DNA from: Blastomussa wellsi
Lineage: Eukaryota > Cnidaria > Anthozoa > Scleractinia > Plerogyridae
DNA length: 64,000 nucleotides
NCBI GenBank assembly: GCA_947652115.1
Contig: OX393562.1
Coordinates: 22,978,923 to 23,042,922 of the forward strand
Direction: 5' to 3'
Position 1 is the first letter of the stretch. Every line of letters begins with the position of its first letter. This document shows, piece after piece, positions 1 to 64,000 of this stretch. The notes under the pieces were generated by a model that saw only the letters and a list, made by a program, of their open reading frames with translations, was not told where the DNA came from and did no database searches. The translations under genes were made by a program, and so were the position numbers.

Positions 1-205
1 ATTGTTGGCCAGGGAAATACTAAAGTAAACTAGATTAAGAAAGTCATCTCTTATAATTACATTTTGCGGGGATTTGGCGGATCAGCCTGGTAGTGGTAGT
101 GTAGTGGTGAGATAGGGACGTTGGCATATCAGAGGCTCCGGGCTCGATACTGGTCATTGACGTACAATTTTTCTTTCTTTTTTGTGGGAAAAAAATCGAT
201 GATAG
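1..205 (+). mobile_element. tRNA-derived SINE-like repeat, copy 1
   Basis: About 200 bp matching, in reverse complement, a second copy at 46126-46325. The shared core contains tRNA-promoter-like boxes: an A-box-like GTAGTGTAGTGG and a B-box-like GGCTCGAT (GGTTCGAT in the other copy) about 45 bases later, followed by a T-rich tail with GTGGGAAAAAA. Two diverged copies plus internal pol III-type boxes indicate a SINE. The left end may lie outside the window. Confidence 0.6.
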
Positions 206-292
206 CCAAAAAATTCACACCTCATCTTCCCGGCACACGTCACACTCGAGCAATGTTGAATTGTAAAGCTTATAACAACTGAGCTAGCAGAA

Positions 293-2457
293 CTGTACAG
301 GACCGCAAATGATCCCGACCCGCAAATGATCCCAGGACCGCAAATGATCCCCAAATTGGACCGCAAATGATCCCCGGACCGGAAATGACTCCTACAATGT
401 GATACCGTCAAAAAAAGAATGGCGTGGACTCTACATCGAGTTTATGGAGGAATATATTTATATGTGAACCAAAGTAAAGATTAGAACATGAGAAACCCCA
501 TACAAATCTGGAAACATACCGCGTTACATGAATTTGATTATATAGCCGCAATGCAAAAATAAAAACATGAATCAAAGAGGCCTTTGGTGTCTTATATCAT
601 TAACCGCTTTGATTTTCCGGTACACTACTTGCGTCCTTAAAAAAAGAGAAAACAATATATAATTTACTTAATTTATTTGAACTATGTTTCCTTTAAAAGT
701 TACTTTTGGAAATGTTCCATAAAATACAGTAAGCGGTTAATGATTGATGGATAGGAAAATTATGTCAGGCGTTCAAAGCACCAAAGCACCAAATGTCCAA
801 AGCAAAAAAACAAAACGGACTGTGGTGTTTTTACTTGCTTGTTTGCTAAGCACTTGATTTCTGGCGAGCAGTGTAACTTCGATGCCGACATAAAGCTGGA
901 TCACCAGCGTGATGAAATGGCAGGAGATTTACTAAACCTTGCGACAGCTGGAACTAACAGAATTCAAGACTTGCCTAAAAACATACAGTGGATTTTTAAA
1001 GAAGATGCAAACCAGAACGAATCGGGAAAAAGCAGGCTTGATAGAGAAGTTACCAATGCAGGTCTCAGTTATCGTCAGCCTCCGACTCCAAAAGACGGAA
1101 ACTGCCTGTTTCACGCAATGAGCGATCAACTCACCCGTATGGGAAAGCCATCTCAGACAGCATCACAACTTCGCACTGCTGTGGTAAGCTTTCTTCGAAG
1201 TAACCCGACCACCCCAGACGGAATCCACTACAGAGAATTTGTGAATCATGGTGGATGGGAAACGTACCTGCAACGGATGTCCATTGACGGCGAGTGGGGC
1301 GATTATATTGCCTTGCTAGGCTTGGTGAACATGCTCGACATTCCTGTTGCTGTGGTTTCCAGCTTAGGCGAGGATGGATTAAACATAATCTATCCAGCCG
1401 CATCCGCAACCCAAAGTAATGAAGCCAATTTTCAGAGCATTGCTTTGATTGGTCATGAAGCTGAAATTCACTTCCATAGCCTTCAGCCAGTGGACATCAA
1501 GAAACCAGAAGTAGCAGAGCAATTGAAACTAAAGTATGGTGCAGGCCAAATAACTGAAGACGAAATTTGTCCTAAATGCGGCAAAAAATTTCAGTGTTAT
1601 TCGAGTGGGGTTTTCGAGGGAGAGAATGGCCTTTTACAGGTGTACTCCGATGACAGCGTGTTTTGTGAAGACTGCTTGGCAGAGTCAGAGTAGTGGGCCA
1701 GATTTGAACAGTCGTTTTCATTCTTTCTGTTAAGGTTGTCATCTCCTCTGGTGACCTCTTGCTCATGTGTCTTTTAATTGCTAAAAATGTGTCCAATACG
1801 TGAAAAGCTCAGTTATTTATGTTGGAAATATTGGAATAAGCTGTTATAAATTAACTAAACATTTTGGTCGCACTGTTGAATTTTATTTCTCGTTAAAATG
1901 TATTAATTAATGATTATTACAAAGCCACAATATTAATTTAGAGCTTAAATTGTCCATTGTACTAACTATTTCATTAAAATTTCCAGCGAAGTGCAAAGAG
2001 TGGAAATTAATATTCCACAATTTGTTGTGTTACTTATAATTACAGTTGTATTAAAAAAATAAGAAAAAATTAAAGCGTTTATGTTTTAGTCCACTGTGTA
2101 AATTACAGTTTCATTAACAGTAAGAAAAAAAAAAACGCTCATTTTTTTTAATCCACCGTCTAAATTCGTAAGTCCACACTTTTCCTTCAGCTATGAGGAG
2201 TAGAACATTCCGGTCCGGGAATATTTTTTGTACAATCTGGGGACTTTTTCCGCTCCGGGATTTTTTAATCCACTGTCTCTATTCCCAAGTCCACGCTTTT
2301 CCAGCGTTTACGAGGAGTAGATCATTTCCGGTACGGGATCATTTGCGGTACAATTTGGGGATCATTTCCGGTCCGGGGATCATTTGCGGTCCAATTTGGG
2401 GATCATTTGCGGTCCTGGGATCATTTGCGGGTCGGGATCATTTGCGGTCCTGTACAG
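293..2457. mobile_element. 2.2 kb element with perfect 96-bp inverted repeats around an OTU gene
   Basis: Bases 293-388 and 2362-2457 are exact reverse complements of each other over 96 bp (checked by eye). Each is made of four to five short units containing GGACCGCAAATGATCCC or its complement. More diverged copies of the unit extend inward on the right to about 2195, in two roughly 100-bp tandem blocks beginning TTTAATCCAC. The only convincing gene between them is the OTU protease at 917-1693. No transposase is visible, so this could be a non-autonomous DNA element or a captured gene flanked by inverted satellite blocks. Perfect identity of the arms suggests recent insertion or gene conversion. 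Confidence 0.65.
917..1693 (+). CDS. OTU-domain cysteine protease (deubiquitinase-like)
   Basis: About 258 aa from the first in-frame ATG; the frame is open back to 839 but only from a TTG. An AG at the end of TTTGCTAAG just upstream could be a splice acceptor, so the N-terminus is uncertain. The OTU signature PKDGNCLFHA supplies the Asp-Gly-Asn-Cys catalytic loop with Cys at residue 63. EIHFHSL near residue 185 supplies the catalytic His at the usual end of the domain. A C-terminal CPKCGKKF and a later CEDC could form a zinc-binding knuckle. OTU proteases remove ubiquitin, and OTU domains are also known as passenger domains of transposons such as Helitron-like and Zisupton elements. Its position inside perfect 96-bp inverted repeats favours a mobile-element origin over a conserved host enzyme. 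No frameshift is seen, so it may be functional. Confidence 0.8.
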   Translation: MAGDLLNLATAGTNRIQDLPKNIQWIFKEDANQNESGKSRLDREVTNAGLSYRQPPTPKDGNCLFHAMSDQLTRMGKPSQTASQLRTAVVSFLRSNPTTPDGIHYREFVNHGGWETYLQRMSIDGEWGDYIALLGLVNMLDIPVAVVSSLGEDGLNIIYPAASATQSNEANFQSIALIGHEAEIHFHSLQPVDIKKPEVAEQLKLKYGAGQITEDEICPKCGKKFQCYSSGVFEGENGLLQVYSDDSVFCEDCLAESE

Positions 2458-2832
2458 AACTGCTTAGTAAACGAGTTCGGAACGATTTTATACTCACATA
2501 AAACTGTCGAGCCCAGGGTTGCAGCAGACGTCAAAGTGGGAAATCATCTCCGAGAAAGGAAGAGAATTGAAATTTGTGACATAAAATACTCCTTAATCAC
2601 AAATATTGTCAGGCGACTTACAAAATCGTCAGTGATCGAAAAAACCTGGAACGAGCTCCCGTTTGCAAACCGCTGTCACTCTGCAATGTTTGCAGTTCCA
2701 GTGGAGTGTATGTCATTTCCTCCTCGCTTCAAGAATAATGTCAATAATTGGAGTTATTTAACCAGTATACTGTCCATAATCAAACGTCGTATGTTTATAT
2801 CGCAACTGATTCCCTGTTGGTGAAGGAATAGG

Positions 2833-2950
2833 ATGTCTGGAGGGTTAAACGTCCGCATGACGAGCAAAACATCGGAAGACCGGTTACTGAAAGCCTGCCA
2901 TTCGGCGGAAAAAGGATTATACCATCAAGCCGTTACCGATCTAAACTCAG
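2833..2950 (+). CDS. Possible first exon of a TPR-type protein (orphan exon)
   Basis: ATG at 2833 opens a 39-codon frame ending exactly at a good splice donor (ACTCAG/GTATGT, phase 1). The peptide contains KACHSAEKGLYHQAVTDLNS, which reads like the helix-turn-helix start of a tetratricopeptide repeat (small residue, Gly-x-Tyr, Ala, then L-N). I found no continuation exon downstream before the minus-strand gene ending at 6227, so this may be a stranded or dead exon. Identification rests on a very short stretch and is weak. Confidence 0.3.
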
Positions 2951-4168
2951 GTATGTTGGTGTTAAAGAGCGGAGGAGTTTGAGTCATTGTATACAACAGG
3001 ATAGTACGAATTTATTTGTTAAAAATTTGACCAGACTTGCAGAAATGCACTTCAGTCGCCCAAGCCTGAATAGCGCTCCGGTTTAAAACAAATGTGGATT
3101 ATTTAGCCCAAATAAACACTCCGGTTAGCCTGTCAACGGGATCATTCTATCAATAGTTTAATATTTATAGTAACACGAATGAGAATATATACTTTTAGTC
3201 AGCATTCTGCAGTCTGCAAATGTCAAACACCGTTATGTCGAATTATGGGGATAAAATTCTTCTTGTTCGACCGTAACGCAGACTTCTAGTGACTTTTAAA
3301 GCGATCAGGCGTATTTTTTGAAAGGAAAAGAGAAGGAAATGGGAGCACACAAGCAGAGAGGAAGACAATGATCGAGCTATTACAAAGAAACTTGCACCTA
3401 GACGGCCACCAGAGTCGGAAGTAGGGGGAGGGGGTGAGGCAAAAAATAACCTTACACAAAGTTAGATGATGCCTTTCCGTGTGGAACGGGGCGCGAGGAT
3501 GCTGTTGTACGAGTCATGCGTCTGACACAATCCATATTCACTTATACAATTATAAACCACGCGGTGAAGCTTAGCAATCGACGGGTAAGTTCGGTGTAAC
3601 AAGATGTCCCTTACCAGAAGTCTCCGGGTTCAGGACTGTCAAAGACTATAATGAACCGAGCATAGAAAGGGCGCAGGGTGAAGCTTGGACAAGTAGGGTA
3701 GCGAAGCTACAAAGCGCTGAATCGCATTGCGAAAAGCTCCCGCTAGCATGAGGAGATTAGTCCATTATTTAGAACTAAGGAATGACGGGTACGTCACGCA
3801 ATACCAAAAACGACTGGGAAGGCGTTACAAATGAATTAGGAGTAGCTACGAAGACGCGAGTGAGCGAGCAAGCAAGCGGCGTAAGAGTGGCAAATAGGAT
3901 ATGATTGAGTATGTAACGCCAGGTTTGGCTTCAAAACGTGATCAAGGTAATCGATGATAAATGAAAAAAAATCAGCTTTATGCTATATCTCATCTTTTCT
4001 ACTAACATTTCTGGCAGTGGAAAGTGTGAAAACGAGAAAAAACAATTTGAACAAAGTTACCTAAAGTAACAATAATAAGTCTGTTGCCATGCGTTTTATA
4101 CATGAGCCTCTGCCTTCGATATGGAGTATAACCTTATCCCACATATTGATTGACTGGCTTACTGACTC

Positions 4169-4207
<39 letters not shown>

Positions 4208-4297
4208 AATTGATTGATTGAGTGATTGATTGATCGATTGATTGATTGTCTGGCTGACTTGATTTGACTGATTGATTTCACTGATTGATTGAGTGAC
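2951..4297. other. Intergenic stretch, nothing recognised
   Basis: About 1.35 kb with stops in all frames at short intervals and no recognisable coding, RNA or repeat structure. It would contain the intron or remaining exons of the orphan exon at 2833 if that gene is real, but I cannot identify any. Confidence 0.5.
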
Positions 4298-4310
4298 TGA
4301 CTGACTCATT
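4138..4310. repeat. TGAT/TGAC tetranucleotide microsatellite
   Basis: Imperfect run of GATT/GACT tetranucleotides, continuing after an inserted element at 4507-4700. Apparent open frames here (Ser/Gln/Asn-rich) are simple-repeat translation, not genes. Confidence 0.85.
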
Positions 4311-4506
4311 TTAATTTGGTTTTATCAACTGGTTGGTTTTATCAACTGGGTTGATAATGTGAATTGGCCACCGTAAAGAGATTCGAGAGCTGACATGTCG
4401 TGTGTCAATTCACATTATCAACCCAGTTGATAAAACCAAATTATATTGTTATACTTCCCACCGACGCAGCACTACAGTTTCTTTAGAAAGTTACCCCCTC
4501 TATTCA
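4311..4506. mobile_element. Short inverted-repeat element, copy 1, with 13-bp target duplication
   Basis: The element begins TTAATTTGGTTTTATCAACT and ends ACCCCCTCTATTCA. It carries an inverted pair reading TTGATAATGTGAATTGG against CCAATTCACATTATCAA around a short centre. It is flanked on both sides by TGACTGACTCATT (4298-4310 and 4507-4519), a 13-bp duplication, although the surrounding microsatellite makes chance similarity possible. The copy at 32266-32734 has the same two ends and its own 13-bp duplication, which confirms the boundaries. A variable-length duplication of this size fits target-primed (LINE or Penelope-like) insertion better than a cut-and-paste element. Confidence 0.65.
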
Positions 4507-4562
4507 TGACTGACTCATTGTTTGATTGATTGATAGACTGGCTGACTGACTCATGGATTGGC

Positions 4563-4593
<31 letters not shown>

Positions 4594-4700
4594 CTAGCTG
4601 ACTGACTCATTGACTGACTGACTGACTGATTGATTGAGTGAGTGACTGACTGACTGACTGACTGACTGATTGATTGATTGATTGATTGACTGACTGATAT
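4507..4700. repeat. TGAT/TGAC microsatellite, right part
   Basis: Continuation of the tetranucleotide tract interrupted by the element at 4311-4506. Confidence 0.8.
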
Positions 4701-6226
4701 TGATTGATTAACTTCCACAAAGAAACTATGCGAAGCTGGACTGAGAAACGTTTATAGGGCTAGTTAGAGAAACAGAGTAGGTGATGAGACAAAGGAATTA
4801 AAATTCAACGTTTTATTGTCACAATTGTCTCTAAAATGACTAATAACTTCATCGAAGTTTTTATTAATAGAAAATGTTTTGGATATTCCATATTGCGTTT
4901 ATTCTATACTTTATCCTTCTGTGGACACAGCTGTCAGTAAAAACTCAAAATGATCTCACTCATGCAAATTAAACGCAACTCCAGGTAACGTTCCGTCTAA
5001 CCTTGGATAACAAACTTGATATAAATATTGCTTTTAGATCCTAGATAGCTGTAATATTCAACATTTATTGACTTATATTAAGCCAATTTGCAGGAGACAG
5101 TACCGTTTGCTATTGATACACGACTTTTTAGTAATGTAGTAGCATGATTGCTATGCTAATTCAAAAAACGTAATTCCTTACACATACCATGACACTATTC
5201 AAGATCAGAACATGCAGAGACGTATCCTTTGGCTTTATTGTATGAAACAAATGGATTGTCCCATGCAAATTGGCTGTAAAAAATTCTGCGTCCATTTGTC
5301 TTCGATCGGCAGTAATAAAAGGACATCTTTAAACAGATTTCACTTCAATATCAATCCGCTTTCTTGGAAAGAAGCACACGTTTGCACCATCATTGAAATA
5401 CATTTGTTTTGTTTTGTGTACGTTAATTTGACAGAAGCGCAAGTACTTATGTCGATTGGTTGTCAACATCTTACAGTTGTTAAAGAATGTGGACAATTTT
5501 GAATCATGCTTTAAATTTATTGTACTTAGGCCAAGCTATGTTCAGTTGTAAGCAAAGCTGTTTCAGCTAATTTTAGCCACTTTCAAACGAAAAGAGAATA
5601 TATTTTATAATGGACGTTGAATCAACACGAGGCTGTTACAAGTATCTACAAAATTTCATGCCTACATAGGCCTCACAACAACTCAGTTCCTTTTGGTCTC
5701 TTCACTCGTCTTGATAACGTTTCTTGTGTAAAATCATTTCAGGCCCTAAGGCAAAGAGATGTCTTATTAAAAACAGATGAAAATGTTCCTGGATAGAACA
5801 TAACTACAAGTTATAAGCCGTAAAGTAACTGACTACAATGATTCCTGTCCAATTCAGTCGAGTTTCTTGACTAATCACTTCGTCAATCAATCTTAATTAT
5901 AATGAATATCTAAAGATAGCCTCTAGATCGATACCAATTTACTCATTCCCTTGATACCACTCTTTACGTTTTTGTCTTCATTCTGCTATTAACAAAGTCT
6001 TGTGAGCCTACTTGACTGATTACAGTTTATTATTTTTAATTAATTATTAGATTAATTTATCAATCAGTGAATTTAATACATTTGCTTTACATGACATTAA
6101 TTTATTGTCCGGTTACTCTTTACCACCTCATTTATTTTATGTAGCCGTCAAGTCAGTATAACTTAGAATGTTAGAAACAATCGTCAAACATGTCACCATA
6201 CCTCGAGCACTATTTTCTCTCTCGGC
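4701..6226. other. Intergenic, downstream of the giant gene
   Basis: About 1.5 kb of AT-rich DNA. An open frame of 96 codons at 5212-5502 has no recognisable feature. The part next to 6226 should hold the 3' untranslated region of the minus-strand giant gene; minus-strand AATAAA-type signals are possible around 6030-6060. Nothing else is supported. Confidence 0.4.
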
Positions 6227-9200
6227 CTAGCCACGATTGGCTGGGCCATTTGAATGCTGCGTGGAGTGGCGTTCCCTTTCAGGAACATTCGACCTTGACG
6301 TTTCCACATTAACATGCACCGATGGTTTATCATCTGCGGGTTCAGAAAATAAGCTCTCTGGGCTGGGTAAGGCTGGAGCCGGCGAAGGGTTACGAATCGG
6401 CATGGGAACAACGGGTGGAAGCATAGGGGCTAACTGAGGTGGAGCTTGTGGAAACTCTGGTGCTGTCTCATGTAATGTCGGAGGTTCTCCCATTGGTGAT
6501 TCTGCCATTGGTGGTACTGCCATAGGTGGTGCTAATGGAAGTATTGGAAACATTCGCGGAGCTAGAAGTAGTGGATTTCCCTGAGGAAGTGGTGCAGCTG
6601 GTACAGGAAAGTTTGGGAAGAAGGCCCGATTGATGGAGGGCAGAGGGAAAACAGCTGGGCCAGTGGAAGGAAGGTCTGATAGAGGAATGTTGGTTGAATC
6701 TTCTCTTTCTAGCGAATCTAGGGATCCACCTATACCAGTAGGTGGACGAAACAAAGGTGCAGCGCCCACTCCAGTTTCCTGTGCCAATGGGGCAGTTGTC
6801 TCTGTTGGGCTGTCTTGTATTATAGCTGGTGCACCTAAATCAGAAGGAAGCCTGCCTTCGAAAGGGTTGGCTGCCGCTTTAAGCGGCAGAGCTCCAACAC
6901 CAGTGGGACTATCGAGGCGTATTCCGCCGAGCTTTGGTCTCTTTCTTCCACCTGCTCCACCTGCAACAAGGTTTGCGATCGGATCTGTAAAGACTTCAAC
7001 GGGCTTGTTTGGGTTGTTTCCTAAACCAAACAAATTTTCTTCACGTGCTTTCTTCAAGGGTCCTGTTACAAACTTTGGACCGCGCCTTCTTTCAATAACT
7101 CCACCTCCAAGAAGATCAAACTGCCTTTTGAATTTCTTTGTTTCTTGGCCTTTTCCAGCAACCAGTTGAGAACGTGGTGGTTTGCTTGCCAAGGTGTTAC
7201 CATGGAGCGTTCTTGTTGGGTTTGGCACGTGTGATTTAGCGGTTTGTACATTTATGCTCACGCGAGGACGTTGAAGTGTACCAAGTGGGCTAACAGATGA
7301 TTCTTGAGATTGAACTGGTGACACAGAAGCCTGTTGGTTGTTCTCAGGTACCACAGTTTGGGCCAGATATGGCGCTGGAGGCTCTTGATCGTCTGCTTGT
7401 AACAAGGAGGCCTGAGGAAGATTCACTGGTGTCAGTTGGGCACTGGTATCCTGCTGAAATGCTTGAACGGGCTGTACTGTAGCCTCTTGTTGTTGTTGTG
7501 GTTCAGCGATACTTTGCAGCGGCTGAGCAGGCACAAATTGCTGCTCCTGCTGACCTCCCAGATAACTGTAAAGCTGACGTTTCCATGAGCGCTTGTCTTT
7601 TCTACCATTTTGAATGTGGTTTTCTATTGTGCTGTGCGCTTTCATGGGCTGTGGCAAAGTTGACCTACCGTTTTCCTTAGGAGCTTTACCAGGTACTGTT
7701 GTTTGGCCTAGTGAGCTAAGAAGAGGAACGGTGCCAAACAATTGCCTTTTCGATTTTCTTTCTCGTGTCTGTTCCTTGTGATGACCCAAAGTCTTTACAC
7801 GATCTTTACTTGTCGATATCAGAGACTTTGCTGTTTGAACACTGATGCTTACTTTTGGTCTTGTGTTGTCCTCCGTAGTATGAGTAAGTGGTAGCAAAAC
7901 TGGATGAAATGGTTGAATCTGCTGCTGCTGTTGGTTTTCAGTTGATTGTAGAAATGCAACTGGCTGCATAACAGGTTGTTGTTGTTGCTGCTCTTGTTGT
8001 TGTTCAGGTGCTTCTGATTGAGACTGTGGTAGCATCGCAACCTGCTGGACACCCTGTTCGTTATGGTCCTGATTTTCAACCGCCATGAATTGATTATTTT
8101 GATCCAAACTACTTTGAATTTTATTTAATCCTCCATAAATTGGAACCGGATATTGCCTCTTTACTGGATTTCTAATCTTTTCAGTGCCTGTGACATGGTG
8201 TTTCTTTTTAGCTACATCTACCTTAACAGATACGCGAGGTCTCTGGTCTTGAAGCAGATCTCCGTCGTTAACGGCAGTTTCTTGATCATTCTCTTCGGGC
8301 TCATAATCTTCAGGTTCTTGTTCAGCTTGATAAAGTTGTCTTTTCTCGTCGTTCTCAGCGTCCATCCTGCGTTTAACTGCAATTTTTTTGGTCGTGCTTT
8401 CTTTCCTTTTACCCTTTGATCTTTTTGATGCTTCAACGTGAACAGAAACACGTGGACGTTGATAATCCGCCTCGTTTAAGCTAGTCTGAGAAGGAACTGC
8501 ATCTGAAGACAGTTCAACTTCTTGTTGCTGTTGAAGTACAGTGGGATTTGAATGCAAAGCTGTAGACAGTGACTGATCTTGCTGAGGTTCCTCTTGCACT
8601 TCGATAGGAGATTGTGTGAGAGCACTATTCGCTTGTCCATCGGATTGCAATGGTTCTTGATCGTTGCTAGTTGAAATTGTTTCCTGAGACTGTTGAAAAG
8701 GTTGAGCAAGAGGAGGTTGTTGACCGAATACCTGACGTTTATGAATTTCTTTTTGTAAATCTTCTTCATCAGATCGCTTAGATGCCTCAACATCGACAGA
8801 AATATGTGGAGTGCGCGCTGTGCTAGGCAAATATCCAATTGCTTGACCTTGACTGGCTGGAGGGAAAGGTAGACCTTCATGCGGTAGTTCCGATAGGCCA
8901 TAAATTTGTCTTCTATCTTTTTTGGCCGGTTCGTTATTTAGATCATTTTGCCCAAGGAGCTTATTCTTCTTTTTGGAAGTTTCTACATGGACTGACACAC
9001 GGGGCCGCTGGTGAGTTAAAGGGATCTGAGAAGATAGAGGTGCACTGACAACCGGAAAGTGGATCATGTGCGGAAGCTGTTCCATTCCATAAACCTGTCT
9101 TTTCGATTTTGAATTTCCTCTTCTGTCAACTTTTTCATCAAACTTTAAACCTTTTAACTGTGAACGTCCGTGATGTCTTCTTCGTGGGAATTCAGACTTT

Positions 9201-12200
9201 CTCTTGTTCACCTCCACGTTAACTGAAACATGGGGTCTTGGATGTACATTTAATTGGGTAGGTACGGGATACTGCTGAACGGCTAACGGCGATTGTGGTA
9301 TTGCGTAGAATTCCCTTTTCTTTGCGTTTTCCCTTTGTTTCCTTTGGCCCTCGCCCATTTCCGATGATTGACTTCTTAGACTTGCCTGCTTCTTGCTACC
9401 CGTTTTGCTTTTAGACCTTTTTGGAATTTTGTGTTTTCGGTTTCGCTGTAGCTCTTCTAATAGCATGCCATTGGCCTTAATTTTATGATTGATTGGTATG
9501 GTGTTAAACGCGGGCATCAAAATACCGTTCTGTTTAAACGTCTGCGGGAGAACTTGCATAGCTGGAAATCTTGTTAACAGTGAGATGCCCTGGCGCTTGT
9601 TCTGGTCGTTTTCCACAGCTGATTTTTTGGCAGTTTGTACGTTGATAGACACACGGGGTTTGTTGCGTATTGGTACCTGAGAACCACTATTGTAAGGAAT
9701 GGGAATTTCATAAGCAGGGGTTAAACGTTGTGTTGAAGCTACAAACTGTCGTTTATGGAGTGTGTTTTTGTTCTTCTTGGACGTTTTCTTTGGAACAGTT
9801 GATTTTGCAGCGACATTAACATTAATGGACGTATGTTTAGGTTGCTCCTCTTCAGTTTGTGTTGCTGGCTGAGGATTTGATTGTTCGGGTATTGGTATAC
9901 TTGAATCTCCTGGTAGTACACTAGGGAGCATACCTTGAAAAGGGACCACAAATGGTGGTTGAAAAGGTGCCTGGAAATCCGACTGAATAGCTTGCTGTAT
10001 TGGTATTTGCATTGGTGCACTGCCTCCACGGAACGCTAGTCGTTGTGCTTGAAATGGTACCGTCATAGCTTCACTTTGAGATGGCATTAAATTCTGAGCT
10101 GAATTTTGTTCCAGCTCTTGCCTCTGTCCGACCATTTCTTGATACTGTCGTTGCTGGGAAACTTCGTCTTGTCCTTGAAGTTGCTCGTTATCATTTGATG
10201 TCATTTCTTCCGGGCTTTGAGCAACAAATTGATTCCCTGGTGCATTTGCGAAATTAGAGCTAGCTTGGTTTGGATTAATTTCCTGGTCATTCTCTCCTCC
10301 GTCTACAAGCTCATCTCTTTTATCACCAGTTTTGCTTTCTTCGCGATGCTTCGTGATATCTCCTTTTGGGGACCTTCTCTCCTTTACTACTGAAGGAATT
10401 CCGTTCTTTTTAGCTGTTTCTACGTTAATGTTAATATGTGGAGAGTTCCGTTGAAACGGGTACCCTGGTACGCCATAATTTACTGCTGTAGGCAAGGCAT
10501 AGTGACTTGTTAGTGGCACACCCGGTAAGTAGTTATATAATTGTCGTTTAAAGATGTGAGCGTGAGAATGACCTTCTTGCTTGTTCTCTGTTTTAGAGGC
10601 TTTGGGGATATGTGATTTTGATGCTTGTACTTCTACGTGGACTTTAGGTTTATGATGGCTATTATATGGAGGATATCCAAAGAAGCTATGATAAAGGGCA
10701 CTCAAATAAGAGGCCCACGGGTTAAACGCCGGTGGCTCACTGCTTTCGTCTTCTGGTAATGTGCTATACAAGCTGTTGACTTGTTGCACAGGATGATGAA
10801 ATAAGTGTAGTGCTTCTGGGTATGTGGTTTGTTCAGGTTCCGATTCGTCAGGATAACGTAGGTATGGCAAAGGTGGAAAATAAAGTGGCGAGTAAGGCGA
10901 GTACGGAAAGATGTTGTGCAATATTCGTGCTCCTTCTAGTCCATGTAATCCTCCTAGGGGAATGCCAGGGGAAAGAGGTGGGAGAGCGGCTAATAGCTGT
11001 CTCTTTGACTTCGGTTCTTTAGATCGCTTTTCAAGTACATGCTCCATATCTGGTATAGTAGACCTTGCCGATTGTACGTTAATATTTACGCGCGGGCGAT
11101 GCTGAAGTTGCGTAGCCATTTGCAGATAATGAAGTGGATCAGGTATGGTATGGTACGCTGGATGGTACTGACTGAATAGATTATAAATAGACGGAGGTGC
11201 GGCAGCGTGTATTACTCCTAAATCACCAAGGCTCGGTTGCTGAATCAACACTCGAGGCATTGCAGCGGGACTTTGTTGCTGATATAATGGCAAAATTTGC
11301 CTCTTATCGAGTTTCTTGACCGGTATAGAGGATTTCGTAGTTTCAACGTGAACGCGTACGTCTGGCGAGTCTTCTTTTGGAGTTGTTGGCAAAAATTGTT
11401 GTAAGGATAATGGAAAAGTCGACCTTGCAGTTCCAAGTCCCGCCAGTTCTTGAATGTCTTGCAAACTAGACACGAAACCAGGCAAATGTGGTGTACTAAT
11501 CCCATCGGAGTGTGGCAGTTCTTCTGAGTCCTCTACAGCTTGGTTCTGGAAAGCAGGCGGCTCAAGTGCATTGTAAACTGAGGGTAAAGAATTTCGGTAA
11601 ACATTTTCAGCTGTTTCAGGTACAATTATTTGTCTCTTGGTAATATCATAACCCGATTCATCCGAACGCTTGGCAACTTCAATTTGGCGATTTGAGGCCT
11701 TCCCCGGTATAGTAGACAGCTTTTCTTTCTGTTCAACTGATTTATGCAGCTCTTGAATGTTATTTATTGGCGAAACAGGTCCATAAAGTGAATGTGAACC
11801 CATAAGCTGCCTTTTGCCTAGTCTGTGATGGCGAATGGTGGATCTCAACGTCTTTTTCTGTGTTTGATCAGTGATGGTGGTTTCAGTGTTTTCTTTGTTG
11901 GTTGTGGGCGTTTTTGAGATAGTTGATTTTGCTATTTTAGCTTTTAATGGTTTCTGAACGTGTCTTTGTTTGCCAGTATGTTCTATTTTTGATCGATGAA
12001 AGTGATGAAATTCCAGTTCATCTCCATGTACGACATGGTTTGGAATTCCCACATAACTCATGCTATGTGTGACTGTCGAGCCTTGAGGCAAGAATCTGGC
12101 GGCAGGACGTACAACAAATGAGTCGTGAGAATGTAAAATGGGTTGGTTGACTGTGGGAGGTGGCTGATGGAACACAACAGGTGGCTGATGATACACAACA

Positions 12201-15200
12201 GCTGGTCGATGTACAACTACGGGTGGTTGGTGATAGATTATCGGTGGACGATGGAGTACTATTGGTGCTCTGTGAACAACTATGTCTGGTCGATGATAAA
12301 TTTCAGGTGGTGGGTGGTAAATGATGGGAGGTCGGCTAACAACTATGTCATTTTTCTTTGAAGCTTTCTCATCGTTTTCTCTTTGAGGGTGTAAAGTTTC
12401 TCCTTTAGTGCTCTCTATTTTGTTTTTCTTTTCAGACTTTTTGTGATGTTGTTCCGAATTAGCTTTATGCTTAAGCACATGCGATTTTCCAAATGCAGGA
12501 CTGTATCCATAGTTCAACCCTCCATGAAAGAATTGTGGAGCTCCTACGTACGTGCCAGTATGTTGCATGTGACTCGCATAAGGAACAAAGCCTGTATGGG
12601 ACATGTAGCTTTCTTGCGCATGAAAAATAGGTTGCCTCACCATAGGGGCAGGCTGATGAAACACTACTGGTGGTTGCCTATATATAACTGGTGGACGGTG
12701 AACCAATACTGAAGGTTGATGATATACGACAGAGGGCTGGTGAATTACTATATCAGGACGATGCATAATAACATCTGGCTTGTGATACACTTCAGTGGGT
12801 GGGTGATATATGAGCGTAGGCCTTCTCATTATCACTAGATTCTTTTTACCCCCTTCGCTATTCTGGTGCCCTTTTGTGTGAAGTCGACTTCTCGTTCCTT
12901 TTTTGGATTCTCCTGAGCGTCTATGTCTCTCTCTTTTTCGCAATGGACGATGGGATCGTCTGCTATGTTCTCGCTTTTTGTGATTTTCGTGGATCTTGCT
13001 GGAAACTTCAGGTTTTTCAACATGCTTCTGAACAAGAGACTTGCTGAATGCTAAAGGATGTGGACCACGCATAACTCTCCGGCTCTCCGGCTCCGGCGCA
13101 AAGTATTTAGTTCTGTAAGATTGATATGGAAACCATGGACCTCTGAAGCCAGTCCAGCTATTCCAACCACTTTGCTGGGCTAAGGTGTTGTCTGGTAAAC
13201 TGTAATCATATCTCCATCTTCCAGCATAGTAATGCGGTGCGCCAACGTAGGTGTTGGCGTGACTGATATGAGAGGCATACGGCACAAAGTGGGGATGACT
13301 ATGATACAAATCATGGGCGGTGTACATTGGCTGGCGAACCATAGGCGCAGGTTGATGAAACACTACTGGAGGCGGATTATAGATTATTGGGGGACGATGA
13401 ACAACCACTGACGATTGGTGATATACTACCGATGGTTGATGAATAACGAAATCAGGACGGTGGACAATGATGCTAGGCCTGTCGTAGATTTCTGGAGGGG
13501 GATGATAAATCAATGCTGGACGTTGTATAATTACCATGTTCTTTTTATGACCTTTTTTGTGATGCTTTTTATCCTCCTTTTGTGGGTGTAATGGGACAGC
13601 TTTCATCTCTGTCCTTTCGTTTAGGTCTTTGCTGTGTTCTCTTTTCTTAATTCCACCGAAGATATATTTTAACGTTTTCGCCTTTTGATCTGTTTCAGCT
13701 TCCTTTGTATCCCTTCTCGTTTTATTTCGTGAAAATCCGTCTGATCGCTTGCTTAGAGTGGCATTTTTTCCTTTTATAGTAGTTCCTAACTTTTCTTTCT
13801 TTGATCCTTTTTCTACTTTGGATTTATCAAACGCATGTCCCATAAAATGTCCAAAACCATGAGTTGGACCCCAATGGCTTGGGAAAAAGTGCGGTGCCCC
13901 TACATAAGAACCAGCGTGTGTTAAATGAGACAAATACGGCACAAAGTGAGGGTGAGCAAAGTACGTCTCATGCGAGTGAAAGATTGGCTGATGAACCATC
14001 GGAGAAGGTTGATGGAAAACAACTGGTGGCTGATGATAAATTACCGGTGGCCTATGTACAACGACAGATGGTTGATGAAAAACTACCGATGGCCTGTGAA
14101 TGACAAGGTCCGGTCTGTGTACAATGATGTCTGGTTTGTGATATATTTCTGGCGGCGGGTGATAAATTAGTGGTGGACGTTGCATCACCACTAAATTCTT
14201 CTTGTGTCCTTTGTTTGCATCTTTTTTGCTTTCAGACGTATCGTTATTACTTTTAAAGTTTTTTGCACTTTGCAGGGTTCTTCTATTTCCCTTTCTGTTC
14301 CCTTTGTCAGTATTACTTTTCCTTTGGTGTTTAGATGCTTTTTCAACAAGTGATTTACCGAAAGCATGATTATAAATACCACCGTAACCGTGGGTTCCCG
14401 ATCCCCAGTCGCCAGGATAAAAGTGTGGTGCACCCACATAGCTCTCTGTGTGGTGAACGTGTGATGAAAAGGGTACAAAATGGGGATGTGCCAGGTACGT
14501 GTCATGCGAATGAAGGATTGGCTGATGAACCATGGGCGAGGGCTGATGGAAGACAACGGGAGGCTGGTGGTAAATTACAGCAGGTCTATGAACCACTACT
14601 GAAGGCTGATGGAAGACTATTGAAGGTCTGTGTATAACGATATCCGGTCTATGCATAATAATGTCTGGTTTGTGATAAACTTCTGGTGGCGGATGATAGA
14701 TTAGAGGAGGTCTACGCATTATTACAAGATTCTTTTTGTTTCCCGTGTTGGTTGCATTTGTTTCGTTCTTCTCTCGGATTGCATCTTCCATGTCGTTCTC
14801 TTCCTTCTCTAAGGTTCTCCTATTATCTTTCAGGACTTGTTTGCTTTTTTGTACGTGCGTTCTTTGTTTCTTGTGAGATTTTTCTACTTCTGATTTGCCA
14901 AAGGCATGGTCAAAAGCATCCCTGTCTCCTCCCCATCCCCATCCGTTGCCATTGAAGTGAGGAGCACCCACATCATGTCCGCCATTGTAGACAAGTGATG
15001 AGTAGGGTTTTAAGTATGGGTGAGCAACATAACTGTCATGTGCTTGTAGAATTGGCTGTCTTACCATAGGGGACGGCTGATGGAACACCACGGGTGGTTG
15101 CTGATAAATCACTGATGGTCTGTGAACCACCACGGATGGTTGGTGATAAACAACGGAAGGTCTGTGAATAACAATGTCGGGCCTATGCATTATAATGTTG

Positions 15201-18200
15201 GGTTTATGGTACACCTCTGGTGATGGGTGATAGATTAGAGGCGGACGTTGAATAACGACGTGGTTTTTCTTTTTGCTCTTTTCATCTGACTTGGCTTTCA
15301 CTTTCTTGTCTTTCCTTCCTTGGTCGTCTTTTGCTGCTCGTCTAACTTTATCTTTGTGTTCTGACCTTAAGCTACCATTTTTTGAGGACTTATCATTCTT
15401 TTTTGGTACATTTGATTTACCGTAGGCTGGTCCGAACGAGTGTGGTTGGCTCCAGCCATAGTTCCAGCCACCTGGGTAATAATGCGGACTTCCAACATAG
15501 GTAGATGTGTGTTGTATCTGGGATGAATAGGGTACCGGCACAGGATGAGCGACGTAGGTATCGTGGGCATGCATTATTGGCTGATGAACTAAAGGCGAGG
15601 GTTGATGGAACACTACTGGAGGCTGTTGATATATAATAGGCGGCCTGTGAACAACAACGGAAGGTTGATGATACACAATCGAAGGACGGTGTATGACAAC
15701 GTCTGGTCGATGAACAATAACATCTGGCCTGTCATATATCTCTGGTGGTGGATGGTAAATCATCGGCGGTCTCGCTACGACAACTTTGTTCTTTTTATGT
15801 CCTATAGACTTCTCCGAAGACCTTTGATGTATTTCCCTTTCCCTTTCTGTATCACGTGTTGACCTTGGATGCGTTTTGTCTGTACTGTGACTTTCCTTTT
15901 CATTCTTGCTTGCGTCCCCCTTACTTATAGTTTTGCTGTTGACCTTTTCGACAGCTGATTTGCCAAAAGCATGATCCACATAACCACCAAATAGCGGCTG
16001 GTGGAAAAAGTGCGGAGCTCCTACGTATGATGCTGAATGATGAACCTGCGAGGTATAAGGCATTGGGACGGGATGCGCAAGATAAGTGTCATGCGCATGC
16101 ATGATTGGTTGGTGTATCATTGGTGGAGGCTGGTGAAATACAATCGGCGGTTGGTGATAAATTATTGCAGGCCTGTGAATAACAACTGAAGGCTGATGAT
16201 ACACTACCGAAGGTCTATGCACGACAATATCTGGACGGTGTACTATAACATCAGGGCGATCATAGATCTCCGGTGGTGGGTGGTATATCATCGGAGGTCT
16301 GTGAACAACAACAAGGTTCTTTCTGTCCCCTTTATTGGTTCTTGGTTTTTCTTTAGACACATTTGCTGCGCTATTTGTATCTTTATGATCTCCTCCGCTG
16401 TGTTTTTGTTTTATTGATATCTCTGGACTCTCGTTTTCTATTGTTGACCTTCCAATACCATAGCTCATTGGGTGAAAAAAGTGGCCATGCGCTACATGAT
16501 ACACGGGTGTTGGTTGGTGGAGTACTATAGGAGGTCTGTGTATAATCACAGGAGGTCTGTGTACTACAACAGGAGCTCGATGTATGAGGATTGGTGGGCG
16601 ACGGAAAACCATCGGAGGTTGATGCATAACAACGGTTGGCTTGTCAAATATGTCGGGTGGCGGATGATACACTATCGGCGGCTGATGAACTACAAGGTCT
16701 ACGTTCTGCTTCTTTGAACCCTTGTTCTCTCTCTTTGCTTCTGGGGTACTAATGGTTTCTCGTTTTTTGTCGGCCTTTGCTTTCAGGTCTTCACTTTTTC
16801 TCTCAGAATCACTTATGCTCCTCGATTTTGGGGCGTTTATCTCAGTATCAGTTCGCTCAATACCAGACTTTCCATATGCTTGGCGTGGGACAACAGGCCC
16901 AAAATAGTTCCCAGCAGGGTGCACATATGATGATGACGTAGGTACCATTATGTGCTGAAGTTGAGGTGTCATAATTTCACGAGAGTGAATTATTGGCGAG
17001 TGTATTATTGGCGGAGGATTGTGGAAGACGACGGGGGGCTGGTGATATATTATCGAAGGATGGTGAACTATTGTCGGTGGCTGTTGAAACATTATCGCTG
17101 GCCTATGATAAACTATTGGAGGAAAGTGCATCATTATATCCGGCCGACGGTAAACTTGTGGCGGTGGGTGATAAATTAATGGAGGGCGATGTATGATGAC
17201 GACGTGTTTACGATGTCCTCGGTGAGCAAAGGAGCTGATTGGTCGTAGATGATAGAAGCGTTTATTTCCACGATGGTGATGGCCATGCCGATAATGGCGA
17301 TGATGGTGGTGATGGTGATGGAAGTGGCGTTTGCTTAATTCTGTTGACCTCCTTTTACGCGTGTTATTGTCCTTTTTTGACGTTGAATCGTCACTGTGTA
17401 TCTCATGGTCTTTCTTTTTAGTCTTCTTGCTTTTACTATTTTCTACCTGTGACCTTCCAAAAGCCGGTCCATTCGACGAGTAGCCATACGTTGGCGATGG
17501 TGTGTATCCTGCGTAACCAGAGTAACCATTATTTGCTGTGTAACCGTATTGAGGTGTCTGCGTGAAGGGTACGTGTGCCGATAGGCCCCATCCGTAATCA
17601 TTATGCCCAGGGTAGAAATGAGGTGCCCCTACGTACGTTTCAGAGTGCGCAATATGACTCACGTGCGGACGGAACATAGCATGTGCAGCATAAGTGTCAT
17701 GGGCATGGTACACTGGTTGCGAAACCATTGGCGCTGGTTGATGAAATACAACTGGAGGTTGTTGATAAACCACCGGTGCTCTGTGAACGACCACAGATGG
17801 TTGGTGGTAAACAATTGAAGGTCGATGTATCACAATATCTGGTCTGTGAACAATGATATCTGGTCGGTCATAAATTTCAGGTGGTGGATGATAAATCATG
17901 GGAGGTCGTGCAACGATAACTTTATTCTTTCTCTCACCTTTAGTGTGCTTGCTTATCTGCTCTGTTGGTTTGACATTCTTTTCCGTGCCACTATGACGCT
18001 TTTGTTGAATTTTAGTCTTTTCACTGTTGATTTTAGCATGCTTATCGTTCTTTGGTTTCACAACTTCAGTTCTTCTTTCCCAGCCGTTTGTGTTTAATGC
18101 AGGAAATACGTGCCCTGTTGAACCGTGAGGAATGGAGCCAGGGAAATTAGTTACTCCACCGTGTGGTAAACCTACGTAGTGGCCAGCGTCGTTTACAACA

Positions 18201-21200
18201 GAACCCATATGGGAGGCAAAAGCCATTGGATGAACAACAAAACTGTCATGTGAGAACAGCAATGGTTGATTGACTGCTGGAGCAGGCTGGTGAAATACAA
18301 TTGGTGGTTGATGGTAAACAACAGCTGGCCTATGCACAACAACGGGAGGCTGATGGTAGACAATGGGTGGCCTGTGAATAAGAATAGGAGCCCTGTGTAC
18401 AACAATGTCTGGTCTGTGGTATACCTCTGGTGGTGGATGGTAAATAATCGGAGGACGGTTGACGACTACATCTTTCTTCTTTTTATGGGCATCTTTCCTC
18501 TTTCTTTTACGGTTAGCTTCCTTGGAGTCTTTCTTGGACATCTTGTCTGCAACAGAGCGTTTTGGCTTGTTAGAACTTTTGCCTTTGGCATCCGTGACAG
18601 TAGAGTCAGAGTGTGGTGTTTTCTTATTGTCGTGCTCAGTTGTGTTTTCTTCGAGTCGTGCGACGGTGGATTTCCCAAAGCCACAACCAGGACAGTGCAT
18701 GTGAATCATGTGCATAGGATAATGATGGATCAGATGGGAATGGTGAACTATCATTTGAGGTCCTTTGTGTATAACAATTGGCGGTCGATGGAAGAGAATC
18801 GGGTGGTGGTGAATAATATATGGGCGACGATGAATGATTATAGCTGGCCGATGAAACACTAATGGTGGTCGATGGACTATAATGGGCGGCCTGTGTATAA
18901 GAACTGGTTGACGATGAATTATAATTGGGGGACGGTGCACTAATATTGGTGGTCTGTGGAAGATGATTGGATGGCGGTGTACTATTATATCTGGCCTGTG
19001 AACAACTATGGAAGGTCGATGAATCATATGGCTTGGTGGATGATACAATATCGGTGGCCTGCGAATTATAAGAAGTGTCTTTTTGGTGCTATTGGTGTTT
19101 TTGTCTGCGTTTTCGTCAGGTGTAGAGATGTTTTCAGTTTCTTCACTACTACGTTTATACATTTCATATGGTTTCTCACCTTCAAAGGATGTCCACGGAT
19201 CTGCTAACTCTCGATGTATCCTCGCACTAGCGCCCACTGTAACGGCTTCTGTCCGTGATTTTATGTAAGGGCCGTCAATGGATCGTTGAATTCTAGCTGC
19301 AGCACCAACAGCTTTCTCTGGAACCTCATTGTATCGTTGATTATTCAAGTGGAAGTCACTGTAATAAGTGCTAGCCACTTGGTCTCCAAACCGTGGAAGT
19401 AAATCTGTAAGGCCTCTTTGAATTCTTGTACCCGCCCCAACAGGCTTCCTGTTCTCTTCCAAACCCCATTGTTTACCTGCCAATAAATCGGTCAATGCTC
19501 GCGCAATTCTTTTTCCCGCTCCACTGCGTTGCTTCGGATCATCTGCACCTTTGGTTTTAGGACTGTTTGCTTGATCGTTAGGTTGGTTAAAATCTGTCGC
19601 TGTCTTTGTTTCTTTATCCCCAGTTTGTTTGTGATCTCTAATGCCGTCTATATTGTTTCTGCGGGTGCCTGTTATGGGGACGTGTGATTTTCCGAAAGCT
19701 CCGGTACCTATACCATGCATAAATATTTCTTCATGAGGAACGCCCTTGTATGTAGCCACGTGTCGTACGTGTGATGCATAGGGAACGACAACAGGCTTTG
19801 TCACCCAGGTATCATGAGAATGTAAAACTGGCTGATGGACCATTGGTGGTGGCTGGTGGAAGACGATTGGTGGTTGATGGTACACAATAGCTGGACGATG
19901 AACCACCACTGGCGGTTGATGATAGATAATAGGAGCACGATAGAGTACTATAGGAGCACGGTGCACCACGATGTCGGGCCGATGGTAAATTTCTGGTGGT
20001 GGATGGTAGATGATTGGTGGCCTATGTATAACTACAGAGTTCTTCTTATTCGCCTTTTCTGTAATTTCCTTTGCCTTGTGGTAGAAAATTTTATGCTTCA
20101 AAGGTGAACCATGGTTCTTGTGCAGCTTTATCCCAGTTTCTGTTTTGTCTTTGCTTCTTGTGAGGGCAATATGCTTTCGTCTAGTATGGCGAGGCGTTTT
20201 ACTGCTTTTTTCAGTTTTTAACTTTTTGTCCCTTTTTATGCTTTTTACAGTGGCCCTTGGTTCTCCCTTCTCTTCTTCCATATCTTCCTTTTTAGGCACC
20301 TTAGATTTTCCATAAGCCATGTAGTGAATTCCTCCATGTCCGTGGAAGTATGAGTGTGGAATATGATAGAAGTGCCCCGCATGATGCATTCGGGAGCCGT
20401 ATAGTCTTGTTACTGGTCTGCTCACATATGTGTCATGTGACCTGAATACTTGTTGGTGTATGACTGGCGGAGGCTGATGAAAAATAATCGCTGGCTGGTG
20501 GTACACAATTGCAGGTCGATGCACAATCACAGGTGGTTGGTGGTAGATTATTGGAGCTCGATGGATAACAATGGGGGCACGATGAACCACTATCTCTGGT
20601 CTGTGGTAGATTTCAGGTGGCGGGTGATAAACAAGCGGGGGCCGACGCACAATAACTGCATTTTTCTTTCCTCCTTTTTGACTCCCGGTCTTTTTGGTTT
20701 TCAGTTTCGAGGCAATGTTGTGCTTTGTATCTTTTATGGTAGAATCTGTGTCTGATTTTGTTGAATTGTTCTCGCCAGTTATCTTATTTCTTTCGGATGC
20801 TTTTTCGACAAATGATTTGGCCTGTTTTAATATATGTGACTTGTAAAACGAATTCCCATGCCCTCCAAAGTGATGAACAGTATAGGCATCTGGAACACCA
20901 ACGTAGGTGTGATGATGCATTACTCTAGCAGAATAGGGTACCACCACAGGGTGAGAAATCCAGGTGTCGTGAGACTTCAAAACTGGTTGATGAACCATGG
21001 GTGGAGGTTGATGAAATATCAAGGGTGGCTGGTGATACACTATAGCAGGGCGATGAACAACAACGGGAGGTTGGTGATAAAATATGGGTGCACGATGAAT
21101 CATAATTGGAGGGCGATGAACAACAATAATAGGGCGATGATAAATTTCAGGAGGTGGATGATATATTATTGGCGGCCGGCTGACAACAACAGTGTTCTTC

Positions 21201-24200
21201 TTCCCAGCTTTTTCACTGGACTCGTTTTTTGCTTTGTGGTCATGGTTTTCAAGAGATTCTCGCTTTGAAGCTGTTTCTGTCGAATTATCATTGTTTGTTG
21301 CGTTCTCTGTTGAAGGCGCGTTTTCTATCTTCGATCTTTTACCTATTGGAGGTCCTCTTCCAAATAGTGGATTTCCGTAGTTTGTGATAACATTTGGAAC
21401 TCCCACGTAGTGTCCAAAGTCCCGTACAACAGAGCCATGATGTGTAGCATAAAAGGAAGGATGGACAGTAAAAGAATCATGAGAATACAGCAACGGCTGA
21501 CTGACAGCAGGTGGCGGTTGATGGAAAACAATTGGCGGTTGATGATACACCACGGCTGGGCGATGAACAATTACTGGAGGTTGATGATAGATAATAGGTG
21601 GTCTGTGGATCACAAGTGGAGGGCGGTGAACAACTATGTCTGGTCGGTGGTAAATCTCTGGCGGAGGGTGATAGATTATGGGGGGACGGTTGACAACTAC
21701 ATCTTTCTTCTTCTTCTTTTGTATTCCTTCCTTCGAATCCTGAACCTCCTCTTTTTCGCTCTCCCGTTTGACTTTTAAATTCACGCCGTTGAATTCTGTA
21801 ATAGTGTCTCTCTTATCAACTGCACCGCCATTCAAATTTCTGAAGGTTAACTTTTCATTGCTACCTTCGGTTGAGGTCATGAAATCCCATTCATCGTCAA
21901 TTGCTCTTTTTCTCAATCCCTTAGGTTTCCATAAAGAAGTAAAATAAGCCATGTAATCACCAAAACTGTCGCGTTTTGTTTTCTTCTTATTGGCTATTGC
22001 GTGTGTAATGTTTTTAGTCTTTGTAGAGTTGCCGTGTGGTACTCTCTCTTTCCTGTACGAGCAGTGTGCTCCATGGCATCCCTCCCCATAATCACCAGCA
22101 TACACATGCGATGGAATTCCGTAGTACGTCTTCGCATGAGAAACCATGGATGCTGTATGATACACCATTGGCTTTGTCACCCAGGTGTCGTGGGAATGCA
22201 AGATTGGCTGGTGGACTACTGGGGGAGGTTGGTGGAACACTATTGGTGGCTGATGGTAGATTATTGCTGGTCTGTGAACAACAATAGGAGGCTGATGGTA
22301 AATTATGGGTGGTCGATGTAACATAATGGGTGCTCGATGAACGACGATATCAGGCCGGTGGTAAATTTCTGGTGGCGGATGGTAAATGATTGGTGGGCGA
22401 TGCATTACAATTGCATTCTTACGATTTCCTTTTACGTCTTTAGCGTGCTGTGCGTGTAGATGTGATACAACATGCTTTCTTTTCATTTTCTCGTCAGTTT
22501 TCTTTGTTTCTAATTTCCCAGAAGATTTTGCGTTTCTGCGATATTGATGTCGTTCGTGTGCTTTTGACGTAAACACATTAAGTCTGTGATACCGCTTCAG
22601 AGTTTTCTCCCAGCTTTTAACATTTACTTTTCCCTTGTCTGTCCTTTCCATGCTGTGCTTCTTTTCGAAGTTTGCATTTGTGTGGTTCTTTGTGGGATCC
22701 CTCTTTTGATCATGTAAATGTTCTTTGGTTGCACTTTTATTCTTTTTGCTTTTACTTGACAAAATTGCAGTTTTCTTGTAAGCCATCCTAGGTACCTCAG
22801 ACGATGGATTTACATTCCTGGAACCTAGCGCTCTGGCTGCTCCAGAAACAACCCCACCATTTCCAATACCTTCCATACCACCGCTAATTTCTCCTGGAAG
22901 GCCTTCCATGTTTCCCATTTGGCCTGGAGAACTAAGTCCCATTGCACCCATGCCGTTCATGGCGTTTATTCCACTCATCCCATTAAATGCATTTATATTA
23001 TTCATTTCATTTCCTCCATTGAAGTTTGAAAAACCGTTGATTCCGTTCATTGCAAAGTTCGCTGCATTGATTCCTCCAAGTAAGCCAGGTGGAGGATTTC
23101 CAACGACGTTTATGGGTGCGGGCATTGGGGTTATTACGTTCTGGCGTTGGGTAAATGGCATTCCTCCCCCAAAAGGTAACTGCGGTATTGTTCCTTCTTC
23201 GGGTGTCATACCCATCTGTGGCGATTCCATGCCGTTCATTATCGGAATGTTATTGTAAAACTGTCGCCTAAAAGGCCCATTCATGTGCCTGAAACGCCTT
23301 TTGTGACGTCTCCGGCCATGATATTTTGGATAATTGTCTGGCTCTTCCATCTGGGATCTTTCGTATAAATAAGAATCGTGAAAATGATGTCGATGACGGT
23401 GAGGGTACCAGTAACCCAAGTGGCGGCGATAAAAGGGTGCTTCGTCGTATAAGCTATCAAAACCACGTCTTTCCGGAAAAGAACGATATGGATGGAAACT
23501 ATTACCACGGTGAAAATGACTGTATGATCTTCGCATGCCAGGATACCAGTGGTGATGCGGATGATACGGTGGATAGCGATAATGGTGGTACAAAGATCGT
23601 TCTTGTGCAGCCGCCGATGGAGAGTGAGAACCCGGGCGTGAAACCACCTGTAAAGAAGCAGGTTTGGCTTTAACTTTCACTCCGGCAGAATTTGCGTTTA
23701 TTTCCAAGTCGGCAGACTTATCATCGACTTGAAAATGGCCCACCTCAGGTCCATTAGACGGTTTTGGTTCCGTATCTCTTTCTGTATAGGAGTCAAGATC
23801 CGATGCTCCACGAGTGGTCACAATTTCTGATCCGCTGTTACCCAAGGCGTCCCGGACGGGTCCAACAGGTGCATTTTGCATTTGAGGCACGGTGTGTATT
23901 GCTGCGTTTTCTTGAGGCGATGACTGAGCTTTAGTTGAACTCACTGCATTGTTTTCTAAAGGAGCTGCGGTGTTTTGATCTTTTGAAGTAGTTGTTGTGA
24001 CTGGTGTTTCAACTTTAGCTGTTGTGATTTTAGTTTCATTGGCATTTACCTGTTTGTTGACGTTGTTTGTTATTGTCGATTGAGCGTCCTGTGAACGTGC
24101 TTTAACATCAGAGATAGGCAAATTAGATTGGCTATTTTGCAATGGTGCAGAAGACCCGGTAATCTTTACTGCGTTCTTGTCACTGGGAATGTTTCCAAGC

Positions 24201-24997
24201 ATTTTAATTCCATTAACACTTTCCTGGACACTTCGAACTTGTGCGTTTACATCAACAGGTCTGTTTGATTCCACCTTGCTTTGCCCAGCACTTCGACTAA
24301 TTTTGTTTTCAGTACTTTGATCGTTATTTAAAGTGTCACTGCTTGAATCAGCTTTATCATTTACGTGATTGTCTTCCGATTTCAACTGATTAGTTTCTCC
24401 CTGTGTAATTTCAACGCCGTTCACATTTTCCTTGCTCAAAGAAACGTGTTCCTTCTCCTGTCCTTCGTTTGGTTCCTCAGATTTCAATTTGCTGTCAGTT
24501 GATTCTTGCCGATGTTGATTAGTGTAACTTTCGGCCGATGTATTATCAACAAATTTCTTCTCCTCCTCAACTGATACGTCGATACGTTCGCTCGCAGGCT
24601 GGTCGACCTTAGAACGCACATCTTCTCCACTGTTAATATGAGAAAAAGTGTCTTTATCCAAACCTGAATCTGAAGTCAAAGGCTCTATGGGCGTTTCAAT
24701 GCCTTGCCTTTTTCCAGGCTTTACGCTTAACGTTTTCCCTTTACTGCTGTTAGGAGATTCGTCCTCGACTTCCGTCGGACTTCGCTTGTCTCTCTCTATA
24801 TAGTGGCCATTTTTATAGTTTATATGTTCTGGCCAATGTCTTTCATTAAAGCCTCCTAGGTTACCTGCTGCATATGTACTTAGAATATCCTGTTTGGGGT
24901 ACGGCTTTGCTTGTGTTGGCGATCGGTCGAAAAGAAGAAGAGGCAATAGGCAAAGTACTAAAGTCGCCAGAATATTTGGCGGCGACCAGCCAAACAT
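6227..24997 (-). CDS. Giant secreted His-Pro / Lys-Arg-Gln repeat polyprotein (about 6,256 aa, one exon)
   Basis: The start is the ATG at 24997. The frame is open further upstream, to 25054, but begins there with TTG, and the ATG opens a good signal peptide (MFGWSPPNILATLVLCLLPL, likely cut after PTQA). In order (residues from this ATG): acidic Ser/Asn/Thr-rich segment to about 480; His/Tyr/Arg-rich stretch and a Met/Gly/Asn-rich stretch to about 760; 18 His-Pro modules at about 860-4340 separated by basic linkers, most ending in [FY]GKSxVPKK-like motifs; then a C-terminal third of Lys-Arg-Gln units each ending in RPRVSVxVExxKSxVP-like motifs. No enzyme or adhesion domain is visible. Multiple dibasic sites suggest proprotein-convertase cleavage into many structural peptides. 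It is head-to-head with the plus-strand gene at 28849, which uses the same short signature. No frameshift or stop interrupts about 18.8 kb, which argues strongly for selection. No known family recognised; role as an extracellular structural precursor is inference. Confidence 0.85.
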   Translation of the reverse strand: MFGWSPPNILATLVLCLLPLLLFDRSPTQAKPYPKQDILSTYAAGNLGGFNERHWPEHINYKNGHYIERDKRSPTEVEDESPNSSKGKTLSVKPGKRQGIETPIEPLTSDSGLDKDTFSHINSGEDVRSKVDQPASERIDVSVEEEKKFVDNTSAESYTNQHRQESTDSKLKSEEPNEGQEKEHVSLSKENVNGVEITQGETNQLKSEDNHVNDKADSSSDTLNNDQSTENKISRSAGQSKVESNRPVDVNAQVRSVQESVNGIKMLGNIPSDKNAVKITGSSAPLQNSQSNLPISDVKARSQDAQSTITNNVNKQVNANETKITTAKVETPVTTTTSKDQNTAAPLENNAVSSTKAQSSPQENAAIHTVPQMQNAPVGPVRDALGNSGSEIVTTRGASDLDSYTERDTEPKPSNGPEVGHFQVDDKSADLEINANSAGVKVKAKPASLQVVSRPGSHSPSAAAQERSLYHHYRYPPYHPHHHWYPGMRRSYSHFHRGNSFHPYRSFPERRGFDSLYDEAPFYRRHLGYWYPHRHRHHFHDSYLYERSQMEEPDNYPKYHGRRRHKRRFRHMNGPFRRQFYNNIPIMNGMESPQMGMTPEEGTIPQLPFGGGMPFTQRQNVITPMPAPINVVGNPPPGLLGGINAANFAMNGINGFSNFNGGNEMNNINAFNGMSGINAMNGMGAMGLSSPGQMGNMEGLPGEISGGMEGIGNGGVVSGAARALGSRNVNPSSEVPRMAYKKTAILSSKSKKNKSATKEHLHDQKRDPTKNHTNANFEKKHSMERTDKGKVNVKSWEKTLKRYHRLNVFTSKAHERHQYRRNAKSSGKLETKKTDEKMKRKHVVSHLHAQHAKDVKGNRKNAIVMHRPPIIYHPPPEIYHRPDIVVHRAPIMLHRPPIIYHQPPIVVHRPAIIYHQPPIVFHQPPPVVHQPILHSHDTWVTKPMVYHTASMVSHAKTYYGIPSHVYAGDYGEGCHGAHCSYRKERVPHGNSTKTKNITHAIANKKKTKRDSFGDYMAYFTSLWKPKGLRKRAIDDEWDFMTSTEGSNEKLTFRNLNGGAVDKRDTITEFNGVNLKVKRESEKEEVQDSKEGIQKKKKKDVVVNRPPIIYHPPPEIYHRPDIVVHRPPLVIHRPPIIYHQPPVIVHRPAVVYHQPPIVFHQPPPAVSQPLLYSHDSFTVHPSFYATHHGSVVRDFGHYVGVPNVITNYGNPLFGRGPPIGKRSKIENAPSTENATNNDNSTETASKRESLENHDHKAKNESSEKAGKKNTVVVSRPPIIYHPPPEIYHRPIIVVHRPPIMIHRAPIFYHQPPVVVHRPAIVYHQPPLIFHQPPPMVHQPVLKSHDTWISHPVVVPYSARVMHHHTYVGVPDAYTVHHFGGHGNSFYKSHILKQAKSFVEKASERNKITGENNSTKSDTDSTIKDTKHNIASKLKTKKTGSQKGGKKNAVIVRRPPLVYHPPPEIYHRPEIVVHRAPIVIHRAPIIYHQPPVIVHRPAIVYHQPAIIFHQPPPVIHQQVFRSHDTYVSRPVTRLYGSRMHHAGHFYHIPHSYFHGHGGIHYMAYGKSKVPKKEDMEEEKGEPRATVKSIKRDKKLKTEKSSKTPRHTRRKHIALTRSKDKTETGIKLHKNHGSPLKHKIFYHKAKEITEKANKKNSVVIHRPPIIYHPPPEIYHRPDIVVHRAPIVLYRAPIIYHQPPVVVHRPAIVYHQPPIVFHQPPPMVHQPVLHSHDTWVTKPVVVPYASHVRHVATYKGVPHEEIFMHGIGTGAFGKSHVPITGTRRNNIDGIRDHKQTGDKETKTATDFNQPNDQANSPKTKGADDPKQRSGAGKRIARALTDLLAGKQWGLEENRKPVGAGTRIQRGLTDLLPRFGDQVASTYYSDFHLNNQRYNEVPEKAVGAAARIQRSIDGPYIKSRTEAVTVGASARIHRELADPWTSFEGEKPYEMYKRSSEETENISTPDENADKNTNSTKKTLLIIRRPPILYHPPSHMIHRPSIVVHRPDIIVHRHPIIFHRPPILVHRPPIIIHRQPVLIHRPPIIVHRPPLVFHRPAIIIHRRPYIIHHHPILFHRPPIVIHKGPQMIVHHSHLIHHYPMHMIHMHCPGCGFGKSTVARLEENTTEHDNKKTPHSDSTVTDAKGKSSNKPKRSVADKMSKKDSKEANRKRKRKDAHKKKKDVVVNRPPIIYHPPPEVYHRPDIVVHRAPILIHRPPIVYHQPPVVVHRPAVVYHQPPIVFHQPAPAVNQPLLFSHDSFVVHPMAFASHMGSVVNDAGHYVGLPHGGVTNFPGSIPHGSTGHVFPALNTNGWERRTEVVKPKNDKHAKINSEKTKIQQKRHSGTEKNVKPTEQISKHTKGERKNKVIVARPPMIYHPPPEIYDRPDIIVHRPDIVIHRPSIVYHQPSVVVHRAPVVYQQPPVVFHQPAPMVSQPVYHAHDTYAAHAMFRPHVSHIAHSETYVGAPHFYPGHNDYGWGLSAHVPFTQTPQYGYTANNGYSGYAGYTPSPTYGYSSNGPAFGRSQVENSKSKKTKKKDHEIHSDDSTSKKDNNTRKRRSTELSKRHFHHHHHHHRHYRHGHHHRGNKRFYHLRPISSFAHRGHRKHVVIIHRPPLIYHPPPQVYRRPDIMMHFPPIVYHRPAIMFQQPPTIVHHPSIIYHQPPVVFHNPPPIIHSPIIHSREIMTPQLQHIMVPTSSSYVHPAGNYFGPVVPRQAYGKSGIERTDTEINAPKSRSISDSERKSEDLKAKADKKRETISTPEAKRENKGSKKQNVDLVVHQPPIVYHPPPDIFDKPTVVMHQPPMVFRRPPILIHRAPVVVHRPPVIIHRPPIVLHQPTPVYHVAHGHFFHPMSYGIGRSTIENESPEISIKQKHSGGDHKDTNSAANVSKEKPRTNKGDRKNLVVVHRPPMIYHPPPEIYDRPDVIVHRPDIVVHRPSVVYHQPSVVIHRPAIIYHQPPIVFHQPPPMIHQPIMHAHDTYLAHPVPMPYTSQVHHSASYVGAPHFFHQPLFGGYVDHAFGKSAVEKVNSKTISKGDASKNEKESHSTDKTHPRSTRDTEREREIHQRSSEKSIGHKKNKVVVARPPMIYHPPPEIYDRPDVIVHRPDVVIHRPSIVYHQPSVVVHRPPIIYQQPPVVFHQPSPLVHQPIMHAHDTYVAHPVPVPYSSQIQHTSTYVGSPHYYPGGWNYGWSQPHSFGPAYGKSNVPKKNDKSSKNGSLRSEHKDKVRRAAKDDQGRKDKKVKAKSDEKSKKKNHVVIQRPPLIYHPSPEVYHKPNIIMHRPDIVIHRPSVVYHQPSVVVHRPSVIYQQPPVVFHQPSPMVRQPILQAHDSYVAHPYLKPYSSLVYNGGHDVGAPHFNGNGWGWGGDRDAFDHAFGKSEVEKSHKKQRTHVQKSKQVLKDNRRTLEKEENDMEDAIREKNETNATNTGNKKNLVIMRRPPLIYHPPPEVYHKPDIIMHRPDIVIHRPSIVFHQPSVVVHRPAVIYHQPPVVFHQPSPMVHQPILHSHDTYLAHPHFVPFSSHVHHTESYVGAPHFYPGDWGSGTHGYGGIYNHAFGKSLVEKASKHQRKSNTDKGNRKGNRRTLQSAKNFKSNNDTSESKKDANKGHKKNLVVMQRPPLIYHPPPEIYHKPDIIVHRPDLVIHRPSVVFHQPSVVVHRPPVIYHQPPVVFHQPSPMVHQPIFHSHETYFAHPHFVPYLSHLTHAGSYVGAPHFFPSHWGPTHGFGHFMGHAFDKSKVEKGSKKEKLGTTIKGKNATLSKRSDGFSRNKTRRDTKEAETDQKAKTLKYIFGGIKKREHSKDLNERTEMKAVPLHPQKEDKKHHKKGHKKNMVIIQRPALIYHPPPEIYDRPSIIVHRPDFVIHQPSVVYHQSSVVVHRPPIIYNPPPVVFHQPAPMVRQPMYTAHDLYHSHPHFVPYASHISHANTYVGAPHYYAGRWRYDYSLPDNTLAQQSGWNSWTGFRGPWFPYQSYRTKYFAPEPESRRVMRGPHPLAFSKSLVQKHVEKPEVSSKIHENHKKREHSRRSHRPLRKRERHRRSGESKKGTRSRLHTKGHQNSEGGKKNLVIMRRPTLIYHPPTEVYHKPDVIMHRPDIVIHQPSVVYHQPSVLVHRPPVIYRQPPVVFHQPAPMVRQPIFHAQESYMSHTGFVPYASHMQHTGTYVGAPQFFHGGLNYGYSPAFGKSHVLKHKANSEQHHKKSEKKNKIESTKGETLHPQRENDEKASKKNDIVVSRPPIIYHPPPEIYHRPDIVVHRAPIVLHRPPIIYHQPPVVVHRPAVVYHQPPVVFHQPPPTVNQPILHSHDSFVVRPAARFLPQGSTVTHSMSYVGIPNHVVHGDELEFHHFHRSKIEHTGKQRHVQKPLKAKIAKSTISKTPTTNKENTETTITDQTQKKTLRSTIRHHRLGKRQLMGSHSLYGPVSPINNIQELHKSVEQKEKLSTIPGKASNRQIEVAKRSDESGYDITKRQIIVPETAENVYRNSLPSVYNALEPPAFQNQAVEDSEELPHSDGISTPHLPGFVSSLQDIQELAGLGTARSTFPLSLQQFLPTTPKEDSPDVRVHVETTKSSIPVKKLDKRQILPLYQQQSPAAMPRVLIQQPSLGDLGVIHAAAPPSIYNLFSQYHPAYHTIPDPLHYLQMATQLQHRPRVNINVQSARSTIPDMEHVLEKRSKEPKSKRQLLAALPPLSPGIPLGGLHGLEGARILHNIFPYSPYSPLYFPPLPYLRYPDESEPEQTTYPEALHLFHHPVQQVNSLYSTLPEDESSEPPAFNPWASYLSALYHSFFGYPPYNSHHKPKVHVEVQASKSHIPKASKTENKQEGHSHAHIFKRQLYNYLPGVPLTSHYALPTAVNYGVPGYPFQRNSPHININVETAKKNGIPSVVKERRSPKGDITKHREESKTGDKRDELVDGGENDQEINPNQASSNFANAPGNQFVAQSPEEMTSNDNEQLQGQDEVSQQRQYQEMVGQRQELEQNSAQNLMPSQSEAMTVPFQAQRLAFRGGSAPMQIPIQQAIQSDFQAPFQPPFVVPFQGMLPSVLPGDSSIPIPEQSNPQPATQTEEEQPKHTSINVNVAAKSTVPKKTSKKNKNTLHKRQFVASTQRLTPAYEIPIPYNSGSQVPIRNKPRVSINVQTAKKSAVENDQNKRQGISLLTRFPAMQVLPQTFKQNGILMPAFNTIPINHKIKANGMLLEELQRNRKHKIPKRSKSKTGSKKQASLRSQSSEMGEGQRKQRENAKKREFYAIPQSPLAVQQYPVPTQLNVHPRPHVSVNVEVNKRKSEFPRRRHHGRSQLKGLKFDEKVDRRGNSKSKRQVYGMEQLPHMIHFPVVSAPLSSQIPLTHQRPRVSVHVETSKKKNKLLGQNDLNNEPAKKDRRQIYGLSELPHEGLPFPPASQGQAIGYLPSTARTPHISVDVEASKRSDEEDLQKEIHKRQVFGQQPPLAQPFQQSQETISTSNDQEPLQSDGQANSALTQSPIEVQEEPQQDQSLSTALHSNPTVLQQQQEVELSSDAVPSQTSLNEADYQRPRVSVHVEASKRSKGKRKESTTKKIAVKRRMDAENDEKRQLYQAEQEPEDYEPEENDQETAVNDGDLLQDQRPRVSVKVDVAKKKHHVTGTEKIRNPVKRQYPVPIYGGLNKIQSSLDQNNQFMAVENQDHNEQGVQQVAMLPQSQSEAPEQQQEQQQQQPVMQPVAFLQSTENQQQQQIQPFHPVLLPLTHTTEDNTRPKVSISVQTAKSLISTSKDRVKTLGHHKEQTRERKSKRQLFGTVPLLSSLGQTTVPGKAPKENGRSTLPQPMKAHSTIENHIQNGRKDKRSWKRQLYSYLGGQQEQQFVPAQPLQSIAEPQQQQEATVQPVQAFQQDTSAQLTPVNLPQASLLQADDQEPPAPYLAQTVVPENNQQASVSPVQSQESSVSPLGTLQRPRVSINVQTAKSHVPNPTRTLHGNTLASKPPRSQLVAGKGQETKKFKRQFDLLGGGVIERRRGPKFVTGPLKKAREENLFGLGNNPNKPVEVFTDPIANLVAGGAGGRKRPKLGGIRLDSPTGVGALPLKAAANPFEGRLPSDLGAPAIIQDSPTETTAPLAQETGVGAAPLFRPPTGIGGSLDSLEREDSTNIPLSDLPSTGPAVFPLPSINRAFFPNFPVPAAPLPQGNPLLLAPRMFPILPLAPPMAVPPMAESPMGEPPTLHETAPEFPQAPPQLAPMLPPVVPMPIRNPSPAPALPSPESLFSEPADDKPSVHVNVETSRSNVPERERHSTQHSNGPANRG
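6230..11820 (-). repeat. Lys-Arg-Gln module array in the giant protein
   Basis: The C-terminal third repeats a unit: a Lys-Arg-Gln site (14 KRQ by my count, plus one RRQ and one KRE), a hydrophobic, Pro/Gln-rich segment often starting QLYxxL or QVYG, then a conserved tail of the form RPRVSVNVETAKSxVP (14 recognisable copies), then a basic linker to the next KR. Cleavage after KR would leave N-terminal Gln on almost every product, which commonly cyclises to pyroglutamate. Units differ too much in length for this to be a simple DNA satellite. Confidence 0.85.
11973..22421 (-). repeat. 18 tandem His-Pro heptad modules in the giant protein
   Basis: Each module has about ten consecutive heptapeptides of the form [PAD]-[IV]-[IV]-[VYF]-H-[RQ]-P, for example DIVVHRP then PIIYHQP, placing His at every seventh residue. 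Most modules then close with a SHDTW-like segment, a xYVGxPH segment and a terminal [FY]GKSxVxK motif. I count 18 modules. The module near 18670-19080 is expanded to about 17 heptads and ends in HCPGCGFGKS. Linkers between modules are Lys/Arg/Ser-rich with dibasic sites. A His-rich run (eight consecutive His near 17290-17315) sits between the modules at 17455-17930 and 16860-17220. The regular His spacing suggests metal binding or pH-dependent cross-linking; this is inference. Confidence 0.9.
19205..19525 (-). repeat. Four-copy VGAxxRIxR repeat inside the giant protein
   Basis: Between two His-Pro modules the frame encodes four spaced copies of an unrelated motif: GAGKRIARALTDLL, VGAGTRIQRGLTDLL, VGAAARIQRSIDGP and VGASARIHRELADPW, about 20 to 40 residues apart. 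The pattern [VS]-G-A-x-x-R-I-x-R-x-[LI] would form a short amphipathic helix. It is found nowhere else in the window and breaks the otherwise regular modular plan. Confidence 0.8.
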
Positions 24998-27900
24998 TAT
25001 GTGGCTTTTTAGTACATTAAAACTTTCCCAAGAAAATGAGCGCGGTCTCTCCAACCATTGTTTTGTTATTACATCACAAGTCGTTTCTGTCGCCGGTTCG
25101 TGAACAGTGTAAAGATGATATAAGGGGCGCGGAATTTGGATTTTGTGGTCTTATCTCATGGAACCAGAAAGAACACCTGTTTGCTCCCAATCAAAAGTAC
25201 ACACAGCGACAGGTATTTCTCGCTAGGGCGATCAAAATTTCACTCTGTGAGTGGTAGGTTCGCTGTTTAAGGTGCACAAATGCTTGTGACTCCTTAAGTT
25301 CAATGAACAATTTAAGTGTCAAAATTTTATAGCTCAAAAACACAGTCACAAAAACCTTGTGTTTTTTTTACTCTTAAAAGTTCTTGCAAAGAGACTACAA
25401 AACGCCCGGCGAAATATGACTGCCATTAACTGTGGCTCAATTGCTAACCAACGGAAATAAAATAATAGTAATAATGATCATTAATCTTGAGTAAATAGCC
25501 CCGACCTCAGAATTGGCTTAAAGATGTAAGTTGTTAACATGGTCAAATTACATACTCGCAATAGATTATTTTGTCTATCACAAATCAGTTAATTAACAAA
25601 GATTTCGGCAGCCTAAATCAGTGATTGTGAAAAGCACAAACGAAATATATCTTCTCTAAGGCTGACTTGTCAAACGAAACGCTTCGATGAATAAGCTTTC
25701 TTGGGTAACCATTTTGAAAGAAAATTTGGTATGACTTTGGTGACTATTTACAGTTTACTAAGAAATTACTCAAAAACATTTACAAACACAAACTAACACT
25801 GAAATCAGTGTTTAACAATAGCAATAATTACAATCTGCCAAGCCAAAATGAAAAAAAGCTACCGCAAATAAACCGTGTTTGTACCGCTGATTGTTTTTCT
25901 GCCCATTTCGCGAATTTGTTTTGGCTAATTTAGGTTAAACAGAGAACCAGGTGATAAACAGGTAATCAGAAGTGCCTCTATTCAGACCTAAATGTCCAAT
26001 AAACAACGCTTAAGGTGACTCCAGAAAACGCCATGGTGTCTTCTTACTTGTCCAATTAATGAGTACTTGCTATACTGAAATTTGTTTGGTCATAAATTAA
26101 CGGCTTTGCTCTATTTGATCAATTTTTTTTAATAAACACAAATTATCATTTCCTTGTAAGGTCCTTTAGATAACTGAACTAAAACATGTTCGAGCATTTC
26201 TTTTCGTTTCAAAAGTAAATATTTCCTCGAGGGACAACTAAATATTTTCAAATAATTTGAAATGGAAAATAATTAGAAAGCTTGTGGCGCAACATCAATC
26301 ATTCAGGCTAAAGCCTAACGCCGGCTTTAAGAAATTGTTTAGTCTTCGTTGACATTGTTTTGCCACTGTGTTACTGGGGATGTTCCTCTACTGGCCGTAC
26401 TGTAAAAAACTTTCAAGTGCGTTTTGACTAGCACTTGTAAAACATTCCGTCGCTTGTTCTAGTTATTTGGTAAGCTTGCTTTGAGTTTGAAATGTCGATT
26501 CTCCTTACTTTTCCCATCTATTTTCCATAATAATACGTGGGAGAGTTTATTGGAAATCAAACCATTAAGTAAGTACCATGCCCTAGTTATTTATTTTCCG
26601 ACTCTCCAAACCTGTCGGTTTGACATTTTATTGGTCTTGTAAGGAAAATAGCTTTTGATCACAATTGGAAATTAATTAAGGGTAAATGAGCCGTTCGAGG
26701 GCTCATAGCATTGGCAATAGTTCTCGATGAGGTGAACGTGAGTTCCTCTTCAGTTCTGAACATGAACTTGTATGCTGCTCGACAAGATATCGTGGTCCTT
26801 GTAATTCTTTTAGCAGGGAAAGGAGAGTGCCTGGTGCCTTTTAGAACCTGCAGCTAATGAATGCCAAAGAAAACTTATCAGAAATTCACTGGCGCTTCAG
26901 GTTGCGGAGATAATCTCAATACCCCTTCAAACATTCACTTATGGTAGAAACGTCAGATTAAGGAGAATAAAGACAATTAATCGCTTTTGGATGTATATAC
27001 TGAGTCCGGGAAAATACTTTACGTGAAATAAGACAAGGAAAACAGATCGTAATAAAATAGTAATTACTTTAGCAAGACGCTGGCTTTCTTATTAAACTGA
27101 ACAGTTAATTAAAATTTGTTTCGTTTGTTTAACATAACTGATTTTGTCATTAAATCTGACCAACTTTTGTCTTTTAGGAGTAGGAGAGTATATCGTGCTT
27201 GATCTTGATTGGGAAAGTACAATCTATGAGCGCCAAAAGATCAGACTGATACTTGTCTCTCGTCACTCGTTTTCTAAACTAACTATAAGCTTAAGCCACC
27301 ATATGAAGTTAGAAACGCTTTCGGTAGCTATAGGTCCCAAACAGTTGAAACCATAAATTGACCGTATTGTTTTATCTTTGATATTTGTTTTTATCTTGCG
27401 GTTAAGGTATTCCTATTATAAGGTCTACCTTATATTTTCAGATATCGCTTTGAGAAATCTAGATCTGTTTTCATCGAATGTTGTTTTAGTGGATGGCAGT
27501 GTCGAGTGTGATGGTTTTCATAATAGAAAAATACAACAGGCAATTTATTATTTGCGACACAGACTTCTTAATTCCACGTAGATATTCCATTCGTCGCCGC
27601 AAACAACTAAGTTGCAGGAATAACAGTTGACACTAAAAAATCTAATAGTTTCTTAATTAAGCCAACTGAAGTTGTCTAACTAGAATTGTCTTTATAGGGT
27701 TTCCATACAAATAGGGTGTGCGACTGAATCTGCTTCTTATATAAACAATATTTCTTCAATTAGTTTGAAAACTAACGCCAGCTTCTTTAGGTCCTTTCGT
27801 GTTTCGCAGGTGGTAGTGCTGTTCAACAAGGCGTCAACTTGAATTTAATTGTTGAAACAGTTCAATTGATTGAACTCTTAAGAGGGTCAACACAAGCACA

Positions 27901-28848
27901 AAGAAATCGTTGACATTTTCATCGATGCACGATTGCACAATTGCTGAATCAAGATATCAATTCCAACTTAAAGAAACAAAGAAAGCAAATTCATTCATAA
28001 CATTTCTGATTCCGGTCAATGGTATGACAACGCTCGAAGTATTTAATGACTGAGATCAAAAGAGACGCGAGTTAAAAATTCTACATCGTATAAATCGAAA
28101 AGCAAAACATTGAATTTGAATTATTGTTTGTGGCATTTTGAGTTTTGCACCAATAAATATTTATTTGTAACGCGATCCGTCTAAACATTCTAATTGTTTG
28201 TTTTGTCTTGCGAAGTGATAATTGCCCTTTGTCCAAACTAGACAAAACAATTAGAAAATAAAACCCTGCATAGTACAATAACACAATTTTTCAAAGCCAT
28301 ATACACATGAGCAATTTGTCGCAATCGTAACCTGGTGACTTTATTTTCTCGTAGTTCAACAGTTCCTCTGGATCAACGCAGCCGACCGTTTCCAGGAGGT
28401 AACCAAATATGGTTGTGTACCAGCTGACTCTACACGGGGCTGACACAGCCACAACAATTGGAAGAAAGCAAAGTTGCCCACCCCTGACTTTTCAAACAGG
28501 TGACCTAAATAACTAATTAACGAGTGTTACCAATTATTTCTCTCGTAGGAAGATTAAAAGAAATTGAATATCGTACCTCGTGTTTAACGAGGAAATGTGC
28601 CGTGATGTCGTGCAAAGGAACGGCTCTTGTTGACTTCTCAATAATTTGAGTCAAAGTTATCTGACATTTTGACGGTCAAAGAAACATTTGTTTCTTCTTT
28701 TAAATGTTTTATTTGCCACGTTATTTTCAATATTACAAAAGAATATTTAATAACTGACGTAAGGGTAGTTCGTTTGTTTGCAAGATCAGTGCGGTCTCAG
28801 CAAGGGCTTAGTTTTGTCTTTCGTGCCTCACGGAAGACTGTGGCAAAG
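24998..28848. promoter_or_regulatory. 3.85 kb divergent intergenic region between two head-to-head precursor genes
   Basis: Separates the start codons of the minus-strand giant gene and the plus-strand Gly-rich gene, so it must contain both promoters and any 5' untranslated exons. A TATA-like CCTTATATCATC (minus strand) lies near 25115, about 120 bases before the giant's ATG. No other element was convincing, and the open frames inside are short and unrecognised. Because both genes encode proteins with the same signature, shared regulation from this region is plausible but not shown. Confidence 0.45.
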
Positions 28849-30561
28849 ATGGGACTAAATCGCCCTTTTCTATTAGTATTTCTAGTCATAGCAAGTCTTC
28901 TCGTTCTTCATGGTAAGCCGCTAGCACAAGATAATGACGAAAAAGAACGACTGAAAAGAGAAGAACCCGAAGAAGATGCGCCAGAGTCTTCAGACGAAGA
29001 ACCAGTGGAAAAGGAAGACGATAAACCAGCGGGAGATAATCAAAACGAGCCCGCAGAGGAAGACAGAGCAAACCAGGACGATGAAAATTCCGTTGAAAAA
29101 ACTTCTGAAGACAGTACTTCGAGCGAGGTAGCCGACGAGGCGACCGAAAGCAGAAAACAGCAAAAACAAAAAAGCTCTAAGAGGTGGTTCAACCCCGGTC
29201 AATTTGGATTTGGAGGATTGGGGTATCCCGGCTGGGGTGGACTTCATGGATTAGGTTTTGGAGGTTTGTATCCAGGCGGAGTCGCGCCTGGTTATGGATA
29301 TGGCGTCGGAGCAGGTCTTGGTTGGCCTGGTTATTGGTACAAGTCCGCTATCCCAAAAGGCAAAAAACCCCAAAGCTCGTCAAAAAAGTTCGGGGTTGAA
29401 CATCCTTGGGGGTATGGCCTTGGGTATTCTGGTGGCTATGGCCCTTGGGGCGGCTCCTACGGTGTTGGACTCGGACCGTATGGTTATGGTTTGGGAGGTT
29501 TTCCAGGCTATGGGTTTATACCAAACCCGGGATTGTTTCCTACTCCTTTTTTCCGTTCTGGTGTTCCAACAAAATCCAATAAGAAGGCCGCAAACAGGAG
29601 AGAAACTGTAGCGAAGAGGTTTTATAGCTATGGCCACTTTGGTGTTCCCGCTGGATATGGATATCCCGGATGGGCTAACTACGGACATCCTGGGTTCGGC
29701 TTTGGTGCTCCTATTTTCGGTGGTTATAGCCCTTTTATAGGCTACGGGCCTTTTGGTTCCTGCTTCTATAGGTCCAATATTCCTAAAGATAAGACGGACA
29801 GTGGTAAAACCAAGCGCGACACAACTGGCAAAGCGAAGAAGAAATGCTGTGGTGGTTTTGGAGGCTGTGGTGGACTTGGAGGTTGTGGTGGATTTGGAGA
29901 TTGTGGTGGACTTGGAGGTTGTGGTGGATTTGGAGATTGTGGTAGATTTGGAGGTTATGGTGGATTTGGGGGTTGGGGTGGATTAGGACTTGGTGGATTA
30001 GGAGTACTCGGACATGGACTAGGATATGGAGGATTTGGCCGCGGTGGGTGGGGCTGGGGCGGATTCGGTTATCCTCCCTACGGTGGTTGTGGTTTCGGAG
30101 GCTTCGGTGGATGGGGCCCAGGCTGTGGATTCTTCAGATCAAAAATTTCTGACAAGGATAAAGCATCGCAATCCGAGACAAAACCAAAACGGGAAGTAGA
30201 TGACGACAAACTAGCGGAAGAAAATCAAACAACAGAAGGCACAGAATCAAAGGACGACAAAAAAGGAAAGAATGGCTGCGGTTGTGCACCACCATCCTCA
30301 GACAACCCTGAAAACAACAAGGTTGAAAAAAGATGTTGTTGTGGGGGCACTGGATATCTAGGACTACCTTTCTTTGGAGGGTATGGCGGACTTGGAGGAT
30401 ATGGAGGATATGGAGGATATGGAGGATATGGAGGGTACGGACTAGGATATGGCTACGGGTATCCTTTCCTCGGCGGCCTGGGATGTGGCGGCTTGGGATA
30501 TGGTTTGGGTTACGCTAATGGCTTCGGTGGCTGCGGTTTCCCCTGTGGAGATGATGTCGAG
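28849..30561 (+). CDS. Gly/Tyr-rich secreted precursor, exon 1 (gene spans 28849-37563)
   Basis: The ATG at 28849 starts a clear signal peptide (MGLNRPFLLVFLVIASLLVL, cut near HGKPLA). An upstream in-frame ATG at 28669 gives no signal sequence and lies in probable 5' UTR. An acidic Glu/Asp-rich pro-region to about residue 100 follows, then Gly/Tyr/Phe-rich domains each closed by a short signature: WYKSAIPKG, FFRSGVPTK, FYRSNIPKD, FFRSKISDK, with dibasic linkers (VAKR, KTKR, VEKR). The third domain is a GGCGG/GGFGG array and the last begins KRCCCGG. A donor GTCGAG/GTAAGG ends the exon in phase 0 at codon 571; reading on would add only 11 residues to a stop. I join it to the exon at 34088 (phase 0). 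Four exons give about 1,276 aa. A separate shorter gene ending at 30597 remains possible. Confidence 0.8.
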
Positions 30562-30997
30562 GTAAGGCATGAGACTAATAAGGGTTTCTTTGTATAGTTA
30601 AGCTCAGTAAGCATGTTGGTTCCCATTTGTTATTCTTTCGACATGACTAAAATTTAGCTACCTTTATATATAGCATTGCTTAACTGTAGCGTTACCGTTT
30701 AGCGCCAAATTTAGCGAGCCTAGTCACGTGGTGCGGTAATACCCATTCGGTGTAAAATGAAACTTAGTCTTAAAAATATTGTCTACTATTTTCCCTTGGA
30801 GTTTTGATAACACATAAGCCTTCGTCTGATTTATGACAACAGAGTTTGAATGAGTTTATATTGAATCATGTCCAGCTTTCTTATGTCGAAACCAAAAGAT
30901 GACCAAAGAAAGTAGAATCAAGTTCGGTGCTTGAACACGGCTAAATGTGCAGTTCATTTTCCAAGACAAATAAAGTGAAAAATATAAAACAACTAAA

Positions 30998-31475
30998 TAC
31001 GACTGAAACCCGCATCTTTATTTTACTATAGCCTTGAGTTAAACATGTTTTAAATTATATTGGCTAAGTTATTGGTCACTATAAATTAAACGAATGTTCA
31101 CAGTCAATCATTATTCTATCTTGTGTTTTACAAATTACCGAAACAAAAGATTCATGTGTATTTGTTTCATTGGACATGGCGTCATCTTTGCCAGTTATCT
31201 GTTCCCTTTTAACATACAAAGAGTTGCGACTGAATACAAAATGATACGACTAAAACCCGCATCTTTATTTTACTATAGCCTTGAGTTAAACATGTTTTAA
31301 ATTATATTGGCTAAGTTATTGGGCACTATAAATTAAACGAATGTTCGCAGTCAATCATTATTCTACCTTGTGTTTTACAAATTACCGAAACAAAAGGTTC
31401 ATATGTATTTGTTTCATTGGATAGGGCGTCATCTTTGCCAGCTATCTGTCCCTTTTAACATACAAAGAGTTGCGA
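30998..31475 (+). repeat. Tandem duplication, period 247 bp
   Basis: Two near-identical copies, 30998-31229 and 31245-31475, both running from TACGACT through CCCGCATCTTTATTTTAC to GAGTTGCGA. They differ by only a few bases, so the duplication is recent. A diverged third fragment (CAAATTACCGAAACAAAAGA and flanks) is at about 31617-31690. Confidence 0.85.
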
Positions 31476-32265
31476 ACCATTAATCGAATTTCGTTGACAA
31501 TGTTTACTATTAACACTTTTTGTAACAACGGAAATGATGCGGTAAAGCAATGGATAAATAGGAGAGAAGTAAAACACAGTGAAACAAAACGAAATCAGAT
31601 CCGACCAAGATGACAACCAATCATTATTTTACCTTTGTCTTGTACAAATTACCGAAACAAAAGATCCATATGTGTTTGTTTCATTGGTCTTGTTTCTTTA
31701 TTTGCGGATTAATTTTTTTATGTCAAGCATGGTTGTCGGAGACAAATAGTTAGTAATTAAATGAGAAATGGCAACCTGTATGTGAGACATTGTAACAACT
31801 ATAGAATATTCCCGGCAAGGCCACTGACGCCTGACATGAAACAAATTTTAAAATATGGAACTGCTATTTTTATTTTTTCTTCCATATGAAACCGATATTC
31901 CCTAATTAGCTAATTACTTGATGCAGGTTGTACCTGTCGACTTGTCAGGTTGCTAAGTAAACTGTGCATACAGGCAGAACTCAAATTTGTAAACTACGCA
32001 TAAGTTTAGAACAAACAACAATGGATAATGGCAAATTTAAACAATCAATAAGCAGTGATTACGTTACTAATGATAACCCGCCTAATTGTTTGTTTGTTTT
32101 TTCACGTACGTTTCCTGTGCTGTTGAAAGTAAAAAATTTACTAATTTCTATAGGTGTTGTGCAATGAGACTCTTTTCGAAACAAAGGAAAATAGAACGGG
32201 GCTAAAACCAGCAGCGGATCCAGACCTTGAGCTGAGGGGGGGGGGGGGGCGCTTTGAAATATTTA

Positions 32266-32685
32266 TATAATTTGGTTTCATCAACTGGGTTGATAATGTG
32301 AATTGGTCACCGTAAAGAAAAAATTTTTCTACTAGAGTTTTGCGGCTTTCCGTGTTTCCTTGTCTGCGGCCTTTCCCTTCACCAAGGACACGGAAAGCCG
32401 TAAAACTCTGGAACAAAAATTTATTTTTCAAATGGGCACTCTTAATCCTCACGGCATCAACGAACGCTTTTCATTCAACTAATTTATTCCGTTGTTTTCA
32501 CGTTACCAGGCACCAGCCAGTAGCGAAGCTCCATCTTTCTGTATATAAAAAAACACACGACCCACAATTCCTTGATTCGCTCCGACGAAGGGCTAACGCT
32601 CGAAACGTCAGCTCTTGAATCTCTTTACGGTGACCAATTCACATTATCAACCCAGTTGATGAAACCAAATTATATTGTTATACTT

Positions 32686-32727
<42 letters not shown>

Positions 32728-32734
32728 CTATTCA
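32266..32734 (+). mobile_element. Inverted-repeat element, copy 2, with 13-bp target duplication
   Basis: Flanked by TTTGAAATATTTA at 32253-32265 and 32735-32747. A perfect 49-bp inverted repeat (32270-32318 against 32622-32670) begins ATTTGGTTTCATCAACTGGG. A second internal inverted pair reads GGCTTTCCGTG against CACGGAAAGCC. After the right arm comes the same tail as in copy 1 (CCGACGCAGCAC, ending CCCTCTATTCA). A short frame inside ends SLRRRANARNVSS, possibly a residue of a retroelement protein. Family not certain; Penelope-like or LINE-mobilised is my best guess. Confidence 0.7.
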
Positions 32735-34087
32735 TTTGAAATATTTAGGTGGGGAGTCATGTGCGACGCCGAATATGTGCACCATTAACACAAAATAAAG
32801 GGGTGAATAAGGGGGTGCCCGGACTCCCGGGCCCCTCCCCTAGATCCGCCATTATCATTGTACCTGTCATAAAAATATTTTGCGCGTCACAACATCTTCA
32901 CAATTAATATCGAGACGAGCTAAACCGATAACCATCGTAAGGGCAAAAATGGAAAAAAGTTGATTGTGTGATACTTACCGTACTAATAAGTCCATTGTAC
33001 AAACCAAGAACCAGTCTGACGTGACGATGTCTTAAATCTTACGTGACTAGCATATCTGAAACACTCACATAATATATGCCTACCCATATGTCCGCTACAC
33101 TGAGAAAACTTCAATCGATTCCCCGGGGATCGATTCATGACAATTTCGTCTTGACGTGCAAAGGAAATTGCTAATGCTGCTAACTCGCCCTAGCCTGCGA
33201 GCAGGCTCTGGCTAGACGGGGGTGGGTCGGGGGGGGTTGTGCATTGGAGCCTGCCGAGAAAGGTTTCATGCCGACGTGCTCCGCACCAGATTCTCGTGCA
33301 AGTTCTGATTGGTCAGATCCAGGAGGTGGTTGACAGGTTTGATCGACGTCTCCAATTTACCGACGCGATTCAAAATTTGCATATAAATGAAAATCGTAAA
33401 CATTGTATCTTCTGGCTGTTTATTAACGGTTTACAGATCTAAAAACAACATTTATGAGCCTTTCGCTGAGGAATTTCGTAGACGTCTCGCTTGGTATTTT
33501 CATGGCGAAACTCTTTCGCTTCGCAGATTGTGTAATTCCAGCCGGTGAACCGAACGAAGCACCTCTGATATTTATCGAATTGTGGTCTTGTCTGGAGATG
33601 CACTATGTCTAGCAAACTATCAACTGTCAGCCGGCTCATGACTTCTAGCGAGGCTCGTGGGCCACGCTTTGATCAGGGACAACAAGTAGTTCCTTATTTT
33701 TGGAAACGTTGAAGATCGGTGGCGAGGTTATTCTTTAAGAATTCTGGGAATTACAGGTTAACGGCTTTTTACAAGATAGGGAATGGAGATTAATTTGCAA
33801 AGAGCTGGATAAACCCGGAGCAAAGTGTATATTTTCGTGCAAATCTATTTACATTCCAATGCATCCCCGCGAAGTTAATGAAATGTTGGGAAGATTATTG
33901 ACTGCTTAAAATACAAGGGGGAGGAATGGCGGCTTGGACCCTTTGTCGACGGGCTCCACCGCCCCCCCTACCCACCCGACCCACCCCCGGAGCCTGTTCA
34001 CACCCCTTCCCACCCCCGGAGCCTGTTCACAGGCTAGATCACATGTTATCTATTGTCTTGAATTTTAAGTTAATCTATTTTAAGCAG

Positions 34088-35600
34088 GTTCTTGAACCAT
34101 GTGGATGTGGCTACACCTCAATGGCTGGTCCTTACGGCTCTACTTCTTGTTGCGGAAAGTCAAAGATTTCAGGAGAAAAGAAGGATGCACCAAAAGAAAA
34201 GAGGAACACCGAAGACGAAAAGAAGCAAGAATCCAAGCGATGTGGGTGTGGCGGCAGCTGCGGCTTTGAAGGCTGTCTCGGGTGTGGTGGATGTGGTGGA
34301 TGTGGCGGATGTGGCGGATATGGCGGATGTGGTGGATGTGGCGGATGTGGTGGATGTGGCGGATGTGGGCACGGAGGATGGGGTGGTCATGGAGACTGGT
34401 TTGGTGACGTTGGACACAGTGACTGGTTTGGTGGATTTGGACACCACGGAGGATACGGAGGGTATGGGCATGGAGGATGGGGAGGATATGGTCATGGATG
34501 TGGTTGCGGTGGATGTGGCGGATACGGTGGATGCGGCGGATGTGGCGGTTGCGGTGGATGTGGCGGTTGCGGTGGATGTGGCGGTTGCGGTGGATGCGGT
34601 GGATGTGGCGGTTGTGGAATTTTCCGATCTAAGCTGGCCAAAAATGACAAAGAGCAGCCGGAAAAGCAATCTAAAGAGGGCCCTCAGCCTAACCAAGATG
34701 ACAAATCTTTACCTACTGCAGGTAAGAAGGAGGAAAAGGCAAGTAAACGATGGGGACCTTGGGGTGGTTGTGGAGGATGCGGAGGATTCGGCGATCTGGG
34801 TGGATTCGGAGGCTGTGGAGGACTTGGTGATTGGAACTGGGGTGGTGGATGTGGTGGTCCTTTTGGAGGTTGGGGTGGCTGGGGTGGTTACGGAGGTTAT
34901 GGTGGTTTCGGAGGTTATGGCGGCTGTGGCTTCGGAGGTTATGGTGGCTGTGGAGGTCCTTGCTTTGGAAGTGGGCCTGCACCCATGGGAGGGGGACCAT
35001 GGACATTTTTCAATGAAGGATGCTGCAAGTCTAACGTGGGTGATAATGCTCATGATGAAAAATCTCCATCCAAAGAGGCTGCACCGTTGTCAGTGAAGCC
35101 AGCTCAGGGACCTGTGCAAGGGGATAAAAACAATGTTGCCGCCGCAGCTGCTGTTCCCGCCGCTGCAAAGCCTGCTCAACCAGCGCCAGCACTTGCACCT
35201 GCCAAAACTGAAGATCAACCAGCAACCCAGGGAAAGGCATCGAAACGCTGCGGAATTGGCTTTGGAGGTTACGGGAATGGCTGTGGATTCGGGTATGGCG
35301 GATTCCCTGGAGGATTTGGTCATGGCGCCTTCGGACTCTTAGGCCATGGATTTGGTTTCCCGGGCTACGGTTATGGCTACGGCCTGGGATATCCAGCTTA
35401 TGGATATGGATATGGATTTCCATTTTCGTTTGCCCGATCAAAGGTTTCTCAAAAGAGTAAGGACGTTAAGCCGAATACTCGAGGGGAGATCCCGTTTGCA
35501 GTAGATAAATCGGAGAGAAAAAAACAAACTATACATCTGGGATATGGTTATGCCAGCGGCGACAACTACCGTCTTGGATATGGTTTTGGCGGAATGGGAG
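34088..35600 (+). CDS. Gly/Tyr-rich secreted precursor, exon 2 (Gly-Cys arrays)
   Basis: Acceptor TTTTAAGCAG, phase 0, reading VLEPCGCGY. It contains four Gly-rich domains separated by signature-plus-linker blocks: CGKSKISGE, then ...ESKRCGCGG and a long GGC tandem array; IFRSKLAKN, then ...ASKRWGPWGG; CCKSNVGDN, then an Ala/Pro-rich linker and ASKRCGIGFGG; FARSKVSQK. Every domain therefore begins just after a Lys-Arg site and ends in the [KR]S signature. Donor GGGAG/GTAAAG at 35600 leaves phase 1. If the intron is retained, translation stops at 35617 and an AATAAA follows at about 35620, so an alternative short 3' end is possible. The antisense and +1 frames are open only because of the repeat composition. 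Confidence 0.8.
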
Positions 35601-36046
35601 GTAAAGACATCTTGTGAGAATAAATACATCTGGATCGACTAATCAAGCCACAGTAGCAAAAATACTCATACTATATATCAACAAGTTTATTCTTACTTAG
35701 TTATTACCAACCGAGAATGTGATCTCAGTTAGAATATTGAATTATCCTGTTGGTTACTTTTTGCCACGAAAACAGCAATCTAAAAGTTACTTGATGTAAA
35801 ACAAGATATGACGAAGGCAGATAGCTTTTTTTCAGTGGTGTAAATATTTAAATTATGGTAATTACGTATGACCTTTTAGCAAATCAGGGTGCTTTTTATT
35901 TTATCTGCATTAAGAAAATCTCTGATATCCTCTTTGATTAGATTTCAATCGAGACTTTGGTGCATAATTATAAGACGATATACAGGAATTTCAAATAGCA
36001 CGGCGAAATCGCATTTTTGGTAATCGTTGTTTTTTTCCTGTTTCAG

Positions 36047-36535
36047 GTTTAGCAGGCTATCACGGAGTTGGTGGCGTTACTGGAACCTCCGTTTATCGAT
36101 CCAAAATCCCGAAGGGAAACGTAAAGGGATTCAAAAGGTGGGGCTGGGGACATGGTGGGTATGGACATGGATTTGGTCGTGGACACGGAGGTTGGGGATA
36201 CGCCGCACCTTACGGCCACCCTATCACACATCCCGGATTTACAAGTATTGGATTTCCTGGTCATGCCATGGCAACATTCGACGTTAAAAATAGCATAGCG
36301 CAGAAGCGTGGAAAACAAAAGCGACAACTAATTCCAATGGGTGCGGTTGGTCCAGGTCCATTGGCTCTTCCCGCCTCCATCCCTGCCGCACTTCCAGCTG
36401 CCGTTACGCCCCTGGCTCTTCCTGCCACGTACCATGCACCATTGTATGCACCAGTCGCGCACCAAGTCGCTGCTGTTCCATCATACGCCGCTATTCCCGC
36501 AGCTGGTGGCGTGCCCGCAGCGCTGCCCGTTGGCT
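36047..36535 (+). CDS. Gly/Tyr-rich secreted precursor, exon 3
   Basis: Acceptor TTTCCTGTTTCAG, phase 1. Encodes LAGYHGVGGVTGTS, the signature VYRSKIPKG, FKRWGWGHGG and a His/Gly-rich domain, then DVKNSIAQK, a KQKRQLIPMG cleavage site and an Ala/Pro-rich hydrophobic tail. The KRQL site and DVKNSIAQ closely resemble the Lys-Arg-Gln and VETAKSTIP units of the giant minus-strand protein, linking the two genes. Donor GTTGGCT/GTGAGT, phase 1. The exon is easy to overlook because its true frame starts without a Met. Confidence 0.7.
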
Positions 36536-37447
36536 GTGAGTAGATTTCTGCGGTTATTATTATCGAATTGACGGAATATTTCACTCGAATTGCGATTTTT
36601 GTAGGTTTATAAACACAGTTTGTGAAAGTAACCGAGCGGATAATATCATTCCCAACTTTTAACTGTTTAATTTCACACATGTGATATGAAAGATAGTACA
36701 TTTTATGCATCTCCTCTCAACTAACTACTCCCTCTCCCCTCTTAACAACAAAAAGGAATGATTGATGCAATTCCTTTACTATGTGTAAACCTGTGCCTCA
36801 CGAAAAATCTTTTGAGCATACTATTTTGTTCGATAAGGTGGGGCCAAAAAGATTCGATAAAGCCCGCACCTACCTCGACCTACCTCGGAATTTCATTTAT
36901 TATCCTTGATGACAATGTTTTGCAGTTCGATGCAACTATATATTGTTTTTTATTTGCTTGTTATCATTTGCAAATGTTATAATTTTTTAAACAGCACGGC
37001 CCCTCCTCCTGTCCCCACTCCCCCTGCCAAAGTAATCGCTGCAACTGAAACACTCAAAAGTAGATAATGGTAATGGATTTGTATGGCGCATTTTCCATAT
37101 ACATGTTCAAATGCGGAGGTCAGCGTGTAAAGGCGCCTACGGCAGCCGCTATCAGTCCATTCATGATCTCACCCCACCCACCCAACCCATGAGAACATAT
37201 GCAAACAGACCAGACCACAGAACCAAGAACTCTGTGTCCTACTCTTTACGATTAGTGTGTGGGTTCTTTAACATCCCCAGCTGACCCGTAACATTGAAGA
37301 TACAGGACACGCAACCTACGGTTTTATCGTCCTTATCCGAGAAGACTAGAACATCTAACCATTTGCAGACGTAGTTACAAAGTTACATGTTATTTCAGTT
37401 ATTTTAAGTTACACGCCTACATTTGGTGTTTGTGTTTGCATTTTTAG
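36536..37447 (+). other. Intron 3 of the Gly-rich precursor gene
   Basis: Begins GTGAGT and ends TGCATTTTTAG. No coding potential or recognisable repeat was seen. Confidence 0.55.
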
Positions 37448-37563
37448 TACACTTTGGTGGACCAGCCTTCGGTGGACTTGCCCTAGGCCGCTCAAATATG
37501 CCACAGGGACAACCTTTTTCACCCTTCGGTAATATCAAGAGATCAGAAATGCCGAACGAATGA
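37448..37563 (+). CDS. Gly/Tyr-rich secreted precursor, terminal exon 4
   Basis: Acceptor GCATTTTTAG, phase 1, giving HFGGPAFGGLALGRSNMPQG, then PFGNIKRSEMPNE and TGA. The signature LGRSNMPQG and the IKRSE dibasic site repeat the plan of the earlier exons, which supports joining this short exon to the gene. The first AATAAA downstream (37709) lies inside a MITE at 37703-37923, so the element may supply the polyadenylation signal. Confidence 0.7.
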
Positions 37564-37702
37564 ATGAAGAACCTAAAGGGGTAAACATGTTTGTTTTGTG
37601 AAAACGTAATTACTACTCTTGTTGATCAGTTCTGGCAGCTGGTATATACTGTACCGAAGGCAATCTCTTAACAAAAGAGGAAAAAAGTGTGTCGACAGAG
37701 CA

Positions 37703-37923
37703 TTTATCAATAAAGGGCAAAATTACTGAGCGCTGATTGGTTGAGAGAGAGGGCATTTTTTCTTAATCGAGGGCATTTTTAGTACAGTAATCAAGAGAGG
37801 GCATGATTACCTGTTAATGATTGGCTAATCCGTTAATTGCCGTAGCGCTAAACAGGCTTCCCAGATAAAAATAGACTGCGCGCGTGATTTTCCTTCGTAT
37901 AAATTTTGCCCTTTATTGATAAA
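37703..37923. mobile_element. MITE with 21-22 bp terminal inverted repeats
   Basis: Begins TTTATCAATAAAGGGCAAAA and ends with its reverse complement TTTTGCCCTTTATTGATAAA. 221 bp, no coding capacity. Confidence 0.8.
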
Positions 37924-37924
37924 C

Positions 37925-38066
37925 AAGTAATCCCATGAGACCTCGTACTATTAAGGATTAATTGCACTTGAATTTGTCCAAATTGCCCTCGTCGCTTCGC
38001 GACTCGGGCAATTTTGAAAACTCTCGTGCAATTAATCCTTAATAGTACTTGGCCTCATGTGATTAC
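37925..38066. mobile_element. Adjacent fold-back element
   Basis: GTAATCCCATGAGACCTCGT and following bases through ATTAAGGATTAATTGCAC pair with GTGCAATTAATCCTTAATAG through CATGTGATTAC. Arms of about 42 bp with a few mismatches surround a GTCGCTTCGCGAC hairpin centre. It abuts the previous MITE. Confidence 0.75.
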
Positions 38067-38140
38067 CTATACTAATCATGCAAGGTAGAACATATTTATT
38101 TCGACACAAGTTTTTCCGTTGGGTTTGTGTAATACCAGGG

Positions 38141-39811
38141 GTAGTCAATCGATAAACCGATAATCGATAATATTCGATAACAATCGAAGATTGATATCGA
38201 TTTCCGATACCAATCGATAGAAATCGATAGAGAAATAAAGTTGTGTGTTCGATCGATATCGATTTCCGATAGAAACCGATAACGATTGATTTATCGAATG
38301 TTATCGATTGTTATCGAAAAAGATTTTTGTCGTTTTACAAGTTAATCATCGATACAACGTTGTTTGTATGGTTTTGCATGCAGCAGTTTTACAAACAAGT
38401 ATTATTATCTACATACTCGGTCAAATTGATCGTCAAAACACACGCTGTGCGGGCCGCAACGGCCCTGAAGCTGATTGGTTCACGCGATGAATTTAAACCA
38501 ATCAGATTATGTTCAGACCGTTTGAAGCGCGAAAACCATCGAGGTGCGTACGAGCGAAAAGCAAGCTTTGAAGTTCAGTTTCACATAAAACGCATAGTTT
38601 TCAGAGAGAAAAATCGGTCTACTTGTTATAAATGGGAAGAATACAGACAAAAAATTCGGATTAAGACTTGAAGATAGGCTAGAAGCAAGAGCACGATCCA
38701 GAAGAAACAAAGAAAGCAAGTTCTTGTCGTCTTTACAAGAAGCGAAACGTCGTTCACTTGATTGAAGTACTGCGGGAATTTTACACCGACGATCAACTGG
38801 AAATTGTAAGTTCGTTAAATATTGATTATCTATGAGTTGGCGATTATTTTCAGAGACTTTGTAGCTGTATCGGCAAAGTTCTGCACCTGTTCAAAACAAA
38901 TCGGTCCGGCTTTTACAGTTATAACATTTTCAGCGCGAAGTAAGTTCCTATTTGTATTCTTGAAAATATTATTAAATTTGTGAATCATCAGGATGTTATT
39001 TGACCTTGTATATGGATAATAATTACATTAACATGACTTTACCCTATTGTCTGGTGGAAGGATTGTTGGACGAATTCCGAGCCAGATTTCCCACTTGTTT
39101 TCCAAGCTAATAGACGATACCACGGACAAATAACCTTTTTTGCCATGGGTTTTATCAGTGATTTCAAGGTTTATTTTTCAAGATAAGAAAATAGCGAACA
39201 CTTAATAGCGGAAAGTTAGAGAACGTGTTCCTTGCGAGGTTTAGCCTGGAAGCCCGAACAACACAACGGTGTCGACGAGTCTTTGACTTCTTTCGGTCTT
39301 TGCTTGAGAGAGATGTTTATTTTATTATGCAGAGTGAAATAACAGCCTCTGCCGAGCCAAGTGCGGTACCTTATGCTGAAAGATGGCAGCGATCTGGAGG
39401 GCTCCAATTCACTACGCGAGATTGCCACAAAAGACGAACAGGAAGCAGTACATAACGCTGGAATAACTGGACATGTAAAAAGATTTTAAAACGCCGGAAA
39501 ACCAAGTGGAATGAACACACCGTCTTGACTAGAAGATGAAATCGATAATAAAATGCTTAACCTTTAACGCCTTTTTCGTATATTTGTTTACTATGAAGCA
39601 AAGCCAGTCTCCAGTAATATGTTTGAAATAAATGCTCTTTTGGTTTATCGATTGTTATCGATTGCTATACATTTTTGCCAATCGATAACAATCGTTAATA
39701 ATTTTTCTGTGAGTTCGATTGTTATCGATTACCGATATCAATCGATAACAATCGCGATTGATATCGAGTGTATCGATTGACTTTGGGTATCGATTTCTAT
39801 CGATTGACTAC
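38141..39811. mobile_element. 1.67 kb element with ATCGATA-rich inverted ends
   Basis: Starts GTAGTCAATCGATA and ends TATCGATTGACTAC. Both ends are about 150 bp of degenerate ATCGATAACAATCGAT units in opposite orientation (38141-38320 and 39645-39811). The interior includes an open frame of 114 codons at 38327-38671 that is Lys/Arg-rich and unrecognised, and a 76-codon frame at 39225-39455. No transposase motif identified, so a non-autonomous element is likely. Confidence 0.65.
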
Positions 39812-40666
39812 GCTCGCTGTAATAATATAACCGAAATATTGCAAAATCAATCCATGTTCGCCCAAACAAAAGATTTTATTATATCTAACAAAAATGCAAA
39901 TAAACCTTTTTATTTCAGGTTAAAAGGTACAACGAAGAAATTCCATCCCACAAGAAATCAAACAAAATGTGGATAATTTTTGTTTTTTTATCATTAAAAT
40001 AGCAAAGCTTTGTAGAGAGGTGTTATAGGAAGTTTGTAACCATCTACAAAGTGCGTCAGCGCTAACAGTCCATGCGCCGCAAACAACGGCTACTTTACCA
40101 AAGACATTTTTAATTTTAAGTCGTCAAAAATAAACTGACATTATTGATTTACATATGTTCGTTTATCGTCGTCCTTAGTGTTATTTCTTTTATCCTTTTA
40201 TACTGGTAAGAATCCGTTTTCTCGTAACTTAAATAGACAACGTTAAGTTAGAAATACTTTTGAGAATACGGAAACTGATCACTGTTGGCCGAGCGAACTA
40301 GTCATTGCAAAACTTTGCGTCATAACATTTCGGCTTTGGCGCGATGGCAATGAAACTTTAGGACAACTTTCTCCAATCATTCAGTATAATATGATTAAAT
40401 TTGATTGAACGGTTGAAAAATATTTTGAATGTTGTTGGCGTTTTACTAGACCCACCTTTTTGAAAAAAATCGCACCCAGCAAAGAAATTTGCTGATATAT
40501 ATTCGTTAAACTTCTGGAATCAGCGTTTATTAACTTAAGTTATATAAGCCAAGTTTCAAGAAAATCGTTGCAGCATATTTTCTATACTTGATGCTCTTCG
40601 ACTAAGCATGCCACGAACCTAAATTTCTGTTAGAAGCCTCGATGCTTGCTAGTGTAGTCACAGGTA
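39812..40666. other. Intergenic, nothing recognised
   Basis: AT-rich, stops in all frames, no repeat structure detected by eye. Confidence 0.45.
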
Positions 40667-41429
40667 GCCCATACGTTGTATCATAGGCGTACGGGACGGG
40701 GGAGGGGGGGCGGGGGGCTGCAGCCCTTCCCCCCCACTTTGGACAAGACAACATGGGAGAATTTTTTGGGCAATTGGTTAACCCCCCCTGGCAAAAAATT
40801 GCCCGTACGCTTATGCGTTGTATGTAATATTTATGTGACGTTACAAGGTACTAGGTAAGAGAATATATGAGAAAAGTTCGAAAATTGCCCTAAATTCTAC
40901 GTGTGGAAAAGAATGCAGATAAAAATAACTTACCTTGTGTATTCCTTGCATTATTTTGATGTCTCTGTGGTCCTGGCTTCGATTTTAAGACATTTACTTT
41001 AAAGATATTTACTTTCGGACTCTAAATTTCAAATTCTGCTTTCGTTGGATTCGCGGAAAAGGAAAAGGTGGGAAGTTATGAAACACCACGCGCTTGAGGG
41101 AACACGTGGTTCATAATTTCCCGCCGTTTCTAGTGAAACTTCCCCAGGGGCCGAAACACGGTAAAATTTGCATGATAAATATTTTCCTGTGCCTCTCCAG
41201 TGTTGAGAGCAATTTTTTTCACAATAGCGCGGTCGCTACGCTGACGCAAGCAGGATTTGTCTTTAAATCGACCCCAGCACCACAGAGACATCAAAATAAC
41301 GTAAGGAAAACACAAGGTAAGTCATTTTTATTTGCATTCTTTTCCACACGTACAATTTAGTGCAATTTTCGAACTTTTCTGATATATTCTCTTACATAAT
41401 GTCACGCAAATAACATACAACGTATGGGC
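40667..41429. mobile_element. Long fold-back element with nested insertion
   Basis: Left arm (from GCCCATACGTTGTA, resuming after the insertion as GTTGTATGTAATATTTATGT and on through AAGTTCGAAAATTGCCCTAA to TTACCTTGTGT near 40940) is the reverse complement of the right arm (ACACAAGGTAAG near 41312 to CGTATGGGC at 41429). The arms are about 120-150 bp with small mismatches. The centre contains a second, smaller inverted pair (GGGAAGTTATGAA against TTCATAATTTCCC). No coding capacity. Confidence 0.7.
40682..40815. mobile_element. 134-bp hAT-like MITE with 8-bp target duplication
   Basis: Inserted in the left arm of the surrounding fold-back. It is flanked by CGTTGTAT at 40674-40681 and 40816-40823. 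Terminal inverted repeats are CATAGGCGTACGGG and CATAAGCGTACGGG (one mismatch). An 8-bp duplication is characteristic of hAT-type transposition. Interior is G-run/C-run rich. Confidence 0.75.
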
Positions 41430-43626
41430 CGTCCGGGGCAAAGTCAGAGTGCCAAGCCGATTGTTGATCGTCTCAACTGTTAAAAAGTATTCGCTAGTTC
41501 TGTAAACATTATAAAATGGTCGTTAACCTTCTCAGACCTCCAAAGTTGCCTTTTACAACATTTTTCGAAAGCTATACCCCAGTTTTATGTCATAATTCCT
41601 ACACATGAATTTGAAGATATTACAATGATTTTGCATCGATTTTGCGGCTAGATTCTAGAATACCCCGCTCCTAAAGTACGGTGCTGCGAATTGGAAAATT
41701 GCAGTTGGGATTGTAAGCTACTCCGCGACTGATCTCTGGCAAAGCAGGAGAGTAGTTTTGTTTAATATGTTATTATGAATAAGAAATGAGTACGTGTGGC
41801 AGTTATTCCAAAAAATTCGCACCTTTGAGGGGGCGTCAGTGACAAACGCGCCGACCACTATAGGAGGCGAGGTAAGATGTACGTTTATGAGAGAAACGTT
41901 AGGGGGTGCAATACACCCGCACTGTATCGATCCGTTAAAATCATATTCAGTCCGTTCGTACGTACATAAATTAATTCTTGTGCATGGCTGCAAAATCGTT
42001 GACGTTTAAGCTTTATCTTTAACAAAATTCAATTGGAAACAAAGTTTCTTTCAAGTTGCTTTCATTTGTCATTCTTCAGTTGTTTCAAGACGATCTTGGT
42101 GTTGTTGTCTGATACAGTGATAGGCATTTGGCGGAGATTTTACTAATTCGTTGTTTATTTAGCTGCTTTGTTTTTGTCCAGAGACCTTGGTAATAATTTT
42201 CCAAATTATAAGTGTCTCGTGTCATTTTTTTTTATTCTTACAAGTCTTTGATCAACTCTGTTTTTCTTTTCAAGTCACTTGAACGAAAAGGTAACAACTG
42301 CTTTTGTTGCTCAACAAAGGCTGTGTGACAGTGTGATATTCACAATATGCAATTCTCCAACCAGCAATGCAAGTTTTATCATTGGGATCAATGGCTGTCT
42401 CGCATCATTGAATATAAATCCTTTTTCAGTTATACTTTGTATTTGACCTTTTTACGACTGAATTTGATCAAATTCAGGAGTATCGTGGCTAGCTCCAGAT
42501 GACTCGCTCGGTCGGTCGGTCGGTCGTTCCGTCGATCAGTCGTAAACTTTTGAATCCCACTGGGCGTCTGTATACGGCTGACAAGTCGGACTGACAATAC
42601 TGTACTCGAGAGGACGTCGAGAATCTCAAAAGGGACAAAGTCTCTGCCATGTTTAGCGTAAGTGTCTTACAAACTCTCCACAATTAAATCCGTTTTGACA
42701 TATAAAGCTGTAGGTGCGTGAAGAATCGATCGATCTTGTAGTAAACCGGGAGTGAAGAAACCAAAGTATTGCTAGTGTTAATGTTGCTGTGGTTCCATGC
42801 TGACAAGAAAACTAAAAGGTTTTTTACATAAACAAATTATTTCAGATTTCTCAGATTTATACCATTAACATACTATTTTAGTAGCCTGCGTGCAGCCGTC
42901 ATGCACTGGGGATCAGTGTTATGTCTACAACCATCAGAAGGAATCAGAAGTTTGTTGATCTGGAAGTGGCTCGATTTTCTCACCAAATGATTTACTGGTT
43001 ATATGTCTGTATGCCGAGAAATCGAGGGCAAAATTTTGTTTAAAAAAATTCAGTCGTGGCTCACAGAGCTCTTTGATTAACTACCCCAGTGTGTTTCCCT
43101 TTCAGCTTTTTGTAAATTTAGGCGTTTTCGGGCTCTCATTTTTCCAAGAGTATGTAACCGATTGTTATCAAACCTTGCAGGTTAACTAAACTCGGTACGA
43201 TAAATCTTTTTATGGAGATGAATTTTTTGTTTAATTAACAGCATGTTTGCGTGACATCTAATACGGCCAATGGATAGAGTGCATTCATATGCAAATTGCA
43301 GTATGGATTTGTTGAAATTCATAATACTGAGAGAGTTATGACGTTGCAAAAATTTCATGACGTCATAGCTTTTTATCTAACAAAAGTCTTAGCAAATCCA
43401 CACTACAGATTTTGCATCTATGTGGTTAACGCTATCATCTAGCCTTCAATGCAAGTGTTTTTGTTGGGCGAGCAGGTCGGGTAATTTTATTTGGCCTTAG
43501 AGGATGCGTTTTCTGCTTTCCCCAAGCCTCTCGAGTTCGAACCTAAGGTTTTTCTCGTAAGATCAAAATGAATTCTCTCACTAAAAATCTTCAGCAAAGC
43601 AGGCTAAGTTTCGCACATGCATACTG
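41430..43626. other. Intergenic, no gene recognised
   Basis: About 2.2 kb. It contains a short GGTC-repeat run near 42508-42527. Short open frames (up to 91 codons) lack recognisable features. Confidence 0.4.
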
Positions 43627-43741
43627 AACAATTATTCCACGAGCGCGCGTTTGATATGAGATGGTAGACAGCCAACGAGGCCGTGGCGCCGAGTTGGCTA
43701 TAACCATCTCGTATCCAACAAGCGCGAGTGGAATAATTGTT
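43627..43741. mobile_element. 115-bp MITE
   Basis: Arms AACAATTATTCCACGAGCGC and its near-complement GCGCGAGTGGAATAATTGTT extend inward to GATATGAGATGG / CCATCTCGTATC, about 38 bp each. Confidence 0.75.
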
Positions 43742-43921
43742 TTACTAAAAACGTCCAAAAAATATTTTGTACAAACATTGCAAAATGCATTCTTTTACGC
43801 GTACTCCTACCATATTTGTAGTTCAATGGTATATGAGCTCATAAACCATTGCTTCTAAACCAATGAAAACTCAGGAAATGCAATATACCATAGCTAGTTT
43901 TCACTAAATATTAATATCACA

Positions 43922-44644
43922 TTGAACCCGCTCGTCGAGCCAGATTTACCACTAAATTCAGTTCAAACGACCCTTTGCATAAAACTTCACACGGGCAGTT
44001 GGCGATTGGCTTCCGACAATCAAAACTTATTTATTAATGAGCATAATTTATGGAAGGCGCTTATTCAATCAAGCCTTTCGAACAAGGCTTCAAAAATTGT
44101 TCAAACTACAAAAAAAGTATTGAGAATCATAACCTTTTCGCCATATACAGCACCATCTCTTCCACTCTTTGCTAAGTCTTTTAAACATTTAACAAATAAA
44201 TGATTTTTTGTTTGGGTCTTTCAGTTTCAGCCTTAATAATAAAGTACTTCCGTCCTATTTTGAGGCCCCATTAGGGGGGGGGGGGGGGTCTGACTATCCC
44301 GTATCTCATTAATTTTTGGCCTTAATATCCCGTATCCCGTTAATTACGGTGGTTTGTATCTCCAACGTTTATGTTCGATATCGCCGAATCTCTTGTTTAA
44401 ATATGCCGTATCCCGTTAAATTTTCCCCCAATTAATCTGTACAGAAAATGCATAAGTCCATGACTATAATACTAGAGAAAAAAGGCATCTACATCAGATT
44501 TTTAGCAGAACAAATTATGGAAAATACTCTGCTAACAAAAAGATAATTGATATCTGGAATAGAATATCTTTGAACATAAAAAGCTCGGCATCTATAAAAA
44601 TATTCAAAAGGAAATTAAAACATTTTCTCTTATCCCATGTGTGA
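43922..44644 (+). pseudogene. Broken C-terminal end of a non-LTR retrotransposon reverse transcriptase
   Basis: Two coding remnants in the order expected of a LINE ORF2 C-terminus. The first (frame ending 44203) contains KKVLRIITFSPY and APSLPLF, the conserved connection after the polymerase core. The second (about 44461-44644) contains HDYNTREKRHLHQ, KKIIDIWNRISLNIK and FKRKLKHFLL before a natural TGA. Between them the frame is broken by about 250 bp holding a G-run and TATCCCGTATCCCG repeats. A 3' tail with AATAAACTCAATAGCTCAAT follows to about 44910. The upstream polymerase and endonuclease parts are absent, so the copy is 5'-truncated and inactive. Confidence 0.65.
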
Positions 44645-44921
44645 TAGTACGGTAAATAAATACTCAAATACAAAATGAAATATTTTTAATATATATGTAT
44701 AAGATCTGATTATTGTAATTCTGTCCGTTAATTACCTATTTCACTGATACCATTTCAATGAATTTCAATAGATCTTTAATTACCGTAAGGGAGACTACTT
44801 GTAAAAGCCCGTAAGGGTTTCTTTAGTCTTTTCCCCCAATTTATTGAATTGTAACACACTGTATGTACTGTATAACATTATGGGAAATAAACTCAATAGC
44901 TCAATAAGGCGTTTATTTAAG

Positions 44922-45100
44922 CAATAGACCACAAGTAACTATGGTTTATAGGCTGATAAACCACGCGGGATGTTGGTAGAACACGAGAAGAATTTGTAAA
45001 TAGCAAGCCGCAGGCGAGTGATTTACAAATTCTTTGAGTGTTCTACCATCATCCCAAGTGGTTTATCAGCCTATAAACCATAGTAACTTGTGGTCGATTG
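44922..45100. mobile_element. 179-bp fold-back element
   Basis: Arm CAATAGACCACAAGTAACTA and following bases through GGTTTATAGGCTGATAAACC pairs with GGTTTATCAGCCTATAAACC and CAAGTTACT-containing right end. The arms are about 80 bp around a GCAAGCCGCAGGCGAG centre. Confidence 0.8.
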
Positions 45101-45607
45101 GTTTTATATAATCATTCAGAAAATGCGCGATTTTTCCACGAGTTTACTGGCACAATAAACCATAGCTTATTGACCAATCATAGCACGCGCATTGATTTGG
45201 TTATCATATAAATGATCATAACTTTCCATATAACACGTATAAATAAGGTGGTTTTAAATTTTTGACCGACGGAAACCCAAAGTATCGCCAACTGTTTGCA
45301 GGAGTTTTGATTCAACGGAACGCGTATCAGGGAACTTGACTATAGTTCTTTTACTTTAACTTTGAACTCACATTTACATATGGGTCATTTTGTGTCAGAT
45401 ATCAAGCGCCTACTTGGTCGTCGTTTCCATGACTCCACTGTGTCGAAAGACATGAAGAACTGGCCTTTTTCAGGTGATTAATACATGAGAACTACCGTTA
45501 ATTTTTGAATTGTGTACTTGAAGCTCTTATTTGATGAATGATCAAAGGGATAGGCTTTGGCGAACAAGAAGTCGCCTCGCCTCAATCAAATAACTAAGCA
45601 ATACCCT

Positions 45608-45792
45608 AGGTGATTGCCCAGGGGGGGGGGGGTGACTCGCATATGTAAGGGCAGGGATGCTCATCGGAAATTTTGAAGGCCGAGATCTTGGTAACCGGGC
45701 TCATATGAAGAGGCCAAAATCCGAAATTTACACCCCTACGCAAGACGACGAGTATCCCAACCCCTTTCATATGCGAGTCCCCCCCGGGGGTG
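45608..45792. mobile_element. G-run/C-run inverted repeat element
   Basis: A G-run followed by TGACTCGCATATG on the left, and CATATGCGAGTC followed by a C-run on the right, about 35 bp each with gaps, around 110 bp of centre. Similar G-run structures occur at 32236 and 44274. Confidence 0.6.
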
Positions 45793-46125
45793 ATTGAGAG
45801 TAAGGGCTCCGTTGGGGTTTAGTTACCAGGGAGCTTTTAAGCTCCCTATGACCTTCTCCTTTAAGAACATAAAGGATAAATAACAATTCGCGTATTTGCA
45901 TTTGTGTCAGTGATTTTGATACCCTGGGTGCCAGAGGGTTTTTGTATTTGGTTATTTCACGTTGTTGTGTTTGGCTGGGGACGGCAAAGAAAGGTGAAAA
46001 TAATTATAACGCAAGTGCAAAGCTATTGTTTTGCTCATCAAATCTTTTGTTAAGCGCCGTTCTCGTGCAGTGCACAAGTGATGCGATCGTAAACAAGCGA
46101 TGTCATTTTAGCGACACTTGAATTT

Positions 46126-46325
46126 TTTTGGCTATTATCGAATTTTTTCCCACAAAAAGAAAGAAAACTTGTACGTCAATCACCACAATCGAACCCGGAA
46201 CCTCTGACATGCCTACATACCAATCTCACCACTACACTACCAGGCTGATCCGCCAAATCCCCGCAAAATTTAATTATAATGACTTTCTTAATCTATTTTA
46301 CTTTACTATTGCCCTAGCTAGCTAA
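46126..46325 (-). mobile_element. tRNA-derived SINE-like repeat, copy 2
   Basis: Reverse complement of the repeat at 1-205, about 80-85 percent similar by eye. It keeps a better B-box (GGGTTCGATT on the minus strand) and the A-box-like GTAGTGTAGTGG. Confidence 0.65.
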
Positions 46326-46588
46326 CAAATAAAACCTAACCGCGAACTAACCGCTTTTAGGCTTGGCTAAATCTATATATTAAGAGTACTAGTTATAGAA
46401 TTGCATACCTCGGTTAACGAGTCAAACAAGCATTTTATTTTCTGTAGAATGTGTTTTGCAGCCATTACTGTTTGAAGCTATATGTAGTGCGTTAATTATA
46501 CAATGTATGTCACAGATGCTTTGGCACATTTACCCGATCATATCTCTTTCACTTATTGTGACCTATCTATATCTACTCGCTTGACAAT

Positions 46589-48940
46589 TTAACTTGCTGT
46601 AGATTTTTTTATTGATCCCAAAATCTGAAAAGAAGAACCTATTTCGTTTGACATGGTCTCATACATGTTAGAGTTTCTAGTTGACTCATCAACATTAGAC
46701 GCTACAGATCCTCTATCCTCAGAGTCTTTTGAGTTAAGTTTACCAATTATTTTACTATTTGCAAAGCTTTTTCCTCCACCAGCTGCTTTTCCGCCTACTT
46801 TCCAATTAATTGAACCTCCAGCTGCATTCCCTTTCCCTCCACCAGCTGCTTTTCCGCCTATTTTCCAACTAGTTGAACCTGAAGCTGCATTCCCAGCTCC
46901 TCCACTTACTCCCCCTCCAGCTGCTCCTCCTCCAGCAGACCCTCCTCCACCTGCTCCTCCACTTGTTGCTCCTCCACCAGCTTCTCCCTCTCCAACTTCT
47001 CCTTCACCAGCTGCTCCCCCTCCAGCTACTTTTCCTCCAGATGCTACCCCTCCACCCGCTGCTCCTCCTCCAGCTGCTCCTCCTCCTGCTCCTCCTCCTC
47101 CAGCTGCTCCTCCTGCAGCTCCTCCCCCTCCAGCTGCTCCTCCACCCGTTGCTCCTCCACCAGCTACTCCTCCTCCAGCTACTCCCTCTCCAGCTACTCT
47201 TCCTCCAGCTACTCCCCCTCCAGCTACTCCCCCGCCAGCTGCTCCTCCACCAGCTATTCCTCCTCCAGCTGCTCTTCCTCCAGCTGCTCCTCCACCAGCT
47301 GCTCCTCCACCCGTTGCTCCTCCACCAGCTGCTCCTCCTCCTGCTCCTCCTCCTCCAGCTGCTCCTCCACCAGCTGCTCCCCCTCCAGCTGCTCCTTCAC
47401 CCGTTGCTCCTCCTCCAGCTGCTCCTCCACCAGCTGCTCCTCCTCCAGCTGCTCCTCCACCAGCTGCTCCTCCTCCAGCTGCTCCTCCACCAGCTGCTCC
47501 TCCAGCTACTCCTCCTCCAGCTGCTCCTCCTCCAGCTGCTCCTCCTCCAGCTGCTCCCCCTCCAGCTGCTCCTACTCCAGCTGCTCCCCCTCCAGCTGCT
47601 CCTCCACCAGCTGCTTCCCCTCCAGCTGCTCCTCCCCCACCTGCACCTCCTCCAGCTGCTCCCCCTCCAGCTGCTCCTCCTCCCGTTGCTCCTCCTGCTC
47701 CTCCTGCTGCTCCTCCACCCGTTGCTCCTCCTCCAGCAACTTCTCCTCCAGCTGCTCCCCCACCAGCTACTCCCCCTCCAGCTGCTCCCCCTCCAGCTAC
47801 TCCCCCTCCAGCTGCTCCCCCTCCAGCCACTCCCCCTCCAGCTGCTCCCCCTCCAGCACCTCCTCCACCAGCTGCTACCCCTCCAGCTGCTCCTCCACCC
47901 GTTGCTCCTCCACCAGCTGCTCCCCCACCAGCTTCTCCTCCACCAGCTACTCCCCCTCCACCTGCTTCTCCAACAGCTGCTTCTCCTCCAGCTGCTCCTC
48001 CACCCGTTGCTCCACCAGCTGCTCCCCCTCCAGCTGCTCCTCCAGCAGCTTCACCCCCTCCAGCTGCTCTTCCACCCGCTGCGCCACCACCAGCGGCTCC
48101 TCCACCTTCTTTCCCGCCTCCCGCTCCTGCAGCAGCACTACCTCCTCCGACACCAGCAGAGGGTGGAAGCCCCAGTTTATCAGTTAACCAAGATGGCAGC
48201 CAGAGTTTTGGTCCGTCTCCAGGTGGTAGAGGAGCAGGCACAGGCTTAGATACGATTAGGGTTGGCATCATCCAGACGTCTTCGAGTTTTTTCCCACCTG
48301 GATTACAACAACAAGGACAGCATGGTGGCATCATGCAAGATTGCGGTTGACACGGTAAGCAATCAGAACATGAACAACCACATTCTGAGGGATTAAAACA
48401 AGCATTTCCACCTCCTCCGCAAGGCATGAAACATATGGATCCATCTTGTTCTGGAGAATCGCCGGACTGATCCTCGTTGATCTTTTCCTTCTGACTTCCT
48501 TTATCTTTATTCGTTTTCTTGTTTTGCATGCTTTCCATGTTATTGTCACCATTGTTGCTAGTTGAGTCTAATCCTGAACTTTCTTCCATTTGCTCGTCGT
48601 TTTCTTTTTCATTAATAGTTTTCAATGCATTTTCTAAAATAATGTATAATTTCTTGAAATCCTGTCTTGAAATCTCATGAACTGGACCATCAGGCTTTTC
48701 CTCTGCCATTCTTTTGGTAACAGAAAAGCCATGACCATTTCTTTGAATCAACAATACAGAATTTGGAACATATCTTGAGTTTTTGAACGTTTTAACTACT
48801 AAACCATTGAAATCCTTTATTTGTTGTAATAGTCTATAAAATTGAAAATAATCATCTTGAAGCGATTTGCTATTGTATCCTCCAGCTACCACGGCATAAA
48901 AGAAAGTCAATAGTACAAAACGCTTAAATGCTTCATACAT
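46589..48940 (-). CDS. Secreted Gly/Ala-repeat protein with Cys-rich head (783 aa)
   Basis: Single exon starting at an ATG with a signal peptide (MYEAFKRFVLLTFFYAVVAG). Residues 20-130 are ordinary sequence with a VTKR dibasic site and KKLYIILENALKTI, a likely helix. Residues 130-165 are polar and acidic. About 168-215 hold a Cys-rich block (SECGCSCSDCLPC, CCPCCC). About 265-690 are a near-perfect AAGGG pentapeptide array. The C-terminus returns to ordinary Ser/Asn-rich sequence after two GKAAGGGK repeats. Gly/Ala repeats of this kind are typical of silk-like or elastic structural proteins. A TATA box (TATAAAAG on the minus strand, 48985-48992) lies about 45 bases before the ATG. Downstream minus-strand AATAAA is at about 46434. 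The complementary strand is also open for 565 codons as Pro/Ala repeats, but lacks a signal peptide and I reject it as the gene. Confidence 0.8.
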   Translation of the reverse strand: MYEAFKRFVLLTFFYAVVAGGYNSKSLQDDYFQFYRLLQQIKDFNGLVVKTFKNSRYVPNSVLLIQRNGHGFSVTKRMAEEKPDGPVHEISRQDFKKLYIILENALKTINEKENDEQMEESSGLDSTSNNGDNNMESMQNKKTNKDKGSQKEKINEDQSGDSPEQDGSICFMPCGGGGNACFNPSECGCSCSDCLPCQPQSCMMPPCCPCCCNPGGKKLEDVWMMPTLIVSKPVPAPLPPGDGPKLWLPSWLTDKLGLPPSAGVGGGSAAAGAGGGKEGGGAAGGGAAGGRAAGGGEAAGGAAGGGAAGGATGGGAAGGEAAVGEAGGGGVAGGGEAGGGAAGGGATGGGAAGGVAAGGGGAGGGAAGGGVAGGGAAGGGVAGGGAAGGGVAGGGAAGGEVAGGGATGGGAAGGAGGATGGGAAGGGAAGGGAGGGGAAGGEAAGGGAAGGGAAGVGAAGGGAAGGGAAGGGAAGGGVAGGAAGGGAAGGGAAGGGAAGGGAAGGGAAGGGATGEGAAGGGAAGGGAAGGGGAGGGAAGGGATGGGAAGGGAAGGRAAGGGIAGGGAAGGGVAGGGVAGGRVAGEGVAGGGVAGGGATGGGAAGGGGAAGGAAGGGGAGGGAAGGGAAGGGVASGGKVAGGGAAGEGEVGEGEAGGGATSGGAGGGGSAGGGAAGGGVSGGAGNAASGSTSWKIGGKAAGGGKGNAAGGSINWKVGGKAAGGGKSFANSKIIGKLNSKDSEDRGSVASNVDESTRNSNMYETMSNEIGSSFQILGSIKKSTAS
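46890..48145 (-). repeat. 15-bp tandem repeat encoding AAGGG
   Basis: Roughly 80 imperfect copies of a 15-bp unit (plus strand GCTCCTCCTCCAGCT), with occasional 12- or 9-bp units and substitutions to Val, Glu or Thr in the coded pentapeptide. All variants preserve frame. Copy number is likely polymorphic. Confidence 0.85.
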
Positions 48941-48984
48941 TTCGGTCCATTTTCCTTTCTCTCTGCTCTAAACTGCGCCCACAT

Positions 48985-48992
48985 CTTTTATA
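48985..48992 (-). promoter_or_regulatory. TATA box of the Gly/Ala-repeat gene
   Basis: Minus strand reads CATATAAAAGATG, a consensus TATAAAAG, about 45 bases upstream of the ATG at 48940, leaving room for a short 5' leader. Confidence 0.5.
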
Positions 48993-49621
48993 TGTTAAGA
49001 AGCACTCATTTCTTGGAATACCATTTTCTCTGTTCCTATCAAAGCTCCTTTTAATCTTCATAGAGCAAGTCAAGTAGATAAAAAATGTCAAGCGCTTCTG
49101 CCACCTTGATACTTAGTCCTATGGAACACATAAAATAGCAGGTCGCCGTATTGTTCAAGACTTTGGGGTCATGAAACATTTATCCATATTCTTAAAATTG
49201 TTCAATGGGGAAGACTCTGTGCATATAGATTATTTGGCGAGTGATGATCAAATTCAAGGGAAGCAACAAGCCATTTGGATAGAAAATTTTGAAGCTTCTA
49301 CATTTTTGAAGAAAATAAGGCTTATGATATCGGAAATCTGCGTCGTATCGCGTTAATTCACTTTGCCCCAGCTTCGCAGCAGAGGTTAAGAGAAGCGATC
49401 CAAAATAGAACTGATATCAACACTTAAAATTGTCATCTGCTGTTTTTGATATGCTTTTGGTTTCTTTAACGTTTATCACCTCAGACTTCTAACATGTAAA
49501 AATAGCTTTTACAAAGTAAACCGAAAATTTAAACAGCTTATGCAGTGGACCTTACGAAAACCTTTTTTAAGGAAACGCAGGATTAAACAGCAAATGATTT
49601 AATGGTAACTGTCTCCTCTTC
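48993..49621. other. Intergenic, nothing recognised
   Basis: About 630 bp between two minus-strand genes. It should contain the upstream control sequences of the Gly/Ala gene and the 3' end of the next gene. Short open frames are not supported. Confidence 0.4.
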
Positions 49622-50215
49622 CTACCGGCCTAGATGGATACCATAGTGTGGGCAGCCACATTTTGTCTTCGATTTCAACGGCTTCATCTTAAATTTTGCT
49701 GGAGTGTATTTGACCTTGTACATTATCATTGGGCGTATGAGACAGCATCCCCCGCAGCCACAAGGAACTGAAGGAAGGCAGCAGAGAGAAGGCTTCGGCT
49801 TGGAAGACTTGTCCTTTAGCTTTGAAATCCCTCCTTCCGGAGCGCTTTGGCTGCATTCCTTCAGGCCATCTAAAGCTTTCTCTAAGAGCCTACAAACCTT
49901 TTTTAGTTTAGGTGAGTTGATAGTTCTTGCGGAGTCATTTCCATCGGAAAGATCGTTTCTTTTTGACGCTAATATCCTTTTTTCTGTTTCGTTTTCCCCA
50001 CGTTTTTTGTGACCGTGAAAATGAATGTCATATGAAGATTTTAAGTTAAGCAGCTTGCTAAAGAACACGTTTGTCTCACGTGCACGGTAAACGCTATTGG
50101 AGGACTTGGATACTACACAGGCACAATGTAGATTCAAAACAATACCAATGCACCATAATAATGTCAGTGGAATTTTCCACTTGACGAAACGCCATATACG
50201 CACCAAGAACAACAT
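49622..50215 (-). CDS. Small secreted protein with Cys-rich C-terminus (197 aa)
   Basis: Single exon. ATG at 50215 starts a hydrophobic leader with a core LTLLWCIGIVLNLHCACVV after basic residues, so a signal peptide or anchor. The middle is polar with dibasic sites (HKKRGE, EKRILASKR) and a helix-like KKVCRLLEKALDGLKE that resembles KKLYIILENALKTI in the neighbouring Gly/Ala-repeat protein. The C-terminus has SLCCLPSVPCGCGGCC followed by PAKFKMKPLKSKTKCGCP. That last block matches PPKFEFKPLKPEPVCHCP at the end of the Cys-rich array exons at 54863-55330, so this gene seems to bridge the two families. No known family recognised. Confidence 0.7.
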   Translation of the reverse strand: MLFLVRIWRFVKWKIPLTLLWCIGIVLNLHCACVVSKSSNSVYRARETNVFFSKLLNLKSSYDIHFHGHKKRGENETEKRILASKRNDLSDGNDSARTINSPKLKKVCRLLEKALDGLKECSQSAPEGGISKLKDKSSKPKPSLCCLPSVPCGCGGCCLIRPMIMYKVKYTPAKFKMKPLKSKTKCGCPHYGIHLGR

Positions 50216-52253
50216 CCTCCCTTTTATGTATATTTTTCTCTTTTTTCTCCTATTTTCATTCTAGATAAGTTAAACTTCTTTTGAGAAGATGTCCGTACTA
50301 GGTAAGGCCAGAAACATTTGCATTGTCGTCCTAGCAGGTTAATCTGTCAACAAACATAATAGGCGGCACCTTTTTAAGTTGGTTACTGCATGTATAACTA
50401 TTTTTTATAATGATGCAGGAATACGAAAATTGTGTTTTACAATTTCAGAGAGAGAGAGAGAGAGAGAAATAGAAAATGGAAATAGTATCTGAAACATTAT
50501 TGGCCTAAAAGGAACTCTATTGGCAACATCACTTCCCATTTGTTTATATTTCCAGTAGTTGGAGCTATGATTCGATGTTTTTTTGTAGAAATTTAATTGG
50601 ATTTTTCTGATTCACACTGCAAAGGAGGGCCTTTAAATAAGCTTTAACGTTGAAATACGAAAGCAATGAACAGTAAACAATATGCCTGCTGTTAAGCTAC
50701 TGGCCATGCATGATAAAATGAAAAAAAAAACATAAATACTTTTGACCACTTTTCAGTGAAGATTCAGTTCATTCTGAGTATGACTATTATAGCCGCATAA
50801 TTTATGAGGCGAAAGAATTTTTAGCAGCGGTAAGATGAAACTTTTTGCAATGCTTCAAAAATTTATGTACATGCAGTTCATAGCAAGCTATGAAGAGTAC
50901 AGACTTTTAAAGTTTGCAGAAAGCTTCATCTTGTCTTGCTGATAAAAAAAAAATTAAAAAAAATATGGGTCACCAAGCTCGTTTTTGAGTAATAAACAGT
51001 TAAAGCTAAAATTAAGGGCGTGTTTAGAAGGTTACACTGTTGCTATGGTAACTTGTAATTGCATTAAAATTATCACAACTTTTTCACCAGTGAATGGGCA
51101 TCTGGTTGTTACCATTAATACAGCAAGGCTGACCGTACAGTTGGAATTAAATACCCCACAAATCCCTTTTTTTTTTCTAAAAATCCCCACAAATTCTAAA
51201 AATCTGCTGATGCTCTAAAAATCATAAACAAATTCAGTTTTAGGTGTCTAGGCCCAGGCTATGCGTTTTAGGGAAGAACAGTTTAAAATATATGTGTATG
51301 CACGGGCACCTGAGTATTCCCTTTGAAGTGTCTTACCGTAAAATCAGTAGTCAATTCTTTACTTTCTACTGAGCTAAGTGTTGTTATAATGTGATTTTGA
51401 GGGGTATTCAGTTAGGTGAAGCGCATGGACTTATATTCAAGCGGTATTAGACGTATAGGTGAATCCTTGTTTACAATATTTGCCTCATTAGCATAATCAG
51501 TATTCAGTTCTGAATATTGAAAGTTCATAGCACGATTAACTCTGCCAATGAATTTCAGCTCGATGCATTGAATTCTTTTTGTCTTACGCGGGTTTAAAAA
51601 ACTCAAACTTTTACAAAGAATGTATGAGCTCATTAGCGCTTTTGCCATCCAGAAATTTTGGAGTTTTTGAAAGACAATTTCTTCTTGAATATTCACTACA
51701 CGCAAAGAGCTAAAAATTTCACCATATACTAAATTTCACTAGCTCTTTAACGTTTTGGAGTCCATTCATATCTAACATGTTGCCTTCTGTATGTCAAGCC
51801 GTATGCTAATCAGAAAAAAGGTAATGAATCCCCCTATTAGGACATAGTTTGAGGACCGTTTGTACATGTGATGTTTGAAGAGAACCGCGGCTAATTTTTC
51901 GCATAGTTATCTGTTTTTACGGCATTCCAAATAAAGGACTACTTTGCATCTATCATTTTCTAAATAACAGTTTATTTTTCTTTGCTTAAATTAGTAGTAA
52001 CATTGCTATTGTTCTAATTAGGATGTAGACAATGAAATTGACTTGTCGTGGAATGATTTTCAGTCGTTCTTCTTTTGTAACACCTCAGTAGAAGACAGTA
52101 TCTTCGTCACTTTTTGGCATTGCTGCCGATTTTGTTGAACAACCTTAAAAAGTGAACAAAATAGTTCTAATTACGGTCTTGTCAACATTGGCCCTCATTC
52201 CTATTACAGGTTTCTTTGAATTTAAAGTACCTTTTTGGGATCTCCTCTGTTTA
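50216..52253. other. Intergenic, one AG microsatellite
   Basis: Two kilobases with an AG dinucleotide run at about 50451-50467 and T-runs. Open frames of up to 97 codons (51412-51705) carry no recognisable feature. Confidence 0.45.
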
Positions 52254-52381
52254 CTAGAACGGTCTTGGAAAATGGATGCTTGGTACAGCATAATTATATA
52301 ATGGACTGATCATAGGTGCATAGCCATAGCTGTAAGGTTCCGGCACAGTCAGTAATCTTCGCTTCACAGGACCCTTTCGAG
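52254..52381 (-). CDS. Cys-rich gene 1, terminal exon
   Basis: Short exon in phase 1 after the acceptor ATCCACAG, reading RKGPVKRRLL, then a Tyr/Pro-rich tail with YSYGYAPM and ending HFPRPF before TAG. It aligns with the terminal exon at 54479-54621 (KRGPVKRSLM, YNYGYAPF, PFPRLF), so both are clearly homologous. The GPVKR site implies cleavage that releases the Tyr/Pro peptide. Confidence 0.65.
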
Positions 52382-52670
52382 CTGTGGATTACGTAAGCAG
52401 AGTGCAAATTAGAATTTTTGGAATCCGAGGTATTATCAAAGTCCTCTATTTCAATACTATTGCGGAAAGTGTCAAACATTAATTGAGCATGAGATTGAAA
52501 CTAACTTAAATGAAAGAATTATCACCGTTCAAAATAAAAAAAGGGGAAAAGAGACATGGTGCACTATATTAGTGCAATGGATTTTCTGAACCTTAACTCG
52601 AACCAAAAGACATTTCTCTTAGATTGGTTTCTGTCAGTCAAAAGATTCCTTCATTTCTCTTAAAGGCTGT

Positions 52671-52777
52671 ACAATACAATACAATACAATAAAGTTTATT
52701 GTGAAAATACACTTAGCTACAGTAATGGCGTGCTTTCACAGACGGGACCGAAGTAGGGGTCTGTGAAAGCACACCAG
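52671..52777. repeat. ACAAT simple repeat and hairpin
   Basis: Four to five ACAAT units followed by AAAGTTTATTG, then an inverted pair GTGCTTTCACAGAC / GTCTGTGAAAGCAC (52729-52771). It sits in the intron between the two exons of Cys-rich gene 1 and may be a small retroposon tail. Confidence 0.5.
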
Positions 52778-52957
52778 CTAATTTACAGGTATTCCACAAA
52801 CACAGTAAAATTAAGAGTTAAAAATCTAAATATGGAACATACTATAATTAAAATTAAATAAAAAAGCGTCATAGGGTATAAGCGAAATAAGCGGCTGGGT
52901 ACATCGAGTTTCGACTGTAGTTAAGATGTACTCGTACCTTCTCCGTTAAATACCTAC

Positions 52958-53335
52958 ATCTTTTCAGACAGCTACGTCCGCAAGCTGGAACATGACAGCC
53001 TTTTGATGGACAGTGACAGGTAGGTTTAGCCTCCAGTGGCTCAAACTTAAAAATGGGTGGTGTGCACTTGCACAAGCAAGGCCACATACATGGCCACTTG
53101 CACTCTCCGTCTTTTGGCTTCTCCTTGCAGCATTCACAGGCAGGGTTGTTACACTTGGCTCCAAAGACGCAAGGATACGTTAAAGCAGGGCAGCCGCCAT
53201 TATTGCACGATCCGCAGACTACTGGTGGACCAAAAGCGCCTGTACCTTCTCCGCACCAGTCACAGCCAGCACAACAGCCACCATTACCCATGTAGTCATG
53301 GCCATAGCCACATCCGCACTGGCGTTTTCCTAAAT
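52958..53335 (-). CDS. Cys-rich gene 1, WPCMWPC domain exon
   Basis: Phase-1 exon beginning after TTCCCTAAAG and reading LGKRQCGCGYGHDYMG. It contains the family core: LTYPCVFGA, NNPACECC, CKWPCMWPC, then PPIFKFEPL and CHCPSKGC, ending near CGRSCLKR. The donor is uncertain: AAAGAT/GTAGGT at 52958 keeps phase 1 and gives CLKRS-RKGPVKR, homologous to CLRRSAKRGPVKR of gene 2, while other GT sites nearby break the frame. KRQ precedes the first Cys, so the mature domain would start with Gln. No signal-peptide exon could be identified upstream. The only phase-compatible ATG exon (53531-53555) encodes eight residues without a hydrophobic core. Confidence 0.7.
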
Positions 53336-54478
53336 CTTTAGGGAACAAATGGAAATTAATTTATGTTTAATTTATGATTACGATTTTTCGTTATTTCCAG
53401 CAAAACGTGGAAGCGGAAATCACATTGGCATCAAACAAAGGAAGTAAGACTTGGTAATGTCTAAACTTCTGAGAACAAAAAGAAAAAGATATACAATCAA
53501 CACAATATCACATGCAAAAATAAAGTGTACCTTTAACATTAGTGATGGCTTTCATCCCATATTGTAGCTTCTTTCAATCAAGTTATCCATGCATTTTAAT
53601 CCTCTGTTTCTATAAATATTCTTCCTATCTCCAATAATTAATATTAACATCTTATTTAGCACATAATTATTCCAGGCTGAAATGTGAGAACGCTCATGTA
53701 ACCAGGGTTTAAAATAATTTAATTTGCACAATAGTCACGGATGGCTTAATACCCCCTGATGCTGAAAATAAAGGAAAGTGACAAAAGCATACTGACACTT
53801 CGAATAAATATGTTATATTTCAATAAGAAAAGCACACATAAGGCATAGATATCATATTAAATTCTTGCTCAATTTATTAACCAAATTTTCAGTAATATCG
53901 TTACATATAACGAGTTTACTGAAAATGATCTCTTTTTTTTCCTTCTAAGTGAATAAAGTTCTTTTCAGTTAAGTGCTGATTCTTTCATCATTCGATGCGC
54001 ATTCCTCTGCGCATGCTGATTTGAAGCTGTGTGTTTTGTCATCTCTGGACATTCGAGGCCCCCTTTTCGTGATGTGGGATCTAGAAAATAAATTAGAATT
54101 AGAAAGTAAGTACCTTGTCTGGCTTAGGCCTCAATCGTTTTAGTTTACGAACAAAAAGGAAAAGAGACATGTGTAGAAATCACTTTTGCTGCTTTACAGC
54201 TTGCTCCTTCCTAGAGTTCTTGATCCTTTTAGTAAGCACAAACAATCAAAACATGTTACCAATCGCGCAAGGGGTGGATGAAACGGGAGGGGGGAGGTAG
54301 GATAAAGAGAGAAGGAACAGTAGGAGAATTAGGAGAAGGAAGAGGAGGAGGAGGTCGAGGAGGATAAATTATATAATCCCATTCCTTAGCTTTCTGTGAC
54401 ATAATTGGTCAGTTATCGTGGATTTTTTTACTACCTCCAGGTTTTTTACACTATTGTTAATATACCTTTTCAATTAAT
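53336..54478. other. Region between Cys-rich genes 1 and 2
   Basis: AT-rich, with an 80-base purine-rich tract (GGAGGA/GAGAA type) at about 54288-54372. No signal-peptide exon for gene 1 is evident, although it should lie here if gene 1 is independent. Confidence 0.4.
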
Positions 54479-54621
54479 TTAAAATAGTCTTGGAAAAGGC
54501 ATCATAGGTACTCCATTGAAGAATGGGTTGTAGAATGGGGCATAGCCGTAATTATAGGGAGCAGGCATATAGGCAGTTGGCTGTTCTTCCATCAAGCTGC
54601 GTTTCACGGGACCTCGCTTAG
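54479..54621 (-). CDS. Cys-rich gene 2, terminal exon
   Basis: Acceptor TTTCACCCTTTAG, phase 1, reading KRGPVKRSLMEEQ, then Tyr/Pro/Met-rich MPAPYNYGYAPFYNP and ending PFPRLF with TAA. Joining it to the exon ending at 54863 gives CLRRSAKRGPVKRS across the junction. Two Lys-Arg sites within six residues suggest efficient removal of the tail. Confidence 0.7.
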
Positions 54622-54862
54622 CTAAAGGGTGAAACAGACATATAGACGTTCAGGCAATATAAGAAATTTATTATAGATCACCTGCAATTCTAGTCAGTAG
54701 TAGGTTCCATACAGAAATTAGTGAAGATTATATTGACTAAAACAAAATGAAAGAGCGTTTGGAGCTTAGGCTCTTATGATGTTTTTACATATCTTAGCTC
54801 AGACGCGCGTTTTCTACGTAACATCAATTGGTTATGGTGGAATTAAATTCAAAATTGCATAC

Positions 54863-55330
54863 CTGATCTCCTCAAACAGTGGTGTCCACAGGCTGTGTGA
54901 TGGCTGTGTGGTGATGGACAGTGGCACACAGGTTCTGGCTTGAGAGGTTTGAATTCAAATTTAGGTGGCGTGCAAGTGCAGCAGCAAGGCCACATACATG
55001 GCCACTTGCACTTCCCAGGCGGGGTCTTCTCTTTGCAGCATTCACAACCAGGGTTGTTCACAGTGGCGCCAAATGCACAAGGAAAAGTGAGACTAGGGCA
55101 GCAGCCAGTATTGCATCCTGAGCAGGTGACTGGTGGACCAAATCCTCCTTTGCAGTTGGCGCACATAGTACCGGGAGCACACCAGTCGTTGGTGCCGCAT
55201 GTTCCACATCCTCCACATCCGCATTGTGGTCCGTAAACGCCTCCACATGCTCCACCGCAGCCTGCTCCCATGTAGTCACAGCCGCCAGAGTCAAACGCGT
55301 CTCCACATCCTCCACAACCGCACCGCTTTT
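54863..55330 (-). CDS. Cys-rich gene 2, WPCMWPC domain exon
   Basis: 156 codons, phase 1 at both ends (acceptor CATTCTTATAG, donor GATCAG/GTATGC). Begins EKRCGCGGCGDAFDSGG and has an extended N-terminal Gly/Cys part (GCGGCGTCGTNDWC) before the family core LTFPCAFGA, NNPGCECC, CKWPCMWPC, PPKFEFKPL, CHCP. Translation upstream of the acceptor looks like a hydrophobic leader, but it is the intron's pyrimidine tract and has no ATG. No true first exon was found in 55331-56618, so this exon may be joined to a leader exon further upstream, for example the phase-1 exons at 57552-57615 or 62685-63255. Confidence 0.75.
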
Positions 55331-56618
55331 CTATAAGAATGAAAGTTGAGAAAAAGAGAAGAGAAAAAGAGGAGAGAAAAGACAAAGAAGTAATAAAACA
55401 AATTTAGAAAGAAGTGTTTTACCTATGATGTCAATTGACAAATTTTCTTCAATTCATATTTATACGTTATTTATATTCATAATTTCATTTTTTATGTTCA
55501 CTGAAGAGCTTTGTTTAAATTGTTTATTTTGTTTTATTTAACTACACCAATACCAGAGTTTACTATTGATTTTAATTGCCGGTTTTTATGTATTTATTTT
55601 ACTTTTTAATTTAATATGGATAACAGTTTATTTTTAACGTAGGAAACCGTTACTTTTAACAATGGCAGTAAATGATACAACGATGTTTTACGCCTTAAAC
55701 TTTATTTTTATTGAACCTTTAAATTTGTTTTAAATTATTTTTAATTGTGTAATTCTAGATCTTCAATTTTTAAATTCTAAGTAATATAAATTGTCCAATA
55801 TTTCACTAAACGTATTTTTTCTAAATCTACAATATCAACAGTCTAAATAATCTAATGTGGCCAATATTGCTCTAAATGTTTTTAATTGTAACAGATTCCA
55901 CTCCAGCATGTTGATATGAATTCAACAGCGTCCTGCAAGAAAGTATAAAAAGGACATTAGGTGCAGGAATCAAGTTAATTCATCAAAGCATTTTCTTAAA
56001 AATAATTTAGCATATCACCTGTTTTACCTCCATTACATTTAACTAATTACGCTATCCTTAAAAGGCCTTTGACACTTTCCTGCGCATGTGTGACGAATTG
56101 ATATCAGAAATCAAAGTTCAGTAATTTTGTGCGATTACAATCCTTTTCCATCAACCTCACGAGGCTAGCCAAAGCTATAAAAATTGAGGTAAGGGATTAT
56201 TTTGTCATTTATGGAAGTTTTAAACGGTGTATATTGCTTGTACTTGGTATGAACATCACAGGAAATATGATGTTCTCGAAAGCTAATAAACAAAGCGGCT
56301 CGGGACGAAAGCTAAACAAAGACATGAGCCTAGACAAACACGTCTTCGAGCGTACGTGAAAACTCCAAAACAATTAGAGAAGGCCACGGTGGTTCGTGGC
56401 AGCGTGCAGTGCGCAACCTTGCCAAATTTCTATTGGTTCAAACACTTTCTGTGCAAATTAAGACTGTACATGCGCAATATCGCGACAATGGCCTTTAATT
56501 CCATGGCCGATTTTCAAAATGTTTTTTTTCTCAATAGCATTTTAAATAAGTTGATCGAAGGAGACTTCCTTTGTCAGCACGTTGGGATGAATTTTGATAC
56601 AACTAGAACTAACCATTT
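55331..56618. other. Region between Cys-rich genes 2 and 3
   Basis: AT-rich, no supported gene. I checked minus-strand ATGs here for a signal-peptide exon with a phase-1 donor and found none. Confidence 0.45.
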
Positions 56619-56752
56619 TCAGAAGTAATAATAATAAGGGTATGTCGCCAATGGGATTCCATAGTAGAGTGGTACAGCGGGGTTGAAGACGTAAGGGAGC
56701 GGCTGAATGCTTGTAATTGTTGGTGGAACAAGGCATCGCTTGCTGCAAATGC
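56619..56752 (-). CDS. Cys-rich gene 3, terminal exon
   Basis: Acceptor TTTTTTTTCCTGTTAG, phase 1, reading ICSKRCLVPPTITS, then a Tyr/Pro-rich tail with PLPYVFNP and VPLYYG, ending YPYYYYF with TGA. Like the other terminal exons it starts near a Lys-Arg site and ends in an aromatic residue. Confidence 0.65.
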
Positions 56753-57116
56753 CTAACAGGAAAAAAAATGTTCGTTTAATTTTAAAATATGGTACACAGC
56801 AATTAAAAAGGGTGAAATGATAAAACGAGGTGACATCTAAATTGCTCGCTTGCACGTATAAATAAACGAACCCCATTGTTAAAAGTGTTTTTAAAACGTT
56901 CCGTGTTCGTACATAGGCAGCTGATTGCCGTAATATCGTAGTTTGTCAATCTTTTTTCTTTTTTATTCAGACATCAGCTTCATAGGAGAGTTTGCGTTTT
57001 AGAGAACGTAACGGAAAATTAATTAGAATGGTAAAAAGCAATTAGACGTGTGATATCTTCTACAGGAGAACAACTCTTTCAGTAACAGTGTTATTGGTTA
57101 TCTGCCTACTCTTTAC

Positions 57117-57494
57117 CTCCACGTTTTCGGCAACAGTGACAGCAGTGGCAGCCATGGCAACAACCATGACAACAACCATGACAACATTCATGGCATTCCT
57201 TGGGTACCGCTTTAGGCTTCAATGGCTTCAATTTAAACTCGGGAACTTTGCACTCACAGCAGCATGGCCACATACACGGCCATTGGCAAAAGCCTTTCTT
57301 CGGTGGCTTCTTGCAACACTGACAACATGGATTGTCAACACATGCTCCAAAGGTGACTGGAAATGTCATTGAGTCGCCACAACCACAACCACAACAACCA
57401 CAGCCACAGCAACCACCACAACAGTGATGGCAAATATGCGGGCATCCAAAACCACCGCAACAATTGCTGCATCCACAAAATCCTGAACGGCGCG
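57117..57494 (-). CDS. Cys-rich gene 3, WPCMWPC domain exon
   Basis: 126 codons, phase 1 at both ends (acceptor TTTTTCATAACAG, donor CGTGGAG/GTAAAG). Reads RRSGFCGCSNCCGGFG, a CCGGCCGCGCCGCG block, MTFPVTFGA, DNPCCQCC, CQWPCMWPC, VPEFKLKPL, then a distinctive array CCHGCCHGCCHGCHCCHCC. The His-Cys array is unique to this member and could bind metal. The Arg-Arg at the start replaces the Lys-Arg of its paralogs. Confidence 0.8.
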
Positions 57495-57551
57495 CTGTTA
57501 TGAAAAAAAAATCAATGGAGCGCATTATTAAAATGTTTCTTGACATGTTAC

Positions 57552-57615
57552 CTACAAAAGTTATAAAGCAAACGCATAGCCAGGTCAGCTTCGTACAAAA
57601 ATTATCATTTGTCAT
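57552..57615 (-). CDS. Cys-rich gene 3, signal-peptide exon
   Basis: ATG at 57615 followed by MTNDNFCTKLTWLCVCFITF and V, then a phase-1 donor TTTGTAG/GTAACA. Joined to the next exon it gives ...FITFVARRSGFC, a plausible signal peptide cut before RRS. The codon before this ATG is TTG. The intron is only 57 bp, short for an animal intron but possible. An alternative first exon near 57763-57805 has an excellent donor (AATGCTG/GTGAGT) but no suitable reading frame and may be noncoding. Confidence 0.55.
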
Positions 57616-60292
57616 CAAATGGATAACAGAATGTACGACGTATAAAAGAGAGGATACTTGTGGTTGACGAAGCTGCCCTGTCTATGATTCTGTCAAAGTA
57701 GAATAAAACAATCGAACGTGTAGAAGGGCAGATCGCAACAAAATACTCACCAGCATTAACGGAGAGAAGCTAGCGAGTGGTAGCCATAGTCAGCGGTCTC
57801 TGATGTAACCTGAGTTCTCTCTTCCTACCTCAGGCGGAATTGACGTAAAAGACATATATGCGAACAAAATGCAAGCGTTCTAAACATGGCAGTTTACTTG
57901 TAATGTCATTAGAGATCTGCTTTCCGAATGCTTAAAAATATTTGAACGCTTTGACTGAACATCGGCAGGGCAGCTTTCGACAGCTTTTATTATCTTAGAA
58001 CCCGAGACTGAGTTAATCAGATGTATTCAAAAGAATTATCAACACTATTGAGAGGATTTCTATTAAGCATAATTTTTACCGTCAGCTTAACGTAGTAACG
58101 GATATCAATTTCAGTGAGCTATTACTGCAAATCCCGGGCACAGATCCAATGCTGTTACTGAGCACGAAAATCGGATGATATTTTTTTGGCCCTATTGCGA
58201 CACTAGTGACCTTATTCAGTGTCGCATTTCCGAACAGTACAAGCGAAAATCGTGTATTTTATTTATTTTCTTGGGAAAAGCCCTTTAATTCTTGTTGGAA
58301 GAGAAAGAGCTTTGCCTATCTCAAGCGGTGAAAAATGCGCCGCGATCCGCAGCGTTTTTAGAACGGATCAATAGAACGCCTCTGCCTGTTATTAATAACA
58401 TTTTCCACAATACTGGTACTGCATAGGGCGCTTCCTATTCAAACAAAAAAATTTCCAGTGGTTGCATGTTCTGTATGCGACGTAGCTGAAAACGAATTTA
58501 TCACTATTTCTCAAGCTCATTAATAATTCATCGCGTTAAAACAAAGGAAATCGGAACCGTAATCGTGGTTTGGAAATGTGACCTTAATAAGCATAGATTA
58601 TTACGATTTTATTTCTTCATTTTCTCCGTAGTTTTAGTTTCTATTGTGAAGATATATCAAACACTTGAGACAGTGTTTCATCACATTTCCAAACACCTCG
58701 AAGTTCGTCAAAAATACTCCGCTGCGCGTCGTATTTTCAACTCTCTTCTCGGTGTTTGGAAATGTGATGAAACACTGTCTCTCGTGTTTGATATAGTACA
58801 TCCAAATAACTTTGCTGTCATATTGAGTCCGCCATTTTCATATTACAAGGGAAAAACAGAAACCACATCGGCAACGAAAAATTTGAAATTTCTGGGAATT
58901 TCCGGGATCTTCTGTTGAATGGTTCGTATTTCGGAAATTTACCACTTTTCGGGTTTTCTGGAGACTTCTCTTGGAAAATTCTGTGCCATTCGCTGTTGTT
59001 CCTAAATTTTCGTACTATTTGGTCAAATGGAAAGTGCCGGCCATCAACTCTATGCAGACGAATTCTTTTAAAAATATATCGTTTGTTTTTCTTCCTTTTC
59101 AGCCTCTAAAATAGGTTTCCTAAAAGGAAAAGGTTTTACCAGATTGAACTCTTTCGAAATCGACCTAATGATAGTTGCTTGAAAAGTTATGAACTGTTTT
59201 CGATTTAAGATTAAAAATTGACGACGAAATATGAAATATTCGTGTTTGTTTGCTTATCAGAATGACTTATAAGGCTATCTTTCTCAGTTTAGCACATGCT
59301 GTTCATATTTACAACCTCGTTAATCTGTAGAAGAGAATTCGTAGGTTTCCTTGGCTACAATCGACCACTTGTAGGTAACCAGCAATTATTAAGAACATTT
59401 TTGTTCTCCATTCCGGGTAGATTGGTGAGTTTGCATTTAGATCACGATGACGAAACGTGGCTAGAAATTAATAACGTCTATCCGGCGGTCTATCCGGTCT
59501 ATCGGGTACAAGGGGAACCGCTATCTGGTTGCCAATAATCAAGTGAAGGGGTAAGAACAGTAGACACCACAAAATTGATTTCTTTTATTTACTTGCATGC
59601 AGTCTTACTAAGTGTTCGATTGATGTATGGTTCGCAGTGAAAAATGTTTTCCAAAAGCGGTTTCTTTAACGTACGTTTTCGTTAATTGCATGAAAACGCC
59701 GTCTTTTTTCATAGATTACAACCTTTTTCATTTTTGGTGTTTTTCGATTTGTTACAATTTGTATCTTTTTACAAGGAAAATTACTTTGAGACATAATCTT
59801 TCATGCTAGAAAGAAGCGAAACAGGGCGTTCAACTTGAAACAGCCCTCTGTGAGAAGATGGTATTTTGTGAATAATCAAAGGACCTGAAAAAGATAGAAA
59901 AAACTGTCAATACAACTGATTTTAGGCAAATGATGCAAAACTAATGTTACGGGAGGAGAACGAGAAGTGAAAGACCACGAGTTAAACTGTACAATGTTTT
60001 AATAAATTAGTAAAGCAACTGAGCTAACTAGGCGGCGTTTCCACTCACAATAAATATTGCACGTTTAAGGTACATTTGGGAAAATTTGCAGAAATAAGAA
60101 AATTGAACTATTTTGCCTCCTCAGTTTTTCTTCATAGTCTTGCTTTTCAAATTTAATTCTTGCGGGTATAAAGCCAAACTCTAGGCACCTTTAAATTAGT
60201 CCCTTTCAGAGGGAAATATCTATTTAAGAGTTCAATATTAACGTTTTCTCTCGCTATATCTGGACCAGCCAAGTAAAGTAAGTTTCACTCAC
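57616..60292. other. Region between Cys-rich genes 3 and 4
   Basis: About 2.7 kb. It holds a fold-back at 58653-58795 and unrecognised short open frames. Nothing else is supported. Confidence 0.4.
58653..58795. mobile_element. 143-bp fold-back repeat
   Basis: TATATCAAACACTTGAGACA through GTGTTTCATCACATTTCCAA pairs with TTGGAAATGTGATGAAACAC through GTGTTTGATATA. Arms of about 50 bp have one or two mismatches. A third partial copy of GGTTTGGAAATGTGAC lies at 58568. Confidence 0.75.
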
Positions 60293-60504
60293 TTAGTAAA
60301 ATGGATAAGGACCAACGCCGTGTGCATATCCTCCATATCCACCAAAAGGTCCGTATCCAAAGGGTCCATATCCACCAAAAGATCCATATCCACCAAACGG
60401 TGAATAACCACCAAAGCCATATGGGCCATAACCATAACCAAAACCGTCTCCGCATCCGCCACCGCAGCCGCAACGCTTTTCCACATCACTTCTCTTTAAT
60501 GGGC
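60293..60504 (-). CDS. Cys-rich gene 4, terminal Gly/Tyr exon
   Basis: Acceptor GAATCTTGCAG, phase 1, reading GPLKRSDVEKRCGCGGGC, then a GYGPYGFGGYSPFGGYG-type Gly/Tyr/Phe array ending GPYPFY with TAA. The GPLKRS start matches GPVKRS in genes 1 and 2, while the Gly/Tyr array resembles the plus-strand gene at 28849-37563, so this exon joins features of both families. Two Lys-Arg sites flank its beginning. Confidence 0.75.
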
Positions 60505-61363
60505 CTGCAAGATTCCAAGAATATACCAGTCTGTCACTGTATTCAGTGTTTATACATTTAATCAATATTTATAGAAAATTCTCTTTCCGTAGTAAATTTT
60601 TCAAATTGAGTGATATTTACTGTTTAATTTGATCTCTGATTGAAATCATGGATAGGGATTTTCATCTACTTTGGCTTGTTCTAAACTTTAACGTGCCCAT
60701 GAAATGAAATAAAAAAACAAGCTATTGGAAAATAAGCATATATGAAAGACCTTTGTGATATCTTCTCCCGTTCCAGAGATATTCACGTTTTTTGTATTGT
60801 GCAAATTAGGTTCTCATGACGTTACAAGGTGTGAAAGTATGGAGGTCATAAAACAGAAAATAGAGATTATCTCTGCAAGCAATAATAGCTCATTTTTTTT
60901 TTTCATTTCGTAGGCACTTTAAAGCATGTAATATAAAATTTGGCTACACAAAACCCTTCAGACTTCTAAAATTGTAAATGGAAAAACGGCTATAAGAAGG
61001 GCGATCAAAATAAACTAATTCCCAATTTTCCATTTTTCCTTTCTCTCTTAATTCTAGACTGTTCACAGTCAGGTTTTCTCACGAAAACAGCTCGCTACTG
61101 AAGGAGTAATACGTTACAATCGTTAATCATTAACGGATCTACGTCACGATATTCATTCAAGTCATTTTTTTTGCGACGAACCAAATTGCTCTTATAACGT
61201 AAGAAACCTAAAACAGATTGTGACGGATTGCAAATGACGAATTTGAAAAATTAAGGCTAAATTTTTCCAAATGCACAAACCGTGACGAAGCTTCTTTAAG
61301 TGTAATGATGAGAACAAGCTTGAATAGGAACATTACAAAATAACAGCAAAGAGATCAACTAAC
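60505..61363 (-). other. Intron 2 of Cys-rich gene 4
   Basis: Begins GTTAGT and ends TCTTGCAG on the minus strand. No repeat or coding signal noted. Confidence 0.55.
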
Positions 61364-61711
61364 CTGTGCTTTTCTTTCCACCGCAGCATCCATGGTGGCA
61401 CGAATTGGGACAATGGCACATCGGTTTGGGCTTGATCGGTGTGAATTTAAACTTTGGTGGATCACATTCACAGCAGCAAGGCCACATGCAAGGCCACTGG
61501 CATTTGCCTTTCGGTGGTTTTTTCTGGCAGCATTCGCAGCACGGATTGTTAACACATGCACCGAACGTGACGGGAAAGTTAAGTTGTGGACAACAGCCGC
61601 ATCCGCAACCTCCGCAAGTGTGGGGGCATTCAAAACCACCACAGCAGTTGCCACAGCCGCAGCCTTCACCTGGTTCACCCCAGCAACCACAACCACAACG
61701 TTTTTCTTGGA
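61364..61711 (-). CDS. Cys-rich gene 4, WPCMWPC domain exon
   Basis: 116 codons, phase 1 at both ends. Acceptor TGCATGAACAG; donor AGCACAG/GTTAGT. Reads QEKRCGCGCWGEPGEG, then a dense Cys block, LNFPVTFGACVNNPCC, CQWPCMWPCCCEC, PPKFKFTPI, CHCPNSC and HHGCCGGKKS. By my count there are 29 Cys. The only Met-initiated frame over this interval is an out-of-phase Ala/Val-rich one. The correct frame is fixed by homology to its three paralogs and by exact phase agreement with the exons on both sides. Confidence 0.85.
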
Positions 61712-62684
61712 CTGTTCATGCAAGTAGTATCATGCAACATGCAAAAATATAACATGCAAATTTAACAAGTTAGTTCATGCAAAATGCGATGTTTTAAACA
61801 TAATTTATGTCATGTTGTGGGGTTACTTTCCGTCCGATAAGTTATTTTTCCTTTGGGCATGCCGATTGGAAGTAGAAAAGAAACAACTACAATGAATTCC
61901 ATTTATCGTATACCTATACCAGTAGCTTCCAGCAACCTACTTATGTATAGGTCTATGATCAAGACTTTAGTGGCTTTATAACGAGCCTGTTACCATTGCT
62001 TGGTAGCTTAATATTTCAAATAGGATGTTAACCACCATAAAACTAAAAATGACCTTATTCTTAGATCTTCATGGTGTTAAGAGTTCAGTTCATCATCTTG
62101 TGCACAGCACTCATTCATCTTACTATCTTATCACGACCAAGGTTTTATAAAAAGTTGAAGTTAATTTGGTTTTACCTGGAGTTACCGTAAAATAGAGCGC
62201 GTTCATTGTATATTGATTCGCACAGGTGGCTGCTGTACACCTGTAATCTTCGAACGCTTCAATCAACAACAAGAAATTTAGCAAATCTCCTAATCTCTCG
62301 AGAAGTTTTCTTTCTTTTCAACATTGCAGTAATTTTAGGCCTCACGTGATGATTTATCCGATTTGTTTTGGCCCCTTAAATTAAAAGACATAACCGGATT
62401 ACAAAACGCCAAAGTATTATGAATTATTAATTATTTGTCTTTGTCTTTGTGATTAGATATTTTTACTTAACTTGGAAGTAGATTTTGTCGTTTTAAATGT
62501 TTTACCTTCTTGCAAAATATTATTTTTACGTATCTCTGACTTTTTTAAACAGACTTATTAAGCAGTAGGGTATGTATTTAAAGTAAACAGCTAAACAAGT
62601 CACCTTACAGTATTGACAGGCGATATCGCATTAAACAGGTTTAACATATGAACAAACAATCGTTTAATACGAAAATGAATTTAC
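61712..62684 (-). other. Intron 1 of Cys-rich gene 4
   Basis: Begins GTAAAT after CACAAG and ends GAACAG on the minus strand. AT-rich, nothing recognised. Confidence 0.55.
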
Positions 62685-63255
62685 CTTGTGCGGTTTTTGC
62701 AAGGTTCTTGCCATCATCAACAGATCGTTTCTCAGGTTTGTCCTTCTCTTTGTCTGAATCTTCAATCACCACTCCTTTGATTTTTCCATTGCCGCTTCCC
62801 TGAAGCACTAAGTGATCGGAATCAAGATCTACACTTTCCTCTCCAGATGACTCTTGGTCATTTTGGTTCTCGTTAAGATCAGGTTCCTCCTCTTTGTCTT
62901 CTTCTTTTTCTTCTTTATCTTCCTTGTTTTCTTCATCATCCTTGTTCTCCTCGTCATCTTTCTTCTCCTCGTCTTCCTTTCTCTCCTCGTCCTCTTTCTG
63001 TTCTTCATCTTCGCTTTTAACATCATCTTCTTTCTTCTCTTCATCGGCCTTGTCTTCTTCCTTATCCGATTCTTCTTCCTCATCATCTTTGGCTTTTTCA
63101 TCGTCGCTGGCCTCTTCGCTTTTGTACTTAGCCTCCATCACATCCATAACATTTTCATTTTCTAGCTTGTAAGATGACGCTACAGGAACGGCTGATGTTT
63201 GATAAAGTACAGAAAATAATGTGAAAACTACCAATAGCCCGGTAGTTTTCATCAT
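62685..63255 (-). CDS. Cys-rich gene 4, signal peptide and acidic pro-region exon
   Basis: ATG at 63255. Signal peptide MMKTTGLLVVFTLFSVLYQT, likely cut after SAVPVA. Residues about 40-125 are a dense Asp/Glu/Lys tract, followed by Asn/Gln and Ser-Gly-Glu segments and KPEKRSVDDG. Phase-1 donor GCACAAG/GTAAAT. Spliced to the next two exons the protein is about 376 aa: signal, acidic pro-region, KR, Cys-rich WPCMWPC domain, KR, Gly/Tyr tail. The acidic segment probably serves as a removable pro-region balancing the basic Cys-rich part, by analogy with Lys-Arg-processed cnidarian structural precursors; alternatively it may bind calcium, as acidic matrix proteins do. The open frame past the donor to 62641 is intronic. 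Confidence 0.8.
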
Positions 63256-64000
63256 CTTTCGTTGATATATTTTTCTAAATAAACCTTAGGCGCAACTAAA
63301 AGCGGTATCGTAAACAACAACAATGTAACTAGTTCTCCGCGCCTCGATATATTGTCTCATAAACTGCAATTCCCGTAAAATGACTTGAAATTAGGTAAGA
63401 TTTAAAATATTTACTACATGAAGTTTGGTTGGTTAGGGTGTTCTATTGTTCGATTACTTCTTCTTTAATTCTATTGGATGACAGGTCCGTCACAAATTCG
63501 GTGACACCTCATTATCGCCAAATTTGGAAACAAGGTCAATTTCTAGTTGGCTTCTTCTGTCTTGCCTTCACCGTTTTTGCCGAGAATTTAACTATAGTAA
63601 AAATCTCTTTCTCTTTGTTTTGTCTCGGTTAAAACCTAATATGTAAACAAAATGATCGCGCCCAATATAATTCGTTTAAAAACCAGTCTTCAAATCGATA
63701 CCTCTCATTAATTTTACAACACTTTCCTTTCTTGTCAATTCAAGCATATAACAGGACGCCTGAATGCGCCACCTACTGCCAGCGATAAGTTCGAAGAGGC
63801 TTCAATGTATTGCTTTGTGTTGAAAATTAATCAAGTGTGACAATTTTACCACAAAGATCGTTCAGAAAATCAACAAACTCTGCTTGGTTAAAAAGGAAGG
63901 CAAGGTACCCAATAGCGAAAAATTTGTAAGAAATTACAAGTCAGGAAAGTAATCATTTTAAATGTTCTCCACACAAATCGATGAAAAAGATAAAGCCGAA
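63256..64000. other. Upstream region of Cys-rich gene 4
   Basis: No gene supported. It should contain the gene 4 promoter. A TATATC sequence on the minus strand lies very close (about 10 bases) to the ATG and is probably too near to be the TATA box. Confidence 0.35.

Follow-up and report, generated by a model that had tools for sequence, protein, structure and literature searches.

How the proteins of animals' hardened external materials are selected and assembled is poorly known. A stretch of 64,000 nt of the Blastomussa wellsi genome (contig OX393562.1, positions 22,978,923 to 23,042,922; hereafter the window) raises this question in a concrete form. In it, two genes on opposite strands encode repeated units in which many of the chemically unrelated domains end in the same short tag, [KR]-S-x-[IV]. 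What might such a tag do?

Two multi-unit precursors carry the same tag

The plus-strand gene encodes a Gly-rich protein (27.9% Gly) in four GT-AG exons that join in frame to give 1276 aa. Its acidic propeptide ends in SSKR and is followed by WFNPGQ.

28849..30561, plus strand: exon 1, with a signal-peptide-like start, the acidic propeptide and the first domains; orthologs P0037-P0039
34088..35600, plus strand: exon 2, in-frame GT-AG join
36047..36535, plus strand: exon 3, in-frame GT-AG join
37448..37563, plus strand: exon 4, stop included, in-frame GT-AG join
29341..29355, plus strand: tag WY-KSAIP; WYK-S-x-[IV]-P in three orthologs
29554..29568, plus strand: tag FF-RSGVP; RSGVP identical in three orthologs
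29770..29784, plus strand: tag FY-RSNIP; FYKSKI in three orthologs
30136..30150, plus strand: tag FF-RSKIS; FYKS[KQ]I in three orthologs
34157..34171, plus strand: tag CG-KSKIS (translation)
34625..34639, plus strand: tag IF-RSKLA (translation)
35027..35041, plus strand: tag CC-KSNVG (translation)
35435..35449, plus strand: tag FA-RSKVS (translation)
36097..36111, plus strand: tag VY-RSKIP (translation)
37489..37503, plus strand: tag LG-RSNMP (translation)
37540..37554, plus strand: terminal tag-like IK-RSEMP (translation)

On the minus strand, an uninterrupted open frame spans positions 6227-25054. Its likely ATG, placed at 24997 by eye from where the homolog P0001 starts, gives a protein of 6256 aa (Pro 10.8%, His 7.3%, Gly 5.3%), hereafter the giant. 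A signal-peptide-like start and a charged N-terminal part are followed by 18 His-Pro heptad blocks and then by Gln/Pro-rich units bounded by Lys-Arg.

6227..24997, minus strand: giant multi-unit precursor of 6256 aa, uninterrupted; open frame of 6307 aa
11963..22432, minus strand: His-Pro modules, many ending in A-[FY]-G-K-S-x-[VI]-[EP]-K
20294..20308, minus strand: tag YG-KSKVP after a His-Pro module; KSKVP in P0002, KSKVL in P0001
15404..15418, minus strand: tag YG-KSNVP after a His-Pro module (translation)
14342..14356, minus strand: tag FG-KSLVE, the Glu form, after a His-Pro module (translation, module alignment)
6227..11887, minus strand: C-terminal Gln/Pro-rich units, often with a terminal strand of the kind RPxVxVxVETAKSxVP
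10604..10618, minus strand: tag AS-KSHIP in a C-terminal unit (translation)
7223..7237, minus strand: tag TA-KSHVP in a C-terminal unit (translation)

A typical unit consists of a dibasic site, a structural domain, the tag and a charged linker with more dibasic sites, the domain being of His-Pro heptads, Gly/Tyr/Cys, Gln/Pro with a VxVxVET strand, or Gly/His-rich. The first-pass annotation had located both genes and their tags correctly, and its ten clear copies plus one in the Gly-rich gene match the 11 tags that we counted in the spliced protein. Some units of the giant have lost the tag. Among the His-Pro modules of the giant, 15 of 17 have the tag before the next module and two have diverged ends; among its C-terminal pieces, 11 of 17 have it (our own count) if Phe and Leu are allowed at the last position, and four keep the strand with the tag replaced by SKKKNK, SKRSDE, SKRSKG or AKKKHH. 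The further claim that domains are bounded by Lys-Arg is correct for the Gly-rich gene and for the C-terminal units of the giant, but ahead of the 17 listed His-Pro modules stands [KR]K, in most cases followed by N, and not KR.

The His-Pro units of the giant are clearly paralogous, and the stretch ahead of the tag varies greatly in length while the tag is constant. We aligned 15 of the 17 anchored modules, leaving out the first (residue 880), which has the diverged end RKERVP, and a short one at residue 2785, in which the tag is present as RSTIE. The position after the tag core was Glu in nine of the aligned modules and Pro in three.

The tag has a fixed core and exceeds chance expectation

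Results showed 33 matches to [KR]Sx[IVLM] in the giant against a shuffle mean of 12.4 (maximum 23 in 500 shuffles), and ten to [KR]Sx[IVL]P with 1.2 expected (shuffle maximum 5). The Gly-rich protein has 11 matches to [KR]Sx[IVLM] with 0.58 expected (maximum 5 in 5000 shuffles). Over 40 homologs, whose mutual relatedness makes the counts non-independent tests, [KR]Sx[IV] occurs 158 times against 36.1 expected; measured by motif counts rather than by a profile, the motif is thus more frequent than expected for linkers. In the same homologs the Thr version is not enriched (15 against 22.7), the wider spacing [KR]Sxx[IV] and the reversed [IV]xS[KR] are at chance (35 against 38.1 and 38 against 36.5), and the shorter spacing [KR]S[IV] is near it (48 against 35.6).

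The last position was Val in 44 and Ile in 34 of 78 tags from 12 selected homologs. Pro follows 10 of the 33 tags in the giant and, by our own count, 6 of the 11 in the Gly-rich protein. Pro is optional and lies outside the core; of the formula first proposed, [KR]-S-x-[IVL]-P, the core stands and the obligatory Pro does not. In the predicted proteins Ser is fixed, x is free, and K and R are interchangeable. This interchange is seen at orthologous sites, which makes a Lys-specific cross-link unlikely.

Could the tags be a compositional accident of Lys/Ser/Pro-rich linkers? Such linkers do give background matches, as the 12.4 expected in the giant indicate, but the idea is hardly credible given the shuffle, spacing and Thr controls, the border position and ortholog conservation described below, and the reading frames outside the locus, which are near expectation (32 tags against 28.7). 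Two frames there are exceptions, one retroelement-like with four tags (0.54 in shuffles) and another with three (0.33 in shuffles). Searched across the genome, a strict DNA pattern for the tag matched 42 times and its reversed control 52 times, which is no excess; the pattern is insensitive, with just two of the window's own tags matching it.

The tag lies between domain and linker

The charged fraction in the 20 aa before and after the tags was 0.15 and 0.38 in the giant and 0.01 and 0.40 in the Gly-rich protein, and neither difference was reached in 5000 random draws of other K/R residues; the homologs showed a weaker step (0.21 and 0.34). Dibasic pairs within 40 aa of the tags numbered 18 before and 75 after in the giant, and 0 before and 20 after in the Gly-rich protein. 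In the predicted sequences the domain ahead of the tag has little charge and the linker behind it is charged and rich in dibasic sites, with the tag marking the boundary.

This position would suit a tag that is itself the processing site. Domain and linker would then be separated by a protease of trypsin-like or convertase type acting on the bond between [KR] and Ser, and the prime-side determinants would be Ser (P1') and Ile/Val (P3'). The K/R interchange is likewise what a trypsin-like P1 permits. However, K or R stands directly ahead of the tag in just 2 of 36 cases in the window, compared with 21 of 76 for other [KR]S. The dibasic share of tags is also below that of other [KR]S in the C-terminal unit type (10 of 53 tags, 11 of 30 others), the giant orthologs (2 of 9, 15 of 41), the orthologs of the Gly-rich protein (0 of 16, 1 of 9) and P0041 (0 of 6, 1 of 5). 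The opposite direction is seen in the wider His-Pro family, where 40 of 80 tags have the form [KR][KR]Sx[IV] compared with 68 of 185 other [KR]S; in that family the counts are consistent with a role in cleavage. A constant Ser with a branched residue two positions on would also place a heavy demand on the prime side, and the linkers already offer many dibasic sites. We regard a processing-site tag as fairly unlikely overall, and a plain dibasic cleavage site appears unlikely as its role in this species. Since the tags of the window avoid dibasic contexts, they would stay attached to the mature domain after cleavage at dibasic sites.

The tag is conserved in orthologs and belongs to a wider locus

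Alignments with P0037-P0039, which are 59-67% identical overall to the Gly-rich protein and have changed at x and over much of the linker, placed the tag at each of the four sites in exon 1, with K and R, and I and V, exchanged at some of them, as expected if orthologs conserve it. A third, Gln/Pro-rich unit type, that of the C-terminal units of the giant, bears the tag in five further proteins (P0031-P0034 and P0036). A protein search with it, covering the best 7996 candidates by shared words, returned only five proteins among those candidates, all already-known relatives. Among segments after His-Pro blocks, counted without those shorter than 30 aa, 20 of 92 lack the tag, and six of 36 relatives have none there.

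Four additional reading frames with the tag lie in the DNA flanking the window, which extends the tag-bearing locus to ~127 kb. Two tyrosinase frames are found near this locus, which also has Cys-rich neighbours.

The early claim that the tag sits on unrelated domains is borne out by the Gly-rich and giant proteins, which have no significant similarity (best E 1.7; four of five weak alignments pair one tag with another). The same comparison argues against tags inherited through duplication of one ancestral unit end, their conservation reflecting ancestry and not present function. Paralogy within unit types would favour this origin, as would a stretch containing GVKVxAKPxxxQV common to three genes of the locus. 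Nevertheless, it seems highly improbable, because tags persist behind spacers of very variable length and are kept in orthologs whose x residue and linker have changed.

Database, structure and literature searches

The only Pfam match, a borderline one, was of a His-Pro module of the giant to Chorion_3 (PF05387; 22.6 bits against a cut-off of 22, over 51 residues), probably due to composition; nothing else matched in the giant, in exons 1-3 of the Gly-rich gene or in the four flanking tag-bearing frames. The His-Pro profile matched no solved structure at E up to 0.1, and the window gave no match in Rfam (gathering threshold) or in a tRNA scan. A mitochondrial MutS gene had 16 partial matches, on contigs C4, C5, C10, C19 and C22 and each millions of bases into its contig; these do not place the species, since the assembly may lack the mitochondrial genome. 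In the literature, no precursor with such a tag appeared among the titles and abstract openings of the matches listed, and the matches listed for the string 'HRPPI' and six tag strings were unrelated by title. The available portions of PMC6626399, PMC5080974, PMC11959691, PMC10243833 and PMC9027906 hold nothing matching the tag plan. We therefore found no described family with this plan in the searches made.

The tag might also be purely structural, capping the domain end or serving as a strand for assembly: the last strand of each domain would pair with other domains through [KR]Sx[IV], without any enzyme. In the C-terminal unit type it does directly follow the alternating strand VxVxVET, and in the other types an aromatic or Gly-containing domain end. 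We consider such pairing quite improbable: AlphaFold2 assigned almost no secondary structure to a module modelled with 15 aligned paralogs (mean pLDDT 49, uninformative), and there is no obvious reason for Thr to be avoided in a pairing strand.

The tag as a possible retained handle

Our preferred reading, advanced tentatively and held somewhat short of probable, is that the locus encodes multi-unit precursors for secreted structural material and that the tag is a retained handle, centred on Ser, for one putative modifying enzyme or assembly partner. If convertase-type enzymes cut at the dibasic sites, the linkers would be lost and each mature domain would carry its tag at, or close to, its C-terminus. 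A single reader, either an enzyme (such as a kinase or glycosyltransferase of the secretory pathway) or a binding partner, would then recognise the Ser and the branched residue, and chemically unrelated domains would thereby join the same assembly. We count against this reading the tagless segments and relatives, the dibasic tags of the wider His-Pro family, the lack of a genome-wide excess of the strict DNA pattern and the uninformative AlphaFold2 model of a module.

A common tag on unrelated modules suggests one recognising machine in the building of tough extracellular material, and the proposal of a common recognition signal is partly supported: the tag is far above chance, sits on unrelated domains, is kept in relatives and reaches into neighbouring genes, with sorting, cleavage, cross-linking and assembly as candidate roles. 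As a direct handle, the tag would predict the form of the mature pieces and the key residue, and would provide a bait for the putative reader.

Comparison with known systems

Neuropeptide precursors, nematode polyprotein allergens and profilaggrin consist of tandem units between basic cleavage sites or linkers. With signal-peptide-like starts (hydrophobic N-termini judged by eye) and dibasic-separated repeated units, both genes are of this dibasic multi-unit type by plan, cleavage itself being putative. To our knowledge, such precursors have one unit type each and no end-tag common to unrelated types.

The likeness to minicollagens does not extend to collagen repeats: no collagen family matched at E up to 0.1, with the giant searched in two pieces and the Gly-rich gene in exons 1-3. 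Cnidoin combines a signal peptide and a pro-part whose last residues are Lys-Arg with a Gly-rich, repetitive structural domain (PMC4321713), and the Gly-rich precursor likewise has a Lys-Arg-ended propeptide ahead of its first structural domain. Cnidoin, by contrast, is built around a single central domain with minicollagen Cys-rich domains on either side, and the available part of that report mentions neither a multi-unit plan nor a unit-end tag (PMC4321713). Animal silk-like structural proteins are secreted, Gly-rich, low-complexity and often modular; they form a compositional class and not a family, and the accessible part of their description mentions no tag that unrelated modules share (PMC4944945). 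By composition the Gly-rich protein fits this class and the giant does not.

The SxIP motif of EB1-binding microtubule tip proteins, S/T-x-I/L-P in a basic setting, occurs in cytoplasmic proteins. The Pro form of the tag resembles it (S-x-I-P, basic setting), but we rejected an EB1-type motif because of the signal-peptide-like starts, the unenriched Thr, the commoner Val and the frequent absence of Pro.

Through Gram-positive sortase signals, a single enzyme handles many unrelated secreted proteins by one short C-terminal motif. The likeness to the tag is in logic only, without sequence relation, and the enzyme here is hypothetical. A comparable system, in which one dedicated secretory or extracellular enzyme would recognise [KR]-S-x-[IV] and modify or join at least three unrelated domains encoded in one cluster, is in our view distinctly unlikely; if it did operate, the composition of the hardened material would be set by which domains bear the tag.

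Two tag-bearing precursors

The genome is of animal type, with intron-split genes, and comprises 367.8 Mb in 124 contigs, the window being C2:22978923-23042922. Two multi-unit precursors are encoded there:

6227-25054, minus: giant, single open frame, likely protein of 6256 aa
28849-30561, plus: Gly-rich precursor, exon 1
34088-35600, plus: Gly-rich precursor, exon 2
36047-36535, plus: Gly-rich precursor, exon 3
37448-37563, plus: Gly-rich precursor, exon 4, including the stop

The giant runs from a signal-peptide-like start through a long charged part and 18 His-Pro heptad blocks to KR-separated Gln/Pro-rich units. The four exons of the Gly-rich precursor, all with GT-AG borders, join in frame to encode 1276 aa, arranged as a signal-peptide-like start, an acidic propeptide and KR-bounded domains; exon 1 gave no further genome match at E 0.001. 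The first intron of this gene also contains a tandem 247-base repeat of 1.9 copies (30997-31475, plus).

The first-pass annotation had proposed that the unrelated domains of both precursors end in a common tag. The core of this tag is [KR]-S-x-[IV], Leu or Met being rarer at the last position, and it clearly exceeded chance. The giant carries 33 copies of [KR]Sx[IVLM] against a mean of 12.4 and a maximum of 23 in 500 shuffles, and the Gly-rich protein 11 tags against 0.58 expected (maximum 5 in 5000 shuffles). Among 40 homologs, 36 of the giant and four of the Gly-rich protein, which are mutually related and so do not represent 40 independent tests, [KR]Sx[IV] occurred 158 times against 36.1 expected, and the tag with Pro 68 times against 3.8. 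The Thr form was not enriched in this set (15 versus 22.7); the counts were 38 versus 36.5 for the reversed motif, 35 versus 38.1 for a spacing one residue longer and 48 versus 35.6 for one residue shorter. Genome-wide, a strict DNA form (aromatic-K/R-S-x-I/V-P-K with a TCN serine), insensitive as only two window tags match it, gave 42 matches versus 52 for the reversed control; because there was no excess, the tag in this strict form is not a widespread code.

Position of the tag at the domain/linker border

The charged fraction in the 20 positions before and after the tag rose from 0.15 to 0.38 in the giant (at 28 of 33 tags) and from 0.01 to 0.40 in the Gly-rich protein (at all 10 usable tags), a difference that was reached in neither protein when sets of other K/R were drawn at random (0 of 5000 draws). 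At [KR]S without the branched residue there was little or no step (0.30/0.34, n = 60, and 0.26/0.27, n = 6, respectively), and in the homologs the step was weaker (0.21/0.34 at tags versus 0.29/0.33 at control [KR]S). In the giant, the 40 aa preceding tags contain 18 dibasic pairs in total and the 40 aa following them 75; the corresponding totals for the Gly-rich protein are 0 and 20. A tag stands ahead of the next module in 15 of the 17 His-Pro modules anchored; in the alignment of 15 of them, two being omitted, the tag Ser and the I/V were each present in 14, following a stretch highly variable in length.

Conservation of the tag in relatives

Across the giant and 36 relatives, 72 of the 92 segments following a His-Pro block carry the tag, versus 29.6 expected from per-segment shuffles; the window's giant accounts for 16 of its own 18, and in six relatives (P0014, P0018, P0023, P0026, P0028 and P0030) such segments lack any tag. 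Conservation of the tag was borne out in the Gly-rich orthologs P0037, P0038 and P0039, each of which retains all four exon-1 tags, with Ser invariant at 4/4 sites, K/R or I/V swaps at 3/4 and a different x residue at 3/4. P0040, a distant Gly-rich relative, has tags of its own. Five further proteins (P0031-P0034 and P0036) contain a third unit type, similar to the giant's C-terminal units, in which the tag follows an alternating strand, the typical end being [VI]-N-[IV]-[NV]-[IV]-[EQ]-T-x-K-S-x-[IV]-P.

Extent of the locus

The flanking DNA examined reached 200 kb beyond the window on the upstream side and 60 kb on the downstream side, with stretches of N in both flanks. Three tag-bearing frames lie upstream:

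about -15.9 to -14.7 kb, minus
about -13.4 to -12.2 kb, minus
about -7.4 to -5.3 kb, minus

Their tags include SRSKVP, HKSDIP, GRSTIP and ARSAIP, and two of the three have a stretch with GVKV-x-AKP-xxx-QV in common with the giant. The gene at L029:2641-4668 (minus), in the flanking DNA, bears tags as well as repeats of an octad (VHIGPHVPAVHI...) and has a GVKVxAKPxxxQV stretch in common with the giant. About 44.6 kb downstream, the 697-aa frame P0041 follows the plan of the Gly-rich precursor, with the tags HKSHIS, YRSKVP, TRSSVK, FRSSVP, FKSSIP and HRSKVP and the variants RNEIP and RSKAP; it had no other genome match at E 0.001. When all reading frames 100 aa or longer were counted (276 in total), [KR]Sx[IV] numbered 70 versus 28.4 expected within -16 to +111 kb and 32 versus 28.7 outside; with Pro included, [KR]Sx[IVL]P numbered 24 in 28,860 aa inside this stretch and 2 in 24,304 aa outside it.

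Other genes were noted in and around the locus:

839-1693, plus: frame with OTU-like cysteine protease domain (Pfam PF02338), possibly part of a mobile element
46589-48940, minus: Gly/Ala-rich gene, Cys-containing N-terminal part, core of ~80 copies of a 15-base unit
52872-53348, 54852-55385, 57109-57618 and 61362-61715, minus: short secreted-looking Cys-rich family
L010:7664-8650, minus, about 192 kb upstream: tyrosinase-domain frame
L013:2694-3641, minus, about 167 kb upstream: tyrosinase-domain frame

The core of the Cys-rich family resembles CxWPCMWPCCCxCxPPKFxFxPLKPxPxCHCP, and one member had exactly four genome-wide matches, itself included, all within the window. Further small genes, about 22 to 42 kb downstream of the window (L032-L034), encode products that start like signal peptides, continue with a charged pro-part and finish in Gly/Cys/Pro-rich sequence, so the structural-protein cluster reaches beyond the tag-bearing genes. 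The tyrosinase frames (118.6 and 112.5 bits, Pfam PF00264) are possible hardening enzymes for the cluster products, which would suit a quinone-tanned material; given their distance, this is only a lead.

How the tag may work

K/R directly precedes only 2 of the 36 [KR]Sx[IV] in the window, versus 21 of the 76 other [KR]S. Since tags avoid a dibasic context and linkers are full of dibasic sites, convertase-type processing would cut the linker back and spare the tag, which would then stay on the domain. The main rival, cleavage at the tag itself, draws on the wider His-Pro family, where K/R precedes 40 of 80 tags, and we consider it rather unlikely. The interchange of K and R at orthologous tags, with Ser constant and the Thr form unenriched, places the weight on Ser; Lys-specific cross-linking at the tag is argued against by the same interchange. 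For these reasons we tentatively prefer, from sequence, a tag that would be a retained handle, Ser-modified or bound by one partner, admitting unrelated domains to a common assembly. Two results count against such a handle: the strict DNA form shows no genome-wide excess, and four C-terminal pieces of the giant have lost the tag and kept the strand. That the tag is purely a structural end-strand appears improbable; the structure model was too poor to bear on this point.

Comparison with known systems

Among nematocyst proteins, Gly-rich structural proteins whose propeptides end in KR are already known (PMC4321713), and silk-like proteins are described as recurrent across animals (PMC4944945). 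No description of an end-tag common to unrelated modules was found in the literature searched, where most subscription papers were absent. We therefore class the pair among multi-unit secreted structural precursors, a kind already known, in which the shared end-tag is the new element.
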